From a virus: a stretch of DNA of 45,888 nt. Shown here one piece after another: positions 1-45,888 of this stretch. The notes below the pieces were generated by a model. That model did no database searches and was not told the DNA's origin. It was given only the letters and a program-made list of their open reading frames with translations. The position numbers and the translations under genes are program-made. Position 1 is the first letter of the stretch; every line of letters begins with the position of its first letter. Location of the stretch: IMG/VR virus record IMGVR_UViG_3300045253_000009, positions 1 through 45,888 of that record; one strand, 5' to 3'.

Positions 1-127
1 GCCAGAGCCCCACCACTCGCCGAAGTGACGGCCCTCACCGAGATGCCGAACCAGGGTGTCAGCGTTCTCCTGCACCCAACGAGCGAACCCGTAGTTGTCT
101 GTCGTCTTACCAGGAGTGATCAGTCGG
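1..127. repeat. Terminal 127-bp direct repeat, left copy
   Basis: These 127 bases are identical to 45762-45888. An exact 127-base overlap equals a common assembler k-mer length, so it most likely marks a circular contig rather than biological terminal repeats. The reading frame of the RNA ligase continues perfectly across the join. Confidence 0.9.
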
Positions 128-354
128 TTGCGGCTCTGCGCCGCAACGTTGTAGAACTCGCCACCCAGCTCGACGGTAGCCAGGATGAACGGGTTGGGCT
201 TGCCGTACTTAGCCCGAAGGCGGGTGAGGAATCCCTCAGCCTTGGTTACCCTCTCGATGATGACGGCAGAGTTGGTGCCATCCAGCTTCTCGCTGATCAC
301 CACTGGGCGGAACAGGCGAGCAGTCTTCGGCCATGCCTGGAATTCAACTGCCAT
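1..354 (-). CDS. RNA ligase, N-terminal part (gene split by the contig ends)
   Basis: Start ATG is at 354-352, overlapping the upstream gene by 11 bases. The reading frame leaves the window at base 1 and continues at 45761-45456, giving a 219-aa protein. Residues 22-28 contain the nucleotidyltransferase motif I, EKLDGTN, whose lysine 23 would carry AMP. SRNR (74-77) fits motif Ia and FGEWWGSGI (111-119) fits motif III of the RNA_ligase family. The family seals RNA nicks or breaks through an adenylated intermediate. A phage RNA ligase is often a tRNA-repair enzyme, which is notable beside the many tRNA-like elements here. The role is inferred; the motifs are seen. Confidence 0.85.
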   Translation of the reverse strand, partial: MAVEFQAWPKTARLFRPVVISEKLDGTNSAVIIERVTKAEGFLTRLRAKYGKPNPFILATVELGGEFYNVAAQSRNRLITPGKTTDNYGFARWVQENADTLVRHLGEGRHFGEWWGSG

Positions 355-583
355 GAGTCAGCTCCTGGATGTAGAACTCTTCAAATTCGATGGACGGAGA
401 TGCGTTCTCGTACACCAGGCTGGTCGAGTCGTAGTCGAGGTCATCCTCGCGTGAGTGGGCAATGTCTCGGAGTGCCCGCCAAGCGCTCTCTTCACTGTCG
501 AAGAACTTCGAGTCCACGATCTCGGCCCCGCTGGAGCGGTCGATCGACGTCCACTCGTTGATGATGACGAACACGTTGCTCAC
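344..583 (-). CDS. Hypothetical acidic protein, 79 aa
   Basis: Not recognised. It is small and acidic, rich in Asp, Glu and Ser, with no signal peptide or membrane segment; the N-terminus reads VFVIINEWT. It overlaps the primase gene upstream by 4 bases and the RNA ligase start downstream by 11 bases, the tight coupling typical of this operon. Confidence 0.7.
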   Translation of the reverse strand: MSNVFVIINEWTSIDRSSGAEIVDSKFFDSEESAWRALRDIAHSREDDLDYDSTSLVYENASPSIEFEEFYIQELTHGS

Positions 584-1227
584 TTCTTGATCCTTCCGAT
601 CAGGTAGTCCTTGCCCTGCTTCAGGTACATCGAGTTGCTGTCCTCGCCATCAGGCATCCGCATGCGGACGACCATCGTGTTGGACTGGTCGATGTGCTCG
701 GACATCGCGATCCACAGATCCTTGCCTGCGTTGTCTCCATCTTCAGCCAAGTATACACGACTGAAGTCTTCCAGGAGGTTCGCCCAGTAGTCCTTCCAGT
801 TCTCAGCGCCCGGCACCGCGAGTGCCGGTACTCCGATCTGCTGCCAAGTGAGAGCATCGATCTCGCCTTCGGTTACCACAATCCAGTCGGTAGCCCAGGC
901 GATGGACTGCACGCCGTAGATGTTGACCGGAGAACCCTTGCGACGATAGTACTTGGAGTGGCCTGCGATCTCCTTGCAGTTGTGATCTTCGATGCACCTG
1001 AAGTTGAAGTTCACCGGACCAGTCTTGGTGAGGTACGGAATGGCGAGGTAGCCAGCGGCATACTCGTGGCCAGGGAGAGGGTTACGAACTACGCCAAGTC
1101 CTCTTGAAGCTGCGAACTCCAGACCCAGACCTCGACCCTCCAGCCATTCTTCCGCGTCTCCCAGATGCGGGCTGTACGTTTCCCAGGCTCGTTCCAGATA
1201 TTGCTTCTGCTCTTTCGACAGCTTCAC
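580..1227 (-). CDS. DNA primase, TOPRIM (catalytic) subunit
   Basis: 215 aa from a GTG start at 1227. Residues 116-167 form a TOPRIM domain. VVTEGEIDALTW supplies the invariant Glu120 and the following acidic residues, and AEDGDNAGKD (161-170) supplies the metal-binding Asp motif. This part would make RNA primers for replication. The zinc-binding half is encoded by the upstream gene, whose 3' end overlaps this one by 146 bases in another frame. The two gene products probably act together like one bacterial primase. The helicase gene lies further upstream in the same operon. Confidence 0.88.
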   Translation of the reverse strand: MKLSKEQKQYLERAWETYSPHLGDAEEWLEGRGLGLEFAASRGLGVVRNPLPGHEYAAGYLAIPYLTKTGPVNFNFRCIEDHNCKEIAGHSKYYRRKGSPVNIYGVQSIAWATDWIVVTEGEIDALTWQQIGVPALAVPGAENWKDYWANLLEDFSRVYLAEDGDNAGKDLWIAMSEHIDQSNTMVVRMRMPDGEDSNSMYLKQGKDYLIGRIKK

Positions 1228-1483
1228 GGTAGTTGATCTGCTCCCATTGCATCAGGACTTGGACCGCGTTGCCCTTGGGGCAGTCGGCTGCGTGACAGTT
1301 GAAGACCTGCTTCTCTGTGTTGACCGAGCCGGAGGCGTCTCGGTCTCCGTGGAAGGGGCATCGGTAGGGTTTCCATCCGAGGCCCTCAGCCACAGGCTGT
1401 CCACCATATGACTCAAGGATTGGGCTGATGGGGAAGAGTGGGAAGTCAGCGTGCCCACCAGAGCTGTCGCGCCTTTGCCTCAT
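1082..1483 (-). CDS. DNA primase, CHC2 zinc-binding subunit
   Basis: 133 aa. RCPFHGDRDASGSVN followed by FNCHAADCPKGNAV gives a Cys42-His45-Cys63-Cys68 zinc site of the CHC2 primase type, preceded by PISPILESYGG, usual at the start of this domain. The last 48 residues are low-complexity Gly/Arg/Ser and overlap the TOPRIM gene for 146 bases in a different frame. Either the tail is a real disordered linker or ribosomes frameshift to give a fused primase. The first 38 bases overlap the upstream 70-aa gene. Confidence 0.85.
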   Translation of the reverse strand: MRQRRDSSGGHADFPLFPISPILESYGGQPVAEGLGWKPYRCPFHGDRDASGSVNTEKQVFNCHAADCPKGNAVQVLMQWEQINYREAVERAEAISGTSLGNVQPASGRRGRMAGGSRSGSGVRSFKRTWRSS

Positions 1484-1658
1484 TGTCCACCTTCCGCAGA
1501 ACCGAGAACAGGCGATCGTGAATCAGGCTACCCTCTTCGGTGGTCTTGTAGACCACCTCGTCATCGCCATAGTACAGCTTGTCGTACACCAGCGCATGAA
1601 CCTCGAACAGCTCATCGTCGGTCAGGCCTGATCCGATGGCACCGTTAGGTTCGATCAT
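1446..1658 (-). CDS. Hypothetical protein, 70 aa
   Basis: Not recognised. Mixed-charge soluble protein with the core LTDDELFEVHALVYDKLYYG, probably helical. It shares one base with the stop of the 108-aa gene upstream (TGATG junction) and overlaps the primase zinc gene downstream. Confidence 0.65.
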   Translation of the reverse strand: MIEPNGAIGSGLTDDELFEVHALVYDKLYYGDDEVVYKTTEEGSLIHDRLFSVLRKVDNEAKARQLWWAR

Positions 1659-1984
1659 CAGTAGTCCTCGTCATCGTAGGGGCAGACGCTGTCCTCGTAC
1701 TGCAAGTTCTGGTACGCACTCAGCTCTTCGATGAACTGGGGCAGATTGCCCCACAGTCCGAAGGTGAAGCCGAAGTTGCCAGCCTTGCTGGTCAAGATGG
1801 CCTGCATCTCAACACCATCGTCCCGAGTGAACTCGGAGTAGCAACCACAGTACGACTGGACATCGGCCGACAAGACTGTGATCTGCCCAGCAGGACCATA
1901 CCGCAGGGAGTTGTTCTTGTAGATCGGTGACTCAAGGAACTTCTTCTTGACCCACGCGTTCACCAGGTCGTCAGTTGCCGACAT
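1658..1984 (-). CDS. Hypothetical protein, 108 aa
   Basis: Not recognised. Begins MSATDDLVNAWVKKKFLESP, has a central SYCGCYSEF and a strongly acidic C-terminus ending DDEDY. It overlaps the endonuclease VII gene upstream by 14 bases and touches the 70-aa gene downstream. Confidence 0.65.
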   Translation of the reverse strand: MSATDDLVNAWVKKKFLESPIYKNNSLRYGPAGQITVLSADVQSYCGCYSEFTRDDGVEMQAILTSKAGNFGFTFGLWGNLPQFIEELSAYQNLQYEDSVCPYDDEDY

Positions 1985-2426
1985 CAGGCTTCACCTTTCC
2001 TATCACATCGTGAGCTATCGGATATTCCAAATAGTAGGCCGCTCGCTTGAGCGTAGCCTCATCGTCTCTCACGTGAGCAAGCAGTGAGTTGCACGGCTTG
2101 CAGAGCAAGCCCCTTACCCATCCTGTGAGGTGATCGTGATCTACTGCCAGCCTTCGAGTCTTCCCTGTAGCCCTGCGGCAGATCCAGCACACGCCTCCCT
2201 GTGCCTCGTAGAGAGCCTCGTACTGCTCAAGGGTGAGTCCGTAGGTCTTGAGTATCCAACGGCCGTGAGAGGCCCGTTTCTGTGCCTTCTTAACCTCTCT
2301 GTGGTGAGTGGCACAACGAGGTCCTGGGTGTGGTGCAGGTCGGGGCTTGTTGGTCCCGACCATAGAGGACTTCAACCCGTGACCATCGGGATAGCAGTCC
2401 TTGCAGAGCCTCAGTGATCGAGGCAT
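1971..2426 (-). CDS. Recombination endonuclease VII-like (HNH/His-Me) nuclease
   Basis: 151 aa. Residues 61-120 match endonuclease VII: TYGLTLEQYEALYEAQGGVC, a CWIC zinc pair (Cys80, Cys83), LAVDHDH (96-99) with the catalytic His, and LLCKPCNSLLAHVRDD with the second zinc pair (Cys109, Cys112). The N-terminus adds a CKDCYPDGHG zinc-like segment. T4 endonuclease VII resolves branched DNA before packaging; a similar role, or a free-standing homing nuclease, is possible. Its start overlaps the zinc microprotein gene by 16 bases. Confidence 0.88.
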   Translation of the reverse strand: MPRSLRLCKDCYPDGHGLKSSMVGTNKPRPAPHPGPRCATHHREVKKAQKRASHGRWILKTYGLTLEQYEALYEAQGGVCWICRRATGKTRRLAVDHDHLTGWVRGLLCKPCNSLLAHVRDDEATLKRAAYYLEYPIAHDVIGKVKPDVGN

Positions 2427-2521
2427 GGGTAGGGCTTACCGCAGACAGGGCAGGTGCCGTTCAGCTTGGGGCACCAGCACTTGGACTTCGGATAGTTACA
2501 GACCGGACAGTTACCCCACAT
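2411..2521 (-). CDS. Zinc-ribbon microprotein, 36 aa
   Basis: ATG at 2521 overlaps the upstream stop (TGATG). The peptide has CPVC at residues 5-8, CWC at 15-17, CPVC at 24-27 and a final Cys-x-x-His, enough ligands for two zinc sites in 36 residues. It is one of several similar microproteins in this genome. Function unknown; a nucleic-acid or protein adaptor role is a guess. Confidence 0.65.
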   Translation of the reverse strand: MWGNCPVCNYPKSKCWCPKLNGTCPVCGKPYPCLDH

Positions 2522-2703
2522 CACCAGGGCTCCTCTCCGGTGGCGTGATACTGAACAGCATAGTCGTAACCTTCCCAGTTGTCCACACCCGCAGCCTGAA
2601 GGGCTCCGAGGAATTCATCCCGCTCAACCAGGTACTCATACTCGTTCTCACTGAGCACCCACTCGTGCTCTCGGGTGTCCAGGTTCAGCAACTTCTTAGC
2701 CAT
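2521..2703 (-). CDS. Hypothetical protein, 60 aa
   Basis: Not recognised. Acidic and aromatic (SENEYEYLVERDEFLGAL), no membrane segment. It is coupled by a 1-base overlap to the helicase stop upstream and to the zinc microprotein start downstream. Confidence 0.65.
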   Translation of the reverse strand: MAKKLLNLDTREHEWVLSENEYEYLVERDEFLGALQAAGVDNWEGYDYAVQYHATGEEPW

Positions 2704-3473
2704 CAGTCACTCTCCCACACGTTGATCTTCTCGTCGTCCGGCACTGAGGTGCCGTCCCTGAATAGCGGGGGAGCATCCGGCTCTCGCTCTTCGATCAGGC
2801 AGATACCAGGATTGGCCGTCATCGTCAGGTACTTCTTCCCCATCGGATCCTGAGGACCGAACCTGTTCTTGACCGTAGCCACGTCAAGTGTCCCAGCGTG
2901 AGCGTCACCCCACAGAGTGAGAATGAGCGTAGGAAGCTGGTTCGCTTTACCCATGATGGCACTTCGAGGCGGAGGAGACCCAGCCTTCGCACCTTCACTT
3001 GTATGATGAACGATCGTGATAGCTGTCTCCTGCTCACGTGCTAGATCCTTCAGTTCGGCCATCAGTGCCCAGTAGTTCTGCTCTCCCGCTCCCTCGTAAT
3101 CGATGTCCATCATGATGTCGATCACCGTGTGGTGAGGGTACTCGCCGTTCAGTTCACGGAAAGCTTCCGCTTCCCGCCACATGTGCTCCAGCGTAGGGCT
3201 GGAGCGGAAGCTCCAGCGTATGTGGTCCATGTCCTTGAGCGTCTCGTAGGCCAACTGCTTCTGGCCCATCACCCACAGCTCAGTCTCGTCGGTCGGTGTG
3301 CCTGTCAGCATGCTCAGCGTCCGGCTGGCCATGGTGAAGTCATCCGAGTCCGATGAGTGATACAGCGTGGGAACGCCCGAGCCCATCTTGTGAACCACGT
3401 TAAGGGCAAGCACTGTCTTCATGGAGCCAGGAGGACCAGCTATCATGCTGATCGACCCTCGGCGAAAGGACAT
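2703..3473 (-). CDS. DnaB-like/RecA-fold replicative helicase ATPase
   Basis: 256 aa from the first ATG. Walker A is GPPGSMKT (residues 13-20), Walker B TVIDIMMDID (116-125), and ITIVHHTSE (153-161) matches the DnaB-type motif. The family unwinds DNA at the fork and loads primase, which is encoded downstream. The frame stays open for 29 codons before this ATG and reads LPDPYGIFGERKM just before it, as expected for this family's N-terminus. No ATG, GTG or TTG occurs there, but a Shine-Dalgarno-like GAGGTGA precedes an ATC at 3560. The true start may be that ATC, giving 285 aa. Confidence 0.87.
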   Translation of the reverse strand: MSFRRGSISMIAGPPGSMKTVLALNVVHKMGSGVPTLYHSSDSDDFTMASRTLSMLTGTPTDETELWVMGQKQLAYETLKDMDHIRWSFRSSPTLEHMWREAEAFRELNGEYPHHTVIDIMMDIDYEGAGEQNYWALMAELKDLAREQETAITIVHHTSEGAKAGSPPPRSAIMGKANQLPTLILTLWGDAHAGTLDVATVKNRFGPQDPMGKKYLTMTANPGICLIEEREPDAPPLFRDGTSVPDDEKINVWESD

Positions 3474-3568
3474 CTTCCTTTCGCCAAAGATCCCGTAAGG
3501 GTCAGGCAGCGGCTCCCCCGCACTGACTCCTCGCTTAACCTGCCGAGCTAGTGTCTTGATGGTTCACC

Positions 3569-3658
3569 TCACTTCTTGGGTGGCTTATTGCTGCCCTTGG
3601 TCTGCTCGAACTTCTTGGCAGCCTCGTCGAGTTCCTTCTCTTGCTCTTCGGTTGTCAC
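3569..3658 (-). CDS. Possible 29-aa charged peptide
   Basis: GTG start at 3658, only two bases after the 3' end of the tRNA-like element at 3660-3735. The peptide is acidic then lysine-rich (TEEQEKELDEAAKKFEQTKG), as expected of a real protein, but there is no room for a normal ribosome-binding site outside the tRNA-like fold. It could be translated as a leaderless message after 3' processing of that element. Its stop lies nine bases before the ATC discussed for the helicase. Confidence 0.35.
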   Translation of the reverse strand: MTTEEQEKELDEAAKKFEQTKGSNKPPKK

Positions 3659-3659
3659 G

Positions 3660-3735
3660 TGGGTGCGGCAGGACTCGAACCTGCACGATATACCGACCAA
3701 GTGGTCGGCTGCTTTGCCAATTAAGCTACACACCC
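3660..3735 (-). tRNA. tRNA-like gene with abnormal anticodon arm (no anticodon assigned)
   Basis: Acceptor GGGTGTG pairs with CGCACCC, the D-arm is GCTT/AAGC, the T-arm is GCAGG-TTCGAGT-CCTGC, and the discriminator is A; CCA is not encoded. The anticodon arm is abnormal. With stem GCCGA/TCGGT the loop is eight bases (CCACTTGG) without U33, and its ends can pair to close the loop to ACTT. The variable region is seven bases. The stem matches that of tRNA-Asn, so it may derive from such a tRNA. It lies in the only gap between the 154-aa gene and the helicase, just after a UUCG-type hairpin. It may be a decoy, a frameshifting tRNA or a processing signal. Confidence 0.7.
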
Positions 3736-3740
3736 TGGCA

Positions 3741-3760
3741 GGCTGGCCCGAAGGCCAGCC
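3741..3760. repeat. 8-bp perfect hairpin before the tRNA-like gene
   Basis: GGCTGGCC and GGCCAGCC flank CGAA (UUCG in the minus-strand RNA), a very stable tetraloop hairpin. It follows the stop of the 154-aa gene at 3768. There is no T-run on the minus strand, so it is more likely an RNA stability or processing element than a terminator. Confidence 0.6.
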
Positions 3761-3767
3761 CTTAAAC

Positions 3768-4232
3768 TCAGGCCTTGACGATCTTCATGCTGTGTTCCTT
3801 GCGGTTCCCGTTGCGCTTGTCCAGCTTCTTGCCGAACACGTCACCCTCGTCGATCGAACCGGCCTCGGTGACCGCAGCCTTGAAGACTTCACGCTCGTTG
3901 GCAGAGCCGGTCGCGGTGACCCGAGCCTCGGTCAGGTCAGCGGGCTTGCCTTCCCACTCGCCCACGACATCCTTGAGGTGGATCTCGATCTGATGGACAG
4001 GCTGGAGGCCCGCACGCTCAGCCTCATCCTTCGGCACACCCTTCGGCTTACCGTCCACCCAGAACTTCTGAAGGCCCATCTTGTTGGTGCTGGTGTCCCA
4101 CTCGGAGACGGTAGCCTCCGTGTCGATCTTGGTGATGACACCCTTGATGAACTCGCCCGCGTTCTTGAGGTTCACGAACTTGGGGCCAAAGCTTCCACCC
4201 TTGTTGCCGAGCAGTTCGTCCAGAGTAGGCAC
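3768..4232 (-). CDS. Putative single-stranded DNA-binding protein, 154 aa
   Basis: GTG start at 4232. The opening PTLDELLGNKGGSFGPKFVN, the GEFIKGVITKID strand and the middle (VHQIEIHLKDVVGEWEGKPADLTEARVTATG) look like a beta-rich OB-type fold, with a basic C-terminus. The position between a Cas4/RecB-like nuclease and the helicase also suggests an SSB-like role. There is no decisive motif, so the function is an inference. Confidence 0.6.
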   Translation of the reverse strand: MPTLDELLGNKGGSFGPKFVNLKNAGEFIKGVITKIDTEATVSEWDTSTNKMGLQKFWVDGKPKGVPKDEAERAGLQPVHQIEIHLKDVVGEWEGKPADLTEARVTATGSANEREVFKAAVTEAGSIDEGDVFGKKLDKRNGNRKEHSMKIVKA

Positions 4233-4367
4233 TTAGTTTTCTCCTTGGTTTTCTGTTGGTTCTTCTTGATCTTCATAGTACCAGTAGGTGCACTGGTAGT
4301 CACTGCATGACATCTCGCCGAACATGAGGGGCCCGACGACAGGCTCCCCACATAGTGGACATGTCAC
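4233..4367 (-). CDS. Zinc-ribbon microprotein, 44 aa
   Basis: GTG start at 4367 overlaps the upstream stop by 4 bases (GTGA). It begins TCPLCGEPVVG and later has CSDYQC, giving a CxxC...CxxxxC zinc site, with an acidic tail. Its stop abuts the GTG of the 154-aa gene, so both are translationally coupled. Function unknown. Confidence 0.6.
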   Translation of the reverse strand: MTCPLCGEPVVGPLMFGEMSCSDYQCTYWYYEDQEEPTENQGEN

Positions 4368-4780
4368 CAGTCTGCTGACACTACAACCGCAGGCTTGGGA
4401 GCCTGCGTCTCATCAGCCTCCCACGGCTTGGGCTTGGCGTCAACCTTCTGGTCCCAAGGCTTGCCATCCTCGACGTACGGTCGCTCCTCGTGCGACCTGT
4501 CCTCAGTGCCCTCAGGAAGCTCTGTAACGCCGCCCAGGCCCTCTTCAAGGAGACGTGCAGCCTCTTCCACCCCAGGCGCCTGCGGCGCCCTTACAGTGGC
4601 ACTCACGTCCACCTGAGACCCAAGCTTGAAGCCCTGAGTGAAGACGTTCAGGTAGACGGCAGCCGCCGCACCGAGAGCGGCGGCATCTCCGATGGTCTCG
4701 ATGCCCAGCTCCTCGGGAGTCGCCTTGATCTTCACGTTACCGAACTGCACGGTCGGAAGGGTGATCTCGATCTCGGCCAT
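4364..4780 (-). CDS. Hypothetical protein, 138 aa
   Basis: The ATG at 4780 is chosen because it overlaps the upstream stop by one base, like its neighbours. The N-terminal half (AEIEITLPTVQFGNVKIKAT) is beta-rich, followed by an Ala-rich segment (GDAAALGAAAAVYLN) and a charged, proline-rich, probably disordered tail. Not recognised; its place among replication genes suggests DNA metabolism. Confidence 0.65.
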   Translation of the reverse strand: MAEIEITLPTVQFGNVKIKATPEELGIETIGDAAALGAAAAVYLNVFTQGFKLGSQVDVSATVRAPQAPGVEEAARLLEEGLGGVTELPEGTEDRSHEERPYVEDGKPWDQKVDAKPKPWEADETQAPKPAVVVSADW

Positions 4781-4989
4781 CAGCGCTCCACCTTCGCGTT
4801 GTACTCGTAGCCCTCGTTCCAGAAGAACTCCTCGCCCCACTCACTGAGCAGCTCTTCCTGCCGACGCTCGGGTTCAGCGTCCCAGTCCTCGTCGCTATAG
4901 CCATAGTCGCTCAGGTCCACCACCTCGGTGGACTCGCAGCCAACGTACGGTCCGCTGGCATACAGCTCCAGCTTGTAGGTCTCAGCCAT
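4780..4989 (-). CDS. Hypothetical acidic protein, 69 aa
   Basis: Not recognised. Very acidic with many Trp, Tyr and Glu (DEDWDAEPERRQEELLSEW). Small acidic phage proteins sometimes mimic DNA or inhibit host enzymes, but nothing specific is seen. Overlaps both neighbours. Confidence 0.6.
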   Translation of the reverse strand: MAETYKLELYASGPYVGCESTEVVDLSDYGYSDEDWDAEPERRQEELLSEWGEEFFWNEGYEYNAKVER

Positions 4990-5254
4990 AGTTGTACGTC
5001 CTCACGATGTCGTCTTCCTTCTGGCAGGCCAGGCAGTACCACTCACCATCGGGCCTGTTGTAGTACATCTCATCCTCGCCGTGAGTGTCGCAGGACGCCT
5101 CAGCGTCCTCGCCCACAGTCCAGTCCTTGTTGTTCCAGTAGTCGTCGTCTTCACGTGAACCCATGACCTTGATCCTGTTCACTCGCTTGAATCGTTCGAC
5201 AGTCTTGGGCGACCTGCCGTACCGCCCGACCTGCTTGTAGCTGCCCGCCATCAT
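4982..5254 (-). CDS. Hypothetical zinc-finger-like protein, 90 aa
   Basis: ATG at 5254 overlaps the upstream stop by one base; a second ATG follows directly. The N-terminal third is basic (KQVGRYGRSPKTVERFKRVN), the middle acidic, and the C-terminus has CDTH and CLAC pairs that could bind one zinc. A basic region plus a zinc site suggests nucleic-acid binding (inference). Confidence 0.6.
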   Translation of the reverse strand: MMAGSYKQVGRYGRSPKTVERFKRVNRIKVMGSREDDDYWNNKDWTVGEDAEASCDTHGEDEMYYNRPDGEWYCLACQKEDDIVRTYNYG

Positions 5255-5373
5255 CACTCCCAGAATCTCCAGCAGTTCCGGCACTCTTCGTCCTCTTCCA
5301 GATTCCAGTAGCCACACTCGCACTTCCAGAGTGGACCGAAGTCCTCGTCATCTTCAGTCTCGACGCATACCAT
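5254..5373 (-). CDS. RanBP2-type zinc-finger microprotein, 39 aa
   Basis: ATG at 5373 overlaps the upstream stop by one base. After an acidic start, the core has Trp-x-Cys, a second Cys, an Asn three residues later, then six residues and CRNC. That is the spacing of RanBP2-type zinc fingers except that the first pair is CxC instead of CxxC. These fingers bind RNA or protein in known cases. The role here is unknown. Confidence 0.6.
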   Translation of the reverse strand: MVCVETEDDEDFGPLWKCECGYWNLEEDEECRNCWRFWE

Positions 5374-5567
5374 CAGTCGAAGCTCGGGATGATCGTCTGC
5401 CAGTCCATCAGTTCGTCGCGGCCGTCCTCGCTGACGACATACTCTTCGAGGTCCACGTAGGCCTCCTCGTAGCTGTCCCGATCCTCAAGGGACAGACGGT
5501 AGCCATCCTTGCGTGCCGCCTCGATGGCGGCACTGATCTTCTCGGCATGCTCAGAAAGGGTAGCCAT
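5373..5567 (-). CDS. Hypothetical acidic protein, 64 aa
   Basis: ATG at 5567 (MATLSEHAEKISAAIEAARK) overlaps the end of the nuclease gene by 17 bases. Helical at the N-terminus, acidic in the middle (DRDSYEEAYVDLEEYVVSED). Not recognised. Confidence 0.6.
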   Translation of the reverse strand: MATLSEHAEKISAAIEAARKDGYRLSLEDRDSYEEAYVDLEEYVVSEDGRDELMDWQTIIPSFD

Positions 5568-6366
5568 CTTCGGTGCTCCTGTCGTAGTACGTGGTTCTCT
5601 TGGTGATTCCTGAGTTGACCATGCAGTTGTCTTGCTGGAAGCAGAACTTACACCCGAAGCCAGCCTTGGCCTCGTAGTGCTTGCCTTGCATCCGATCGTA
5701 CACCTCTTGGTACTTCTTGCCAACCTCTTCAGGGTCGACCTCGGAAAGGTCTACGTACCTGGTGTTGGGTGCACCCGGAGCCAGCATGACATACCTACCC
5801 TTGAAGTTCAAGGCAGGGTCCCACGGGTTGTCGATCATCAGCAGTGCTGCGTACGTCGTCAGCTGGAAGTTGTCAGGCTTGGTGCTGCCTGTCTTCCAGT
5901 CGAGGATGACAGGGCCCTTCTTCTTGTGCTCACCGATGATGTCGACGAACGCCTTCACTGGGACCGAAAGCCCTGGAAGCCTGCCTGAGGCGTCGTACTC
6001 GACTTCCCATACATCGATAGCCTCAAGCTCTTCCAGTGCCTTAGAGAAGCACTCAGACACCCTGACGAGGGCTTTCTCCTCGGTGACCGGGTCGGCCTGA
6101 GGGCCTCCCGCCAACCACTTGCTAAGGTCTGGCTCGATCAGCATCTGCTTACGGATCAGAGGATAGAAGAAGTCCTCTGCACCCCAGCCTTCGGTGGTCC
6201 TCTTGTGTGGATCATCCTTCAGGTAGAAGTCCAACATGTCGTGAACTGCCGTGCCGATGGGGATGTACCAAGTCTGAAGCTCCTCGGCTTGCCTCATCTT
6301 GCTCAGGTACCAGCTGCGAGGGCAGCTGGTGTAGGTGCGGTACTGGCTATAGCTTATATGGTCCAT
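5551..6366 (-). CDS. Cas4/RecB-like PD-(D/E)XK exonuclease with probable Fe-S cluster
   Basis: 271 aa. SYSQYRTYTSCPRSWYL at the N-terminus and GTAVH (39-42 region) are typical of the RecB/Cas4 nuclease family. Asp142 (FVDIIGE), then LDWKTG (Asp156, Lys158) and QLTTYA form the active site. Cys15 with Cys239, Cys242 and Cys248 fit a 4Fe-4S cluster as in Cas4 and AddB. The family degrades or trims DNA ends, and phage versions sit beside helicase and SSB genes in replication or recombination modules, as here. No Cas1/Cas2 or CRISPR array is present, so a CRISPR role is not supported. Confidence 0.88.
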   Translation of the reverse strand: MDHISYSQYRTYTSCPRSWYLSKMRQAEELQTWYIPIGTAVHDMLDFYLKDDPHKRTTEGWGAEDFFYPLIRKQMLIEPDLSKWLAGGPQADPVTEEKALVRVSECFSKALEELEAIDVWEVEYDASGRLPGLSVPVKAFVDIIGEHKKKGPVILDWKTGSTKPDNFQLTTYAALLMIDNPWDPALNFKGRYVMLAPGAPNTRYVDLSEVDPEEVGKKYQEVYDRMQGKHYEAKAGFGCKFCFQQDNCMVNSGITKRTTYYDRSTEDGYPF

Positions 6367-6373
6367 GCTCCTA

Positions 6374-6892
6374 TCATACAGCCTTAGGGTGACGGTTGCG
6401 TTTGCGTGGCGGACGTACCCTGTTGGCTTCGGAGATCTGCTTACAGGTCAGGCAGTAGAACTTGCCACTGCTTCGCTTGCCCCACCTGTCATGACCCTTG
6501 TTGCATGCCTTGCCACGGGTGAAAGCCTGTGCTGGCTTGCCATGGTTACCACCACCAGTAGGTTTGAACAGCCCCTCCGGGGGCTGTCCTCCACGGGTAG
6601 TCCAGTGCCTGTCATCCTCGTTCGAGTTGACCAGGCAAGATCTCTTCACGGGACAACCGTTGCAAACCTTGAGTCCCTTAGCTACTAGATCATGTTGTTC
6701 ATCAAGAGCTTCGCTCCCCTGAACCATCAGATCATCAGAGAGTTCGAACCACTCAGCGGGGAGGGATTGGCACAAGGCATCATCCCTCCACTCCTCATAT
6801 GGTACAGCAGCCCCCCGAAGGGGCTGCCTATACAGGGCTATCTGTGGCCCGTTGTAGCTCATGTCCACCCCGGAGCCTTCGCTGTCTCTCAT
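6374..6892 (-). CDS. WhiB-like transcription factor with an added C-terminal zinc site
   Basis: 172 aa, or 162 aa if ATG codon 11 is used. Four cysteines (Cys41, Cys77, Cys80, Cys86) are spaced as in WhiB iron-sulfur regulators: DDALCQSLPAEWF, then CNGCPVKRSC. The usual GVWGG turn is changed to TTRGGQPPEGL. A second module (Cys130, His134, Cys147, Cys150) looks like a zinc ribbon and is followed by a very basic tail, RPPRKRNRHPKAV. WhiB proteins are found only in actinobacteria and their phages, where they contact the main sigma factor. This one may redirect host transcription. The gene contains two perfect 8-bp hairpins (6568-6587 and 6807-6827). Confidence 0.85.
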   Translation of the reverse strand: MRDSEGSGVDMSYNGPQIALYRQPLRGAAVPYEEWRDDALCQSLPAEWFELSDDLMVQGSEALDEQHDLVAKGLKVCNGCPVKRSCLVNSNEDDRHWTTRGGQPPEGLFKPTGGGNHGKPAQAFTRGKACNKGHDRWGKRSSGKFYCLTCKQISEANRVRPPRKRNRHPKAV

Positions 6893-7101
6893 TTCCTCCC
6901 CGCTCTAGGTCCGCCCTCAGGCGGACCCTTACTAGTACTACTGGTTACTCTTGATTGCGCCATCAGGCGTACTTCGAACTCGACGCCGTAGGCGGCGCTC
7001 GTTCGGATCGCAATGTTGCGCTAGTACCTAAGAGCAGTATAACCATGACCCTGGATGGCTCGTCAGGAGTGCCGTGTCATGACGGCGTGACTTGCGTCAC
7101 G
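6893..7101. other. Non-coding gap with hairpins and a possible promoter
   Basis: No gene seen. It has a perfect GGTCCGCC/GGCGGACC hairpin near 6908-6927, an ACTAGTACTACT motif that recurs near 16556, and paired GCCG/CGGC and GGCGT/ACGCC stems around 6968-6992. A TATACT hexamer on the minus strand (7041-7036) has CTGACG 19 bases upstream, a weak promoter candidate for the WhiB-like gene. The GTGAC palindrome at 7087-7100 closes the gap. Confidence 0.45.
7087..7100. promoter_or_regulatory. Palindrome GTGAC-TTGC-GTCAC
   Basis: Perfect inverted repeat, extended by GC/GC on both sides, directly after the 43-aa gene. It closely matches 7272-7285 (12 of 14 bases). Likely an operator; it could also be a small RNA hairpin. 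Confidence 0.5.
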
Positions 7102-7233
7102 CTACTCCTCGAAGCCTGACAGTCTGCGGGCCCATGGGTGGATCTGCACTGCTTCCTTCTGTGGCTCGTCGCAGTCACCTCGCCAGTCAGGCAGGATGGT
7201 GATCTTCTTCTCGGGCTCTTCCGTTTCGGGCAT
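7102..7233 (-). CDS. Hypothetical protein, 43 aa
   Basis: ATG at 7233. Begins MPETEEPEKKITILPDWRGD and ends HPWARRLSGFEE; acidic start, Trp-rich middle. Not recognised. It lies alone between two matching GTGAC palindromes and downstream of the RHH-like gene, so both could be one regulated unit. Confidence 0.5.
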   Translation of the reverse strand: MPETEEPEKKITILPDWRGDCDEPQKEAVQIHPWARRLSGFEE

Positions 7234-7271
7234 TCGGGCAACTCTCTCTAGAAATTTCTCAGAAAAGTACA

Positions 7272-7285
7272 GTGACCTACGTCAC
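7272..7285. promoter_or_regulatory. Palindrome GTGAC-CTAC-GTCAC
   Basis: Perfect inverted repeat just past the stop of the RHH-like gene and upstream of the 43-aa gene. Near copy of 7087-7100. A 10-bp AGAAATTTCT palindrome lies about 15 bases further left. Confidence 0.5.
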
Positions 7286-7286
7286 A

Positions 7287-7535
7287 TCAGTAAGGGATGG
7301 GTCCACAGTCACCAGGTGCGTGGTACCCCTTCTCGCAGTCCGGGTCATGTGTTACCTCCTGTCGGGCAGCCATGCGGTCCCTTATGGCGTTGGCCTGGGC
7401 GGCCACTGACTGCTGCACCACGAAGGATACGTTGCTGATGTCATATGATGCCATGACCAGGTTCAGGTCTTGTGCGAACTGCTGAGTCATGTGCACTGTG
7501 ATGCGTGTCTTATCACGCATGTCAGGGTGAGGCAC
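7287..7535 (-). CDS. Ribbon-helix-helix-like regulator, 82 aa
   Basis: GTG at 7535 is preferred to the ATG at 7520, because AAAGGA lies eight bases before it. TRITVHMTQQFAQDLNLVMA followed by NVSFVVQQSVAAQANAIRDR has the strand-helix-helix pattern of small RHH repressors, with a Cys/His/Pro tail (HDPDCEKGYHAPGDCGP). It is transcribed away from the metallophosphoesterase operon through a shared promoter region, so it probably controls that operon and itself. Two ATGTGAT repeats in that region are possible targets. The fold is an inference from sequence pattern. Confidence 0.6.
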   Translation of the reverse strand: MPHPDMRDKTRITVHMTQQFAQDLNLVMASYDISNVSFVVQQSVAAQANAIRDRMAARQEVTHDPDCEKGYHAPGDCGPIPY

Positions 7536-7568
7536 AGATGTGATCCTTTCATGTGATAGTATTGCCTT
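7536..7568. promoter_or_regulatory. Divergent promoter region with ATGTGAT direct repeats
   Basis: ATGTGAT occurs at 7538-7544 and 7551-7557, a 13-base period. The hexamer at 7557-7562 (TAGTAT) ends seven bases before the rightward ATG, which has no Shine-Dalgarno, so a leaderless rightward message is likely. The same bases read TACTAT on the minus strand, about 20 bases before the leftward GTG. Both promoters would therefore overlap and compete. Confidence 0.45.
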
Positions 7569-8339
7569 ATGGCAAAGACGAAGAGCACTCTCATCATCCC
7601 TGATGTGCAGTACCCATACCATGACCATGTGGTACTGGATAAGATACTGCACATCGTCCGAGACAGACAGCCCGATCAGATCGTGCAGATCGGTGACGGC
7701 ATCGACTTCCCTACCGTCTCACAGTGGTCCAAGGGTACGGCTGGTGAGTACGCAGACACCCTCCAGGAGCACGTAGAGGGCTACCGGGCCGACGTTCTGG
7801 TCCCCCTTCGGGAGAGCGCGCCAGAAGCGCGGCTCGTATGGGTCGAAGGTAATCATGATCTTCGACTGAGGGAGTTCATCCGGAAATACGCTGCGCCACT
7901 CGCTCCACTGAAGGCGCTTGAAACCCACAACCTCTTCCAGCTCAGTGATCTCGACATCAGCTACGAACGTGGCCCTCTCCGTGTAGCCACCAATACGCTG
8001 GTAGTACACGGCCACGAGGCTGGCGGATACTGTAGTTCCGCGTCCGCCTGGGATACCAAGTTCACGAAGCGGTACGGCAGCGACAAGAACTTCGTGTTCG
8101 GTCATACACACCAGCCTTTCCTGGTTACTCGTGCGTTCGGTTACTCTGGCCGGGTTTCTCCCAGGTTCACGATGAACGCGGGAAGTATCATGGATCCCGT
8201 GGCTGCGACGTACGTCAAGGACGGAGCCGTATCCTGGCAACAGTCATTTGGCTGGCTGGAGGACGACGGGAAGAGAGTGTGGCCTGAGCTTGTTACACTA
8301 GTAGACAGGTTGGGATACTTCAAGGGAGAGCGCATCTGA
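7569..8339 (+). CDS. Calcineurin-like metallophosphoesterase
   Basis: 256 aa. The family motifs are in order: IPDVQYPYHDH (Asp12), IGDGIDF (Asp43), EGNHD (Asn95, His96, Asp97), VHGHE (His147) and FGHTHQP (His179, His181). These residues bind two metals in phosphodiesterases and phosphatases. The substrate cannot be read; DNA, RNA ends or nucleotides are possible, and pairing with the RNA ligase in RNA end healing is a speculation. First gene of the only rightward unit inside the leftward region. Confidence 0.88.
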   Translation: MAKTKSTLIIPDVQYPYHDHVVLDKILHIVRDRQPDQIVQIGDGIDFPTVSQWSKGTAGEYADTLQEHVEGYRADVLVPLRESAPEARLVWVEGNHDLRLREFIRKYAAPLAPLKALETHNLFQLSDLDISYERGPLRVATNTLVVHGHEAGGYCSSASAWDTKFTKRYGSDKNFVFGHTHQPFLVTRAFGYSGRVSPRFTMNAGSIMDPVAATYVKDGAVSWQQSFGWLEDDGKRVWPELVTLVDRLGYFKGERI

Positions 8340-8449
8340 TGTGTGACGACTGCCGCTGGAAGTGGTGCGACCTGCACGAAGACTACGACATCCTGATCCT
8401 GTGTGACAAGTGCGAAGAGAAGGAAGATGAGAATGCTGGACTACACTAA
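8339..8449 (+). CDS. Zinc-binding microprotein, 36 aa
   Basis: ATG at 8339 overlaps the phosphoesterase stop (TGATG). CDDC at residues 2-5, a Cys-x-x-His pair in the middle and CDKC at 22-25 can bind zinc; the tail is acidic. It overlaps the sigma-like gene start by 17 bases. Function unknown. Confidence 0.55.
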   Translation: MCDDCRWKWCDLHEDYDILILCDKCEEKEDENAGLH

Positions 8450-9110
8450 GCTGACACCCGCAGTCGACCGTGCTGCGGGCATCGTTGCGTCCAACTTCCC
8501 TGCACACCACGACATCGACGACGTGAAGCAGACGTTGTGGGTGTGGATCATGGAGAAGAAGTCCTTCGTGTCGGAGAAGCTCGACCAGGAGAATGGCGAG
8601 CAGACTCTCATCAACATCATGGTGAAGGTCGGTCAGAGCTTCCTCAAGTCAGAAGACGCCGCTGTGTACGGGTACTCGGAGGAAGACCGGTTCTTCTACT
8701 CGGTCGACATGATCAAGAAGATCCTGGAAGTCATCTTCAGGTACGAGGACTGGCAGTCGTTCGCCATGTCGCAGGATGCTCAGCCGAAGGCCAAGACAGA
8801 GCCTGCCACTGGTGGCAACAACCTTGCCTCGTACGCCGACGTCAAGTCGGCGGTAGAGAAGCTCCCAGAAGACTACTACAATCTCATCGTGTGGCGCTAC
8901 AAGTACAGCCTTACGTTCACTCAGATCGGTGCCGAGAACGGCACCACCAAGCAGTCCGTCCAGGAGCGTCACAACAGGGCTGTGAAGGCCATTCAGGCAC
9001 TACTTGGGCAGCAGCCACTGAGCGAGCTTCGTAGTGGCTACGACGGGCGCACAGAGGCTCGTAACAACGCCTCTGGTGTGGCCCGAGTCGAGCGTGACTA
9101 CGAAGGCTGA
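8433..9110 (+). CDS. Sigma-factor-like DNA-binding protein, 225 aa
   Basis: The ATG at 8433 is favoured because GAAGGA lies eight bases before it; an ATG at 8427 is an alternative. The C-terminal half reads LPEDYYNLIVWRYKYSLTFT, QIGAENGTTKQSVQERHNRA and VKAIQALLG, the helix-turn-helix of sigma region 4 or of ECF-like factors. The N-terminal part (RAAGIVASNF, DDVKQTLWVWIMEKK) is reminiscent of sigma region 2. It could direct RNA polymerase to late or middle phage promoters, or act like a small-terminase-type HTH protein. The operon ends at the terminator 9192-9218. Confidence 0.65.
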   Translation: MLDYTKLTPAVDRAAGIVASNFPAHHDIDDVKQTLWVWIMEKKSFVSEKLDQENGEQTLINIMVKVGQSFLKSEDAAVYGYSEEDRFFYSVDMIKKILEVIFRYEDWQSFAMSQDAQPKAKTEPATGGNNLASYADVKSAVEKLPEDYYNLIVWRYKYSLTFTQIGAENGTTKQSVQERHNRAVKAIQALLGQQPLSELRSGYDGRTEARNNASGVARVERDYEG

Positions 9111-9111
9111 G

Positions 9112-9186
9112 TGGGTGGTGGGGGAATCGAACCCTCCGGTCATGCCTGACCTGCCTTCACGTAGATGAGTACGCGATACTCCACCC
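9112..9186 (-). tRNA. Degenerate tRNA-like element, 75 nt
   Basis: Acceptor GGGTGG pairs with CCACCC followed by A. A T-arm-like hairpin GAGGG-TTCGATT-CCCCC has one A-C mismatch. There is no normal D-arm. A stem GCGTA/TACGT closes a six-base loop CTCATC, one base short of a Met-like CTCATNN loop, and GGTCA/TGACC forms a further hairpin. It lies at the convergent end of the rightward island, next to the terminator. Not a normal tRNA by inspection. Confidence 0.55.
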
Positions 9187-9191
9187 TTGGG

Positions 9192-9218
9192 AGCCCAGCC
9201 TTTCGGCTGGGCTTTCTT
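9192..9218 (+). terminator. Intrinsic terminator of the 7569-9110 operon
   Basis: Perfect 9-bp stem AGCCCAGCC/GGCTGGGCT around TTTC, followed by TTCTT. Suited to stop rightward transcription; on the minus strand the same hairpin follows the leftward gene ending at 9227, though without a T-run. Confidence 0.8.
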
Positions 9219-9226
9219 GCTGTCCG

Positions 9227-9298
9227 TCAGTCTTCCATCATCAGGATGACGACCATCCCGATGACGAACCCGACGACGAGTCCGAAAAAGAACCCCAT
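9227..9298 (-). CDS. Membrane microprotein, 23 aa
   Basis: ATG at 9298, five bases after the previous stop at 9301-9303. Almost all one transmembrane helix (GFFFGLVVGFVIGMVVILM) with an acidic end. Last of four tiny membrane proteins in a row. Function unknown. Confidence 0.55.
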   Translation of the reverse strand: MGFFFGLVVGFVIGMVVILMMED

Positions 9299-9300
9299 GA

Positions 9301-9471
9301 TCACTCCTCTCCCGACCAGGCCTTGAGCACTTCGTCCGGATCGTCGATCTCGTCGCCTACCATGTACTCGATGGCATCCTGAAGCCGGTGCGCACGGTCG
9401 TACCAGTGGACAGCCACTCCAGTGGCTGTGGCCAGCAGGAGGCCACTTACGAACGGGAGAACGTCTCTCAT
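9301..9471 (-). CDS. Small membrane protein, 56 aa
   Basis: ATG at 9471 overlaps the previous stop by 4 bases (ATGA). One N-terminal membrane helix (VLPFVSGLLLATATGVAV), then a charged, acidic soluble tail (DEIDDPDEVLKAWSGEE). The arrangement resembles small phage lysis or superinfection-exclusion proteins but gives no specific match. Confidence 0.6.
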   Translation of the reverse strand: MRDVLPFVSGLLLATATGVAVHWYDRAHRLQDAIEYMVGDEIDDPDEVLKAWSGEE

Positions 9472-9590
9472 CGGCCCCTACCTCCACCCGAGCCAGCCAA
9501 CCACACGATGATGGCACCTACCACAAGGGCGCCTCCAGCGCCCTTGCCTACCATCTGCTGGGCCATGATGATGTTCTGTGCGAGCGTCAT
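9468..9590 (-). CDS. Small membrane protein, 40 aa
   Basis: ATG at 9590 overlaps the previous stop by 4 bases. Amphipathic start (MTLAQNIIMAQQMVGKGA), then a membrane helix (GGALVVGAIIVWLAGSG) and a basic end. Coupled to the genes on either side. Function unknown. Confidence 0.55.
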   Translation of the reverse strand: MTLAQNIIMAQQMVGKGAGGALVVGAIIVWLAGSGGGRGR

Positions 9591-9655
9591 GACTTGATCG
9601 CCATCGCTGCGGCGAAGCCCGCGATGAAGAAGAACACCGCTGTGAGTATTACCAT
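9587..9655 (-). CDS. Membrane microprotein, 22 aa
   Basis: ATG at 9655 overlaps the end of the 186-aa gene by 7 bases. A single membrane helix (MVILTAVFFFIAGFAAAMA) with a Lys-Ser end. First of the four-gene membrane cluster. Confidence 0.5.
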   Translation of the reverse strand: MVILTAVFFFIAGFAAAMAIKS

Positions 9656-10209
9656 TTTGCCTCCTTGTGGTAGTACTGCTCAAGATTCCGGTTGGAATCT
9701 GCTTGCAGTACTCCGGTCTTCAGGTCTCGCAGCAAGACGCACTGCGGACCTACTGCTACAACCTCGAAGGTGGCTATCCTCTGCCTCAGGGAGACCTTGT
9801 CTTCGACCTTCCAGACAGGGTTTGACCAGGCTTCGGCGATCTCTTCGTCGGTCATCTCGACCATCTTACCCTTGCCGTCCACCTGGATGCGCTTCTTGGG
9901 ACGATATTCCTCGCAGTAGCGCCAGAACTCGGACTCAGCCGAGCCCAGCCAGCCATTCCCCCCCGCCTCAGGGACAACCCAAAGGTTGTCACCTTGCAGC
10001 CATGCCACTCGGTAAGCCTTGTTAGCTATGATCGTCTTGAGTAGCATGCCCTCCCTCAAGGGGAGGGCTGGAGCGGGAGGAGTGACAGCATCCCAGTATC
10101 CGTCCACGATCTCTGTAGCGATCTCTTTGAGAGATCGCCCCTCGTTGCGATCGGAGTCCAGGAACTTGGCTACGGCTTCGATCTGCTGGTTCTTAGAGGG
10201 GAGTGGCAA
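9649..10209 (-). CDS. Hypothetical protein, 186 aa
   Basis: The TTG at 10209 is preferred: it lies nine bases after AAGGAGG, while the TTG at 10218 directly abuts it. N-terminal helical part (KNQQIEAVAKFLDSD, SLKEIATEIVDGYWDAV), then a basic middle and a beta-rich C-terminus (ATFEVVAVGPQCVLLRDLKT). Not recognised; it may bind nucleic acid. Contains a perfect GACAACC/GGTTGTC hairpin at 9973-9990 whose arms recur at 10451-10469. Confidence 0.65.
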   Translation of the reverse strand: MPLPSKNQQIEAVAKFLDSDRNEGRSLKEIATEIVDGYWDAVTPPAPALPLREGMLLKTIIANKAYRVAWLQGDNLWVVPEAGGNGWLGSAESEFWRYCEEYRPKKRIQVDGKGKMVEMTDEEIAEAWSNPVWKVEDKVSLRQRIATFEVVAVGPQCVLLRDLKTGVLQADSNRNLEQYYHKEAKW

Positions 10210-10426
10210 ACGATACAACCTCCTTGCTCACCCGGTAGCCAACGACAGTCTCGATGGAGACCCGATGGATGTAGGAATTCTGGTCGGTCGCTTTGGTGTG
10301 ATCCTTGGCGTATGACTTGGCGTCCGACTCAGGGTCGACCCCAGTCATGCAGACCTCGATCACGTTCTCCGGGTCGAGGGCGTAGTTCCTGTTGCTGGAC
10401 TTACTGGCCACGTATCCGATACGCAT
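10193..10426 (-). CDS. Hypothetical protein, 77 aa
   Basis: ATG at 10426 with GGAGG six bases upstream. MRIGYVASKSSNRNYALDPENV then a beta-rich C-terminus. Not recognised. It overlaps the TTG start of the next gene and follows a tRNA-like element plus hairpins. Confidence 0.6.
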   Translation of the reverse strand: MRIGYVASKSSNRNYALDPENVIEVCMTGVDPESDAKSYAKDHTKATDQNSYIHRVSIETVVGYRVSKEVVSFATPL

Positions 10427-10450
10427 GTGTCCTCCTGTTGTGTAGCCACA

Positions 10451-10469
10451 AGACAACCGAAGGTTGTCT
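10451..10469. repeat. 8-bp perfect hairpin AGACAACC/GGTTGTCT
   Basis: Loop is GAA (TTC on the minus strand). Seven bases of its arms match the intragenic hairpin at 9973-9990. It precedes the 77-aa gene and follows a GCGT-TCAAGC type hairpin at about 10475-10496. Confidence 0.6.
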
Positions 10470-10497
10470 CTCCGCGTCAAGCTGCGCTTGAACGCTA

Positions 10498-10542
10498 GTG
10501 GGCGCCCAGGACTCGAACCTGGGTGTATGCCATTCGCCCCAC
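10498..10542 (-). ncRNA. Minimal tRNA-like element: acceptor plus T-arm only
   Basis: GTGGG pairs with CCCAC, and inside is a strong T-arm, CCCAGG-TTCGAGT-CCTGGG, with a perfectly canonical T-loop. Only about 14 bases replace the D and anticodon arms. An acceptor/T-arm minihelix is the known minimal substrate of RNase P, so a processing role is plausible. Lies between the 116-aa gene stop (10546) and the 77-aa gene. Confidence 0.6.
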
Positions 10543-10545
10543 CTA

Positions 10546-10896
10546 TCAGAAGTTCTTCTCGATCAGATCTGCGATCTCGGAGAACGTCGCACCGTTGTCG
10601 TTCTTCCACGACAGGCGGTCCTCATGTGCCCCCCCGATCGCAGGATCGTCGCCGATCAGGCCTGCCCACTGCTGCACCTCTCGCGGCAGGTAGGCATTGG
10701 TCACCGGTCCATCCTCAAGCTTGTAGCCGGAGCCCTGCCACTCGCCCAGTCCGGAGATGTCGCAGAGGACGCCGAGGCAGCAGTAACCGACCTGGCCATC
10801 CTCGGCGTCCCTCAGGCTCAGGTGGGTCTGGACGTACTCTCCAGAGCGAAGAGCTTCCAGCCACTTGGCCTTGGCTTCGGGGTTCATCTTTTCCAT
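10546..10896 (-). CDS. Conserved phage hypothetical protein, 116 aa
   Basis: ATG at 10896 with AAAGGGAG upstream. The KWLEALRSGEYVQ start followed by GYCCLGVLCD is a familiar pattern in many phage proteins of unknown function, from memory. The two adjacent cysteines in CCLGVLC may bind metal. The stop lies four bases before the tRNA-like minihelix. Confidence 0.7.
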   Translation of the reverse strand: MEKMNPEAKAKWLEALRSGEYVQTHLSLRDAEDGQVGYCCLGVLCDISGLGEWQGSGYKLEDGPVTNAYLPREVQQWAGLIGDDPAIGGAHEDRLSWKNDNGATFSEIADLIEKNF

Positions 10897-10938
10897 GGTG
10901 ACTCCCTTTGAGCACTGTTTCCGCTTCTGCGGACTGGC

Positions 10939-11014
10939 CAGCACGAGCGAACATCCCTCAAGCGGGTTGACAAGACCCTCGGGGCGCCTACTTATGTTTC
11001 GGCAACTCGTGCTG
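10939..11014 (-). ncRNA. 76-nt structured element with tRNA-like length
   Basis: A perfect 9-bp outer stem CAGCACGAG/CTCGTGCTG encloses a GCC/GGC hairpin in D-arm position and GGGT-CTTGTCA-ACCC, a seven-base loop with U33 and TGT in anticodon position. No T-arm is seen. The total length equals a tRNA. It lies in the gap between the 63-aa gene and the 116-aa gene, after the hairpin at 11024-11045. Likely a diverged member of the tRNA-like family. Confidence 0.45.
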
Positions 11015-11023
11015 ACTAGACCG

Positions 11024-11045
11024 CACAGCCCCCGAAGGGGCTGTG
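11024..11045. repeat. 9-bp perfect hairpin CACAGCCCC/GGGGCTGTG
   Basis: Loop CGAA (TTCG in the minus-strand RNA). Immediately follows the stop of the 63-aa gene. There is no T-run, so it is more likely an RNA stability or processing hairpin than a terminator. Confidence 0.6.
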
Positions 11046-11051
11046 ACGGAA

Positions 11052-11243
11052 TCATGCAGGTTCGATGGTGATGGTGATCTTGTAGACCTTCCACCCATCG
11101 GTGTCCGAATAGAAGAACTCCTCCTGCTTGGAGAAGTTCGCTCCGCCCGTCTCCTGCAACTCTCGAAACACGGAGTCGGCGGAATAGTCACGGGTGTAGG
11201 CGACCGCTTCAAGGCGGTCGGGTCCGTCAGTCGCCCAGGCCAT
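11052..11243 (-). CDS. Hypothetical protein, 63 aa
   Basis: ATG at 11243 overlaps the previous stop by one base. AWATDGPDRLEAVAYTRDYS then SDTDGWKVYKITITIEPA, a small alpha/beta protein. Not recognised. Confidence 0.6.
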   Translation of the reverse strand: MAWATDGPDRLEAVAYTRDYSADSVFRELQETGGANFSKQEEFFYSDTDGWKVYKITITIEPA

Positions 11244-11395
11244 CAGCCGATCGTCTTTCCCTTGAAGATGTTGCCAGTACTCACCAGTCGTCGCCTGGTC
11301 AGACTGAAGGCCTTGGGGTGCTGCTTGTAGGCCTTCCCGTTGGGCCGGTCAGACCGGATCTTCTTGTGGACAGGAGTCCTGCTGAGCTTCCCCAT
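11243..11395 (-). CDS. Hypothetical basic protein, 50 aa
   Basis: ATG at 11395. Very rich in Lys and Arg (GKLSRTPVHKKIRSDRPNGK, SLTRRRLVS), which suggests nucleic-acid binding. Starts two bases before the stop of the 47-aa gene and ends overlapping the 63-aa gene. Confidence 0.55.
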   Translation of the reverse strand: MGKLSRTPVHKKIRSDRPNGKAYKQHPKAFSLTRRRLVSTGNIFKGKTIG

Positions 11396-11396
11396 G

Positions 11397-11540
11397 TCAC
11401 TTCCCTACCTTGTAGACACCGGCACGCTTCACGGGCCAGAAGCCGAACTTGATGTGGGTGTAACCCGAGTACGAGTATACTCTGACCGCATCGAATCTCG
11501 CAAGGCGAGCCAGTGCGAACTTGACTGTCTGGCTAGTCAT
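11397..11540 (-). CDS. Hypothetical basic protein, 47 aa
   Basis: ATG at 11540 overlaps the upstream gene by 8 bases. MTSQTVKFALARLARFDAVR then aromatic GYTHIKFGFWPVKRAG. Not recognised. Confidence 0.5.
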   Translation of the reverse strand: MTSQTVKFALARLARFDAVRVYSYSGYTHIKFGFWPVKRAGVYKVGK

Positions 11541-11706
11541 AGCAGGCATCCTCCAACTCCATCTCGGGCTCACGGAAGAACTCCACAAGATCCCAAATGT
11601 CTTCGCAGGTCACGGAGCAGATGAGACTCACAGACTTACCCATGTCCGACTTGCAGACCAGGCACTTGGAGTCGTCTGCCCAGTCCGGATTGCCATACTC
11701 TGGCAT
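11533..11706 (-). CDS. Hypothetical zinc-binding protein, 57 aa
   Basis: ATG at 11706 is chosen because AAGGAG lies seven bases upstream. CLVC near residue 15 and a later CSVTC give a possible four-Cys zinc site in a small treble-clef-like layout; the C-terminus is acidic. First gene after the 11707-11833 hairpin array. Confidence 0.6.
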   Translation of the reverse strand: MPEYGNPDWADDSKCLVCKSDMGKSVSLICSVTCEDIWDLVEFFREPEMELEDACYD

Positions 11707-11833
11707 TGTGTTGCTCCTTACTGCCAAAAGCCCTGAGCGGGCTTCTGAGCGCCTAAAGGGGCTTCTGAGGCCTGAGGTACCCGAAGTACCATCCTAGAGG
11801 CTTAGAGGGCCCGCGAGGGCCCTCCTGGGGGCA
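11707..11833. repeat. Array of four hairpins with a GGGCTTCTGAG direct repeat
   Basis: No gene. Stems include AGCCC/GGGCT, CCTCAGGCC-type, GGTACC-type around GAAG, and AGGGCCC/GGGCCCT. GGGCTTCTGAG occurs at 11739-11749 and 11759-11769, a 20-base period. It fills the gap between the kinase-like gene stop and the 57-aa gene. Confidence 0.55.
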
Positions 11834-12316
11834 TTAGCACCCAAGGTCGACGGGTACCAGAAGCCCGTCTTCGTCGATCATGACATTCTGCTCGTGCATG
11901 TCGTCGAGGCGGTACGTTCGCTCGATGGAGCGATACTCCTCGCGGTGGTAGTTGAGGCAATCGGGGTAGCCGTACTTGGCGTGCAGCGTCTTACCCTTGA
12001 TGACCTCCATGGCCACCACCACCTCGCCAGCGGGACGATATTCTGCGAAGCGAGGAAGACGGCACCCCTTGGGGGTCTTCTTCAGCCAAGCCCTTCGAAG
12101 GTTCCGGACCTCCGAGCGCGACTGGGAGTCGTACGCAGAGTGATTCACCTTGTAGGCGACTCCCTCGGGGGAACGCCACACGGAGCGGAATGATCCACGA
12201 CCGAGGAACTCCCAGCCCTCAGGAGCCTTCGCGCTGGGCACGTCGCATGATTTCCGGCCCTTGCTCACCCACTCAAGGATGAACTTGGCGTCGGCTTCGT
12301 TACCGATGTTGTGCAT
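11834..12316 (-). CDS. Protein-kinase-fold protein, 160 aa
   Basis: ATG at 12316 with GGAGG upstream. FLGRGSFRSVWR (38-48) is a kinase glycine loop, GVAYKVNH holds the ATP-binding lysine (Lys56), and Glu69 is a candidate helix-C glutamate. DDMHEQNVMIDEDGLLVPVD has Asp139/His141, Asn144 and Asp157 in the catalytic-loop and DFG positions (here DLG). It is short (a full kinase is about 250 aa) and lacks most of the C-lobe. It may phosphorylate a host protein or small molecule, as T7 kinase does, or be a minimal antibiotic-kinase-like fold. The substrate is unknown. Confidence 0.7.
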   Translation of the reverse strand: MHNIGNEADAKFILEWVSKGRKSCDVPSAKAPEGWEFLGRGSFRSVWRSPEGVAYKVNHSAYDSQSRSEVRNLRRAWLKKTPKGCRLPRFAEYRPAGEVVVAMEVIKGKTLHAKYGYPDCLNYHREEYRSIERTYRLDDMHEQNVMIDEDGLLVPVDLGC

Positions 12317-12335
12317 ACGTCCTCCTGTAAGGACA

Positions 12336-12357
12336 GGAACGCCCCCTCGGGCGTTCC
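12336..12357. repeat. 9-bp perfect hairpin paired with the next tRNA-like element
   Basis: GGAACGCCC/GGGCGTTCC around CCTC. On the minus strand it lies directly after the element at 12363-12413 and before the kinase ribosome-binding site. Confidence 0.6.
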
Positions 12358-12362
12358 CTAGC

Positions 12363-12413
12363 GAGCGGGGAGAGAATCGCACTCTCGCTAGAGGCTTGGT
12401 TACCCCTCCGCTC
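12363..12413 (-). ncRNA. tRNA-like element without an anticodon arm (copy A)
   Basis: GAGCGG pairs with CCGCTC as acceptor. GAGG-GGTAACCAAG-CCTC forms a D-like arm and GAGAG-TGCGATT-CTCTC a T-like arm with a seven-base T-loop (T54, C56 and A58 kept). A TAGC linker replaces the anticodon arm. Nearly the same sequence and fold occurs at 14035-14083, and the fold also at 13498-13547, with compensated stem changes. It lies between the phosphoribosyltransferase and kinase-like genes. Confidence 0.7.
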
Positions 12414-12446
12414 CAGCACCTCACCTCCGGCGAGGATGCGCATCTT

Positions 12447-12908
12447 TCACCAACCGAGTTCAGCCCAGTCGGACCGAAAGTCCTCGAACCTGCCCTTTGC
12501 GTCGTAGTTGTCATCGCGGTAGGCCTGGTACATGTACTGCCCGACCATCTCGGTGGGCGTGACCGTCTCCCAGCGCTTCGCTTCATCGTGTGCAGCGCTG
12601 ATCTTCTCGATCACCCTCTTGCGGGTCACCCCGGACGAGACGAAGTCGTCCACGAAGATCCAACGGGCACCGAGTTGACCAACCAGTCGACCCTTGCCAT
12701 GGTGGGAGTCGTCCGTCTCCTTGCGGATCAGAACGAACTTCTTACCCATGGCCAGGGCGAGAGCAGGGATCACGATGCTGCCCGAGAAGCCAGTGCCGAC
12801 CAACGTGTCGAAATCGACGTCGGCCAGTCGCTCCTGTGCAGTCTCGATCACCCCAGCCAGGTTGAAGGTAGCCTCATCCATGTACCACGTCTTGAACTTG
12901 GTCATCAT
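12447..12908 (-). CDS. Phosphoribosyltransferase-family protein
   Basis: 153 aa. RWIFVDDFVSSGVTRKRV (82-99) is the PRPP-binding loop, with two Asp and the SSG(V)T turn; VGTGFSGSIVIPALAL is the earlier family segment, and KFVLIRKE the beta strand between. Family members join a base to PRPP or act as regulators. The base cannot be told; salvage or NAD-related use is possible. Start ATG at 12908 follows AAGGGAA; a second ATG is next to it. Confidence 0.8.
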   Translation of the reverse strand: MMTKFKTWYMDEATFNLAGVIETAQERLADVDFDTLVGTGFSGSIVIPALALAMGKKFVLIRKETDDSHHGKGRLVGQLGARWIFVDDFVSSGVTRKRVIEKISAAHDEAKRWETVTPTEMVGQYMYQAYRDDNYDAKGRFEDFRSDWAELGW

Positions 12909-12918
12909 GCTTCCCTTC

Positions 12919-12939
12919 AGGGGCGCCCTGCGCGCCCCT
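12919..12939. repeat. 8-bp perfect hairpin AGGGGCGC/GCGCCCCT
   Basis: Loop CCTGC. It sits just upstream of the phosphoribosyltransferase start and downstream of the T-arm hairpin at 12948-12968, the same pairing of tRNA-like element and GC hairpin seen elsewhere. Confidence 0.55.
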
Positions 12940-12947
12940 CGTGAGCG

Positions 12948-13014
12948 GGGAGGGGTTCGAACCCTCCCAGCGACGCAGCGAAGCTGCTAGCGAGAGCTAG
13001 CGAACTTCGTTCGC
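12948..13014 (-). ncRNA. T-arm hairpin joined to a three-hairpin module
   Basis: GGGAGGG-TTCGAAC-CCCTCCC (12968-12948) is a 7-bp T-arm with a canonical T-loop, and is followed by CCGCTCAC as in the 14035 element. Upstream are three consecutive hairpins: GCGAAC/GTTCGC (13000-13014), TAGC/GCTA (12988-12999) and GCAGC/GCTGC (12975-12987). The three-hairpin module has a counterpart at 15061-15109 with different stem sequences but similar loops. Fills the gap between the lipoprotein and phosphoribosyltransferase genes. Confidence 0.55.
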
Positions 13015-13049
13015 GACGCACCAGGCCTGGATACCTGACGCCCTACCTT

Positions 13050-13457
13050 TTAGCCCTCTGAACTGTTCTGGAAGTCAACGTCCGGGATCAGTTCCGAAGG
13101 ACGGAACACGACCTTGTAGTGGTAGCCGCTCACCTTGGCAGGTGAGCCCTGCTCCACTGTGTACGTGACGTTGTCCGACAGGCCAGCGTAGAACTTCTTG
13201 TACGCACCAGGGCCAGTCTTGCAGGTGACCACAAGACTCTTCGGGTCATCGATGTTGATGGAGCAAGCTCCAGTGATGACCATCAGGTACTTGTCCGTGA
13301 TGCCGTTGATCACGACGATACGGCGGTTGACCTGAAAGTGGTCGGCAGCCTTGGATACGTTGTTCGAAGCCGTATCGGCTTCGCTCGTACAGGCTGTCGC
13401 ACCTATGCCCAGAGTGACCGCTGCCATGGCAGCAGCAGCGATGTGGCTCTTACGCAT
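13050..13457 (-). CDS. Secreted lipoprotein, probable beta-sandwich type
   Basis: 135 aa. N-terminal signal MRKSHIAAAAMAAVTLGIGA ends in a lipobox-like ATAC, with Cys23 as the lipidated residue. The mature part (FQVNRRIVVINGITDKYLMV, SINIDDPKSLVVTCKTG) is beta-rich and matches, from memory, a lipoprotein common in Streptomyces phages. It would sit on the outer face of the host membrane. Exclusion of other phages is a possible role (inference). Confidence 0.75.
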   Translation of the reverse strand: MRKSHIAAAAMAAVTLGIGATACTSEADTASNNVSKAADHFQVNRRIVVINGITDKYLMVITGACSINIDDPKSLVVTCKTGPGAYKKFYAGLSDNVTYTVEQGSPAKVSGYHYKVVFRPSELIPDVDFQNSSEG

Positions 13458-13497
13458 TTATGTCCTCATTCCCGAGAAGACACCTTGTCTTCCCAGC

Positions 13498-13547
13498 GGG
13501 TGTCAGGATCTTTGCATCTCCTGCGGAGGCTTGAGTACCTCTCACCC
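13498..13547 (-). ncRNA. tRNA-like element without an anticodon arm (copy C)
   Basis: GGGTG/CACCC acceptor, GAGG-TACTCAAG-CCTC D-like arm, and CAGGA-GATGCAAAGA-TCCTG T-like arm containing TGCAAAG. The D-like loop keeps the CAAG seen at 12363 and 14035, while acceptor and T-arm stems differ but still pair. Just upstream on the minus strand is a GGGGC/GCCCC hairpin. It sits between the 124-aa gene and the lipoprotein gene. Confidence 0.55.
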
Positions 13548-13612
13548 TTGGGGCTACTTTGTGCCCCTATCGACCCCTCTCGGGACGGTGCCTCCGAGGT
13601 TGGCCGAGTCTT

Positions 13613-13987
13613 TCAGCTCTGGTAGTACTCCGTGACGGCAGCCAGCGCGGCGCCCCACGGTTCGCCGCGATCCTGTCGGTACTGAATGCTGTCCAACAGG
13701 TTCTTGACTCCATCTCCGGAGTAAACTGTTCCCTCGTCCGAGAGGCGACCCAAGAGGATGCCAGCCGCGAGGCCGGGACCGCTGCCCTCCGTGTCGGCCT
13801 TCACCAGGCGCTCCAAGGGGACGCCCTGAGCCGCCAGAAAGCGACCCACGATGCAGTCAGGCTTGCCCTCGTGAACGTAGACGCAGCTGCCGTCACGCTC
13901 AGCCCTGGGGTAGATGAAATCCTCACCCTGCTCCTCCACCAGAGCCTTCAGGCCATCAATGGCAGAGTCGAAAGTGATCTCGATCAT
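13613..13987 (-). CDS. Hypothetical protein, 124 aa
   Basis: ATG at 13987 is preferred because GGAAGGA lies eight bases upstream; an in-frame ATG at 14005 lacks one. Starts MIEITFDSAIDGLKALVEEQ, with a Cys-containing middle (RDGSCVYVHEGKPDCIVGRF) and helical C-terminus. Not recognised. Confidence 0.65.
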   Translation of the reverse strand: MIEITFDSAIDGLKALVEEQGEDFIYPRAERDGSCVYVHEGKPDCIVGRFLAAQGVPLERLVKADTEGSGPGLAAGILLGRLSDEGTVYSGDGVKNLLDSIQYRQDRGEPWGAALAAVTEYYQS

Positions 13988-14008
13988 CTCTTGTGTCCTT
14001 CCCATTCA

Positions 14009-14029
14009 CGCCGCCCCTCATGGGCGGCG
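14009..14029. repeat. 8-bp perfect hairpin CGCCGCCC/GGGCGGCG
   Basis: Loop CTCAT. Follows the tRNA-like element at 14035-14083 on the minus strand, just before the ribosome-binding site of the 124-aa gene. Confidence 0.6.
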
Positions 14030-14034
14030 CTAGT

Positions 14035-14083
14035 GAGCGGGGGAGAGTTGCACTCCACTGAGGGCTTGGTTACCCCTCCGCTC
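14035..14083 (-). ncRNA. tRNA-like element without an anticodon arm (copy B)
   Basis: GAGCGG/CCGCTC acceptor, GAGGG-GTAACCAAG-CCCTC D-like arm, GGAG-TGCAACT-CTCC T-like arm. It shares a 20-base block with copy A (12363-12413), while the T-arm stem is GGAG/CTCC here and GAGAG/CTCTC there, so pairing is kept although sequence changes. It lies between the 38-aa membrane protein gene and the 124-aa gene. Confidence 0.7.
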
Positions 14084-14095
14084 GTTGGATGTGGA

Positions 14096-14212
14096 TCACT
14101 TCCTCAGTAGCCTGGCAGCCTTGCGCACCGCCATGTAGAACAGGATGGCGGCAACGCTGTACACCACCAGCCCGAACAGGGCGAAGATGGTGTTGAGTAC
14201 GTACATGATCAT
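14096..14212 (-). CDS. Small membrane protein, 38 aa
   Basis: ATG at 14212 overlaps the previous stop by 4 bases (ATGA). One long membrane helix (LNTIFALFGLVVYSVAAILF) and a basic tail (VRKAARLLRK), so the C-terminus should face the cytoplasm. Function unknown. Confidence 0.6.
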   Translation of the reverse strand: MIMYVLNTIFALFGLVVYSVAAILFYMAVRKAARLLRK

Positions 14213-14277
14213 GTTCGGTCACTCCAGTTGCATCCAAGCTGTACCAGGAAGTACAGCCCTACGATGATGATCATCAT
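14209..14277 (-). CDS. Membrane microprotein, 22 aa
   Basis: ATG at 14277 overlaps the previous stop by 4 bases. MMIIIVGLYFLVQLG is a short membrane helix; the tail is CNWSDRT. Overlaps the 38-aa membrane gene by 4 bases. Confidence 0.5.
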   Translation of the reverse strand: MMIIIVGLYFLVQLGCNWSDRT

Positions 14278-14486
14278 CGAGGTATCCTCGGTGACTCTCT
14301 GTCCAGTCGTGCACCATGGCAGTCAGGACAGAGGTCCATGTGAGGACCTCTGGGGTTGCCGCACTCGCAGCGGGGAAGAGGAGGGAAGCAGACGTTGCAG
14401 TCCCCTCGCTCTTGGTCCGTCGCGTGGTCAACTTCGCTGTGAGCGACGTTCAGCAGCTCTCGCTCCCAGGGCTTCAGGTCGACCAT
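14274..14486 (-). CDS. Zinc-finger protein, 70 aa
   Basis: ATG at 14486 (AGGTGG upstream); a GTG at 14492 is also possible. Helical start (DLKPWERELLNVAHSEVDHA), then CNVC, CEC and CPDC pairs in PPLPRCECGNPRGPHMDLCP, probably two zinc sites. Similar zinc proteins are frequent in actinophages; function unknown. Confidence 0.6.
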   Translation of the reverse strand: MVDLKPWERELLNVAHSEVDHATDQERGDCNVCFPPLPRCECGNPRGPHMDLCPDCHGARLDRESPRIPR

Positions 14487-14488
14487 GG

Positions 14489-14638
14489 TCACACCACCTG
14501 GAACAGTGCGTTGAACTTGACTGCGTTGTACCAGATGATGACGTTGTCGTCGTAGAGGACGGCTACAGAGCCGTCCTTCCTGAGTCCACAGGTGCTACCG
14601 ACGAGGAAGCCGGTGACCTTGCTCTTCAGTGTCCTCAT
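14489..14638 (-). CDS. Hypothetical protein, 49 aa
   Basis: ATG at 14638 begins just after the previous stop at 14640. KVTGFLVGSTCGLRKDGSVA then YDDNVIIWYNAVKFNALFQ, beta-rich. Not recognised. Confidence 0.5.
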   Translation of the reverse strand: MRTLKSKVTGFLVGSTCGLRKDGSVAVLYDDNVIIWYNAVKFNALFQVV

Positions 14639-14639
14639 G

Positions 14640-14834
14640 TCAGCGATCCAATCCTTGAGCGACTGCACGGTCTCGGCACGTCTCGCACTCACCGCATACG
14701 CAGGTCAGCTTGACGTCGTCGGCACCGCACGCCCAAAGGAAGTCGGCCATGGCTTGAGCCTGATCCTGCGTGTAGCCGTCCCGGGTGAAGGTGCGTCCAG
14801 TAGGCCACTTGACAGTGATCTCATAGTTGTCCAT
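14640..14834 (-). CDS. Hypothetical zinc-binding protein, 64 aa; first gene of the leftward operon
   Basis: ATG at 14834 with AAAGGAACGC upstream. Starts MDNYEITVKWPTGRTFTRDG and has CVCGECETC near the end, a compact four-Cys zinc site. The first convincing gene after the long structured leader at about 14.84-15.23 kb. Confidence 0.6.
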   Translation of the reverse strand: MDNYEITVKWPTGRTFTRDGYTQDQAQAMADFLWACGADDVKLTCVCGECETCRDRAVAQGLDR

Positions 14835-14861
14835 TGCGTTCCTTTCTCTGCGGAGCCAAGA

Positions 14862-14985
14862 GGGCTCACAGGAGCTGCACCCAACTCTTAGGGTGGTCGG
14901 CAGAGGCGGTCTTGGATGCTGGTCCCCAACTCTTAGGGAACTCGTAGCGCAGAGCCGGTACGTGCTTGCCTGCTCCTGTGAGCCC
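14862..14985. repeat. 14-bp perfect inverted repeat enclosing a direct repeat
   Basis: GGGCTCACAGGAGC (14862-14875) and GCTCCTGTGAGCCC (14972-14985) are exact complements. Between them CCAACTCTTAGGG occurs twice (14881-14893 and 14926-14938), 45 bases apart. In the leftward transcript this would be a long stem just before the first gene, possibly a regulatory leader. Confidence 0.6.
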
Positions 14986-15060
14986 GATGGTCCCACAGCC
15001 TTTGGCTGTGTGACGGTTGCGCCACGGTTTGCGCCGTGGACGCGGCTCTTACAGGGAATT

Positions 15061-15109
15061 ACGACGCAAGCGAAGCTTGCTAGGTTCTAGCTCACTTCGT
15101 GAGCGTCGT
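15061..15109 (-). ncRNA. Four-way-junction-like leader structure
   Basis: Outer stem ACGACGC/GCGTCGT surrounds three hairpins: CAAGC/GCTTG (loop GAA), CTAG/CTAG (loop GTT) and GCTCAC/GTGAGC (loop TTC), with one or two bases competing between stems. The three hairpins correspond one by one to those at 12975-13014. Two further hairpins, CCACGG/CCGTGG and CACAGCC/GGCTGTG, lie downstream on the minus strand. Confidence 0.5.
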
Positions 15110-15200
15110 TGGACTGTGCAGGTCGGTCCGTCCGTAGGGACAAGTCCTGCGCCCCCTCAAGGGGCGCCGTAACCACTGGTAACGGTGTCCGTCACCTGCA

Positions 15201-15224
15201 CTACACACTGTTGAGTTCTCAAGG
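15201..15224 (-). promoter_or_regulatory. rRNA-leader-like boxA antitermination site
   Basis: The minus strand reads CCTTGAGAACTCAACAG followed by TGTGTAG, which matches the conserved boxA segment of actinobacterial 16S rRNA leaders as I remember it. It lies in the leader of the long leftward operon, about 370 bases before the first gene. NusB/NusE binding there could let polymerase read through the many hairpins of this roughly 17-kb unit. Confidence 0.6.
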
Positions 15225-15229
15225 TACAG

Positions 15230-16060
15230 CCCTAGAGTTCTCCGACTCTCCTGGATGCTGTCCCGTCCATCCGTTATGACCGGATGTAACGTTCACCAGA
15301 AGCCCTACGGGCTCGTTACAAGCCCTCAGGAAGGTCCCTCTCAGCGCCTGTAGCCCCTAACCCCTTGCGGGGCTGTACCGGCTGCCTGCGCCTCTTACTG
15401 CTGTGCTGTGCCCGACCCTAGCGGGTCGGTGTTGCCTTGGCAAGCCCCGTACTGCCATCGCGTCATCATCCCTGGCCGACCCAAGTTCTGGGCCTTGCGA
15501 CCAACGACACGCTGTCCGATGCGTACTCGGTCAGACTTGCCGGGGAAGACGTTGCCCTGTGCGAGCGGCTGTGTCAACCCCTTCGTGCTGTCTGCTCCTC
15601 AGCCCCCGTTCCGGCGGGCCGTTGTGCTGACAACGAGAACATTGGCCCTTTGCTCGAATCTCGTCAAGCATCCCAGGTCGGAGGGGTTGTAAGGGGCTGT
15701 TGTTTGCTTGTGCGTGGCTGTGGGTGAACGCTGGATTCACCTAAAGAATCATGGGATTGGCAAGTCACGCCTACAGCGTGACGCATAGCGGGGGGAGATG
15801 GGCAGAACGGACACTAGGGACAAACGGCCGGCACGTGGTACATAACTTGCTACAAACCTGGGCTAGAACATCCATGAATCGCGACGCGTCTGACCTGCAC
15901 AGACGCTAGCTTCGGAAGATTCTAAAAAATCTTCCTGTCCAGTTCTAGAGCAACGGTTGCTGGTGTAAACCCTCTGCATACACGCGCACGTTCCCTACAT
16001 GTACACGTGTGCATGCTCATGTGTGATATACTGCGCTCATGTGAGCATGCTTATCCTAGG
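15230..16060. other. Non-coding control region, left part
   Basis: About 830 bases without a convincing gene; open frames here lack ribosome-binding sites and look like chance. It holds a CCGACCC/GGGTCGG hairpin near 15412-15429, GTCACGC-CTACA-GCGTGAC at 15764-15782 (arms shared with the GTGAC palindromes near 7.1-7.3 kb) and a GGAAGATT/AATCTTCC hairpin at 15914-15935. It also holds the repeat structure at 16011-16050. The promoters of the leftward operon should lie here, but no clear -35/-10 pair was found. Confidence 0.5.
16011..16050. promoter_or_regulatory. Probable operator around a TATACT box
   Basis: Inverted repeat GCATGCTCA (16011-16019) and TGAGCATGC (16042-16050), plus a direct repeat GCTCATGTG at 16015-16023 and 16035-16043, exactly 20 bases (two helical turns) apart. 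TATACT, a good -10 hexamer, sits at 16027-16032 between them. A repressor bound here would cover the promoter. Confidence 0.5.
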
Positions 16061-16440
16061 CCTGTGATTCATGGGCAGGATGACTGTCACCCCTTCGATT
16101 CCAAGGCAAATCACCCTCATCACCATGGATCTGAAGGCAGATCATGTACATAGTGGACCAATCATCATCATATGCACACACATCACATGTTGGTCCACTT
16201 GCACACGTTCTTCACACTCTTCACATCATGGACACAGCGGGATCAAGCCACCACATGGGTCAAATCAGGACATGTATGCCCGAATGGGGAGGAGTCGACC
16301 CGGGGTTGTTTAACGATCATGGTAGGTGTAGGTGTGAGACCCTATGGAAATCTCCCAGGAAACTTGACCATGGACACATCAACCATCATCTACACAGAGT
16401 GACGACCAGCGGCAGATCTGACTACTCTCCGAAGTAGTTG
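16061..16440. other. Non-coding control region, middle: inverted repeats, possible origin
   Basis: A perfect 10-bp inverted repeat AGTGGACCAA/TTGGTCCACT at 16152-16199 (28-base spacer), GATCTG/CAGATC at 16128-16143, and many ATCA/CACATG-like words (ATGGACACA occurs twice). TTGACC at 16363-16368 is a weak -35 candidate. Open frames here have no ribosome-binding site. Candidate for replication origin or packaging site; not proven. Confidence 0.4.
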
Positions 16441-16710
16441 GTAAAGGTTTGGTAACACTTTGCCTCAGACCCGTCTTTAAGGGGCAAGACGGGGGTCTTA
16501 CTATAAGTAGACCTAGTAACTAGAGGCTCCGACCCCAAGGGAGGAGCCGTCTAGCTAGTACTACTAGTAGCTACTAGAGGACGCCCTTAAGGCGTCCTAC
16601 AGTTAACCTATATAAGGGCAGCCCTTAGGGGCTGCCTACAGTGAGCCCATCCTCTTCGCGGAATCTCTCCCCGCTGAGTACCACGGCCCTTCGGCCGTGG
16701 AGAGAGTCCT
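16441..16710. repeat. Late-operon leader: hairpin array and CTAG cluster
   Basis: Perfect hairpins AGGACGCC/GGCGTCCT (16578-16598), GGCAGCCC/GGGCTGCC (16617-16636) and CCACGGCC/GGCCGTGG (16681-16700), plus weaker ones. Six CTAG tetramers lie in 16512-16577, though CTAG is usually rare in bacterial DNA. TATATA near 16608 could be a -10 box of the late promoter. No gene seen. Confidence 0.5.
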
Positions 16711-16711
16711 A

Positions 16712-16786
16712 ATGGGTAAGCTTCAAGGTCAAGGTGGACAAGGTGGATCCCCCCGAAGGGTGATCGACAGGTCCTATATGACATAG
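16712..16786 (+). CDS. Possible 24-aa leader peptide
   Basis: ATG at 16712 after GGAGAGAG. Gly/Gln-rich (GKLQGQGGQGGSPRRVIDRS), ending shortly before the terminase ribosome-binding site. It could be a leader peptide or chance. Confidence 0.25.
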   Translation: MGKLQGQGGQGGSPRRVIDRSYMT

Positions 16787-16798
16787 CGAGGAGAACCC

Positions 16799-18679
16799 AT
16801 GGGCAGGCCAGTCAACAGGACCACGCGGGACAAGAAGGATACGATCCTCACTTACCTGAGGAACGGTATCCCGATGTCCAAGGCCATCTCGGACCTTGGT
16901 ATCACCAAGCAGGCCGTGCAGTACTACAAGGATTCCGACAAGGAGTTCCGTTCCGAGTACGGTAGACTGAGCAAGGCTACACCTGCTTCTGGAACTTTCG
17001 ATAAGATCGAAGTACCCGACTTCCCCGAGTTCTGCATGAAGTACCTGGACACCCAACTGTTCAATCACCAGCTCCAATGGTACGACGTCCTTGAGGGACG
17101 TCCACCGAGAAACCTGCACGAGAACCAGATATTCAAGCAGGGTGACCCTGGAATGCTCATCGTGAACACGCCGCCCGAGCATGCCAAGTCAACTACGATC
17201 ACGGTGAACTACGTGACCTACCGGGTGTGCCAGGACCCGAACATCCGAGTCATCATCGTGTCTCAGACTCAGGAGATGGCCAAGCGGTTCCTCAGGGCGA
17301 TCAAGGATCGTCTCTCTGGAGTGAACCCCAGCTACCGGAAGCTTCAGGCCGACTTCGCACCTGAAGGCGGATTCGACGCGAACAGCGCGTCGTGGACCGC
17401 CGACTCTATCTACGTGAACGCAGAAGCCCGAGACTCCGGTGAAGCCACCCCGACAGTCCAGGCTCTCGGCATGAACGGTCAGATCTACGGTAACCGAGCT
17501 GACCTCATCATCCTCGACGACACAGTGACAGGTAAGAATGCCCATGAGTTCGAGAAGCAGATCGACTGGATCCAGCGAGAGGTCATCAACCGACTCACTT
17601 ATCCCGGAGGTACTCTACTCCTGGTCGGAACTCGGCTTGCTCCCGTTGAACTGTACTCTGAGATACAGAAGCCTGAATGGTACGGTCAGGACGAGGAGTC
17701 TCCCTGGACCTACCTCACGCAGCCTGCCGTACTGGAGTTCGCTGAACATCCAGACGATTGGGTTGTTCTCGCACCCTGGACCAACCGACCTCCAGTGTCG
17801 CTCGGAGCAAGACGCATGGTGGGAGAGGCGAACGAGCTAGGCCTCTACCCTTGGCACTCAGGCAAGGCGCTCGCCCGAAGGCGAGCAACCAGTTCGGCTC
17901 AGAACTGGAAGATGGTCTACCAGCAGGAGCAGGTGGTCGAGGATGCGATCTTCCCGGCAAACAAGGTGGCGGCTAGTATCGATGGGATGCGAGCTGCTGG
18001 ACTCATGTCCCCCGGTGCGCCAGGCCATCGACCTCACGGAATGGATGGCCTCTACGTCGTGGGTGGTTTCGATCCCGCCATCACAGGACATGCAGCCGCC
18101 CTGGTACTCGGGGTTGATCGAATGTCCGGGATGCGGTATGTACTCGACGTATGGACTGCCCCAAACCAGAAGCCGGACGATCTCTTCGACAAGCTGAAGG
18201 ACTGGACCGTCAAGTACCACATGCACGAGTGGGTCATCGAGAAGAACGCGATGAACCTGATGGTCACCCAGAACAGAGACCTGAGGAACTTCCTCGGCTC
18301 CAGGGGTACCATCCTCAAGGAGCACTTCACTGGAGCCAACAAGAACGACGCCGACTTCGGCGTCGCCTCTATGAGCATGCTCTTCGATGGAGCGCTCGAA
18401 GATCGTGGACTGATTCGCCTGCCGAGCCGCAGCCAGCAAGAGGGCGTCAAGTCCCTGGTAGAACAACTCACAACCTGGTTCCCGCAGAGCAAGGCGAAGC
18501 AGGACACCGTGATGGCCCTCTGGTTCGCAGAGACCCGAGCACGTGAACTGGTGAACGACATCGAGTCCGTGTTCCACATCACCAACGAGTACCAGTCCGA
18601 ACGCGACAAGCGCAAGCAGATCACAGTAGACCTCGACTACCTGAGCCAAGCTACGGATGCGGGGTTCGGGTGGAACTGA
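16799..18679 (+). CDS. terL: Terminase large subunit with N-terminal HTH
   Basis: 626 aa, ATG after GAGGAGA. ATPase domain: NTPPEHAKST (123-132) is Walker A and ADLIILDD (234-241) Walker B, with the Glu-type catalysis just after. Nuclease domain: GGFDPA (Asp425), VIEKN (Glu481) and KQDTVMA (Asp569) supply the acidic metal triad. The enzyme pumps DNA into the prohead and cuts it. Residues 10-50 (ILTYLRNGIPMSKAISDLGI, TKQAVQYYKDSDKEF) form a helix-turn-helix usually found in the small subunit, and no separate small subunit is seen. It contains a perfect GCTCGCC/GGCGAGC hairpin at 17869-17886. Confidence 0.95.
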   Translation: MGRPVNRTTRDKKDTILTYLRNGIPMSKAISDLGITKQAVQYYKDSDKEFRSEYGRLSKATPASGTFDKIEVPDFPEFCMKYLDTQLFNHQLQWYDVLEGRPPRNLHENQIFKQGDPGMLIVNTPPEHAKSTTITVNYVTYRVCQDPNIRVIIVSQTQEMAKRFLRAIKDRLSGVNPSYRKLQADFAPEGGFDANSASWTADSIYVNAEARDSGEATPTVQALGMNGQIYGNRADLIILDDTVTGKNAHEFEKQIDWIQREVINRLTYPGGTLLLVGTRLAPVELYSEIQKPEWYGQDEESPWTYLTQPAVLEFAEHPDDWVVLAPWTNRPPVSLGARRMVGEANELGLYPWHSGKALARRRATSSAQNWKMVYQQEQVVEDAIFPANKVAASIDGMRAAGLMSPGAPGHRPHGMDGLYVVGGFDPAITGHAAALVLGVDRMSGMRYVLDVWTAPNQKPDDLFDKLKDWTVKYHMHEWVIEKNAMNLMVTQNRDLRNFLGSRGTILKEHFTGANKNDADFGVASMSMLFDGALEDRGLIRLPSRSQQEGVKSLVEQLTTWFPQSKAKQDTVMALWFAETRARELVNDIESVFHITNEYQSERDKRKQITVDLDYLSQATDAGFGWN

Positions 18680-18807
18680 CGGACGACATCTTCTTTGATG
18701 AGGAGCCGACACCCGAAGAGGTGGAAGCCCTGCGACACTGGTACGAAAGCCTACGAGAAGGAGAGCACCATGGCAGACCTCTGGCTCCCGGGAGCAGAGA
18801 AGCATGA
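18670..18807 (+). CDS. Hypothetical acidic protein, 45 aa
   Basis: GTG at 18670 overlaps the terminase end by 10 bases, and the gene overlaps the endolysin start by 38 bases. ELTDDIFFDEEPTPEEVEAL then RHWYESLREGEHH; composition is protein-like. Not recognised. Confidence 0.5.
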   Translation: MELTDDIFFDEEPTPEEVEALRHWYESLREGEHHGRPLAPGSREA

Positions 18808-19615
18808 TCTGCGCTCTGGTGAGGGCGCCATGGATGGTGGCCCTGCCCGAGTCACTTGGCACATCACCTCGAACGCCAACGACCACACGTTCAAGAATGA
18901 ACTGGGCTGGTTCACTGGCGGGGGTAAGGGCGTAGCGCCTCACATCCTGTGGGACCCTTTCACCGGGCAGATCGCCCAGTTCTTCCCCGCCGACTATCGA
19001 AGCCTCTCGCTTCAGAACGCAGGTTCGGTCCGGACCAACCGGACCGGCAAGTACAACATCCAGATCGAGATCGTGTTCACCCAGAACGAAGTAGTCAACG
19101 GGAAGAAGTATGCGACAGTCGCCGACACTCCATGCAAGAACCTCGATAAGCTCGTTGCCTGGATCGGCAGCCTTGGCATCTCGCTTGTGTGGGTGGGAGG
19201 TTCTCCCAAGGGTTTCGTTCGGGAGACCGTTTCCGTTGACACCTGGCTTCGAGTGGGAGGACAGTACGGACATAACAAGGTACCGGGTAACAGTCACGTC
19301 GACCCCGGACCTATGCCCGCTCTGTCTGCGCCCAAGCCTGCAACGCCTGCCAAGCCCAGCCCCATCTATGCGCCCTTCCCGGGCGACAAGTACTTCCACT
19401 TCGGCCGCACGGGCAAGCTCGTAACCGAGGTCGGTAAGGCTCTCGTCAGGGCTGGCTACAAGGGCTACAAGGTTGGTCCCGGCCCGGTCTTCGGACCGGC
19501 CGATCGCAAGGGCATCAAGTGGTTCCAGCTTCAGCATGCCGAACTCAAGGGTGACGCAGACGGCCACTTCGGACCCAAGACATGGGCGATGCTGAAGGTC
19601 GGCAAGCCCAGCTAA
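18770..19615 (+). CDS. Endolysin: N-acetylmuramoyl-L-alanine amidase with peptidoglycan-binding domain
   Basis: 281 aa; ATG at 18770 with AAGGAGAG upstream. The amidase_2-type domain (about 1-185) has RVTWHIT near residue 30, IQIEIV and NSHVDPG with zinc-ligand histidines. A proline/alanine linker (SAPKPATPAKPSP) leads to a C-terminal binding module (FGPADRKGIKWFQLQHAELK then GDADGHFGPKTW), the usual PG_binding_1 repeat. There is no signal peptide, so export through the holin at 43303 is likely. Its place between terminase and portal, far from the holin, is unusual. Confidence 0.88.
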   Translation: MADLWLPGAEKHDLRSGEGAMDGGPARVTWHITSNANDHTFKNELGWFTGGGKGVAPHILWDPFTGQIAQFFPADYRSLSLQNAGSVRTNRTGKYNIQIEIVFTQNEVVNGKKYATVADTPCKNLDKLVAWIGSLGISLVWVGGSPKGFVRETVSVDTWLRVGGQYGHNKVPGNSHVDPGPMPALSAPKPATPAKPSPIYAPFPGDKYFHFGRTGKLVTEVGKALVRAGYKGYKVGPGPVFGPADRKGIKWFQLQHAELKGDADGHFGPKTWAMLKVGKPS

Positions 19616-19629
19616 CTTAAGGAGGTGGC

Positions 19630-21462
19630 ATGGCCTACACACTCGAAAACATCGCATCACGAGTCGAGTCACTGAGGCGGGCCGCTAGGGACCGCGACCA
19701 ACGCCACCGTGACGTGCATGACGTTCGCTCCGGTGACATCGACACCGTGATCCCTGGGTCCATGCCTGACGCATGGCCCAAGCCGATCGTGGCCAACCTG
19801 GTGGACACCAGCCTTCGGGACATGTCCGAAGTGATGGGCGTCATGCCTTCGGTGAACTGCACGACGAGCATCAGCTCGTCGAACAAGTCCAAGCAGTTCA
19901 ACTCGAAGAAGACAAAGATCGCCTCTTGGTACCTCTATGAGTCCCGGCTGTACGCCGGGAAGCAGATCAACATCTCGGACCACTACCTGATGTACGGCAT
20001 GGCGATCTACGTCATCGAGCCGGACTTCAAGACCAAGCGACCCCACATCAGGGTCGAGAACCCCATGGGTGTCTATCCAGAGTTCGACGCCTTCGGGCGT
20101 CTGAAGTCGTACACCAAGGTCTGGCGGGAAGAGGCTATCCATCTGGTGGCCAAGTTCCCCCAGCTCCTCAGGGTACTTCAGGGCAATACCACATCGGCCG
20201 ATACCTCTGGCTGGGCTGAGCGTGAGATCGAGCTTGTCAAGTACGTAGACGATGAGCAGATGGTGATCTACCTTCCCCAGCACGGCTGTCAGCTGGTTGA
20301 CCGCATGGAGAACCCGCTCGGCAAGATCTACGTGTCCATCGGGAAGAGGCCTGGCTATGACAACGAGATCCGTGGCGCTATGGACGATGCCATCTGGGTC
20401 CAGCTCGCAAAGTCCAGGATGGCACTACTCGGCCTTGAGGCAACAGAGAAAACAGTCCGAGCCCCTCTCGCTGTCCCCCGCGATGTCCAGAAGATGACCT
20501 TTGGCGATGACGCCATCATCCGAACGGACAGCCCGGACAAGGTTCGACGAGTCGGGATCGACGTACCTCAGGCCGCTTTCCAGGAAGCTCAGCTTCTTGA
20601 ACAGGAGCTACGCACGGGCACCCGCACACCCGAGGCGCGCTCGGGCAATATGGATGCATCGATCATCACTGGCAAGGGCGTACAAGCCCTCATGGGTGGC
20701 TTCAACACGGTCATCACCACAGGCCAGCAGGTCATTGGTGAAGCTCTCCGCGTGGCCATCGGCCTCGCGTTCGAGATGGATGAGAAGCTCTGGGGAGCAG
20801 AAAAGAAGACGATACGTGGAACAGTCCAAGGAAGTCCCTTCGAAGAGTCATATGTTCCGTCCAAGGATATCGACGGAGATTTCACCGTTGACGTCACCTA
20901 CGGATTCGCGGCCGGACAAGATCCTGCAAGAGCTATTGTGGGACTGCTCCAACTGCGGGGCGACCAACTCATCTCCCGCGACTTCTTCCAGCGACAGCTG
21001 CCCATGGGAATCGATGTAGTCCAGGAGCAGCAGAAGATCGACAACGAGCAGCTCACCGACGCACTCAAGCAGGGCGTCATGGGCTACGCCCAGGCCATCC
21101 CTACTATGGCGCTCCAGTCGCAGGGCCAGTTCGACCCGGTGCCTGAACTCCAGAAGATGGCTCAGCTCATCGAGCTGAGGGAGAAGGGCAAGCCGATCCA
21201 TGAAGCTCTTCTTCAGGTCTTCAAGCCCAAGGAGCAGCCTGCCGCCCAGAACGCTCTAGGCGCCCCTCAGGGCGCCGAACAGGGGCCTGGTGGACCTGGA
21301 GGACCTCCGGGTGCTGGTGGGGCCGCAGACGTCAATACAGCGGGTGTAACGCCGCAAGCTGGAGAAGCACCAGGTCGCGACTTGATGTCTCTCCTGTCTG
21401 GCCTCAACTCAAAGGGCCAGGCCACTATGGCGGCATCGTCTCGCCGTCAGCAACCACTCTAA
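19630..21462 (+). CDS. Portal protein
   Basis: 610 aa, with a strong AAGGAGG before the ATG. Length, position after terminase, and segments such as YLMYGMAIYVIEPDFKTKRP and VENPMGVYPEFDAFGRLKSY fit phage portal proteins, which form the dodecameric ring for DNA entry and exit. The last ~80 residues are Gly/Pro/Gln-rich and probably disordered. A perfect GGCGCCC/GGGCGCC hairpin (21259-21276) lies in that tail. Confidence 0.88.
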   Translation: MAYTLENIASRVESLRRAARDRDQRHRDVHDVRSGDIDTVIPGSMPDAWPKPIVANLVDTSLRDMSEVMGVMPSVNCTTSISSSNKSKQFNSKKTKIASWYLYESRLYAGKQINISDHYLMYGMAIYVIEPDFKTKRPHIRVENPMGVYPEFDAFGRLKSYTKVWREEAIHLVAKFPQLLRVLQGNTTSADTSGWAEREIELVKYVDDEQMVIYLPQHGCQLVDRMENPLGKIYVSIGKRPGYDNEIRGAMDDAIWVQLAKSRMALLGLEATEKTVRAPLAVPRDVQKMTFGDDAIIRTDSPDKVRRVGIDVPQAAFQEAQLLEQELRTGTRTPEARSGNMDASIITGKGVQALMGGFNTVITTGQQVIGEALRVAIGLAFEMDEKLWGAEKKTIRGTVQGSPFEESYVPSKDIDGDFTVDVTYGFAAGQDPARAIVGLLQLRGDQLISRDFFQRQLPMGIDVVQEQQKIDNEQLTDALKQGVMGYAQAIPTMALQSQGQFDPVPELQKMAQLIELREKGKPIHEALLQVFKPKEQPAAQNALGAPQGAEQGPGGPGGPPGAGGAADVNTAGVTPQAGEAPGRDLMSLLSGLNSKGQATMAASSRRQQPL

Positions 21463-21472
21463 GGAGAAAAGT

Positions 21473-21757
21473 ATGGGCCTCAATCAGGTCAACACTTCAG
21501 GCCCCGCAGAGGGTGACCTGAACGGCGAACTCTTCGCCGGGGACCACGGTCCCGAAGGTGAGTTCAACACCCTCAAGGGGCGGATGATCGATCCGCCCGA
21601 GCTGAGCTATTTCGAGCAGGATGCCAACATGGGCCCGAATCGTCTAGCCCAGCAGGTCGCACCGTTCGACGGCTGGGAGAAGACTGGTCCTGTCGAGTCC
21701 GGGACCTTCGATCCGAATGCCCTCACTCGGGGTACCGACAAGCATATGCCGAAGTGA
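21473..21757 (+). CDS. Hypothetical virion-operon protein, 94 aa
   Basis: ATG after AAGGAGA. Polar, Gly/Pro/Asp-rich (LNQVNTSGPAEGDLNGELFA), likely unstructured. Not recognised; a minor structural or assembly role is inferred from position. Confidence 0.65.
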   Translation: MGLNQVNTSGPAEGDLNGELFAGDHGPEGEFNTLKGRMIDPPELSYFEQDANMGPNRLAQQVAPFDGWEKTGPVESGTFDPNALTRGTDKHMPK

Positions 21758-21771
21758 GCGAAGGGTAGGTT

Positions 21772-22191
21772 ATGGGAACCCCAACTCCGGGCCCCGGGAA
21801 GTTCTCCCAGCGGACCGATAAGGCTGTAAGCCAGGCCAACCGTAACCTACCCGACGCTGGTTACGGTGAACAGGCCCAGTACCAGGCGGCCCAGCAGGGC
21901 ATGCAGCAGCCTCCGGCTCAAGATGTCTCGGGCATGAACTTCAACGACCTATTCGGCAATGCGTCGCAGAACGTTGTAGGACTTGGTGAACCCAGTCAGC
22001 AGCCTGGCACTCCGGTCACGGACGGCGCTGACGCCGGTCCAGGCGGTGACAGCTCTATCCTGTCATCGAGTCAAAAGGTGGCCGACAATACCATGGTTGC
22101 CTGGCTTCCAGCACTGGAGTTCATGGTCAACCAGCCAGGCACCTCGGACGCAACACGCAACTTGGTGCGCAACCTCAAGGCGAACATGTAA
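21772..22191 (+). CDS. Hypothetical virion-operon protein, 139 aa
   Basis: Gln/Gly/Pro-rich (YQAAQQGMQQPPAQDVSGMN) with a more ordered C-terminus (MVAWLPALEFMVNQPGTSDA). Not recognised; could be a small core or scaffold-like protein. Confidence 0.65.
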   Translation: MGTPTPGPGKFSQRTDKAVSQANRNLPDAGYGEQAQYQAAQQGMQQPPAQDVSGMNFNDLFGNASQNVVGLGEPSQQPGTPVTDGADAGPGGDSSILSSSQKVADNTMVAWLPALEFMVNQPGTSDATRNLVRNLKANM

Positions 22192-22204
22192 GTAAGGAGT
22201 GATC

Positions 22205-25200
22205 ATGGCTGGCACAGGATATCAGGGCTCTCTTGGCTTCTGGGGTATCGACAACTCTGGAGCCCAGAAGGACTCGTACTGGAACCAGGACATGTCCGAT
22301 GCTGGCCAGACGCTCTTCACTCAGCCTTCTACTGGAGTGACAGCAGGCAACCTGCCTGCTAAGATCTTTGGCTCTCAGGAAGAGATCCAGGCCTATGCTC
22401 GCCAGGTTCGTGGCGGCTTCCTCAACTCGATCACTCAGGCTCTTGGTGCTACCGACAAGGCCATCTCTAACCTGCCCGTAATCGGGCAGGGATACGAAGC
22501 TGTGAAGTGGCCGATCGACAAGGCTGCTTCTGGTGCCTACTGGCTGTACTCGAAGGCCGTCTCTCGGCCGCTGTCTGCTCTCCTGCTGGAAACTGGGCGG
22601 GCGGAGCTGGCAAAGGGCGGCTTCTGGGGTTCTGGTCTCGATGTTCTCGGTTCGGGCCAGGAATGGTCTGACGCCTGGAAGGATGCCGAACACACTTCCC
22701 CCGCCCAGGCTTTCATGAACTACGAGAACACGGCTGCGGCCTCTGGCAAGCAGACGGCATTTGGTGCCGTCGCTGGTGGAGCAGACAATCTGTCCGACGA
22801 GCAGAAGCAGATGGTGAGGCAGAACACCGATCGCTTCACTCAGGACTCCGAGTACTGGCGCAACAAGCAGGGCTGGACCTACACGGTAGGCACTGGCGCT
22901 TTGGATGGTCTGATCAGTCTTGGGGCTGACCCGACGTACGCTGGTGTCTCGGTAGCTGCCAAGGCCGTCAAGGGTGCTCGTTCGATCAAGATACTGGATG
23001 AGACTGGCAAGCTGGTCGACCAGGGTCGTACGCCTAGCCGTATCAGTGGTGTTAACATGTTGACCGATAAGCTTGGCAATAAGTTGGCTACCGCTCTGGC
23101 GAAGACGCCCGAAGAGGCGTCTCGCTCTAAGTCTGTCAATGAGTTCTTCGATTGGGCTGCTGGTAAGTCTCAGCCCGAGATAGCGGCTCACCCCATCTGG
23201 GGAACTGGTCGTCGTGTCAACCCTGAGCGTGAGGGCCTGTCCGAGGTTCTTGCTCAATCCTCTCGCGAAGAGATGCCGCTGATCCTTCGGTACGCCATGA
23301 AGGACAACTCGGCCGCCGCCGAGTTGACTCAGAAGAATGAGACTCTGGTTGCTCAGCTGGGCAAGCTGGAAGACAACCGAGTCCTGCTGGACTCGACCAA
23401 GCTCGACCCGGATATGGTTCAGCACTTCCTTGGGCAGGAGTCCAAGGGTCTTGGCTCGCCTGCCGAACTAGGAACCCCTGGCGTCGTGGGTACCAGTAGC
23501 CCCACGATGGGCGCGCAGCTGGTCGAGCCTCCGTTCCCTCGTCCGACTACTCCTGGGCCCGCACAGAGCGGCTGGGATGCCACCTATGGCAACCTGGCCA
23601 AGCAGTCTCAGGCGTATCGCCAGATTGCTGGTGGAGTCCTCAAGTTGCAGAATGGCGTGCGCCCCATGGGGGGCGCTGCTGGTACCGTCCAGGGTGACTT
23701 GATGCGAGCCGAGCAGTGGAAGTCTGACCAGCTGGACATTATCAATCAGCAGATCGGTGGCATGCAGACCAAGAACCAGTACTACGCTGACGTTCTTGGC
23801 AACATCGATCGCGGCGTCGATGACTTCTCTCCTGGCCGTTCCAACCTGTTCGGCCAGCTGGGTAGCTTGTATCGCACTGGCCCCCTTGCTCTTCGATCCT
23901 CGGAAGCGGCAGCTGAAGCCAAGTACGGCAAGCTCACTGGCGCCAATACTGCTGCCAATCCTGACGCTGGCTTCGTGAGCCGCTCCCTACGGAGCGGCTT
24001 CTACAACCCTACGGTGAAGTTCATCAACTCGTTCTCGAACAAGGTCCCTGCGACCATGATCGACCACAACGAGGATGGTTCGTACCACAAGATCGCAGAT
24101 ATGCTGCGGGGAGTAAAGGGTCTCTCACCCGAGATCAAGTCGGGCATGCTGACCACGTACACCCAGGCTGGTGACAAGGTGGCCAAGGCTGCCGTCATGG
24201 ATGCTATCCACGCTGACGTGATTCAGCACGTGGCCAGTCAGTACAACCTGAACTACGAGGCTTCCCGAGTCATCAACCAGATGATCAAGGATGGCCAGAC
24301 CAGCACGATGGCCAAGCTGTCCGGTCAGCAGCCGAACGCCCAGATGTTCTCTGCGGCCGAAGGTGAGGGTGGCCTCAGGGCCGACCAGATCGAGAACGGT
24401 ACGGCAGTCATCGTCCACCCTCTGTCCAAGTCTCAGCTGGCTATCAGTCAGCCCCTGCTGGACGTGAACGAACTGAACCGCTACCTTCAACGCAACTCGA
24501 CGTTCATCAACTCCCTGATGGCTTCAGGGGCCTCAGCGAAGGATGCAGTAGCTTCTAGTGCTGACAACCTGAACTCCCTTTGGAAGGCTGCCACGCTACT
24601 CAAGCCAGGCCAGGTTCTTCGCTCTATGAGCGATGAGCAGGTCGCCAGTGCTGTCAAGTTCGGCGTGATGTCGTCGATCATAGATGCTGGCACTGGTGGC
24701 AAGAACTTCGTCAGGAACAGGTACAACGAGGCCGGAGCCCTTGTGGGGCTCCGCAACTATGTACCCACCACCGGCAAGGGCGCTCAGTCCAACCTGGCTC
24801 GCATTCGTATCGAAGATCCTGATCTGGCTCAGATCGTTCAGAAGCATGGCGACATGCAGGCTGTGAGAATCAAGCCCAACAAGGCTCTCCCGATCGCCGA
24901 GGGTCGCATCCAGTTCGAGCGGGACTTCCAGTCCGATCTTGAGAAGGATCTGGCGAAGGAGCAGGCCAAGGACATTCCCGACCAGACGTACATCAACGAG
25001 CTTCAAGGCAAGCTGGATGAATCCAAGTCCGTGGTGGACGAGTTCCGTCAGTACCACGACTACATCCTTCAGCATGCCGTTGAGTCCGAGGGGCATCGTC
25101 TCGGCACTGGTACGTTCACGTACCGTGGCCAGGAGGTTCCCGAGGCATTCAACAAGAGCTACGATGCTGCCATCCCTCGGGAGCAGGTCACTTCGCACGA

Positions 25201-27538
25201 TGCCTTCAAGTCGATGTACGCACGCTCCGAATCGGTGGACAAGAACCGACTGATCGCCTCTGGTTCGTGGACCACGGTCACCAAGGATGATCCACACCAC
25301 ATGGACTCTTGGCTGCACGCCCTCAACTACCACTTCGGCAACGATGCGGTGTTCCAGAAGGCGGCGTCTGACGTGACCGGAGATGTTCTCCGGAACTGGC
25401 TGAAGACTCCCGCTGGCAAGGAGCACATGGCAGACATGGGCTCGTGGAACCAGGACCGTGATCGGTTCATCAACAACGTATTCCACACGCTGGACCAGTA
25501 TCTGCCTCAGGGTACGGCACTGCGAGACAAGATGGCCAACGGTGAGAAGATCACCAAGGCCGATCTTCAGGCAAGCATGCGACCCGAGGACTTTCCTCCA
25601 GTGCACGGCGAGGAGCTGATTCCACTCACCCGCAAGGGTAAGTACTCAGCCACTCGGCTGACTGACCGCATCCTCGAATGGGGCTACGAGAAGTCTTCGA
25701 CGATCCCGAATGACATCATGGCACGGCAGCCTATCTATCTGCGAGCCCAGGAGGCTCGCATGCGTCAGTTCATCGATCAGGAGATCGGCTACCGTAAGGC
25801 GGTCGGCAAGGCCGAGAAGCTCTCCACGGAGGACTTCAACAACCTGCTAGCCAAGTCCGACAAGGCTGCACGCAAGGACATCTCGCAGGTCGTGTACGAC
25901 CCGCAGAGAACTGAAGCCTCCGAGGCTCTCAGGTTCATGACGCCGTTCTTCTCGGCCTACCAGGACGGCCTGTCCCGTTGGGCAGGCCTGCTTGCAGAAT
26001 CTCCTGAGCTGATCGGTACAGCATCCAAGACGTACAACGCTCCAGCCGCTGCGAACATGGTAACCGATCAGCAGGGTAATCCTGTTGGCGAGGATGGCAA
26101 GGTCGATATCATCGACCCGACCACAGGCAAGAAGATCGGCGAGAAGTTCGTTCCTCTTCAGGACCGGACGCTTCACCTTCGGATGCCTACCGACACCCAG
26201 AACGCCAAGAACTTCGGACGTCTCGACAGCGGTGTTCCGCTGTCCATGTCTTCACTGAACACGATCCTTCCGGGCGATCCCTGGTGGAATCCTGGCTCAG
26301 GTCCGCTGGTTCAGGTGGCTGGTTCTCAGGTTGCCAAGAAGTTCCCGAAGGTCGGCGACTTCATGCAGTACACCAAGACGCTCCCTTACGGGCCGTCTCA
26401 GGACTGGTACGATCCTCTGCTGCCAAAGCAGTGGAAGGATGCCTGGGATGCGTACACAGCGGGGGATGTGGGCAACGACAACTACCAGCAGGCTCTGCTG
26501 ATGACGGTTCAGAAGCAGAACGCGGACTACGCCAACGGCGGTCCGCCTCCGAACCTGAAGAAGGCAGAGCATGACGCGAAGCAGTTCATGTACTTCGATG
26601 CGCTGTCGTCGTTCGTTTCCCCCGTCAACGTGAAGCGGACTCCGCTGAGCGGTACTCCGTATCAGTTCTTCGCCGACCAGTACAAGAGCATGCAGCAGGT
26701 GGACCCGAAGAACGCCAAGCTGAACTTCTACAAGCAGTATGGCGACTCGCTGTTCAGCTTCACCGCCTCGCTCTCCAAGAGCGTAGGCGTACAGGCTACC
26801 ATACCGGCTCAGTGGGCAGCAGAGAAGTACGGCAAGTACATCTCGGTAGATCCCAGTCTGGCTGGCCTTGCCGTTGGTGACGTGTACAACCAGGGGAAGT
26901 TCAGTGACTCGGTCTATCGCAAGCAGATGGATGAGTACACGAACGGTGTACGTCTTCGCGAGAAGGTGTCTGCCGTTGATGCACTGAAGCAGAACCAGGT
27001 TGATCTTGGGTGGCAGCAGTACGGCAAGTACTCGAACATGATCGACGCTCAGCTGATTCGTGCGGGCTTCCACTCGTACACGCAGTCTGGGGCTGAACCT
27101 CTTCAGCAGGTTCGGCAGACAGTCATCCAAACGCTGGCTGAACAGAATCCCCTGTGGTACCAGGACTTCGGCACCACGTCTTCGACGAAGATGCCAGTCC
27201 GCATCGAGATGATGAAGGCCATGGTCTCGGACCCTCAGCTCCAGAAGGACCCTCTGCGCCAGATGGACTTGCGTCCACTGGCTACATACCTTCAGTTGAG
27301 GGACCAGCTCAAGGCCCAGCTTGCGGCACGAGGGGGATCGAAGCTGTCCTTCGCTCCGGGTGTAGGTGATACCAATTCACCTGACGCCCAGAGCGCGGTC
27401 ACCGCGCTCGGCTCTCCATATGGGACCAACGCTGACATCGGCAACGAGCTGAGGGCTGTTCAGCTCTACCTGGTGAACAACTCGACAGCATTCGCCGATG
27501 TGTTCCACCGCTATCTTGAGAATGACGATCTGTCCTAA
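22205..27538 (+). CDS. Very large virion protein, probable internal/ejection protein, 1777 aa
   Basis: ATG at 22205 is used because AAGGAG lies five bases upstream. Largest gene of the genome. No signal peptide; Ala/Gln/Lys-rich, largely helical. A segment near residue 1240 (ALRFMTPFFSAYQDGLSRWA) resembles, from memory, large virion proteins of other short-tailed phages. Size and place after the portal fit a T7 gp16-like ejection protein that leaves the capsid with the DNA; a short tape-measure-like role is an alternative. No lytic transglycosylase motif was seen in it; such domains are in the genes at 28474 and 29825. Contains several perfect hairpins (22342, 22471, 23978, 24733). Confidence 0.6.
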   Translation: MAGTGYQGSLGFWGIDNSGAQKDSYWNQDMSDAGQTLFTQPSTGVTAGNLPAKIFGSQEEIQAYARQVRGGFLNSITQALGATDKAISNLPVIGQGYEAVKWPIDKAASGAYWLYSKAVSRPLSALLLETGRAELAKGGFWGSGLDVLGSGQEWSDAWKDAEHTSPAQAFMNYENTAAASGKQTAFGAVAGGADNLSDEQKQMVRQNTDRFTQDSEYWRNKQGWTYTVGTGALDGLISLGADPTYAGVSVAAKAVKGARSIKILDETGKLVDQGRTPSRISGVNMLTDKLGNKLATALAKTPEEASRSKSVNEFFDWAAGKSQPEIAAHPIWGTGRRVNPEREGLSEVLAQSSREEMPLILRYAMKDNSAAAELTQKNETLVAQLGKLEDNRVLLDSTKLDPDMVQHFLGQESKGLGSPAELGTPGVVGTSSPTMGAQLVEPPFPRPTTPGPAQSGWDATYGNLAKQSQAYRQIAGGVLKLQNGVRPMGGAAGTVQGDLMRAEQWKSDQLDIINQQIGGMQTKNQYYADVLGNIDRGVDDFSPGRSNLFGQLGSLYRTGPLALRSSEAAAEAKYGKLTGANTAANPDAGFVSRSLRSGFYNPTVKFINSFSNKVPATMIDHNEDGSYHKIADMLRGVKGLSPEIKSGMLTTYTQAGDKVAKAAVMDAIHADVIQHVASQYNLNYEASRVINQMIKDGQTSTMAKLSGQQPNAQMFSAAEGEGGLRADQIENGTAVIVHPLSKSQLAISQPLLDVNELNRYLQRNSTFINSLMASGASAKDAVASSADNLNSLWKAATLLKPGQVLRSMSDEQVASAVKFGVMSSIIDAGTGGKNFVRNRYNEAGALVGLRNYVPTTGKGAQSNLARIRIEDPDLAQIVQKHGDMQAVRIKPNKALPIAEGRIQFERDFQSDLEKDLAKEQAKDIPDQTYINELQGKLDESKSVVDEFRQYHDYILQHAVESEGHRLGTGTFTYRGQEVPEAFNKSYDAAIPREQVTSHDAFKSMYARSESVDKNRLIASGSWTTVTKDDPHHMDSWLHALNYHFGNDAVFQKAASDVTGDVLRNWLKTPAGKEHMADMGSWNQDRDRFINNVFHTLDQYLPQGTALRDKMANGEKITKADLQASMRPEDFPPVHGEELIPLTRKGKYSATRLTDRILEWGYEKSSTIPNDIMARQPIYLRAQEARMRQFIDQEIGYRKAVGKAEKLSTEDFNNLLAKSDKAARKDISQVVYDPQRTEASEALRFMTPFFSAYQDGLSRWAGLLAESPELIGTASKTYNAPAAANMVTDQQGNPVGEDGKVDIIDPTTGKKIGEKFVPLQDRTLHLRMPTDTQNAKNFGRLDSGVPLSMSSLNTILPGDPWWNPGSGPLVQVAGSQVAKKFPKVGDFMQYTKTLPYGPSQDWYDPLLPKQWKDAWDAYTAGDVGNDNYQQALLMTVQKQNADYANGGPPPNLKKAEHDAKQFMYFDALSSFVSPVNVKRTPLSGTPYQFFADQYKSMQQVDPKNAKLNFYKQYGDSLFSFTASLSKSVGVQATIPAQWAAEKYGKYISVDPSLAGLAVGDVYNQGKFSDSVYRKQMDEYTNGVRLREKVSAVDALKQNQVDLGWQQYGKYSNMIDAQLIRAGFHSYTQSGAEPLQQVRQTVIQTLAEQNPLWYQDFGTTSSTKMPVRIEMMKAMVSDPQLQKDPLRQMDLRPLATYLQLRDQLKAQLAARGGSKLSFAPGVGDTNSPDAQSAVTALGSPYGTNADIGNELRAVQLYLVNNSTAFADVFHRYLENDDLS

Positions 27539-27547
27539 GGGGGCGGC

Positions 27548-28477
27548 ATGGCTGACAAAAAGGGCAAGAGCATCTTCGAAGCTCAGCAGGATCAGAACCT
27601 AAGCTCTCTGATCTCTGGTGCGGCCAACGCTACCAACAGCGGTACGGGGATCACTCTCTCGGCACCGACCAGCAACAGTCCGGTCTACATGGGCGGGCAG
27701 GCTGGCAAGGGATCGCTCGGCGCTTCGTCTGTCGTTCCCTTCGCTCCTGGCGTGACTCCTCTCGCTCAGCAGCAGAAGGGCTACACGACCTACGGTGAAG
27801 CGGTGCTGGCTCCAGCTACCCAGTGGAGCCAGTCCCAGGTGTCTCAGTTCGTCAATCAGGGCATCATCAACAAGGTGCCCGGGTTCGACGTAGGTATGGG
27901 CATGCCTCAGATCCAGGCCGCTTGGCAGAAGATGGTGGATGCTTCAGTCCTGTTCAACCAGGGACTGAAGTCAGGACAGAAGCCCTGGTCTCCGATGGAC
28001 GTACTGAACTCCTGGTCTGACAACAAGGGCAAGTTCGGCACAACCACCAAGGATGGCTGGGTGTACGACGTGGCCACCGGTGAGCGCCTGAAGTATGTGG
28101 GCGCTACCACCAAGACCACCAAGTCCACTCAGCTCGACCTATCATCTCCCGAGCAAGTTCAGGCTATAGCCCAGTCCGCCCTCCAGCAGGCTCTTGGCAG
28201 GAATCCTAACGCCAAGGAACTAGCTCAATTCAAGTCCACCATTGCGGGCTATGAGAAGCAGCACCCGCAGACCACGGTGACCACACAGCAACTCACTCCC
28301 GACCTGGCTACCGGCTCGCTGGATGTCACCAATCAGTCCTCTACTACGACTGGTGGAGTCACTGACGCCGAGCGTCAGGGTCTCGTTACGGACGCGGCTA
28401 AGGAGACTCCCGAGTACGGCAAGTACCAGGCTGCCAACTACTTCCAGATGCTTCTGGGAATGGTTGGTGGATCGTGA
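27548..28477 (+). CDS. Structural or core protein, 309 aa
   Basis: ATG after GGGGGCGGC, a weak ribosome-binding site. Ser/Thr/Gln-rich, ordered centre (GFDVGMGMPQIQAAWQKMVD, VLFNQGLKSGQKPW) and a Thr-rich tail. Not recognised. Its stop overlaps the GTG of the NlpC/P60 gene (GTGA), so the pair is coupled; a partner of the ejection apparatus is inferred. Confidence 0.6.
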   Translation: MADKKGKSIFEAQQDQNLSSLISGAANATNSGTGITLSAPTSNSPVYMGGQAGKGSLGASSVVPFAPGVTPLAQQQKGYTTYGEAVLAPATQWSQSQVSQFVNQGIINKVPGFDVGMGMPQIQAAWQKMVDASVLFNQGLKSGQKPWSPMDVLNSWSDNKGKFGTTTKDGWVYDVATGERLKYVGATTKTTKSTQLDLSSPEQVQAIAQSALQQALGRNPNAKELAQFKSTIAGYEKQHPQTTVTTQQLTPDLATGSLDVTNQSSTTTGGVTDAERQGLVTDAAKETPEYGKYQAANYFQMLLGMVGGS

Positions 28478-29772
28478 GCGTAGACGCCAACGACATCATC
28501 TCGTACGCCAAGCAGTTCGTCGGTACTCCGTACGTCTGGGGTGGCAACGACCTCAAGAAGGGCGTCGACTGCTCTGGCCTGATGCAGCAGGTTCTGAAGC
28601 ACTTCGGGATTGACATCCCGAGAACCACCTATGACCAGGTGAATGCTGGTACTCCAGTTGGAATTAAGGGTCTCCGTCCAGGAGACCTGGTGTTCTTCGA
28701 CACGAACGGCAAGGGTCAGCCTAGCCATGTTGGTATGTACATCGGTGGCGGGAAGATGATCGACGCCCCTCGACCTGGCAAGAATGTCGAGGTCGTGGAC
28801 ATGACGCACGGCTACTACATGGACCACTTCCTCGGTGGTCGCAGGCTGGACACAGTCCGAGCCGTAGGAGCCAAGACATCTGACCTGGAAGAGACTCCCA
28901 AGCTCTCCCCGCAGGAGCAGGCAGCCAACTACGGCTGGTCGTACGCGTTCCTCAACTCGAACCCTGAACTAAAGAAGCTGTTCAACGAGGGAGTCGACGA
29001 GGGCTGGACTGCCGACAAGTTCCAAGCCGAAGTTCGTGACACCAATTGGTGGAAGAAGAACTCAGAGACGATGCGTCAGGCCAAGATCCTGAAGTCTACA
29101 GATCCTGCCACCTATCAGGCGCAGCTTAATGCTGCGACCATCCAGGTAAAGCAGCTGGCAGCAGAGATGGGTGCGCCGCTTACGGCGGCGACCCTTAAGA
29201 AGGCTGCCGTGGATTCTCTTCAGTACGGCATGGATGAAGGTCAGCTTCGTGACGCTCTCGGCAAGTACGTGACCTTCACCAAGCAGGGCACTCTTACTGG
29301 CGAAGCTGGCATGCACGAGTACACCATGAAGCAGTACGCCGCCCAGATGGGCGTCTCGGTCACAGATCAGGCCATCAAGAACCAGGCTCAGCTTGTGGTC
29401 AGGAAGCTTGCCACTACGCAGGACTTTGAAGACCAGGTGAAGCAGCAGGCCATCTCTACGTTCCCCGCCTATCAGCAGCAGATCGAAGCGGGGGACACGG
29501 TGCAGGACATCGCTTCACCATACGTTCAGATGGCAGCCCAGGAGCTGGAGGTTCCCTATCAGGACTTCAACGTAAGTGATCCTCTGATCAAGTCAGCCCT
29601 TAACGGGCTGAGTACAGACGGCAAGCCTACAGGTACCACCCTGACCGACTTCCAGTCTCAGCTCCGGAATGATCCGAGATGGAAGTCCACCCAGAACGCA
29701 CAAGATTCCGTCATGCAGGCTGGTCTCGGAGTCCTCAAGGACATGGGCCTTGTTGCTAATTCCTCTAGCTAA
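28474..29772 (+). CDS. Virion NlpC/P60 peptidase fused to a shared virion module, 432 aa
   Basis: GTG at 28474. Residues 5-125 are an NlpC/P60 domain: VDCSGLMQQV (Cys33), QPSHVGMYIG (His85), and MIDAP where the third polar residue is usually His. It would cut cell-wall peptides during DNA entry. Residues 150-432 form a module (WSYAFLNSNPELKKLFNEGV, DKFQAEVRDTNWWKKNSE ... NDPRWKSTQNAQDSVMQ) that recurs in the next gene with a different catalytic domain. Probably a virion-borne enzyme rather than the lysis enzyme. Confidence 0.8.
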   Translation: MSVDANDIISYAKQFVGTPYVWGGNDLKKGVDCSGLMQQVLKHFGIDIPRTTYDQVNAGTPVGIKGLRPGDLVFFDTNGKGQPSHVGMYIGGGKMIDAPRPGKNVEVVDMTHGYYMDHFLGGRRLDTVRAVGAKTSDLEETPKLSPQEQAANYGWSYAFLNSNPELKKLFNEGVDEGWTADKFQAEVRDTNWWKKNSETMRQAKILKSTDPATYQAQLNAATIQVKQLAAEMGAPLTAATLKKAAVDSLQYGMDEGQLRDALGKYVTFTKQGTLTGEAGMHEYTMKQYAAQMGVSVTDQAIKNQAQLVVRKLATTQDFEDQVKQQAISTFPAYQQQIEAGDTVQDIASPYVQMAAQELEVPYQDFNVSDPLIKSALNGLSTDGKPTGTTLTDFQSQLRNDPRWKSTQNAQDSVMQAGLGVLKDMGLVANSSS

Positions 29773-29824
29773 GTTCATCGCAAGCTTGTGGCTTGCTCTG
29801 TCGCTCTCGATGGGAGGCCATGGA

Positions 29825-31123
29825 ATGGCTCTTACGTTCAGTCAGTTCATGGCTGGGATCTCCGCCCAGGAGAGCGGAGGCGACTACGGCGCTGTCAACA
29901 AGCAGTCAGGAGCACTCGGCAAGTATCAGGTGATGCCTGCCAACGTGGCGGGCTGGTCCAAGCAGGTCCTCGGTTACTCAATCTCGACTGCGCAGTTCCT
30001 CCACTCGGCCAGCTTGCAAGAGAAGATCGTCTCTGGAATCCTGCACGGCTACTTCAACAAGTGGGGTGCACGCGGCGCTGCCGCCGCGTGGTACGCAGGA
30101 CCCGGCAACCACGACCTGGACATGTCCACGAAGTCCCAGTGGGGTGGCCCGTCGATCAAGTCCTACGTGGACGGCGTGATCAGCAAGGCTGGAGGCTCAA
30201 CCTCAAGCAGCTCCAGCAGCTCCGTCTCCAGCTACTCACAGAATGCGGTAAGCCAGAAGATGTCCAAGGATGAAACGGCTGAAAGCTACGGCTTCAACGA
30301 AGCGTTCCTGGATGCCAACCCTGAACTGAAGAAGAAGTTCAACCAGGCGGTGAAGGAAGGCTGGTCGTCCGATAAGTTCCAGGCGGAGATCAGAGACACT
30401 CGCTGGTGGAAGACGCACTCGCAATCCGAGCGGGACTTCCTCACCTTGAAGTTCGGTGATCCGAAGACCGCCGACCAGAAGCTACAGCAGGCGTACGTTC
30501 ATGTGCGGCAGCTGGCCGCACAAATGGGCATCGTCGAGAACACCACGCAGATGGCGCGCATCAAGCAGTGGGCGTACAACTACGCAGCCAAGGGCTGGGA
30601 TGACGCTACGCTGCGAGACACTATCGGTAAGTACGTGTACTTCGACAAGGGCTTGCAAGGTGAGGGTGGAGACACTATCAACCAGCTCAGGTCGTACGCC
30701 TACTCGATGGGCGTGACCATGTCCAGCAGCTGGTACACAGGCAACGCCAGGAACGTCATCCGTGGAGTGGCAGCACTCCAGGACTACAAGGACCAGATCC
30801 TCAAGCAGGCCAAGGCCTTGTTCCCAACGTTCTCCAAGCAGCTTGATGCTGGCCAGACGGTAGCAGACATCGCCTCACCGTACCTCAGTTCGATGCAAAC
30901 CATCCTTGAGATTCCCACTGGGTCCGTCTCGGTGCAGGACAAGCTGATCAAATCGGCACTCAACAGCAAGGACCCCAAGACCGGCTCTCCTGCTGCGATG
31001 CCAATCTGGCAGTTCGAGAACAAGCTTCGGGAAGATCCTCGCTGGAAGTCTACCCAGAACGCACAGAACTCTATGATGCAAGTTGCCCATCAAGTCCTGT
31101 CGGACTTCGGCTTGAAGTACTAA
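29825..31123 (+). CDS. Virion lytic transglycosylase/lysozyme-like enzyme with the shared module, 432 aa
   Basis: ATG at 29825 with GGGAGG seven bases upstream. Residues 1-100 are SLT/lysozyme-like: MAGISAQESGGDYGAVN (Glu16 catalytic), GKYQVMPANVAGW and AAWYAGPGNHD. A poly-Ser linker (125-137) leads to a C-terminal module closely similar to that of the previous gene (FLDANPELKKKFNQAVKEGW, DKFQAEIRDTRWWKTHSQ, EDPRWKSTQNAQNSMMQ). It would cut glycan strands while its neighbour cuts peptides. The module probably docks both enzymes to the same virion site. Confidence 0.8.
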   Translation: MALTFSQFMAGISAQESGGDYGAVNKQSGALGKYQVMPANVAGWSKQVLGYSISTAQFLHSASLQEKIVSGILHGYFNKWGARGAAAAWYAGPGNHDLDMSTKSQWGGPSIKSYVDGVISKAGGSTSSSSSSSVSSYSQNAVSQKMSKDETAESYGFNEAFLDANPELKKKFNQAVKEGWSSDKFQAEIRDTRWWKTHSQSERDFLTLKFGDPKTADQKLQQAYVHVRQLAAQMGIVENTTQMARIKQWAYNYAAKGWDDATLRDTIGKYVYFDKGLQGEGGDTINQLRSYAYSMGVTMSSSWYTGNARNVIRGVAALQDYKDQILKQAKALFPTFSKQLDAGQTVADIASPYLSSMQTILEIPTGSVSVQDKLIKSALNSKDPKTGSPAAMPIWQFENKLREDPRWKSTQNAQNSMMQVAHQVLSDFGLKY

Positions 31124-31132
31124 GGAGACGAT

Positions 31133-32212
31133 GTGGCACTCATCGCAAACAACGGGCTAGGCACGCTGCCGCAGACTCCAGCAGAGCAGGAGCGGCAGTA
31201 CAACCTACAGATCAGTAAGACGCAAAGCCTGATCAGTGGCATCAATGCCAAGATCAAGGCTGGCGGCAAGACCATGACACCAGCAGCCAAGGCGAAGCTG
31301 ACGGCCCAGCTGGCTATGCAGCAGGCCGCTCTAGGCGGCCTGAACAGCAAGTTGAACAACCTGTACGTCAGCTCAGGCCAGTACGACAAGCTCCTCACTG
31401 GAGCTGACCGTGATGCCTACCTGGCCGTCAATGCCCTGTTCAAGACGTACGGACTCGGCTCTCTTGCTGGCAAGATCTACGACTACGTGAAGAACGGTTA
31501 CTCGTCCGACACGATCTCGATCCTGCTTCAGGACACCGACGAGTATAAGACTCGGTTCGCTGGCAACCAGGCGAGGATCAAGGCAGGACTTCCAGTCCTT
31601 TCCCCCGCCGAGTATCTCGCCACCGAGGCGAGCTACCAGCAGATCATGAAGTCTGCCGGGCTGCCCGAGTCCTTCTATGATCAGCCCTCGGACTTCGCCA
31701 CCTGGATCGGGAACAACGTATCCCCCTCGGAGATTCAGTCCCGAGTAGATCTGGCCACTCAGGCTACGACGCTAGCATCGCCTGCCTACAGGCAGGCGCT
31801 GAACCAGATGGGCATAGACGACGCTCACCTGACCGCGTACTACCTGGACGGAGCCAAGGCATTGCCATTGCTTCAGAAGCAGGCAGCTACAGCCCAGATC
31901 GGTGCCGAAGCACTCAAGCAGGGCTTGGCGTTCGATCAGACCTACGCGGAGCAGTTGGCCACAGAGGGCGTCAGCCAGTCGGCTGCCGCTCAGGGTTACG
32001 CTCAGGTGGCGAATGAACTGGGAACCATGCAGAACCTTGGTGGCATGTACGGCCAGGGCTGGACCCAGCGAGAGTCCGAGCAAGCCGCCCTTGAGGGCAG
32101 CGCTGCCGCCAACGCCAAGAAGGCTGGACTTCTCAGCCAGGAACGCGGCGCTTTCGGCGCCGGTACAGGAACAGGTCGTGCGGGACTGAGCCAGTCTCAG
32201 GCTGCACGGTGA
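31133..32212 (+). CDS. Structural protein, 359 aa
   Basis: GTG at 31133 after AAGGAG. Helical, Ala/Gln/Leu-rich, with YDYVKNGYSSDTISILLQDT and repeated Ala-rich helices near the C-terminus. Its core does not clearly match the shared module of the two preceding genes. Position suggests an internal or ejection protein. Confidence 0.6.
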   Translation: MALIANNGLGTLPQTPAEQERQYNLQISKTQSLISGINAKIKAGGKTMTPAAKAKLTAQLAMQQAALGGLNSKLNNLYVSSGQYDKLLTGADRDAYLAVNALFKTYGLGSLAGKIYDYVKNGYSSDTISILLQDTDEYKTRFAGNQARIKAGLPVLSPAEYLATEASYQQIMKSAGLPESFYDQPSDFATWIGNNVSPSEIQSRVDLATQATTLASPAYRQALNQMGIDDAHLTAYYLDGAKALPLLQKQAATAQIGAEALKQGLAFDQTYAEQLATEGVSQSAAAQGYAQVANELGTMQNLGGMYGQGWTQRESEQAALEGSAAANAKKAGLLSQERGAFGAGTGTGRAGLSQSQAAR

Positions 32213-32230
32213 CAAAGGCCTTCGGGCCGA

Positions 32231-32308
32231 AGCGGGGTAGAGCAGCTCGGAGTGCTCGCCAGCCTCATAAGCTGGAGGTCGTGGGTTCAAATCCCACCCC
32301 CGCTACCA
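32231..32308 (+). tRNA. tRNA-Met (CAT), CCA encoded
   Basis: All arms are regular: acceptor AGCGGGG/CCCCGCT, D-arm GAGC/GCTC, anticodon stem CCAGC/GCTGG with loop CTCATAA, T-arm GTGGG-TTCAAAT-CCCAC, then ACCA. Overall it resembles bacterial initiator tRNA (A11-T24, the T-loop and D-loop), but base 1 pairs with 72 and the three GC pairs at the base of the anticodon loop are missing, which are elongator traits. It lies between structural gene 31133 and the scaffold gene, the only normal tRNA in the genome. Confidence 0.93.
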
Positions 32309-32420
32309 AGCATGGACCGACCGGCCCCATGTTTCGTACAAGTCCGGCATTCTCGCACGAGCGTGACCAGCCTCCCCGGGCTGGCTTATTGGCGTGCACT
32401 CAACTAATGGGAGGGTCATT

Positions 32421-32903
32421 ATGACCAACTGGGGTTTTGAAGACAACAACACTGGCGACCTGGGCAACAACACCGAACTGGATGGCCCCAAGGCTCTTCG
32501 CCAGGCGTATGAAGCCATGAAGAAGCAGAACGAGGAACTCTCTGGACAGCTGACGAGCTTCCTGGAAGAGCAGCGTACTGCGAAGATGGCACAGGTTTTC
32601 GAGTCCCTCGGCGTTCCGGGTGCACAGGCTGTATACAACGGTCCCGCCGATCCGCAGAAGGCTAAGGAATGGGTCGACACTATGGCTCAGGTCTTCGGCA
32701 ATGGGCAGCCCCAGCAGGCTGCCGAGACTGTCGCCACACCGCCCGCACTTCCCGCTTCCATGCAAGCTCAGTTCGAAAGGCTGAACGGTGCAGGGAGCGA
32801 CGGAACCCCGGTGGGTAACGTGGAGGCTGCTCAGGCAGCCGTCAATGATGCTACTGATCTCAAGGGTCTTATCAACTCGTTCCAGAACATGAATGGAGTC
32901 TGA
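32421..32903 (+). CDS. Scaffolding protein, 160 aa
   Basis: ATG at 32421 after GGGAGG. Acidic, highly helical (LRQAYEAMKKQNEELSGQLT SFLEEQR region), with Gln/Ala/Pro-rich middle and a short C-terminal helix (NDATDLKGLINSFQNMNGV). Place directly before the capsid gene and this composition fit a scaffold that guides capsid assembly and then leaves. Confidence 0.7.
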   Translation: MTNWGFEDNNTGDLGNNTELDGPKALRQAYEAMKKQNEELSGQLTSFLEEQRTAKMAQVFESLGVPGAQAVYNGPADPQKAKEWVDTMAQVFGNGQPQQAAETVATPPALPASMQAQFERLNGAGSDGTPVGNVEAAQAAVNDATDLKGLINSFQNMNGV

Positions 32904-32932
32904 TGGCTCTGAATCCCATGAAGGAGTGACAA

Positions 32933-33937
32933 ATGGCTAACGCCTTTACCGGCACTACTGCCATGGCGAACCTCGTCCAGACCGCGTACGACCGCGCTCT
33001 TGAGTTCGCCCTGCGTGCCCAGCCCATGTTCCGCATGATCGCCGACAAGCGACCTGTTCAGCAGGCCATGCCTGGTAGCTCGATCGTCTTCGAGCTGTAC
33101 CAGGACCTCGCTCAGGCTATCACTCCGCTGAATGAGCTGGTCGACCCGGACGCCGTTGCGGCCGGTAACCCGACCACGGTTTCCGTTACTCTGAACGAGT
33201 ACGGTAACGCGATCCTCGTCAGCAACAAGCTGGACCTGTTCTCGTTCACCGACGTGACCGCCGGTCTCGTCAACCAGGTGGCGTGGAACCTCGTCGACTC
33301 GATCGACCTGCTGGTTCAGAACGTCCTGGCTACTGGTACCCAGACGGTTCGCCGTGACGGTACCACGGGTGCCCTCGGTTACGGCTTCGGCTCGACCCCG
33401 ACCAACCCGGTGGCGCTGACCTCTATCGGTACGTCTGGTGCGTCCGGCAACTCGGTCCTGAACTCGGACATCGCCCGGTTCTCCGTGACCCAGCTTCGGA
33501 CGAACAAGGTTCACCCGAACAAGGACAGCTACTACACCGCCTATACTCACCCGCAGGCGTCTTACGACCTGCGCCGTGAGACTGGTGCGGCTGCGTGGCG
33601 TGATCCTCACGTCTACTCTGCGGCCGGTAACATCTGGGCTGCCGAGATCGGCGAGTACGAGGGTGCTTGCTACATCGAGACTCCTCGCGCCCAGAACGTC
33701 CAGGCTGGTGCTGGCGCTGGCGCGAACCAGGTTCGCGTGTACAACACCTACTACACCGGTCAGCAGGCTCTTGCTGAGGCGGTCGCCGAGGAGTTCCACA
33801 CGGTCCGAGGTCCGGTCGTCGACAAGCTGACCCGCTTCCAGCCTCTCGGTTGGTACGGCGTTGCTGGCTGGTCGCTGTACCGTCCCGAGTCCCTGATCGT
33901 GGCTCAGACGTCCTCGTCTGCTCGCCCGACTGTCTGA
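32933..33937 (+). CDS. Major capsid protein, 334 aa
   Basis: ATG after AAGGAG. Codon use is strongly biased and regular, as expected for the most expressed gene. Segments such as PMFRMIADKRPVQQAMPGSS, EYGNAILVSNKLDLF, HPQASYDLRRETGAAAWRDP and the basic-to-hydrophobic end (VAGWSLYRPESLIVAQTSS) fit HK97-fold capsids of actinophages. Follows the scaffold gene. A perfect GGATCGCC/GGCGATCC hairpin (33950-33969) directly follows the stop. Confidence 0.82.
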   Translation: MANAFTGTTAMANLVQTAYDRALEFALRAQPMFRMIADKRPVQQAMPGSSIVFELYQDLAQAITPLNELVDPDAVAAGNPTTVSVTLNEYGNAILVSNKLDLFSFTDVTAGLVNQVAWNLVDSIDLLVQNVLATGTQTVRRDGTTGALGYGFGSTPTNPVALTSIGTSGASGNSVLNSDIARFSVTQLRTNKVHPNKDSYYTAYTHPQASYDLRRETGAAAWRDPHVYSAAGNIWAAEIGEYEGACYIETPRAQNVQAGAGAGANQVRVYNTYYTGQQALAEAVAEEFHTVRGPVVDKLTRFQPLGWYGVAGWSLYRPESLIVAQTSSSARPTV

Positions 33938-33949
33938 TGAATCCGAGGG

Positions 33950-33969
33950 GGATCGCCCGGCGGCGATCC
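33950..33969. repeat. 8-bp perfect hairpin after the capsid gene
   Basis: GGATCGCC/GGCGATCC around CGGC, thirteen bases after the capsid stop, no T-run. It may stabilise the capsid message against 3' decay or tune read-through. Confidence 0.55.
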
Positions 33970-34022
33970 TCAAACAAGCCTCCGAATAGTAACTGGCTGC
34001 CCTCTCTTCTCAAGGAGGTTCT

Positions 34023-34346
34023 ATGTCTGGGTTTGACGACACCAGCTTTACCGTTCGGACTAGCGCGGCCACTACGGACACGCTGACCGCAACGGATTAC
34101 GTTGTGATCTACACCAACTCTGCGACCAAGACGGTCAACCTTCCGGCTGTTGCTACCACTCAGCCGGGCCGCGTCTATCAGCTGATCTGTCAGAACACTG
34201 GTGTTCTGACGATCGACGGTAACGCGTCGGAGACCATCAACGGTGCGACCACGTTCGCCATGACTGCTGGCACCGTGGGTGGTGTCACTGGTCGTTGTAC
34301 CATCGTCTCCGATGGTACTCAGTGGTTCACTCTGAACTCTCAGTGA
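34023..34346 (+). CDS. Putative capsid decoration or head-fibre protein, 107 aa
   Basis: ATG after AAGGAGG. Thr/Ala/Val-rich beta protein (ATKTVNLPAVATTQPGRVYQ, VLTIDGNASETINGATTF) of the kind found in head decoration proteins and fibre tips. Follows the capsid gene. The exact role is an inference. Confidence 0.55.
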   Translation: MSGFDDTSFTVRTSAATTDTLTATDYVVIYTNSATKTVNLPAVATTQPGRVYQLICQNTGVLTIDGNASETINGATTFAMTAGTVGGVTGRCTIVSDGTQWFTLNSQ

Positions 34347-34364
34347 TCTGAGAAAGGGGCCTCG

Positions 34365-34748
34365 GTGGCTAGTTGGATATTCACCACGCCAACGGTGGCT
34401 GAGGCCCCGTTTGCCTGGAACCCTCTCATGGAACGGTTCCGCATGGACAGAGGTGTAAGCGTCGTAGAAGTTTCACCGTGCCAGTATGAGCAGGTGCGCT
34501 ACGACGCTTACACCAATGAGATTGGCGCAGTCAACCTGCCGGTCAATCCGAATGAGAACGACACAGACTTCTGGCCAGCCCCAAGGGCTGGCTTGCATTA
34601 CTTCAGGGGTGGCTACGAGCACATCGTGGACAGTTCCGTTAGGGCTTGCATCATCTCCTCTGGGGCTGCTGATGCATCAAACTTCACCCTCATGCCCGAT
34701 CAGGGATTTGGCGAGGGCGGCTTCGGAGAAGGAGGCTTCGGTAACTGA
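34365..34748 (+). CDS. Hypothetical structural protein, 127 aa
   Basis: GTG at 34365. Compact, aromatic (SWIFTTPTVAEAPFAWNPLM, GLHYFRGGYEHIVDSS) with a Gly/Phe repeat at the C-terminus (GFGEGGFGEGGFGN). Overlaps the tailspike start by one base. Not recognised. Confidence 0.6.
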   Translation: MASWIFTTPTVAEAPFAWNPLMERFRMDRGVSVVEVSPCQYEQVRYDAYTNEIGAVNLPVNPNENDTDFWPAPRAGLHYFRGGYEHIVDSSVRACIISSGAADASNFTLMPDQGFGEGGFGEGGFGN

Positions 34749-36721
34749 TGACGTACGTACCTATCCCTAAGGACACGCCCGACTGGGATGTGCCGCTAAA
34801 CGCGGCACTCACCGATCAGGATGGCAGGATCACCCAGAACGCCGCAGACATATCTACTGGCGCTGCCAACATCACGACCCTACAGGGTCAGGTGGCCACG
34901 AACACCGGTAATATCACGACCCTACAGGGTCAGGTGACATCAGTAACCGCAACTGCCAATGCGGCCGTTCCCAAGGATGCTCAGGTTGTCAACGTCAAGG
35001 ATCACGGCGCTACTGGTGGCGGGGTGGTGGACGACACCGCAGCAATCAACACCTCGATCGGACTTCTCTCCGCTGGTGGAGTGGTCTACCTTCCTCCTGG
35101 CAGCTATCTGCTGAACACCTCGACCGTGGTCACCCTCCCCGCCAATGTTACCCTTCGAGGGGCTGGCCCTGGGGCCAGCCTGATCGTGATTGGGGCTTCC
35201 TTCTCCGGGGCCCAGGCGATCAACGTTACTGGCATCAACGCTGGTCTGGAAGATCTGACCATCAAGGGTGCGTCCTCCACGACCACATCCAACCCAGTGT
35301 CGTTCGGTGTCGCCTCGGTCAACAACCAGAACTTCAAGGTGACTAACTGCGCCTTCAGGTTCATCAACGGCTACGCCATCAAGGCGTGGGGTGACACAAC
35401 TACCACCACTGCCGGTGGTACCACGCTTCACGGTGGTGCGATTGTCAACATCAGCATCGAATCCTGTGCTGGTGGAATCCACATCAAGACCACCAACGGT
35501 GGCAGCATTTCCAGCGTATGGCCTGCGAACTTCAGAATCACCGACCTGTTCACCCGATCGCTCGGAGTGAGCACAGGCGGCAGTGCCAACCTTGATGGCG
35601 TTCGGATTGAGGACTCCGGCGACGTCATTATGGAGAACGCGTTCACCTGGATGGGCCAGTCCAGTTCGGGTACAGGTGTGGCCTTCCGGATTGTGGGTAA
35701 ATGTGCAGCTACGTTCGTTACCAACCTGGATGCTCTGGGGCCGGTGACCGGCCCTAACGTGTCCATCGAGGGTAACGCCAACGGCTCACCCCAGAACGTG
35801 CAGATGACTGGCGGCGTCATCCAGCAGGGCAGCGTGGGCATCAACATCCAGGACGCCTCAACTCAGGTACGCCTGGTCTCGATGCGCATCCTGAACAACC
35901 AGACTCACGGCGCCGTGGTTTCTACCACGGGCCCAGCCATTTACTTCGACGGCTGCTTCTTCAGCCTGAATGGCCAGGGAGCTACTGGCACCAACTACGA
36001 TCTGAACTGGTCTGGCACCACGACCGGCTTCGTGACGAACTGCCGGTTCGCCAGTCCGATCGTTGCGGTGAGCAGCATAGGCGTCCAGTTCTCGGTGAAC
36101 GTCACCGCCGGACAGAACGTCCGGTTCTTCGATGCCGACTTCCAGGGAACAGGCGCAGCGCAGGCCAACTGGTTCACCGCACTGCCCGCTGCGGCCCACA
36201 CGGTGACAGGTGGCAACAACGCCTTCCTGACCAACGTTGACTTCAACTACAACACTGGGCCTGGTCGGGTTGCTATTCAGCCGTTCGCTGCTGGCAACAA
36301 CTGCCTCTCCACGAACGTCCAGGGAACGGACGCCAATGACCGGTTCAGGCTGACCGGCGATGGTGCGATGAACTGGGGCGCCGGAACTACCGCACGGGAC
36401 ACCCAGTGGGGCCGCCAGGCTGCGGCCCAGATCGGCACCAGCAACTCTGACATCATCGTAGGACTCGCAGGCAAGGGTCTGCGAGTGAAGGAGGGAACCA
36501 ACGCCAAGCAGGGCACGTCGGTGCTGGTGGCTGGCTCCGTAGTGGTATCCAACACCTCTGTCACTGCGACCAGTAGGATCTTCCTGACGTCGAATGCTGA
36601 TGGCGGAACTCCTGGATTCCTCAGAGTGTCTGCACGTACGGCAGGAACCAGCTTCACTATCACATCCGGCTCTGGCACTGACACATCCACAGTCGCCTGG
36701 CAGATATTCGAACCCGCGTAA
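34748..36721 (+). CDS. Tailspike with pectate-lyase-type beta helix, 657 aa
   Basis: N-terminal PIPKDTPDWDVPLNAALTDQ, a short coiled-coil with a repeated TLQGQV motif, then VNVKDHGATGGGVVDDTAAI followed by GGVVYLPPGSYLL, the signature start of a right-handed beta helix (pectate_lyase_3). The rest is Thr/Asn/Gly-rich beta structure. Such spikes bind and often cut host surface glycans, so this is probably the host-range protein. Confidence 0.85.
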   Translation: MTYVPIPKDTPDWDVPLNAALTDQDGRITQNAADISTGAANITTLQGQVATNTGNITTLQGQVTSVTATANAAVPKDAQVVNVKDHGATGGGVVDDTAAINTSIGLLSAGGVVYLPPGSYLLNTSTVVTLPANVTLRGAGPGASLIVIGASFSGAQAINVTGINAGLEDLTIKGASSTTTSNPVSFGVASVNNQNFKVTNCAFRFINGYAIKAWGDTTTTTAGGTTLHGGAIVNISIESCAGGIHIKTTNGGSISSVWPANFRITDLFTRSLGVSTGGSANLDGVRIEDSGDVIMENAFTWMGQSSSGTGVAFRIVGKCAATFVTNLDALGPVTGPNVSIEGNANGSPQNVQMTGGVIQQGSVGINIQDASTQVRLVSMRILNNQTHGAVVSTTGPAIYFDGCFFSLNGQGATGTNYDLNWSGTTTGFVTNCRFASPIVAVSSIGVQFSVNVTAGQNVRFFDADFQGTGAAQANWFTALPAAAHTVTGGNNAFLTNVDFNYNTGPGRVAIQPFAAGNNCLSTNVQGTDANDRFRLTGDGAMNWGAGTTARDTQWGRQAAAQIGTSNSDIIVGLAGKGLRVKEGTNAKQGTSVLVAGSVVVSNTSVTATSRIFLTSNADGGTPGFLRVSARTAGTSFTITSGSGTDTSTVAWQIFEPA

Positions 36722-36729
36722 GGAGAACC

Positions 36730-36999
36730 ATGCCTGACCTCTACACGAACCCGGCCGAAGAGCCTGCACCCGAAGGCTACCAGGACCGCAACACCGACAT
36801 GCAGGACTGGGGTGGCTCACACATGGAGCCTGCTGGCCCTGGCGGCAAGACTTCGAACGTCAATGGAAACGAGAAGGGCATCCTGGAAGTGGGCCTGTTC
36901 CGCACCATGGCTCTTCATCAGGCGTCCGAACTCGGCAGCAACCACGACTCGTTTGCGCAGGGAATCTATGCAGACACCGATGGCCAGTACTCCGACTAA
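36730..36999 (+). CDS. Hypothetical protein, 89 aa
   Basis: ATG after AAGGAG. Polar and acidic start (PDLYTNPAEEPAPEGYQDRN), more ordered C-terminus (LFRTMALHQASELGSNHDSF). Not recognised; overlaps the next gene by 20 bases. Confidence 0.6.
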   Translation: MPDLYTNPAEEPAPEGYQDRNTDMQDWGGSHMEPAGPGGKTSNVNGNEKGILEVGLFRTMALHQASELGSNHDSFAQGIYADTDGQYSD

Positions 37000-37165
37000 C
37001 ACCAACAAGGCTGGGGGCGTCTTGAACGCCCCGAAGCCTTTGGGTAACAACTACGAGAAGTCTACTGCTACCAGCAGCGATGCACTCAGGGAGCAGACGG
37101 CAACCCTCGGACACAACACGTTCCGAGCGGACATCTACAAGGTAAGCGAAGGATACGTGGCATGA
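36980..37165 (+). CDS. Hypothetical protein, 61 aa
   Basis: ATG at 36980. ASTPTNTNKAGGVLNAPKPL then DALREQTATLGHNTFRADIY. Not recognised; overlaps the next gene by 4 bases (ATGA). Confidence 0.55.
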   Translation: MASTPTNTNKAGGVLNAPKPLGNNYEKSTATSSDALREQTATLGHNTFRADIYKVSEGYVA

Positions 37166-37371
37166 CGCCGGAGGAAGTAACCAAGCGATTCAAGTTCAGC
37201 CAGCCCAACTCTGACCGGGCTCAGCTCCACAAGCGAGTGAATGGCCTGACCCTAGCCCTGGCGCTTGAGCTGAACGAGTTCATCGACGACAGTCGAGAGT
37301 TCAGCCTGGCGATGACGGCCCTTGAAGAGGTCCGCTCCTGGGGCAATGCGGCGATTGCGAGGAACCAGTGA
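37162..37371 (+). CDS. Acb2/Tad1-hairpin-like protein (candidate anti-CBASS/anti-Thoeris sponge), 69 aa
   Basis: A helical hairpin protein: HKRVNGLTLALALELNEFI, then DSREFSLAMTALEEVRSWG and NAAIARNQ. The His-x-x-Val start, the SREFSLA turn and the LEEVRSWGNAAIARN end match, from memory, the Acb2/Tad1 hairpin family of small phage proteins. Members form hexamers that trap cyclic-nucleotide signals of CBASS or Thoeris immunity. It lies among late genes, so delivery early in infection would need leaky expression or another role such as an assembly factor. Confidence 0.6.
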   Translation: MTPEEVTKRFKFSQPNSDRAQLHKRVNGLTLALALELNEFIDDSREFSLAMTALEEVRSWGNAAIARNQ

Positions 37372-37595
37372 TGGCGGTAGCCAAGAAGGTGGAGGCCCCG
37401 GAGGGCCTCCTGAAGGTGGGTGCGATCGTCAGCCTTGAGAAGGGCGGACGAACCCTGACCGGCTATGAGGTTCTGGACTTTGACGACCGGGTTGTCAAGT
37501 TCCGTGGCTCAGTCCTGAACTCCCCCCAGACCGAGATCGTGCTGATCCCGTGGGAGAAGATCGAAGCTATCGGCCTGGTAGGTGCGTATGAATGA
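37371..37595 (+). CDS. Hypothetical protein, 74 aa
   Basis: ATG at 37371 overlaps the previous stop by one base. Small beta-barrel-like sequence (KVGAIVSLEKGGRTLTGYEV, VVKFRGSVLNSPQTEIVLIP). Not recognised. Confidence 0.55.
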   Translation: MAVAKKVEAPEGLLKVGAIVSLEKGGRTLTGYEVLDFDDRVVKFRGSVLNSPQTEIVLIPWEKIEAIGLVGAYE

Positions 37596-37659
37596 GCCTC
37601 GATGCCCCAAGTGTGGACGCACGTTCGAGGACTGTACCTGTGGATCGGAGAAGCCGTGA
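37588..37659 (+). CDS. Zinc-ribbon microprotein, 23 aa
   Basis: ATG at 37588. EPRCPKCGRTFEDCTCGSEK has CPKC and CTC, enough for one zinc site in 23 residues. Its stop overlaps the next GTG (GTGA). Confidence 0.5.
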   Translation: MNEPRCPKCGRTFEDCTCGSEKP

Positions 37660-37886
37660 GCTGCTCTACCGCCTGCGCAACGCAGGACCATCTGACATGG
37701 GGGGAATGCGTGAGGTCCAAAGGGCTTCAGCTTTCCCCCGCCGTGAATGGTGACTATGGTACACGCCAGAAGGCGTGGGATCGAGAGCTTGACAACTACG
37801 AGTCCGCTCGTCGGCAAGGCCTTGAGCCTCGCTCTACCAAACAGTGGGCTACCGATCAAGCACTGAAGGAGGCAGACAATGGCTGA
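37656..37886 (+). CDS. Conserved actinophage hypothetical protein, 76 aa
   Basis: GTG at 37656. SCSTACATQDHLTWGECVRS then KAWDRELDNYESARRQGLEP matches, from memory, a small protein widespread in Streptomyces and Gordonia phage virion operons. Three N-terminal cysteines may bind metal. Function unknown. Confidence 0.65.
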   Translation: MSCSTACATQDHLTWGECVRSKGLQLSPAVNGDYGTRQKAWDRELDNYESARRQGLEPRSTKQWATDQALKEADNG

Positions 37887-38355
37887 AATGACAGTCAGAG
37901 TCGAAGGCACGGTCACCACATCAGGTGGCACTACTGGCGTTGGTGGCTCGTCTGCCAACCCTGGATTCACCAGCATCACCCAAGGTGGCAACGTTGCTAA
38001 CGTAGCCGTGCCTGGACCCAACCTTGGTGCCGGTCTGATCATCTCCAGCGGAAGCCTGGTGTCTGCCACCACGCTGAACGCTCTTACTGCTGTAGGTCCT
38101 GGCGTTGTGGTGGACTTCGGTTCCGGTAAGGCTCGCATCACTGGGGTCACTACGGCCACGACTGGTGTAACTGCTGGAGCTACGACGCTGATGGTATCGC
38201 AGGACAACGTGAACTACTTCCCAGGCACCGCCCAGACCTTCACCGCTCCGGGCGTAAAGGCCGACACCGCTATCGGTGCATGGCGATACGCCCGAGTGGA
38301 CATCACTACCCTTGTCGTTGGTGGCACCGTAAGTGCCACCCTCATGGCATCCTAA
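37879..38355 (+). CDS. Structural protein, 158 aa
   Basis: ATG after AAGGAGG. Thr/Gly/Val-rich beta protein (VRVEGTVTTSGGTTGVGGSS, LMVSQDNVNYFPGTAQTF). Likely virion surface or tail protein; not recognised. Confidence 0.6.
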   Translation: MAEMTVRVEGTVTTSGGTTGVGGSSANPGFTSITQGGNVANVAVPGPNLGAGLIISSGSLVSATTLNALTAVGPGVVVDFGSGKARITGVTTATTGVTAGATTLMVSQDNVNYFPGTAQTFTAPGVKADTAIGAWRYARVDITTLVVGGTVSATLMAS

Positions 38356-38368
38356 GTAGGGAGACCAA

Positions 38369-39307
38369 GTGGCTGTAACTTTCGATCAGCTAGTCAGCCG
38401 AGTCAAGCAGCAGCTACTTGGCTATACCCGAGATCAGGCTTCCATCTCTTATCTCACCGCACCGATGACGTCTTCTGACGTCCAGTTCTTGGTGGACACC
38501 GAGACGGTTACCAACCTCAGCAAGGGTCTCATCGAGATTGACGATGAACTGATTCTCATCAAGAAGTATGACCGTGCTACAGGCACGGTCACCGTCATGG
38601 GTGGACTGACCGGAACTGGGCGGGGAGCTGAGGGGACTACCGCAGCAGCTCACACGCTGGACACGATCGTTACCGACGACCCGATGTACCCGGCAGCTCG
38701 GATTAAGGAAGCTATCAACGACACGATCAACGGAACCTATCCGGACCTCTGGGTGTTCGGCGACTATGAATTCCCGAAGATCGCAGCGCGGTACGAGTAT
38801 CCCCTCCCCGCCGAAGTCGAAGACGTGTACAAGGTTACGGTGAACACCATCGGACCTTCTGCTGTCTGGTTCCCCTTGTCCAGCTGGAGGTTCAACCCTT
38901 CGGCGTCTATGACTGCTGGCCAGGTTAAGCCTACTCCAGCGCCGACCGGCAAGTCTCTTCAGATCATGAGGGACTTCATCGTTCCTGGCAGGAACGTCCG
39001 AGTCGAGTACATCAAGAAGCCTGGCGAGCTGGTCAATGGCAACGATGACTTCGCTACGACCACAGGATACCCCGAACGGTACACGGATCTCATCACGTAC
39101 GGCGCCTGTTGGCGCCTGCTTCCTGCGTACGAGTCTGCCAGGCTCCAGCAGCAGGCCATAGAGGCTACCGAGAGGGCTCCACTGGTACCCACAGGGGCCG
39201 GAAGCAACGCATCCAAGTATTACATGGCCTTGTATCAGCAGAGGCTCGCAGAAGAGCGTACACGGCTTCAGCGCCTGTTCGACTCTTACCAGACGTTCAA
39301 CGGCTGA
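38369..39307 (+). CDS. Putative head-tail connector/tail adaptor protein, 312 aa
   Basis: GTG at 38369 after AGGGAG. Mixed alpha/beta; the C-terminal part (PERYTDLITYGACWRLLPAY, ESARLQQQAIEATERAP) resembles adaptor proteins that sit under the portal in short-tailed phages. The identification is from pattern and position only. Confidence 0.5.
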   Translation: MAVTFDQLVSRVKQQLLGYTRDQASISYLTAPMTSSDVQFLVDTETVTNLSKGLIEIDDELILIKKYDRATGTVTVMGGLTGTGRGAEGTTAAAHTLDTIVTDDPMYPAARIKEAINDTINGTYPDLWVFGDYEFPKIAARYEYPLPAEVEDVYKVTVNTIGPSAVWFPLSSWRFNPSASMTAGQVKPTPAPTGKSLQIMRDFIVPGRNVRVEYIKKPGELVNGNDDFATTTGYPERYTDLITYGACWRLLPAYESARLQQQAIEATERAPLVPTGAGSNASKYYMALYQQRLAEERTRLQRLFDSYQTFNG

Positions 39308-39315
39308 GGAGGACC

Positions 39316-40557
39316 ATGCCTAACTCTCGCTTCTATTCGAGTATCGCCGCAGTTACCAACCTTCAGGTGACTGCCAACCCTGGCGACACGAGCATCCAGG
39401 TGGCCAGCTCTTCAGGCTGGCCCGGTTCGTTCCCTTACATCACCTCGCTGGACTACGGTTCGGCCAACGAAGAGCTGGTGCTGGTAACCTCGGGCGGTCC
39501 TACTACCTTCACGGTCACCCGAGCCTACGATGGCACATCAGCTTCCACTCATAACGCTGGCGCTGTAGTCCGTCACGTCTCCTCTGCCATCGACTTCACG
39601 GATTCACGAACCCACGAGGCTTCCACCACCGGAGTTCACGGAATCTCTGGCGCATTCGTAGACACCAACTCGGTCCAGACGCTGGTCAACAAGACCCTCA
39701 CATCCCCTACAATCAACAACCCGACGTTCGGTGGTACCGCTTCGGGCGGTACCTTCACTGGTGCCACCCTGACTACGCCGACCATCAATGGAGCCGCCCT
39801 GTCGGGCACCCTTAGTGGCTCGCCCACGTTCTCTGGTAGCCCTACCTTTAGTGGCGCCACCTTCAACGCGCTCATCACGGCCAACGGTGGGATCAACGTG
39901 AACGGCGGCAGCGTTGCAGTAACCCGCACTTCCAATGCACTCACCGCACTCGATGGCAAGGTTGTTGGTGACACCAACAACCGGATCAGCATAGGCGTAG
40001 ATGGCTTGGTGTCCTGGGGCTCGGGGAGTGGCGCATCCGACGTCAACCTTCAGCGCAGCGGTGCTGGGTTCCTTACTGTAGGAGGCTCGCTTACGGCGAG
40101 CGGCAGCCTTACCGCAGGTGGCAACCTGCTTGGTGCAGACATCAGCCTGACTACCACCACCTGGACGAGCTTCACCCCCTCGTGGACTGGCATCGGAACG
40201 GCCACTTTCGGCACCAACGTTGGGTGGTACAAGAAGTTCGGCAAGGTCGTGAACTTCGAGGTGTATGCAGTGGTGAACGCCGCTGGTAACGGCACTGCTG
40301 GCGTCCAGTTCAACCTTCCCTCCACTCCATTCCGCGATGGAGCTGGGGCCAACACCACCAGGCAGTCGATTCCGGGATTCATCTCCGGTGTGGGTGGTAT
40401 CAACTTCCCGAACGGGATCATCTTCGTTCCGACCTTCGCTTCTGATACTGGTCCTATTACTGCGTCCATCAGAAGCTACGCTCTTGATACCCTTCAAGGT
40501 CAGAACCTGATCAACGGCACGATCATAACCCTTCAGGGTTGGTACAGGGAGGCGTAA
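39316..40557 (+). CDS. Tail-fibre-like protein, 413 aa
   Basis: ATG at 39316 after GAGGA. The first 70 residues (LQVTANPGDTSIQVASSSGW, DYGSANEELVLVTS) form a small beta domain found at phage fibre N-termini. The middle has repeats of the type NPTFGGTASGGTFTGATLTT, typical of triple-stranded fibres, and the C-terminus is a beta domain. Probably a second receptor-binding fibre. Confidence 0.75.
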   Translation: MPNSRFYSSIAAVTNLQVTANPGDTSIQVASSSGWPGSFPYITSLDYGSANEELVLVTSGGPTTFTVTRAYDGTSASTHNAGAVVRHVSSAIDFTDSRTHEASTTGVHGISGAFVDTNSVQTLVNKTLTSPTINNPTFGGTASGGTFTGATLTTPTINGAALSGTLSGSPTFSGSPTFSGATFNALITANGGINVNGGSVAVTRTSNALTALDGKVVGDTNNRISIGVDGLVSWGSGSGASDVNLQRSGAGFLTVGGSLTASGSLTAGGNLLGADISLTTTTWTSFTPSWTGIGTATFGTNVGWYKKFGKVVNFEVYAVVNAAGNGTAGVQFNLPSTPFRDGAGANTTRQSIPGFISGVGGINFPNGIIFVPTFASDTGPITASIRSYALDTLQGQNLINGTIITLQGWYREA

Positions 40558-40561
40558 GAGC

Positions 40562-40612
40562 ATGACAGCGAAGCTGTATGCCAAGGCGCCCTCTCTACGA
40601 GAGGAGCGCTGA
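40562..40612 (+). CDS. Possible 16-aa peptide
   Basis: ATG at 40562 lies nine bases after GGAGG, and its end carries GAGGAG, the ribosome-binding site of the next gene. TAKLYAKAPSLREER is basic. It could serve translational coupling. Confidence 0.35.
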   Translation: MTAKLYAKAPSLREER

Positions 40613-40613
40613 C

Positions 40614-42581
40614 ATGGACATCGTCCACCCGATCCCGTGGCAGATCTCCAACTTCCTGCCAGGCACACCGAACTCTGGTGGCTATGCACTATCGGACTAC
40701 GCGTTCGACTATGCGCTCGGAGGCATCCCCTTCCTGTCAGCCACGCGTGACGCGTGGCCTTACTCCGAAGGCATGGCAGAGATCAGGAAGCAGCAGTTCG
40801 ACAGCTCTGCCGAGCCTGGCGAGCAGTCTATCTATGGCTGGTGGCTTCGCTCCCAGAACTCGTGGACTTCTGGTGCTGGCCTGCTGTACCAAGACCCTGA
40901 CGTTGTCAATCCATACACTCGTAGCTTCGATCTGAGATTCGATGACTCGCTGGGGATTGACAACTGGACTCCCGGCCAGGCAACGCTACTTAGGCAGCCT
41001 GTCTCGAAGTACAACGTGGGTGGTACGTTCGCGAGAGTGAGAGGATACGTCGACCCTTCGGGGGTCGACGCTGCTTTCTACATGGATGGCAACCTGCTGT
41101 ACAAGATGACCGACTCTGCCAGGACTGCCATCACCACAGGTTCCGCTGGTACAGCTCTTGGCTTCACCAACTTCGGCACCTCGTGGTTCCTTCTGGCTAC
41201 CGATGGTATCTGGAAGGGCGTAGACACCGGAGCGGGCACGAAGATATGGAACAACCCTGCTGGCACGCTGACTTCCGGAGTGATCGAGGTTGTCAAGCAA
41301 CGCCTGGTGGCAGGATGGAACAACACGCTGTACATCCTGGACATTAACGGTACGGGCGCTGGTGCGCCCGCCCTGCCTACCACGTGGGTGGGTGGATTCG
41401 GCATAGTGATGGCCCACCCTGACACCACGTGGCAGTGGACTTCGGCTACCGAGGGCCCGAGCGCTATCTATGCCTCGGGCCAGAACGCAACAGACTCGTC
41501 GATCTACAGGTTCGTATCCGACCTGTCGTCCACGACCGAGGTGTTCGTTCCTATCGTCACGGCACAGCTCCCCCGAGGGGAGCTGGTCAGGACTATCTAC
41601 GCCTACGTGGGGACCTTCGTCGGCATCGCTACCAACAAGGGCTTCAGGGTGGGCGAGCTGGACGCCGGTGGTGACATCAGCTATGGTCCGCTGCTGTTCC
41701 AGCCGACTGGCGGTTGCCAGTCGCTGGCAGGGTTCGACAGGTTCATGTACGTAGGCTCTACGAACGCACACGATGGCGCTACAGGCGTGTTCAGGGTGGA
41801 CTTGGGTACTGCGTACACCGAGGCCTCTACGAGCGTCCTACGGTACGCCTACGCCCGCGACGTGTACTCTCCTAGCCAGACTGGCACAGTCTCATCGGTG
41901 TCCATCTTCGGAGCTTCGGGGCGAGTCGTCTACACGATTGCCGGTAACAGCATCTGGCTTCAGAGTGCTACCGACCTGTATCCTTCTGGGTATCTCCGGA
42001 CCGGCAGGATCAGGTACAACACGGAAGAGCCTAAGCTGTACAAGTTCATGTCAGTCTCCACTCCTGACCCGCTAACAGGCAACCTGTCGCTGTCGATCAT
42101 AGACATCCAGGGAACCGAGTGGCCTTCACTGACGTACACGCCAAGCCTGAATCCAGAGACGAATGACGTAACCATCAGCCAGCCTTCGGGCAGGCAGATA
42201 TGGATCAAACTGAAGTTCGTTCTCAGTAGAGGATCGGATGTTACCAAGGGTGCCATCCTTAACGGATGGCAGGTCAAGGCCTTGCCTGGCTCTATCCGTC
42301 AGCGCATGATCAACCACACCTTCCTCCTGTTTGACGAGGAGAAGGACAAGAGCAACCAGCGTATAGGCACAGACAGCTATGCGCGTGACCGGTTCGAGGC
42401 TTTCAAGGAGCTGGCCCGAGCCGGAGATGTCGTCGTGTTCCAGGAACTGATCGAAGATCGCTCTACACTGGTGGTCATCGACGACTGGAAGTACACGCAA
42501 CTAGCTCCACCTGGCCCCGGGGGGGGCACTCTGGGTGGTTACCTCACTGTAGTCATGAGGACGGTAGCCGAATCTGTTTAA
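40614..42581 (+). CDS. Large tail protein, 655 aa
   Basis: ATG at 40614 after GAGGAG. Repeated Trp/Gly-rich blades (LATDGIWKGVDTGAGTKIWN, GIVMAHPDTTWQWTSATEGP) suggest a beta-propeller-like domain, and the C-terminal ~100 residues form a mixed domain (HTFLLFDEEKDKSNQRIGTD). Size and place fit a tail-tube or needle-like component (T7 gp12-type role) or a minor tail protein. Contains perfect hairpins at 40741, 41048 and 41565. Confidence 0.6.
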   Translation: MDIVHPIPWQISNFLPGTPNSGGYALSDYAFDYALGGIPFLSATRDAWPYSEGMAEIRKQQFDSSAEPGEQSIYGWWLRSQNSWTSGAGLLYQDPDVVNPYTRSFDLRFDDSLGIDNWTPGQATLLRQPVSKYNVGGTFARVRGYVDPSGVDAAFYMDGNLLYKMTDSARTAITTGSAGTALGFTNFGTSWFLLATDGIWKGVDTGAGTKIWNNPAGTLTSGVIEVVKQRLVAGWNNTLYILDINGTGAGAPALPTTWVGGFGIVMAHPDTTWQWTSATEGPSAIYASGQNATDSSIYRFVSDLSSTTEVFVPIVTAQLPRGELVRTIYAYVGTFVGIATNKGFRVGELDAGGDISYGPLLFQPTGGCQSLAGFDRFMYVGSTNAHDGATGVFRVDLGTAYTEASTSVLRYAYARDVYSPSQTGTVSSVSIFGASGRVVYTIAGNSIWLQSATDLYPSGYLRTGRIRYNTEEPKLYKFMSVSTPDPLTGNLSLSIIDIQGTEWPSLTYTPSLNPETNDVTISQPSGRQIWIKLKFVLSRGSDVTKGAILNGWQVKALPGSIRQRMINHTFLLFDEEKDKSNQRIGTDSYARDRFEAFKELARAGDVVVFQELIEDRSTLVVIDDWKYTQLAPPGPGGGTLGGYLTVVMRTVAESV

Positions 42582-42589
42582 GGAGTGGC

Positions 42590-42901
42590 ATGGATATCGG
42601 TACAGCATTCACGGTGGTAAGTGGTCTAGGTGTAGGCTTTGGTGGCTACATCGGTGGGCGCCTTCAAGGGCGCTCCACTACTAGCCAGATCGCAGCAGAC
42701 ACAGTCTCTATGCTCAGCGAACAAGTGGACCTGCTGAAGAACGACAAGGAAGCCAGGGAGCTTGACATCCTGGATCTTACCCAGCGAGTCGCAGTCCTTG
42801 AGGGATTGGTCACTCAGCGGGCAGAAGTCGAGGAGCTGTCCGGCAAGGTGGACCTGGTGAAGGATGAAGTGCACCGCATCGCCGTCAAGGTGGGAGCGTG
42901 A
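42590..42901 (+). CDS. Membrane-anchored coiled-coil protein, 103 aa
   Basis: ATG after AAGGAG. Glycine-rich membrane segment at residues 5-25 (AFTVVSGLGVGFGGYIGGRL), then a long coiled coil (SEQVDLLKNDKEARELDILD ... VEELSGKVDLV). Beside the holin, this could be a lysis accessory or second holin-like protein. Confidence 0.6.
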   Translation: MDIGTAFTVVSGLGVGFGGYIGGRLQGRSTTSQIAADTVSMLSEQVDLLKNDKEARELDILDLTQRVAVLEGLVTQRAEVEELSGKVDLVKDEVHRIAVKVGA

Positions 42902-43170
42902 TGGAGCACCTGAGTCATGACGTGCCTGACTCTGTCCCCGCCTGGTTCAGGGCGCAGCCCAGTAGTCCGTTCCTGGTATACAAGTCCGATACCATCATGG
43001 ACATTCAACGCACGCTGTCGTGTCCGGAGACTGGCGAGATGGACGAAGCCACGGTCAACCACGTCAAAGGGTTGCAGCACATCAACGGCATCAACCCTAC
43101 TGGTATCATCACACTAGAGACAGCCCAAGCCATCCAGAGATTGCGAGACCGATATGGCAGTCAAGCCTAA
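42901..43170 (+). CDS. Peptidoglycan-binding-like protein, 89 aa
   Basis: ATG at 42901 overlaps the previous stop by one base. IMDIQRTLSCPETGEMDEAT, VNHVKGLQHINGINPTGIIT then LETAQAIQRLR shows the pattern of a PG_binding_1 domain (three helices and a G-x-I/V-x-x-x-T turn). No signal peptide. It may hold a lysis or tail enzyme near the wall. Confidence 0.6.
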   Translation: MEHLSHDVPDSVPAWFRAQPSSPFLVYKSDTIMDIQRTLSCPETGEMDEATVNHVKGLQHINGINPTGIITLETAQAIQRLRDRYGSQA

Positions 43171-43306
43171 GGGCACCTTCGGCGGACCAGCCGATGGAGT
43201 CCACACCAAGAGCGCCCGAAAGGGCACGCCGCCCAAGAAGGGCGGCGCTCTACCTGCAAAGGTAGCCAAGCCCGTCAAGGGCAAGAACCGAAAGGGTAGT
43301 CGATGA
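43154..43306 (+). CDS. Hypothetical highly basic protein, 50 aa
   Basis: ATG at 43154. Lys/Arg/Gly/Pro-rich (KSARKGTPPKKGGALPAK ... KGKNRKGSR), no acidic stretches. Overlaps the holin start by 4 bases. A perfect CGCCGCCC/GGGCGGCG hairpin (43227-43247) lies inside. Possibly a nucleic-acid- or cell-wall-binding peptide. Confidence 0.55.
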   Translation: MAVKPKGTFGGPADGVHTKSARKGTPPKKGGALPAKVAKPVKGKNRKGSR

Positions 43307-43503
43307 GTAAGTACTTCGTAGACGTAGCGGAACGTACCGCTGCGACGTTCGGCTTTGCGTTCCTGTCAGCGTTCAGTTTCAGCGACCTGAGCACCGCGCA
43401 TGACGCGGTCATCGCTGGTGCTGCTGCGTCCGCCACCGTACTCAAGGGTCTGCTTGCAGGCTTCCTGAGTAACGGCGAGAGCGCTGGCCTGTCCAGCAAG
43501 TGA
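43303..43503 (+). CDS. Holin (r1t-like), 66 aa
   Basis: ATG at 43303 overlaps the previous gene. DVAERTAATFGFAFLSAFSF and VIAGAAASATVLKGLLAGFL are two membrane helices, with the AERT and VLKGLLAG segments typical of r1t-type phage holins. It would form membrane holes that let the endolysin reach the wall. Last gene of the late operon, right before its terminator. Confidence 0.78.
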   Translation: MSKYFVDVAERTAATFGFAFLSAFSFSDLSTAHDAVIAGAAASATVLKGLLAGFLSNGESAGLSSK

Positions 43504-43510
43504 ACGACTG

Positions 43511-43539
43511 AGGGGCCCCGAAAGGGGCCCCTCTTTTTT
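43511..43539 (+). terminator. Late-operon intrinsic terminator
   Basis: Perfect 9-bp stem AGGGGCCCC/GGGGCCCCT around GAAA, followed by CTCTTTTTT. Strong on the plus strand. The leftward operon ends just beyond it at 43550, so the two transcripts meet here. Confidence 0.93.
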
Positions 43540-43549
43540 GCGTTCTGGA

Positions 43550-43609
43550 TCAGTCGGACATGAACGCGATGAACAGGATGACCATGATCAGTACCCAGAA
43601 CAGGAGCAT
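43550..43609 (-). CDS. Membrane microprotein, 19 aa; last gene of the leftward operon
   Basis: ATG at 43609 lies seven bases after GGAGG. LLFWVLIMVILFIAFM is a membrane helix, ending SD. The good ribosome-binding site makes it credible despite its size. Confidence 0.55.
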   Translation of the reverse strand: MLLFWVLIMVILFIAFMSD

Positions 43610-43610
43610 G

Positions 43611-43721
43611 TCAGCCCTCCGCGTTGCACAGTAGGCAGACTCGACGGACCACTACGTGGCCGTCCACCGTGATCGACTCAAGCTGGTAGTTGTGTGCTCC
43701 GCTCTCAGAGTTGGGACACAT
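43611..43721 (-). CDS. Zinc-binding microprotein, 36 aa
   Basis: ATG at 43721 overlaps the previous stop by one base. Begins CPNSESGAHNYQLESITVDG and ends RVCLLCNAEG, so CLLC plus the first Cys and His13 (or His24) may bind zinc. Confidence 0.55.
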   Translation of the reverse strand: MCPNSESGAHNYQLESITVDGHVVVRRVCLLCNAEG

Positions 43722-43936
43722 CAGAAGTCCTTCTTGACCAGAAGGCTGCCCGTCCAGTATGACTGGTGGCGAGCGTCCGACAGGTGGCCCATCGCCGAAT
43801 ACAGCTTCCAGGTGAGGTCATTGGCGTAGCTTCCACTAGCCGCCCCAAGGAGGGCGTATAGCACGTCCACCTCTTCCTGCGCTTCCAGGGTGATGGTCAC
43901 CGGACGGAACTCAGGTCCAACCTGCTCGAACTTCAT
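43721..43936 (-). CDS. Conserved phage hypothetical protein, 71 aa
   Basis: ATG at 43936. FRPVTITLEAQEEVDVLYAL is a common start of small phage proteins of unknown function, from memory; the rest is helical and ends SLLVKKDF. Confidence 0.65.
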   Translation of the reverse strand: MKFEQVGPEFRPVTITLEAQEEVDVLYALLGAASGSYANDLTWKLYSAMGHLSDARHQSYWTGSLLVKKDF

Positions 43937-43939
43937 ATC

Positions 43940-44125
43940 TCAGCCCTCCGGATCGTCGATGAACTGCTCGTATGTGTCCTCTTCGTTCAGAGAAGCCTGT
44001 TCGCGGTTGGTCACGGCCTCGTTGTACGCATCCTTGGTGCTACCGCCTCGGACATCGGACAGTCGAGCCTCAGTTTGCCTGCTAGCCTGTCGTGCGTTCT
44101 GCCATGCGTCATACTTCTTGCCCAT
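43940..44125 (-). CDS. Hypothetical protein, 61 aa
   Basis: ATG at 44125 with GGGAGGAG upstream. GKKYDAWQNARQASRQTEAR then NREQASLNEEDTYEQFID, helical and polar. Not recognised. An 18-bp perfect palindrome (44143-44160) lies just upstream. Confidence 0.6.
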   Translation of the reverse strand: MGKKYDAWQNARQASRQTEARLSDVRGGSTKDAYNEAVTNREQASLNEEDTYEQFIDDPEG

Positions 44126-44142
44126 GTCATACTCCTCCCTGC

Positions 44143-44160
44143 GCGAGGCGATCGCCTCGC
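44143..44160. repeat. 18-bp perfect palindrome
   Basis: GCGAGGCGATCGCCTCGC, between the 80-aa and 61-aa genes. A dimeric-protein binding site or RNA hairpin; no T-run. Confidence 0.5.
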
Positions 44161-44168
44161 TGGTCGAC

Positions 44169-44411
44169 TTACTTTCGTGCGTCGATATCTTCAGCAGGAG
44201 CCGTCCCCGGCTCCGCGTGACTATGACCCGCCTCATTGTAGTGCTCCAGCGCTAGCTGAACCTCCTGGACGAACCAGTGTCGCGCCTCTTCCTCATCCGC
44301 CGGGACGTCATCATAGATGTTGCACCAGTCCCCACTGAACTCGAAGTGCATTTCCACGCCAGCCCGGATGCCATGCTTTTTTAGGTCTATGTTCAGGGAG
44401 AGTTTACTCAT
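44169..44411 (-). CDS. Hypothetical protein, 80 aa
   Basis: ATG at 44411 overlaps the deaminase end by 8 bases. SKLSLNIDLKKHGIRAGVEM, acidic middle, then HWFVQEVQLALEHYNEAGHS. Not recognised. Confidence 0.6.
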   Translation of the reverse strand: MSKLSLNIDLKKHGIRAGVEMHFEFSGDWCNIYDDVPADEEEARHWFVQEVQLALEHYNEAGHSHAEPGTAPAEDIDARK

Positions 44412-44880
44412 CGTCCTCGTCCTCCCAGTGGTCCCCGTCCTGCGGATTAGTGGTACCAGACGAGCCGTCGCTGTCCCCGTCGTCATTCTTGTCGTGGTCT
44501 CCCATGATCACTACCCTCGCTATCTTGGCATGCTGTATCAGGTTGGAGCACTGGACGCAGGGCTGATCGGTTACGTAGAGCGTTGCTCCCACGCACCGTT
44601 CGAGTCCAGCCTGAAGGATGGCATTGTGTTCCGCGTGGACTGCGTAGCACGGGAAGGCATTGTAATCCGCCCCTGCTGGAACCTCAGAGTAGGAGAGCTG
44701 CCCCCTTGGGCAGCCTCCGTCCACGCAGTGCTGCTTTCCGGATGCGACTCCGTTGAATCCATTGCCGATCACCTTCCTGTCCTGGACGACCACGGCCCCG
44801 ACTTGACGTCGGGAGCACGTGGACATCGTAGACCAGAGTACTGCTAGATCGAGGAAGAAGTCATCCCAAGTTGGGCGCAT
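44404..44880 (-). CDS. dCMP deaminase family protein, 158 aa
   Basis: Zinc-deaminase motifs are complete: VHAEHNAI (His82, Glu84) and TDQPCVQC (Cys108, Cys111), with an N-terminal WSTMSTCSRRQVGAVVV typical of dCMP deaminases. An extra CVDGGCPRG segment may be the structural zinc or regulatory region of that family. It makes dUMP for thymidylate synthesis. The C-terminus is a strongly acidic tail (DKNDDGDSDGSS ... DEDDE). Confidence 0.88.
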   Translation of the reverse strand: MRPTWDDFFLDLAVLWSTMSTCSRRQVGAVVVQDRKVIGNGFNGVASGKQHCVDGGCPRGQLSYSEVPAGADYNAFPCYAVHAEHNAILQAGLERCVGATLYVTDQPCVQCSNLIQHAKIARVVIMGDHDKNDDGDSDGSSGTTNPQDGDHWEDEDDE

Positions 44881-45154
44881 CAGCCTCGTAGTCCATGTAG
44901 AGCCTATCGATCAGCGGTTGAGGGATGGCGAATGGGACGTCCGCTCGCAACACCAGAATGTGGAAGCCTGCGCTCGACTTCTTCCAGATCTGCTTGCGAG
45001 TACGCCGGTCGGACTCGGGGTACTTCACCATGGGCCAGCCGTTCCTGTCGAACCCGTAGACCTTGCCCAGTTTGGCACGGCCCGTAGCCGTGCCTGCCGA
45101 CATGATGATGTCACCAACCTGGACTTCAGTACCAAGCATGTCCTTCATGCTCAC
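44861..45154 (-). CDS. Hypothetical protein, 97 aa
   Basis: GTG at 45154 overlaps the previous stop by 4 bases; an ATG at 45148 is possible. LGTEVQVGDIIMSAGTATGR looks like a small beta-barrel, followed by a basic middle (ESDRRTRKQIWKKSS). Overlaps the deaminase start by 20 bases. Not recognised. Confidence 0.6.
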   Translation of the reverse strand: MSMKDMLGTEVQVGDIIMSAGTATGRAKLGKVYGFDRNGWPMVKYPESDRRTRKQIWKKSSAGFHILVLRADVPFAIPQPLIDRLYMDYEADAPNLG

Positions 45155-45297
45155 TTGTTGAAGTTCTCCTTGGAGTACGGGTTGTTGTCCTCGGGCTCGT
45201 CGTTCCCACCGTTCTCGGCGTACTGAGCATCGAACTCGTCAGCCTTGGTCTGGTCGTCGGCCTTCGGGTCGAACGGAATGTCATTCCACTTGGTCAC
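45151..45297 (-). CDS. Hypothetical acidic protein, 48 aa
   Basis: GTG at 45297 overlaps the upstream peptide stop (GTGA). TKWNDIPFDPKADDQTKADE then GGNDEPEDNNPYSKENFNK; very acidic and probably unstructured. Not recognised. Confidence 0.55.
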   Translation of the reverse strand: MTKWNDIPFDPKADDQTKADEFDAQYAENGGNDEPEDNNPYSKENFNK

Positions 45298-45344
45298 GCC
45301 GCACCTCCGGTGCGCTCCAGATCACGCTTCGCGTTGATCTTCAT
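45294..45344 (-). CDS. Possible 16-aa peptide with strong ribosome-binding site
   Basis: ATG at 45344, eight bases after AAGGAG. KINAKRDLERTGGAA, basic. Overlaps the neighbours at both ends in the style of this operon; it may mainly serve translational coupling. Confidence 0.4.
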   Translation of the reverse strand: MKINAKRDLERTGGAA

Positions 45345-45412
45345 CAGTCGTTCTCCTTCTTGTGAGTCTTGCCGGGCGGAGGTTCCAGGATAGGATGACC
45401 GTCTCCGGTCAT
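45344..45412 (-). CDS. Possible 22-aa peptide
   Basis: ATG at 45412, inside a hairpin, no clear ribosome-binding site. TGDGHPILEPPPGKTHKKEN. Weak support apart from the overlap with the next peptide start. Confidence 0.3.
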   Translation of the reverse strand: MTGDGHPILEPPPGKTHKKEND

Positions 45413-45437
45413 CCGAAAGCTAGCGAACTCCGTTCGC
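45393..45437. repeat. Two hairpins after the RNA ligase gene
   Basis: GGATGACCG/CGGTCATCC (45393-45414, loop TCTC) and GCGAAC/GTTCGC (45423-45437, loop TCC). The second, with its flanking AGCTAGCGAAC, nearly repeats the hairpin at 13000-13014. Confidence 0.55.
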
Positions 45438-45455
45438 GTCGCGGGGTGTCCGTCG

Positions 45456-45888
45456 TCAGCAGGCATTCTCCCACTTCCCCTTGTCGTTGTTGTCTAGCGT
45501 TACCTTGAAGACCTTCTTGGACTGCTCATGGAAGATGCAGATACCTTCGGGCTTCAGAAAGCCAGGAGCGGCAGCCGAACCAAGTTCCTTCAGATTCCAC
45601 AGTGCGGTACTGACGGCCTGCTCACTGAACTCACCCTCGTACAGCACGGGCACGATGGTCAGGTAAGCATCGCCCACCAGTTCGGCCACCACAAGATCCC
45701 TGTACTTGTAGGTGTTGAACAGGCTGAACGACTTGCGATCCATGCCGTACTTCCGGGCGATGCCAGAGCCCCACCACTCGCCGAAGTGACGGCCCTCACC
45801 GAGATGCCGAACCAGGGTGTCAGCGTTCTCCTGCACCCAACGAGCGAACCCGTAGTTGTCTGTCGTCTTACCAGGAGTGATCAGTCGG
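45456..45888 (-). CDS. RNA ligase, C-terminal part (continues from 1-354)
   Basis: C-terminal part of the 219-aa RNA ligase that starts at 354; bases 45762-45888 repeat 1-127. It contains EGICIF (motif IV, residues 190-195) and KVFKVT (motif V, residues 201-206) with the expected lysines, so all nucleotidyltransferase motifs are present and the gene looks intact. An internal ATG at 45836 is not the start, because motif I lies upstream of it. The stop is at 45456, followed on the minus strand by a hairpin pair and tiny genes. Confidence 0.85.
   Translation of the reverse strand, partial: RLITPGKTTDNYGFARWVQENADTLVRHLGEGRHFGEWWGSGIARKYGMDRKSFSLFNTYKYRDLVVAELVGDAYLTIVPVLYEGEFSEQAVSTALWNLKELGSAAAPGFLKPEGICIFHEQSKKVFKVTLDNNDKGKWENAC
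45762..45888. repeat. Terminal 127-bp direct repeat, right copy
   Basis: Exact copy of 1-127. Removing one copy gives a 45761-bp circular map. The physical ends of the packaged DNA (cos, terminal repeats or headful) cannot be read from this join. Confidence 0.9.

Follow-up and report, generated by a model that had tools for sequence, protein, structure and literature searches.

In mitochondria, tRNAs lying between mRNAs are cut out of the transcript by RNase P and RNase Z, and in plant mitochondria tRNA-like structures that are not tRNAs (t-elements) are cut by tRNA-processing enzymes to generate mRNA ends. The same logic is seen in phage T7, in which the early mRNA is processed by RNase III, a host nuclease that splits the early transcript at intergenic structures. 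Reduced tRNA folds are also known: the tRNA-like domain of tmRNA combines an acceptor and a T-arm with a D-loop that has no stem, and it lacks an anticodon arm, and the very short armless mitochondrial tRNAs of nematodes and mites drop D/T arms and keep the anticodon. Bacterial RNase P has non-tRNA substrates, one of them phage-derived, namely his and other polycistronic mRNAs and the C4 antisense RNA of P1/P7 (PMC11143913).

We analyzed a window of 45,888 nucleotides (the whole of the virus record IMGVR_UViG_3300045253_000009) and related phage genomes, and describe a family of mini-tRNAs. Like the tRNAs of mitochondrial punctuation, they are tRNA-shaped units with an acceptor and a T-arm that lie between the genes of a long transcript on the coding strand; unlike them, they are ~43 nt long, lack an anticodon arm and cannot decode; a hairpin and a ribosome-binding site come after them, and their cleavage is inferred. 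Whereas t-elements are individual sequences, and the RNase P sites mentioned above are single and have neither a shared RNA family nor a systematic inter-gene placement, the mini-tRNAs form a covarying family in bacterial viruses. They differ from the T7 sites in structure and proposed enzyme, from the tmRNA domain in being 43 nt long, lying inside mRNAs and lacking a tag frame, alanine identity and CCA, and from the armless tRNAs in the reverse sense, since the elbow is kept. tRNA punctuation is already known, and the anticodon-less phage mini-tRNA is probably a new form of that principle.

tRNA-like elements in the leftward operon

The preliminary description of this DNA had placed tRNA-like structures in eight gaps of the leftward operon. 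We scanned these gaps with a combined descriptor that requires an acceptor helix and, stacked on it, a T-arm whose loop reads T[T/G]C[A/G]A; it replaced a descriptor limited to 5-bp acceptors (2/8 sites) that overlooked the offset type B copies. Six of the eight gaps (3660, 9112, 10498, 12363, 12948 and 14035) passed on the minus strand, compared with 0.06/8 for shuffled gaps, 0.10/8 for random minus-strand stretches and 0/8 for the plus strand, and six sites were never reached in 1000 trials with either shuffled gaps or random minus-strand stretches. The TTCGA-type T-loops reported for 3660, 9112, 10498 and 12948 were all present, the loops at 12363 and 14035 being TGCGATT and TGCAACT, respectively, and folding reproduced the GC hairpins beside the elements. 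Site 13498 fails the descriptor because its T-loop has 10 nt, and is retained only because canonical (type A) copies precede the same gene in the relatives L080 and L036. Site 10939 was not confirmed as a family member: it folds into a long hairpin, lacks a T-arm and fails the combined descriptor. The features are listed in Table 1.

Table 1. tRNA-like elements and adjoining hairpins in the window
Feature	Positions	Strand	Basis and details
tRNA-like gene; acceptor, D and T arms intact	3660..3735	-	Rfam RF00005 51.8 bits; ARAGORN tRNA-???
GC hairpin GGCTGGCC TTCG GGCCAGCC adjoining 3660, upstream of it in the RNA	3741..3760	-	fold
tRNA-like element; acceptor, T-arm (TTCGATT), two internal hairpins	9112..9186	-	folds, scan, combined descriptor
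Terminator-like hairpin AAGCCCAGCC GAAA GGCTGGGCTT	9192..9213	not assigned (.)	fold, sequence
Second hairpin downstream of 10498 element, AGACAACC..GGTTGTCT	10451..10469	-	fold
GC hairpin immediately downstream of 10498 element	10474..10495	-	fold
Canonical mini-tRNA (type A)	10498..10540	-	R1 covariance model 67.8 bits, E 4.8e-15; G(-1) GGGCG AATGGCATACA CCCAGG TTCGAGT CCTGGG CGCCC A73 C74
GC hairpin downstream of 12363	12336..12357	-	fold
Type B mini-tRNA (site 12363)	12362..12413	-	acceptor GAGCGG/CCGCTC, D-hairpin, T-arm GAGAG TGCGATT CTCTC; scan, combined descriptor
GC hairpin downstream of 12948	12920..12938	-	sequence, fold
Extended element (site 12948)	12943..13043	-	acceptor GGGCG/CGCTC with one G-U pair, D-like hairpin, insert of nested hairpins, T-arm GGGAGGG TTCGAAC CCCTCCC; fold, combined descriptor
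GAAGACACCTTGTCTTC hairpin downstream of 13498	13476..13492	-	fold
Degraded type B element	13498..13547	-	acceptor GGGTG/CACCC, D-hairpin GAGG..CCTC, 10-nt T-loop; fold
CGCCGCCC..GGGCGGCG hairpin downstream of 14035, ahead of start codon of gene 13613-14005	14009..14029	-	fold
Type B mini-tRNA (site 14035)	14033..14084	-	acceptor GAGCGG/CCGCTC, D-hairpin GAGGG..CCCTC, T-arm (loop TGCAACT); scan, combined descriptor

At site 3660, the anticodon loop is defective (6 nt, or 4 nt), without a proper anticodon, and ARAGORN reads an anticodon of 2 nt. The 9112 element lies at the end of the leftward operon, opposite a convergent sigma-factor gene. The label 'degenerate' given to these elements is misleading, as 10498 conforms perfectly to a conserved family of 43-nt RNAs. 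Conservation of paired stems at the same gene junction had been named in advance as a test, and its outcome favours the punctuation reading: in 15 of 16 relatives an acceptor/T-arm element precedes the gene that follows 12948, with element sequences that differ and pairs that are kept; an element likewise precedes the orthologue of the gene after site 14035 in 10 relatives. The preliminary observation is partly confirmed: it is real, and larger than first reported.

A family of mini-tRNAs under selection as RNA

The type A mini-tRNA (~43 nt) has an acceptor of 5 bp, a D-loop of 11 nt that forms no stem, and a T-arm whose loop is of the UUCGA type, and all its copies lack the anticodon arm; type B (12363 and 14035) is a variant that retains a small D-hairpin, and across the elements the acceptor has 5-6 bp. 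The tRNA elbow contacts 18-55, 19-56 and 54-58 are retained: G19 and C56 are invariant, and contact 18-55 changes as a pair (G:U in 69/83 and A:G in 13/83 copies). Other phage groups also support the elbow contacts.

In 79 distinct copies, 13 pairs were intact in 100% of 1027 cells, and two-sided changes in those pairs numbered 332, compared with 101 in shuffles. Two tertiary pairs that played no part in selecting copies, D-loop 2:8 and D-loop 9:T-loop 7, covaried in 79/79 copies of the building set. The same pairs covaried in 56/58 copies from other phage groups, whereas shuffled copies gave means of 27 and 30 and maxima of 38 and 41. The compensatory changes in stems and tertiary contacts, the coding-strand bias and the turnover at one junction with the structure kept together show selection on RNA, and the structure is established at the RNA level.

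The mini-tRNA is a real RNA family that is absent from Rfam. At the gathering threshold, RF00005 matched no mini-tRNA in 13 phage loci or in the window from 9112 to 14084, with only 3660 passing; none of the 4227 Rfam families matched the mini-tRNA, and at a permissive threshold the window region gave chance matches only, apart from tRNA. ARAGORN detected no tmRNA in the window or the loci, and we found no description of these elements in the open-access literature searched. A broad scan of all loci for a T-arm with a long-range acceptor was too loose (252 matches compared with 133 expected) and was set aside; the compact motif came to light through that scan.

Distribution among phages and placement between genes

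Copies were counted only by the covariance model, as the T-arms of ordinary tRNAs also turn up in BLAST and pattern searches (E > ~0.1). In 1.03 Mb of relatives, the R1 model gave 112 matches at E<0.01, and in seven cultured Streptomyces phages 64 strong matches, every one on the early-gene strand in both sets. The carriers include related soil phages, cultured Streptomyces phages (Camvirus, Likavirus and Yosifvirus) and the mycobacteriophages Send513 (10 copies) and Oaker (6 copies), in both of which the copies lie on the gene strand; copies in these carriers number up to ~10 per genome, and the highest count was 15 in one record. Further carriers are prophages from Actinomycetota and Bacteroidota, together with T7-like cyanophages; in the cyanophages, the copies lie upstream of the major head gene. 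The phages span three host phyla, as expected if a universal enzyme reads the elements. No type A copy was found in the cultured Beephvirinae (FlowerPower, Immanuel3 and WRightOn), R4 or phiC31, and the family is therefore not universal even among relatives. A nucleotide search with the window's early region gave no match among phage records.

In nine annotated phages, the element occupied 59 of the 79 gaps that measured 75-130 nt and none of the 127 gaps that measured ≤30 nt. Along the RNA, the order is the stop codon, ~6 nt, the mini-tRNA, 2-4 nt, the GC hairpin, the ribosome-binding site and the start codon; the element most commonly starts 5-7 nt past the stop codon, and its median distance is 10 nt from that codon and 43 nt from the next start. 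A hairpin of ≥5 bp directly 3' of the element was found in 78% of cases, compared with 20% after shuffling, usually at an offset of 2 nt. A tRNA-like unit lies between genes on the transcribed strand, as in tRNA punctuation and t-elements. No U-run characteristic of an intrinsic terminator followed the element or its hairpin in the junctions inspected. About a quarter of the suitable gaps had no model match and some close relatives have none, which counts against punctuation, and tandem arrays of 3-6 copies occur outside gene gaps, which punctuation is not needed to explain.

Possible roles of the mini-tRNAs

We consider it reasonably probable that the mini-tRNAs punctuate the polycistronic mRNA of the phages as sites for RNase P and/or RNase Z, with the hairpin protecting the new 5' end. 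Host RNase P measures along the stacked acceptor and T-stem, starting at the elbow, and reads R73-C74; cuts by RNase P and/or RNase Z at the element ends would split the long early transcript into shorter mRNAs that could be controlled separately. At the 10498 element, the predicted cuts are 10540/10539 for RNase P and 10499/10498 for RNase Z. The hairpin would then lie 2-4 nt behind a new 5'-monophosphate end and protect the mRNA that follows against 5'-end-dependent decay, and the ribosome-binding site of the freed mRNA would stay in a constant context, a layout resembling a processing-plus-hairpin insulator.

Several features that guide RNase P are retained, namely the stacked acceptor/T-stem, the elbow contacts, G+1:C72 (72/83), R73 and C74 (73/83). 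Against RNase P count the length of the stack, usually 11 bp rather than the 12 of tRNA (some copies have 12), position 75, which is U or G and not C, and position -1, which is mostly A, a base not preferred there by RNase P. An acceptor stem, T-stem and T-loop alone suffice as a model hairpin for cleavage, RNase P uses the TSL elbow and R73-C74-C75, and, besides certain polycistronic mRNAs, it cleaves an RNA of phage P1/P7 (reviewed in PMC11143913). Nearly every actinophage copy has C74, but 0/5 distinct cyanophage copies do; in cyanobacteria, RNase P has no GGU to pair with RCC, and CCA hinders it (PMC4264200). However, L15 of actinobacterial P RNAs is GGA or GGG, not GGU, a check of the P15 GGU in host P RNA gave no clean pattern, and the argument from C74 rests on those five cyanophage copies, the 3' flank of which is conserved.

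The usual start 5-7 nt after the stop codon, the constant distance to the next start and the adjoining hairpin would also suit an uncut cis-acting insulator, in which mini-tRNA and hairpin keep terminating ribosomes or degrading nucleases from passing, and every gene thereby retains its own stability and start of translation. We consider this unlikely, since such a barrier would need neither the 18-55 and 19-56 contacts nor R73 and C74, yet all are kept. A slightly lower probability attaches to a decoy or sponge that binds a host factor reading the tRNA elbow or T-arm (T-loop modifying enzymes, RNase P itself or a tRNA-attacking defence nuclease). Up to 15 copies per record and the tandem arrays fit a decoy, but nearly all gap copies have the same position, behind the stop codon and ahead of the ribosome-binding site, which a decoy does not need, and an RNA without an anticodon is no bait for an anticodon nuclease.

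Pausing or termination of RNA polymerase by the element or its hairpin appears quite improbable. GC hairpins without a U-tract stand beside most elements, and U-less terminators are known in actinophage phiC31; however, an operon with termination behind nearly all of its genes would be silenced, and the tRNA-specific tertiary pairs would be left unexplained. That the elements are decayed tRNA genes, or DNA-level recombination joints at module borders of mosaic phage genomes, is hardly credible: although 3660 still scores as a tRNA and the copies lie at gene borders, this is already contradicted by covariation in stems and tertiary contacts, by the strict coding-strand bias and by turnover with kept structure at one junction.

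Among the roles considered, processing punctuation is the best supported, with cleavage a candidate step. The preliminary interpretation is partly supported, the exceptions being the reading as degenerate tRNAs and the inclusion of 10939. For a wider proposal, we see the chances as about even: phages of at least three host phyla may have in common, through either spread or convergence, a minimal tRNA-elbow module with a hairpin protecting the freed mRNA, read by host RNase P and RNase Z as inter-gene punctuation, which would be a natural mRNA insulator and perhaps the smallest tRNA fold with a full elbow. If the role holds, tRNA punctuation, best known from mitochondria, would be a common phage way of organizing early gene expression, and the elements could be used as ready-made mRNA insulators in Streptomyces and mycobacteria, and as a clean set of substrates for defining the minimal tRNA requirements of RNase P and RNase Z. 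The ~43-nt family is in any case widespread in well-studied phages (phiCAM, Joe, Endor2, Amela, Send513 and Oaker), and it explains at least one spurious tRNA annotation, the 'tRNA-Arg' of Endor2.

Conservation of a tRNA elbow

Scanning related sequences exposed a compact motif, GGGNG-AAYGGCATACA-(6 bp)-TTCGAGT-(6 bp)-CNCCC-R-C, which the copy at window position 10498 fits exactly. We aligned 79 distinct copies of this mini-tRNA and found all 13 proposed pairs kept in every copy, a value that is biased because the stems served to select the copies. Two-sided changes numbered 332, compared with 101 in shuffles, and the pairing support collapsed when partners were slid by one column. Two further pairs involving the D-loop, 2:8 and that between position 9 and the final base of the T-loop, played no part in the selection; they were formed in 79/79 copies of the building set and, outside that set, in 56/58 copies from phages of other groups (shuffled means 27 and 30). 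A joint switch from G:U to A:G also links position 18 with position 55 of the T-loop. This switch and the D-loop pairing therefore indicate that the mini-tRNA keeps the tRNA elbow without an anticodon arm. Apart from one pair, the canonical type A has no D-stem; type B (window 12363 and 14035; P-SSP7) keeps a small D-hairpin. No mini-tRNA copy searched matched Rfam, and the elements constitute a real, widespread RNA family missing from that database.

The preliminary description placed tRNA-like structures in eight gaps of the window. A descriptor consisting of a T-arm with a T[T/G]C[A/G]A loop and an acceptor helix supported six of them on the minus strand and 0/8 on the plus strand, compared with 0.06/8 in shuffled gaps and 0.10/8 in random minus-strand stretches; six positives were never attained in 1000 trials with either background. 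Site 10939 was rejected as a member, not being of the T-arm plus acceptor kind, and 13498 is at best a damaged copy.

ARAGORN and Rfam identified tRNAs in the window only at 3660, with a defective anticodon loop, and at 32231, within the structural operon that runs rightward. A high-scoring tRNA at a distance from the early genes also occurs in several related records. At window 3660-3657 (-), a GTG and open frame follow the 3660 tRNA by at most 2 nt, without a ribosome-binding site; if RNase Z cut this tRNA, a near-leaderless mRNA would result.

Placement and possible processing

In nine annotated phages, mini-tRNAs occupied 59/79 gaps of 75-130 nt, 10/20 longer gaps (>130 nt), 4/35 gaps of 31-74 nt and 0/127 gaps of ≤30 nt. 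The commonest distance from the stop codon to the mini-tRNA is 5-7 nt (median 10), and a median of 43 nt separates its end from the next start codon. Among soil-phage copies, 78% are directly followed by a hairpin with ≥5 bp (20% in shuffles), and 82% have a Shine-Dalgarno sequence and start codon next, within 90 nt. As expected under the preliminary description, paired stems recur at the same gene junction in relatives: ahead of window gene 12447-12908, 15/16 carry an acceptor/T-arm element of varying sequence and type, so that structure is preserved while sequence turns over.

Selection acts at the RNA level to maintain a mimic of the tRNA elbow where genes adjoin, and a role in mRNA processing is probable but unproven. 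Host RNase P and/or RNase Z would process the transcript at the mini-tRNA, which would work like tRNA punctuation; membership in that class depends on cleavage, which we infer. A cut behind R73 would leave the downstream mRNA beginning 2-4 nt ahead of its hairpin, and a hairpin close to the 5' end is a known means of slowing 5'-end-dependent decay. Bacterial RNase P binds both the elbow and the stack of acceptor and T-stem, cleaves model hairpins of acceptor stem, T-stem and T-loop alone, and pairs with R73-C74-C75 (PMC11143913, PMC4919913); the elbow is also required by RNase Z (human ELAC2) (PMC11996679). The mini-tRNA copies retain G1:C72, R73 and C74, except that C74 is missing in all five distinct cyanophage copies. 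This absence of C74 fits the RNase P of cyanobacteria, which has no matching GGU and is impeded by CCA (PMC4264200), a suggestive agreement from five copies; the L15 loops of other hosts' P RNA have no simple GGU. Counting against processing, the stacked pairs are mostly 11, not 12, and position -1 is mostly A.

Distribution and neighboring RNAs

The terminase of the window (the whole virus record, 45,888 bases) shares 77-95% identity with those of many soil virus contigs and ~63-65% with its counterparts in three cultured podoviruses of Streptomyces (FlowerPower, Immanuel3 and WRightOn; Beephvirinae). Left of ~16.6 kb, most window genes point leftward, an arrangement shared with these podoviruses. 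At E<0.01, the covariance model gave 112 matches across 1.03 Mb of sequence from relatives, every one of them on the strand of the early genes. In culture, copies occur in five Camvirus, one Likavirus and one Yosifvirus phages (8-10 each, 64 in total) and in the mycobacteriophages Send513 (10) and Oaker (6); model searches found no confident copy in R4, FlowerPower, Immanuel3 or WRightOn and none in phiC31, and 5/17 whole records searched had no copy. Consensus BLAST retrieved 136 phage records with at least 80% query coverage. Scanning 84,980 species genomes yielded six matches (Jiangella, Amycolatopsis, Microbacterium, Hymenobacter, a Proteiniphilum MAG and a Flavobacteriales MAG), all confirmed by the covariance model. 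The family extends beyond phages, since a mobilizable Corynebacterium plasmid carries a copy (54.5 bits) near its mobF relaxase gene. In Endor2, an annotated tRNA-Arg begins with a mini-tRNA (65.3 bits) and overlaps the preceding gene; this annotation is probably spurious.

In some prophages and large phages, 3-6 mini-tRNAs follow one another at a spacing of ~110 nt, with spacers of GGCNN pentamers between them (GGC at 5-nt steps 117 times, compared with 4.4 in shuffles). These tandem arrays may be processed small-RNA arrays or a decoy.

T7-like cyanophages have one copy, which immediately precedes the major head gene (type A in loci L091 and L124; type B in P-SSP7 and S-TIP37). Directly after it, ahead of that gene, lies a second strongly conserved structured stretch, TTGGC...GGATACC...GCCGTC..GACGGTGGGATAGACCACA, without an Rfam match in L091 or L173. 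In P-SSP7 and S-TIP37, psbA and the mini-tRNA flank a Glutamine-II riboswitch, and Send513 carries a GOLLD RNA.

Positions of mini-tRNA arrays and other RNA features (L-numbers, loci of other phages or records)
Feature	Position	Strand
Tandem mini-tRNA array	L140:6207-6889	-
Tandem mini-tRNA array	L085:6614-7003	-
Tandem mini-tRNA array	L144:6681-7167	+
Tandem mini-tRNA array	L112:1220-1526	-
Tandem mini-tRNA array	L157:121-374	-
Tandem mini-tRNA array	L133:2532-2852	+
Plasmid mini-tRNA	L188:4826-4869	+
Endor2 annotated tRNA-Arg	L178:5879-5961 (Endor2 record 44378-44460)	-
Endor2 mini-tRNA (covariance model R1)	L178:5879-5921	
tRNA-Met (CAT), good	window 32231-32305	+
Structured stretch after cyanophage mini-tRNA	L091:11060-11160	-
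Structured stretch after cyanophage mini-tRNA	L173:1075-1150	+
Glutamine-II riboswitch	L173:923-976	+
Glutamine-II riboswitch	L175:536-589	+
GOLLD RNA	L186:15206-15666	+

Follow-up and report, generated by a model that had tools for sequence, protein, structure and literature searches.

Minimal tRNA-top RNAs after the early-gene stop codons of bacterial viruses, candidate sites of operon cutting by host tRNA-processing enzymes

Many bacterial viruses carry, directly after the stop codons of early genes, a 40-50-nt RNA that resembles the top of a tRNA. We started from a 45,888-nt stretch of viral DNA (IMG/VR record IMGVR_UViG_3300045253_000009; here "the window"), in which a sequence-only reading had picked out three tRNA-like copies, and found them to be members of a large RNA family missed by Rfam and ARAGORN. 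Comparison of sequences shows the fold, the elbow contacts, the intergenic place on the coding strand, the R73-C74 flank, the hairpin and the varied tops per gene slot. We consider it probable that the operon is cut at these elements into monocistronic mRNAs by RNase P of the host, probably together with RNase Z.

All three copies are present in the window, at 12363-12413, 13498-13547 and 14035-14083. The sequence-only reading gave no strand; the tRNA-like form is read on the minus strand, which is the coding strand of this arm. Four further minus-strand tRNA-like elements lie at 3735-3660, 9186-9113, 10539-10500 and 13043-12943. These elements, the hairpins assigned by sequence and fold, and scores with our covariance model of the mini-element (R1) are as follows, all on the minus strand.

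14035..14083, minus: tRNA-like element with D-like stem, T-loop TGCAACT, D-loop ending AAG, upstream of gene 14005-13613; its homologue at L004:3967-4014 has perfect stems
14009..14029, minus: hairpin CGCCGCCC..GGGCGGCG, 5 nt after the preceding element (linker ACTAG) and upstream of the same gene
13498..13547, minus: tRNA-like element with D-like stem, acceptor GGGTG/CACCC, T-loop region TGCAAAG; weak R1 match with exact ends (10.6 bits, E 1.5); homologue at L004:5088-5137
13476..13492, minus: hairpin GAAGACA-AGG-TGTCTTC after the preceding element, upstream of RDF-like gene 13457-13050
12943..13043, minus: longer tRNA-like element, acceptor GGGCG/CGCTC, D-like arm CAGG-TATCCAGG-CCTG, extra hairpins, T-loop TTCGAAC, upstream of phosphoribosyltransferase-like gene 12908-12447
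12920..12939, minus: hairpin AGGGGCGC..GCGCCCCT after the preceding element (linker ACG)
12363..12413, minus: tRNA-like element with D-like stem, T-loop TGCGATT, D-loop ending AAG, ~34 nt past the stop of gene 12908-12447
12336..12357, minus: hairpin GGAACGCC..GGGCGTTCC after the preceding element (linker GCTAG), then RBS AGGAGGAC and the ATG of gene 12316-11834
10500..10539, minus: mini-element of 40 nt, GGGCG-AATGGCATACA-CCCAGG-TTCGAGT-CCTGGG-CGCCC, directly past the stop of gene 10899-10546, then ACTAG, hairpins, RBS and ATG; R1 62.9 bits, E 6.8e-16
9113..9186, minus: tRNA-like element, acceptor GGGTGG/CCACCC, T-loop TTCGATT, then ACT; sub-threshold tRNA-Sec match (20.9 bits); ends a minus-strand gene run and faces a plus-strand reading frame
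3660..3735, minus: tRNA-like element with abnormal anticodon arm, Rfam tRNA 51.8 bits, ARAGORN tRNA-??? with a 2-nt "anticodon"; the acceptor end is followed by A-C and then directly by the GTG codon of a short reading frame

The copies at 12413-12363 and 14083-14035 share a 21-nt block (GAGCGGAGGGGTAACCAAGCC, read 5' to 3' on the minus strand), and their T-arms differ yet pair, as had been claimed (GAGAG-TGCGATT-CTCTC versus GGAG-TGCAACT-CTCC). In the former, a single unpaired C separates the T stem from the acceptor, and the T stem of the latter consists of 4 bp plus one mismatch. For the copy at 13547-13498, the acceptor, D stem (GAGG/CCTC) and T stem (CAGGA/TCCTG) had been read correctly, but the loop has 10 nt, with TGCAAAG inside, rather than 7. 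The conserved CAAG loop end was also rightly seen; it probably represents the D-loop dinucleotide A18-G19 meeting G55-C56 of the TGC T-loop, and relatives with a TTC T-loop carry GG in place of this AG.

Pairing is kept among the three copies, which had been taken as strong evidence within one genome, but the evidence of the window alone is modest. A class descriptor recovers the copies at 12413-12363 and 14083-14035 along with a chance match inside a gene, against a background of 0.37 matches per dinucleotide-shuffled window, and misses the copy at 13498-13547; R1 matches each of the three weakly (E 1.5-3.9). D-stem homologues in related contigs and the four further same-strand elements place the three copies beyond chance. 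Chance hairpins, which the window alone excludes modestly, are thus rejected through comparison with relatives. These homologues and a covariance search support a selected tRNA-like fold of ~50 nt that has a D-like and a T-like arm and lacks an anticodon arm. The sequence-only reading had named a search without further copies as evidence against the fold; the model instead matches 31 of the 35 records searched, from which part of its training sequences also came. That reading did not give the strand, and it also overlooked that a smaller form of 40 nt exists, that the elements stand at a fixed position past stop codons, and what their function is likely to be.

In its commonest form, the element is a 40-nt RNA in which the acceptor stem is stacked on the T-arm, and a bulge of 11 nt stands in place of the D stem and anticodon arm while retaining a D-loop-like AnYGGCA. 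The middle of mini-elements measures 8-13 nt, and that of the other class holds only a D-like stem, so there is no anticodon arm with a 7-nt loop. The stack is 11 bp long in 127 of 176 elements and 12 or 13 bp in the remaining 49; the commonest form (11 bp) accounts for 124 of the 176.

To count elbow contacts we used an unbiased set of 80 distinct mini-elements from contigs picked by their phosphoribosyltransferase gene, in which the bulge letters lie outside the selection and the T-loop was selected only through TNCRANN. Among the 69 with an 11-nt bulge, bulge positions 2 and 8 (b2-b8) form a Watson-Crick pair in 68 and bulge position 9 pairs likewise with T-loop position 60 (b9-t60) in all 69; contact 18-55 is G-U in 60 and A-G in 9, and contact 19-56 is G-C in 68. 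As judged from these letters, the 18-55 and bulge contacts match the requirements of a tRNA elbow. In 33 elements from named phages, b2-b8 and b9-t60 are each Watson-Crick in 30, and no compensated 18-55 change was found (G-U 32, other 1). A pooled count of 135 elements (the 176 less 41 whose bulge or stem length differs) inflates A-U at b2-b8 and b9-t60, because some loci were recruited by a pattern fixing those letters, and was set aside for the unbiased set; in the bracket covariation count, helices 1 and 5 carry no weight, having been selected for pairing. The acceptor, which lies outside the search pattern, forms 5/5 pairs in 71 of 88 unique pattern matches, compared with 5/88 and 2/88 in slid controls.

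The elbow is retained among elements with fully different stems, and copies can be many in one genome (the covariance model finds 14 in Rope). Both observations would suit a trans-acting decoy or mini-tRNA directed at host factors such as tRNA-cutting defences, synthetases, EF-Tu or tRNA-modifying enzymes. We regard this as improbable, since nothing would tie a decoy to a fixed position past stop codons, nor would it put different tops in one gene slot.

The position of the elements is highly regular. All 80 distinct mini-elements in the phosphoribosyltransferase-picked contigs lie on the coding strand. Across four annotated actinophages, 37 of 37 counted elements lie between co-directional genes, for which we assume co-transcription (the count omits two other-strand ObLaDi elements, by coordinates also between co-directional genes), and 37 of 41 gaps of 61-299 nt hold an element. 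The order runs from the stop codon over ~8 nt to the element, then R73-C74-N, in many cases a hairpin, the RBS and the start, with ~45 nt from element to start codon. The stop of a frame of at least 40 codons lies within 60 nt of 152 of 176 elements (median 8 nt), compared with 1325 of 3520 random places (median 27 nt); by the same test, 24 elements have no nearby stop codon. In the flanks of the 176, N73 is A or G in 162, N74 is C in 161 and N75 is C in only 9, with C75 and A76 mostly absent. A hairpin follows on the 3' side in 110 of 176 (19.4% of shuffles have one), and in 50 of these 110 it begins at offset 3; 66 elements lack one by the threshold used.

U-less terminators have been described for actinophages, and stem-loops at gene ends with a second hairpin downstream might act as similar terminators or attenuators. 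This seems to us quite doubtful: by eye, no T-run follows the elements in the contexts read, so that the GC hairpin plus T-run of an intrinsic terminator is not seen, and the letters of the T-loop and D-loop would be irrelevant. Moreover, the elements lie within gene runs, ~45 nt from the next start, which leaves little room for a separate promoter. Such tight spacing on both sides could alternatively mark a translation element that couples termination to initiation of the next gene through ribosome contacts with the tRNA elbow. That account is very unlikely, as the elements have no anticodon, the start spacing equally fits a uniform 5' UTR, and no gene on the same strand starts near the element at 9113-9186. 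Finally, transcripts might otherwise end nearby, with the tRNA top and hairpin shielding the mRNA 3' (or 5') end as a stabiliser or nuclease block. The usual place directly past the stop codon, the GC-rich stacked helix and the frequent second hairpin are consistent with this idea, but plain hairpins would suffice for it, and the kept D-loop/T-loop contacts and R73-C74 point to tRNA enzymes; we hold it to be unlikely.

One gene slot can carry different tops. Upstream of the AAA/DnaB-like gene, a tRNA top is present in 12 of 12 records tested, with three body types across phages (tRNA-like, tmRNA-acceptor-like and mini). Past the phosphoribosyltransferase stop, a mini-element is found in 20 of the 23 other loci whose sequence extends far enough (L011-L013 being one sequence) and is absent downstream of that stop in L004, L021 and L027; 21 of 23 loci have one upstream of the start. 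A strict slot scan returns no element where a looser scan finds mini-elements with a 5-bp acceptor, and the looser scan overlooks the D-stem element of the window itself, owing to the unpaired C there. One tRNA-like gene in the window does have an abnormal anticodon arm, as decaying tRNA genes might. Real or decayed tRNAs are nevertheless rejected on slot conservation and elbow counts, and decay or chance hairpins as a general explanation can practically be dismissed, being already contradicted by the compensatory changes, the 80/80 strand count and slot conservation.

At gathering or E-value level, Rfam reports only tRNA, plus tmRNA for the longer elements of two relatives. In the window, only the element at 3660-3735 and a true tRNA-Met at 32231 pass the Rfam tRNA cut-off (RF00005), and no mini or D-stem element passes it in L105, L110, L082 and six further loci. 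The element is rare in bacterial genomes (5/393, 1/398 and 1/395, each tally counting its own centre genome). The covariance model has no match in the tail-protein relatives Manuel and Immanuel3 or in phage phiC31, so phages can do without the element; the intergenic repeats of phiC31, also unmatched, seem to belong to another system. A megablast search of named phages with the window region gave no match. BLAST also gave Riemerella, Rhizobium, Thermus and Synechococcus phage matches. In a comparison of few genomes, one gammaproteobacterial genome encodes CCA in 4/4 tRNA genes read and its element ends ACCA, while in five Bacteroidota genomes CCA is absent from 15 of 16 readable tRNA genes and likewise from the elements. 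We found no paper on this motif in the literature that we searched.

In the model of operon cutting that we favor, the element is a minimal tRNA top, with the acceptor stacked on the T-arm and the elbow closed by a D-loop remnant, and host tRNA-maturation enzymes would cut at its place directly past the stop codon. An RNase P cut at the 5' side would end the upstream mRNA ~8 nt past its stop codon, and RNase Z, or the usual 3' route in hosts with encoded CCA, would cut after discriminator R73. The downstream mRNA would then begin with C74-N75; in most cases a short hairpin would come next and protect the 5' end, ahead of the RBS and start. A long early transcript would thereby be split into mRNAs with uniform ends, and a gene plus its element would act as an exchangeable cassette. 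We infer the cleavage itself, the enzymes acting, the 5' protection and the benefit from sequence. There is also a small chance that excised pieces persist as CCA-tailed, anticodon-less mini-tRNAs acting in trans on the host, which would make this an undescribed RNA class in viruses of several bacterial phyla, with tRNA reduced to a 40-nt elbow as a reusable cut mark.

Several known systems resemble the elements in part. In mitochondrial tRNA punctuation, structured tRNA units between genes are processed to release single-gene mRNAs; the phage elements are likewise tRNA-like sense-strand separators, but mitochondrial marks are working tRNAs, whereas the phage elements have neither anticodon arm nor D stem and are incapable of decoding. 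The tmRNA acceptor domain (RF00023) has an acceptor, T-arm and D-loop without a D stem. Two elements of the AAA/DnaB-like slot (L005 and L016; 81-82 nt) score above the Rfam tmRNA cut-off yet lack almost all of tmRNA, which also comprises a tag reading frame and pseudoknots, and the model matches neither the mini-element nor any window element. The t-elements of archaea and plant mitochondria and the tRNA-miRNA transcripts of murine gammaherpesvirus 68 use tRNA-like signals for RNase Z/P processing; these belong to other domains of life and are not an elbow-only 40-nt form. RNase P and RNase Z also process mascRNA. The mascRNA/MEN-beta RNAs (RF01684) of mammalian lncRNAs are described as tRNA-like, without a usable anticodon and processed by tRNA enzymes (PMC9976931). 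One Caliburn element is a sub-threshold mascRNA match (26.9 bits at best, cut-off 42.5), but mascRNA is eukaryotic, single-copy and a near-complete cloverleaf, unlike the phage elements, and we claim no homology.

Other parallels come from RNase P. According to a review, RNase P RNA pairs with R73-C74-C75, measures a 12-bp acceptor/T stack as its ruler, and in E. coli cuts model hairpins of acceptor, T-stem and T-loop at the correct site (PMC11143913). These hairpins share the architecture of the mini-element but are laboratory constructs, and the phage form adds the 11-nt D-loop-like bulge with its own covariation. Against punctuation, the 11 bp of the commonest form are one short of the ruler; and with C75 and A76 mostly absent, the RCCA contact can be made only in part. 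The same review lists phage non-tRNA substrates of RNase P (P1/P7 C4 RNA, M3 RNA and T4 gene 32 mRNA; PMC11143913), which are single cases rather than a repeated intergenic family.

As far as sequence can tell, the phage elements would probably be a new variant form of tRNA punctuation. Our covariance model can be used to annotate phage sites that escape tRNA finders, are labelled tRNA-Pro/Arg by them, or are overlain by small predicted proteins. The elements offer a natural minimal candidate substrate for RNase P and RNase Z in which covariation defines the elbow (A18-G55 for G18-U55; the bulge 9-60 pair), and may serve for testing the requirements of both enzymes or as a compact separator in multi-gene constructs. 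Bacterial operons normally stay polycistronic. If true, dense standardised cutting by host tRNA enzymes would change the reading of phage early gene expression and would account for the "empty" stretches of ~90-100 nt that separate early genes in some actinophages.

Inspection of the window confirmed three copies that the sequence-only reading had described as tRNA-like, with D-like and T-like arms and no anticodon arm. The record is linear (45,888 bases), a tail protein finds its best matches in Streptomyces phages (~52% identity), and the genes of its left 15 kb lie mostly on the minus strand. The copies read as tRNA-like on that strand, within gaps separating minus-strand genes; in the window alone they stand just modestly above chance expectation, and a covariance model of the shorter mini-element scores them as not significant. 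The same strand carries four further tRNA-like elements.

Features of the window
12363-12413, 13498-13547 and 14035-14083, minus strand: the three tRNA-like copies
10500-10539, minus strand: perfect mini-element (covariance model, E 6.8e-16)
3735-3658, minus strand: tRNA-like element whose anticodon arm is broken; it ends A-C and directly abuts a GTG codon of a short frame
13050-13457, minus strand: homologue of the recombination directionality factor family (phrog_478, PF25682)

We gathered relatives without reference to the elements, by searching with the protein of a neighbouring phosphoribosyltransferase-like gene; this yielded 25 related viral contigs (L003-L027). A descriptor of acceptor stem, T-arm and loop TNCRANN matches throughout them. 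The commonest form, the mini-element, spans 40 nt, with a 5-bp acceptor, an 11-nt bulge, a 6-bp T stem and a 7-nt loop (consensus roughly GGGTG-ANYGGCANNCA-CCNNGG-TTCGAGN-CCNNGG-CACCC). A second class, including the three copies, retains a D-like stem within a somewhat longer middle, and a few elements are longer still.

The distinct mini-elements of the window and L003-L027 form an unbiased set (n=80), and all 80 lie on the coding strand. Covariation was counted on the 69 whose bulge is 11 nt long and whose T stem has 6 bp. Positions b2 and b8 of the bulge pair as A-U in 39, C-G in 21, G-C in 8 and otherwise in 1; b9 and T-loop position 60 as A-U in 56, G-C in 11, U-A in 1 and C-G in 1; b4 and T-loop 55 as G-U in 60 and A-G in 9; and b5 and T-loop 56 as G-C in 68 and otherwise in 1. 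For the three variable pairs, mutual information exceeds that of all 2000 shuffles, which leave the relatedness of the elements in place. Single genomes contain several pair types, and eight loci contain both TTC-loop and TGC-loop elements. By analogy with tRNA, bulge positions 1-7 would correspond to D-loop 14-21, and b2-b8 may stand in for the 15-48 pair; we know of no standard tRNA counterpart of b9-60.

The search pattern did not ask for acceptor pairing. All acceptor pairs form in 71/88 unique matches to it, versus 5 and 2 at slides of 6 and 8 nt, and b2-b8 is Watson-Crick in 83/88. An earlier set gave acceptor pairing in 39/46 versus 3-4/46 at slides of 5-9 nt, yet 17/46 at a slide of 3. 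Within the D-stem class, judged by eye, a TGC loop accompanies a D-loop end AAG in nine of twelve cases (three in the window, two in L004, and L006, L008, L015 and L024; exceptions L022, L049 and L059). TTC loops go together with GG, by eye, in each of five cases; three mini-elements that had been taken in a longer frame and one element from the non-coding strand were set aside for this count. Window 12943-13043, with a TTC loop and CCAGG, agrees with this rule.

The elements occupy gaps between genes. Across Caliburn, Damien, ObLaDi and two Rope stretches, each of the 37 elements counted has annotated co-directional genes on either side, and of the 41 gaps measuring 61-299 nt, 37 contain an element. 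For the flanks we used 176 elements (183 distinct, minus 7 with an identical 3' flank), with stems of 5+6 bp in 124 and 6+6 bp in 40. In 152/176 the stop codon of a reading frame of 40 or more codons is no more than 60 nt upstream (median 8 nt), compared with 1325/3520 random same-strand places (median 27) and 87/176 on the opposite strand. Position N-1 is A in 133/176, the discriminator N73 is A or G in 162/176 and N74 is C in 161/176, with C at N75 in just 9/176; R73-C74 is present in 123/124 of the 5+6-bp class. A hairpin follows 3' of the element in 110/176 versus 19.4% of shuffles, starting 3 nt past it in 50 of the 110.

A single slot can hold different bodies. Between window gene 4232-3768 and the AAA/DnaB-like gene 3473-2703 (slot 1), a tRNA top is present in 12/12 records having both genes close together.

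Bodies in slot 1
tRNA-like: window, L015, L018
tmRNA-acceptor-like: L004, L005, L007, L009, L010, L011, L016, L017 (L007, L009 and L010 near-identical)
mini: L020

L005:19190-19270 and L016:18456-18537 pass the Rfam tmRNA cut-off, at 81-82 nt only, and L007:9270-9347 falls below it; these three tmRNA-like RNAs are ~80-nt acceptor domains without tag frame or pseudoknots, in an intergenic slot. Downstream of the phosphoribosyltransferase stop codon, a mini-element with differing stems follows in 20/23 other loci, mostly at 10 nt. The presence of different tRNA tops in one and the same gap indicates that selection acts on the tRNA top itself.

A covariance model built from 30 sequences matches 31/35 records (E <= 0.001), including the window and 24/25 phosphoribosyltransferase contigs; three of these contigs match weakly (G002, G019, G025). 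At this threshold it has no match in Manuel, Immanuel3, phiC31 and contig G020 among the 35. Its training sequences match by construction, and the six matching named phages were preselected, BLAST having already found an element in each.

Model matches per named phage
Caliburn: 10
Rope: 14
LittleE: 4
ObLaDi: 7
Pitbull: 1
Damien: 8

On 13 loci ARAGORN called no mini-element as such; two of its four genes are tRNA-Pro/Arg calls running over mini-elements. Two mini-elements are overlapped by LittleE gp35 (L107:5683-6072), whose annotation is on the opposite strand, and one lies inside Pitbull gp39 (L109:8916-9062); both small ORFs may be wrong annotations. Between genes 13 and 14 of phiC31 lies an unannotated tRNA-like element (L111:31424-31509) with D-arm, T-arm and an odd middle.

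A degenerate pattern occurs in 67 viral-contig and 8 genome-contig stretches; the genome contigs belong to Bacteroidota, one actinobacterium, one gammaproteobacterium and one unplaced bacterium. The model matches 5/393 genomes of class-mates of Jiangella and, in two other phyla, 1/398 and 1/395, the centre genome included each time; bacterial genomes are rarely matched, and the element is therefore mainly a phage feature. On a Flavobacterium contig an element lies just upstream of a frame resembling, by eye, a Mu-like transposase. L102:3313-3354 (Flavobacterium) and L097:6006-6928 (Hymenobacter) hold one or two mini-elements shortly 3' of TAG triplets, with Mu-like or AAA genes nearby.

Sequence comparison shows the fold, place, flanks and interchangeability of the elements, and their conserved features (stacked acceptor/T helix, elbow, discriminator purine, C74) are the ones recognised by tRNA-maturation enzymes. 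According to a review, bacterial RNase P RNA correctly cuts acceptor, T-stem and T-loop hairpins, its P15 loop pairs with RCC of RCCA, its S domain binds the elbow and a 12-bp stack is its ruler (PMC11143913). We consider it fairly probable that the elements are operon punctuation, at which host tRNA-maturation enzymes, RNase P and probably RNase Z, would cut the transcript. An RNase Z cut would place the hairpin at +3 at the new 5' end, which it would protect.

Avoidance of C75 is consistent with hosts in which tRNA genes carry no CCA and pre-tRNAs are processed through RNase Z. In five Bacteroidota genomes CCA is missing from 15/16 tRNA genes that could be read (two further loci were unreadable), and from the elements as well; in a Steroidobacteraceae genome CCA is encoded in 4/4 tRNA genes read, and the element ends ACCA. 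Six further viral contigs or genomes have ACCA-type elements. Encoded-ACCA elements (L046, L104, L115, L120-L123) may mark hosts with CCA-encoding tRNA genes.

By membership tests the element falls outside the tRNA, tmRNA and mascRNA families, and literature text searches over a limited set of journals returned no account of this motif. If our reading is right, the elements would work as tRNA punctuation does in mitochondria, and similarly to mascRNA formation. They differ from both in consisting of a 40-nt elbow alone, which has tertiary covariations of its own, and in their many copies per genome, and they range over phages of Actinomycetota and, in prophage-like contigs, Bacteroidota and others. 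At window 3735-3658, a cut after the discriminator would yield a nearly leaderless mRNA.
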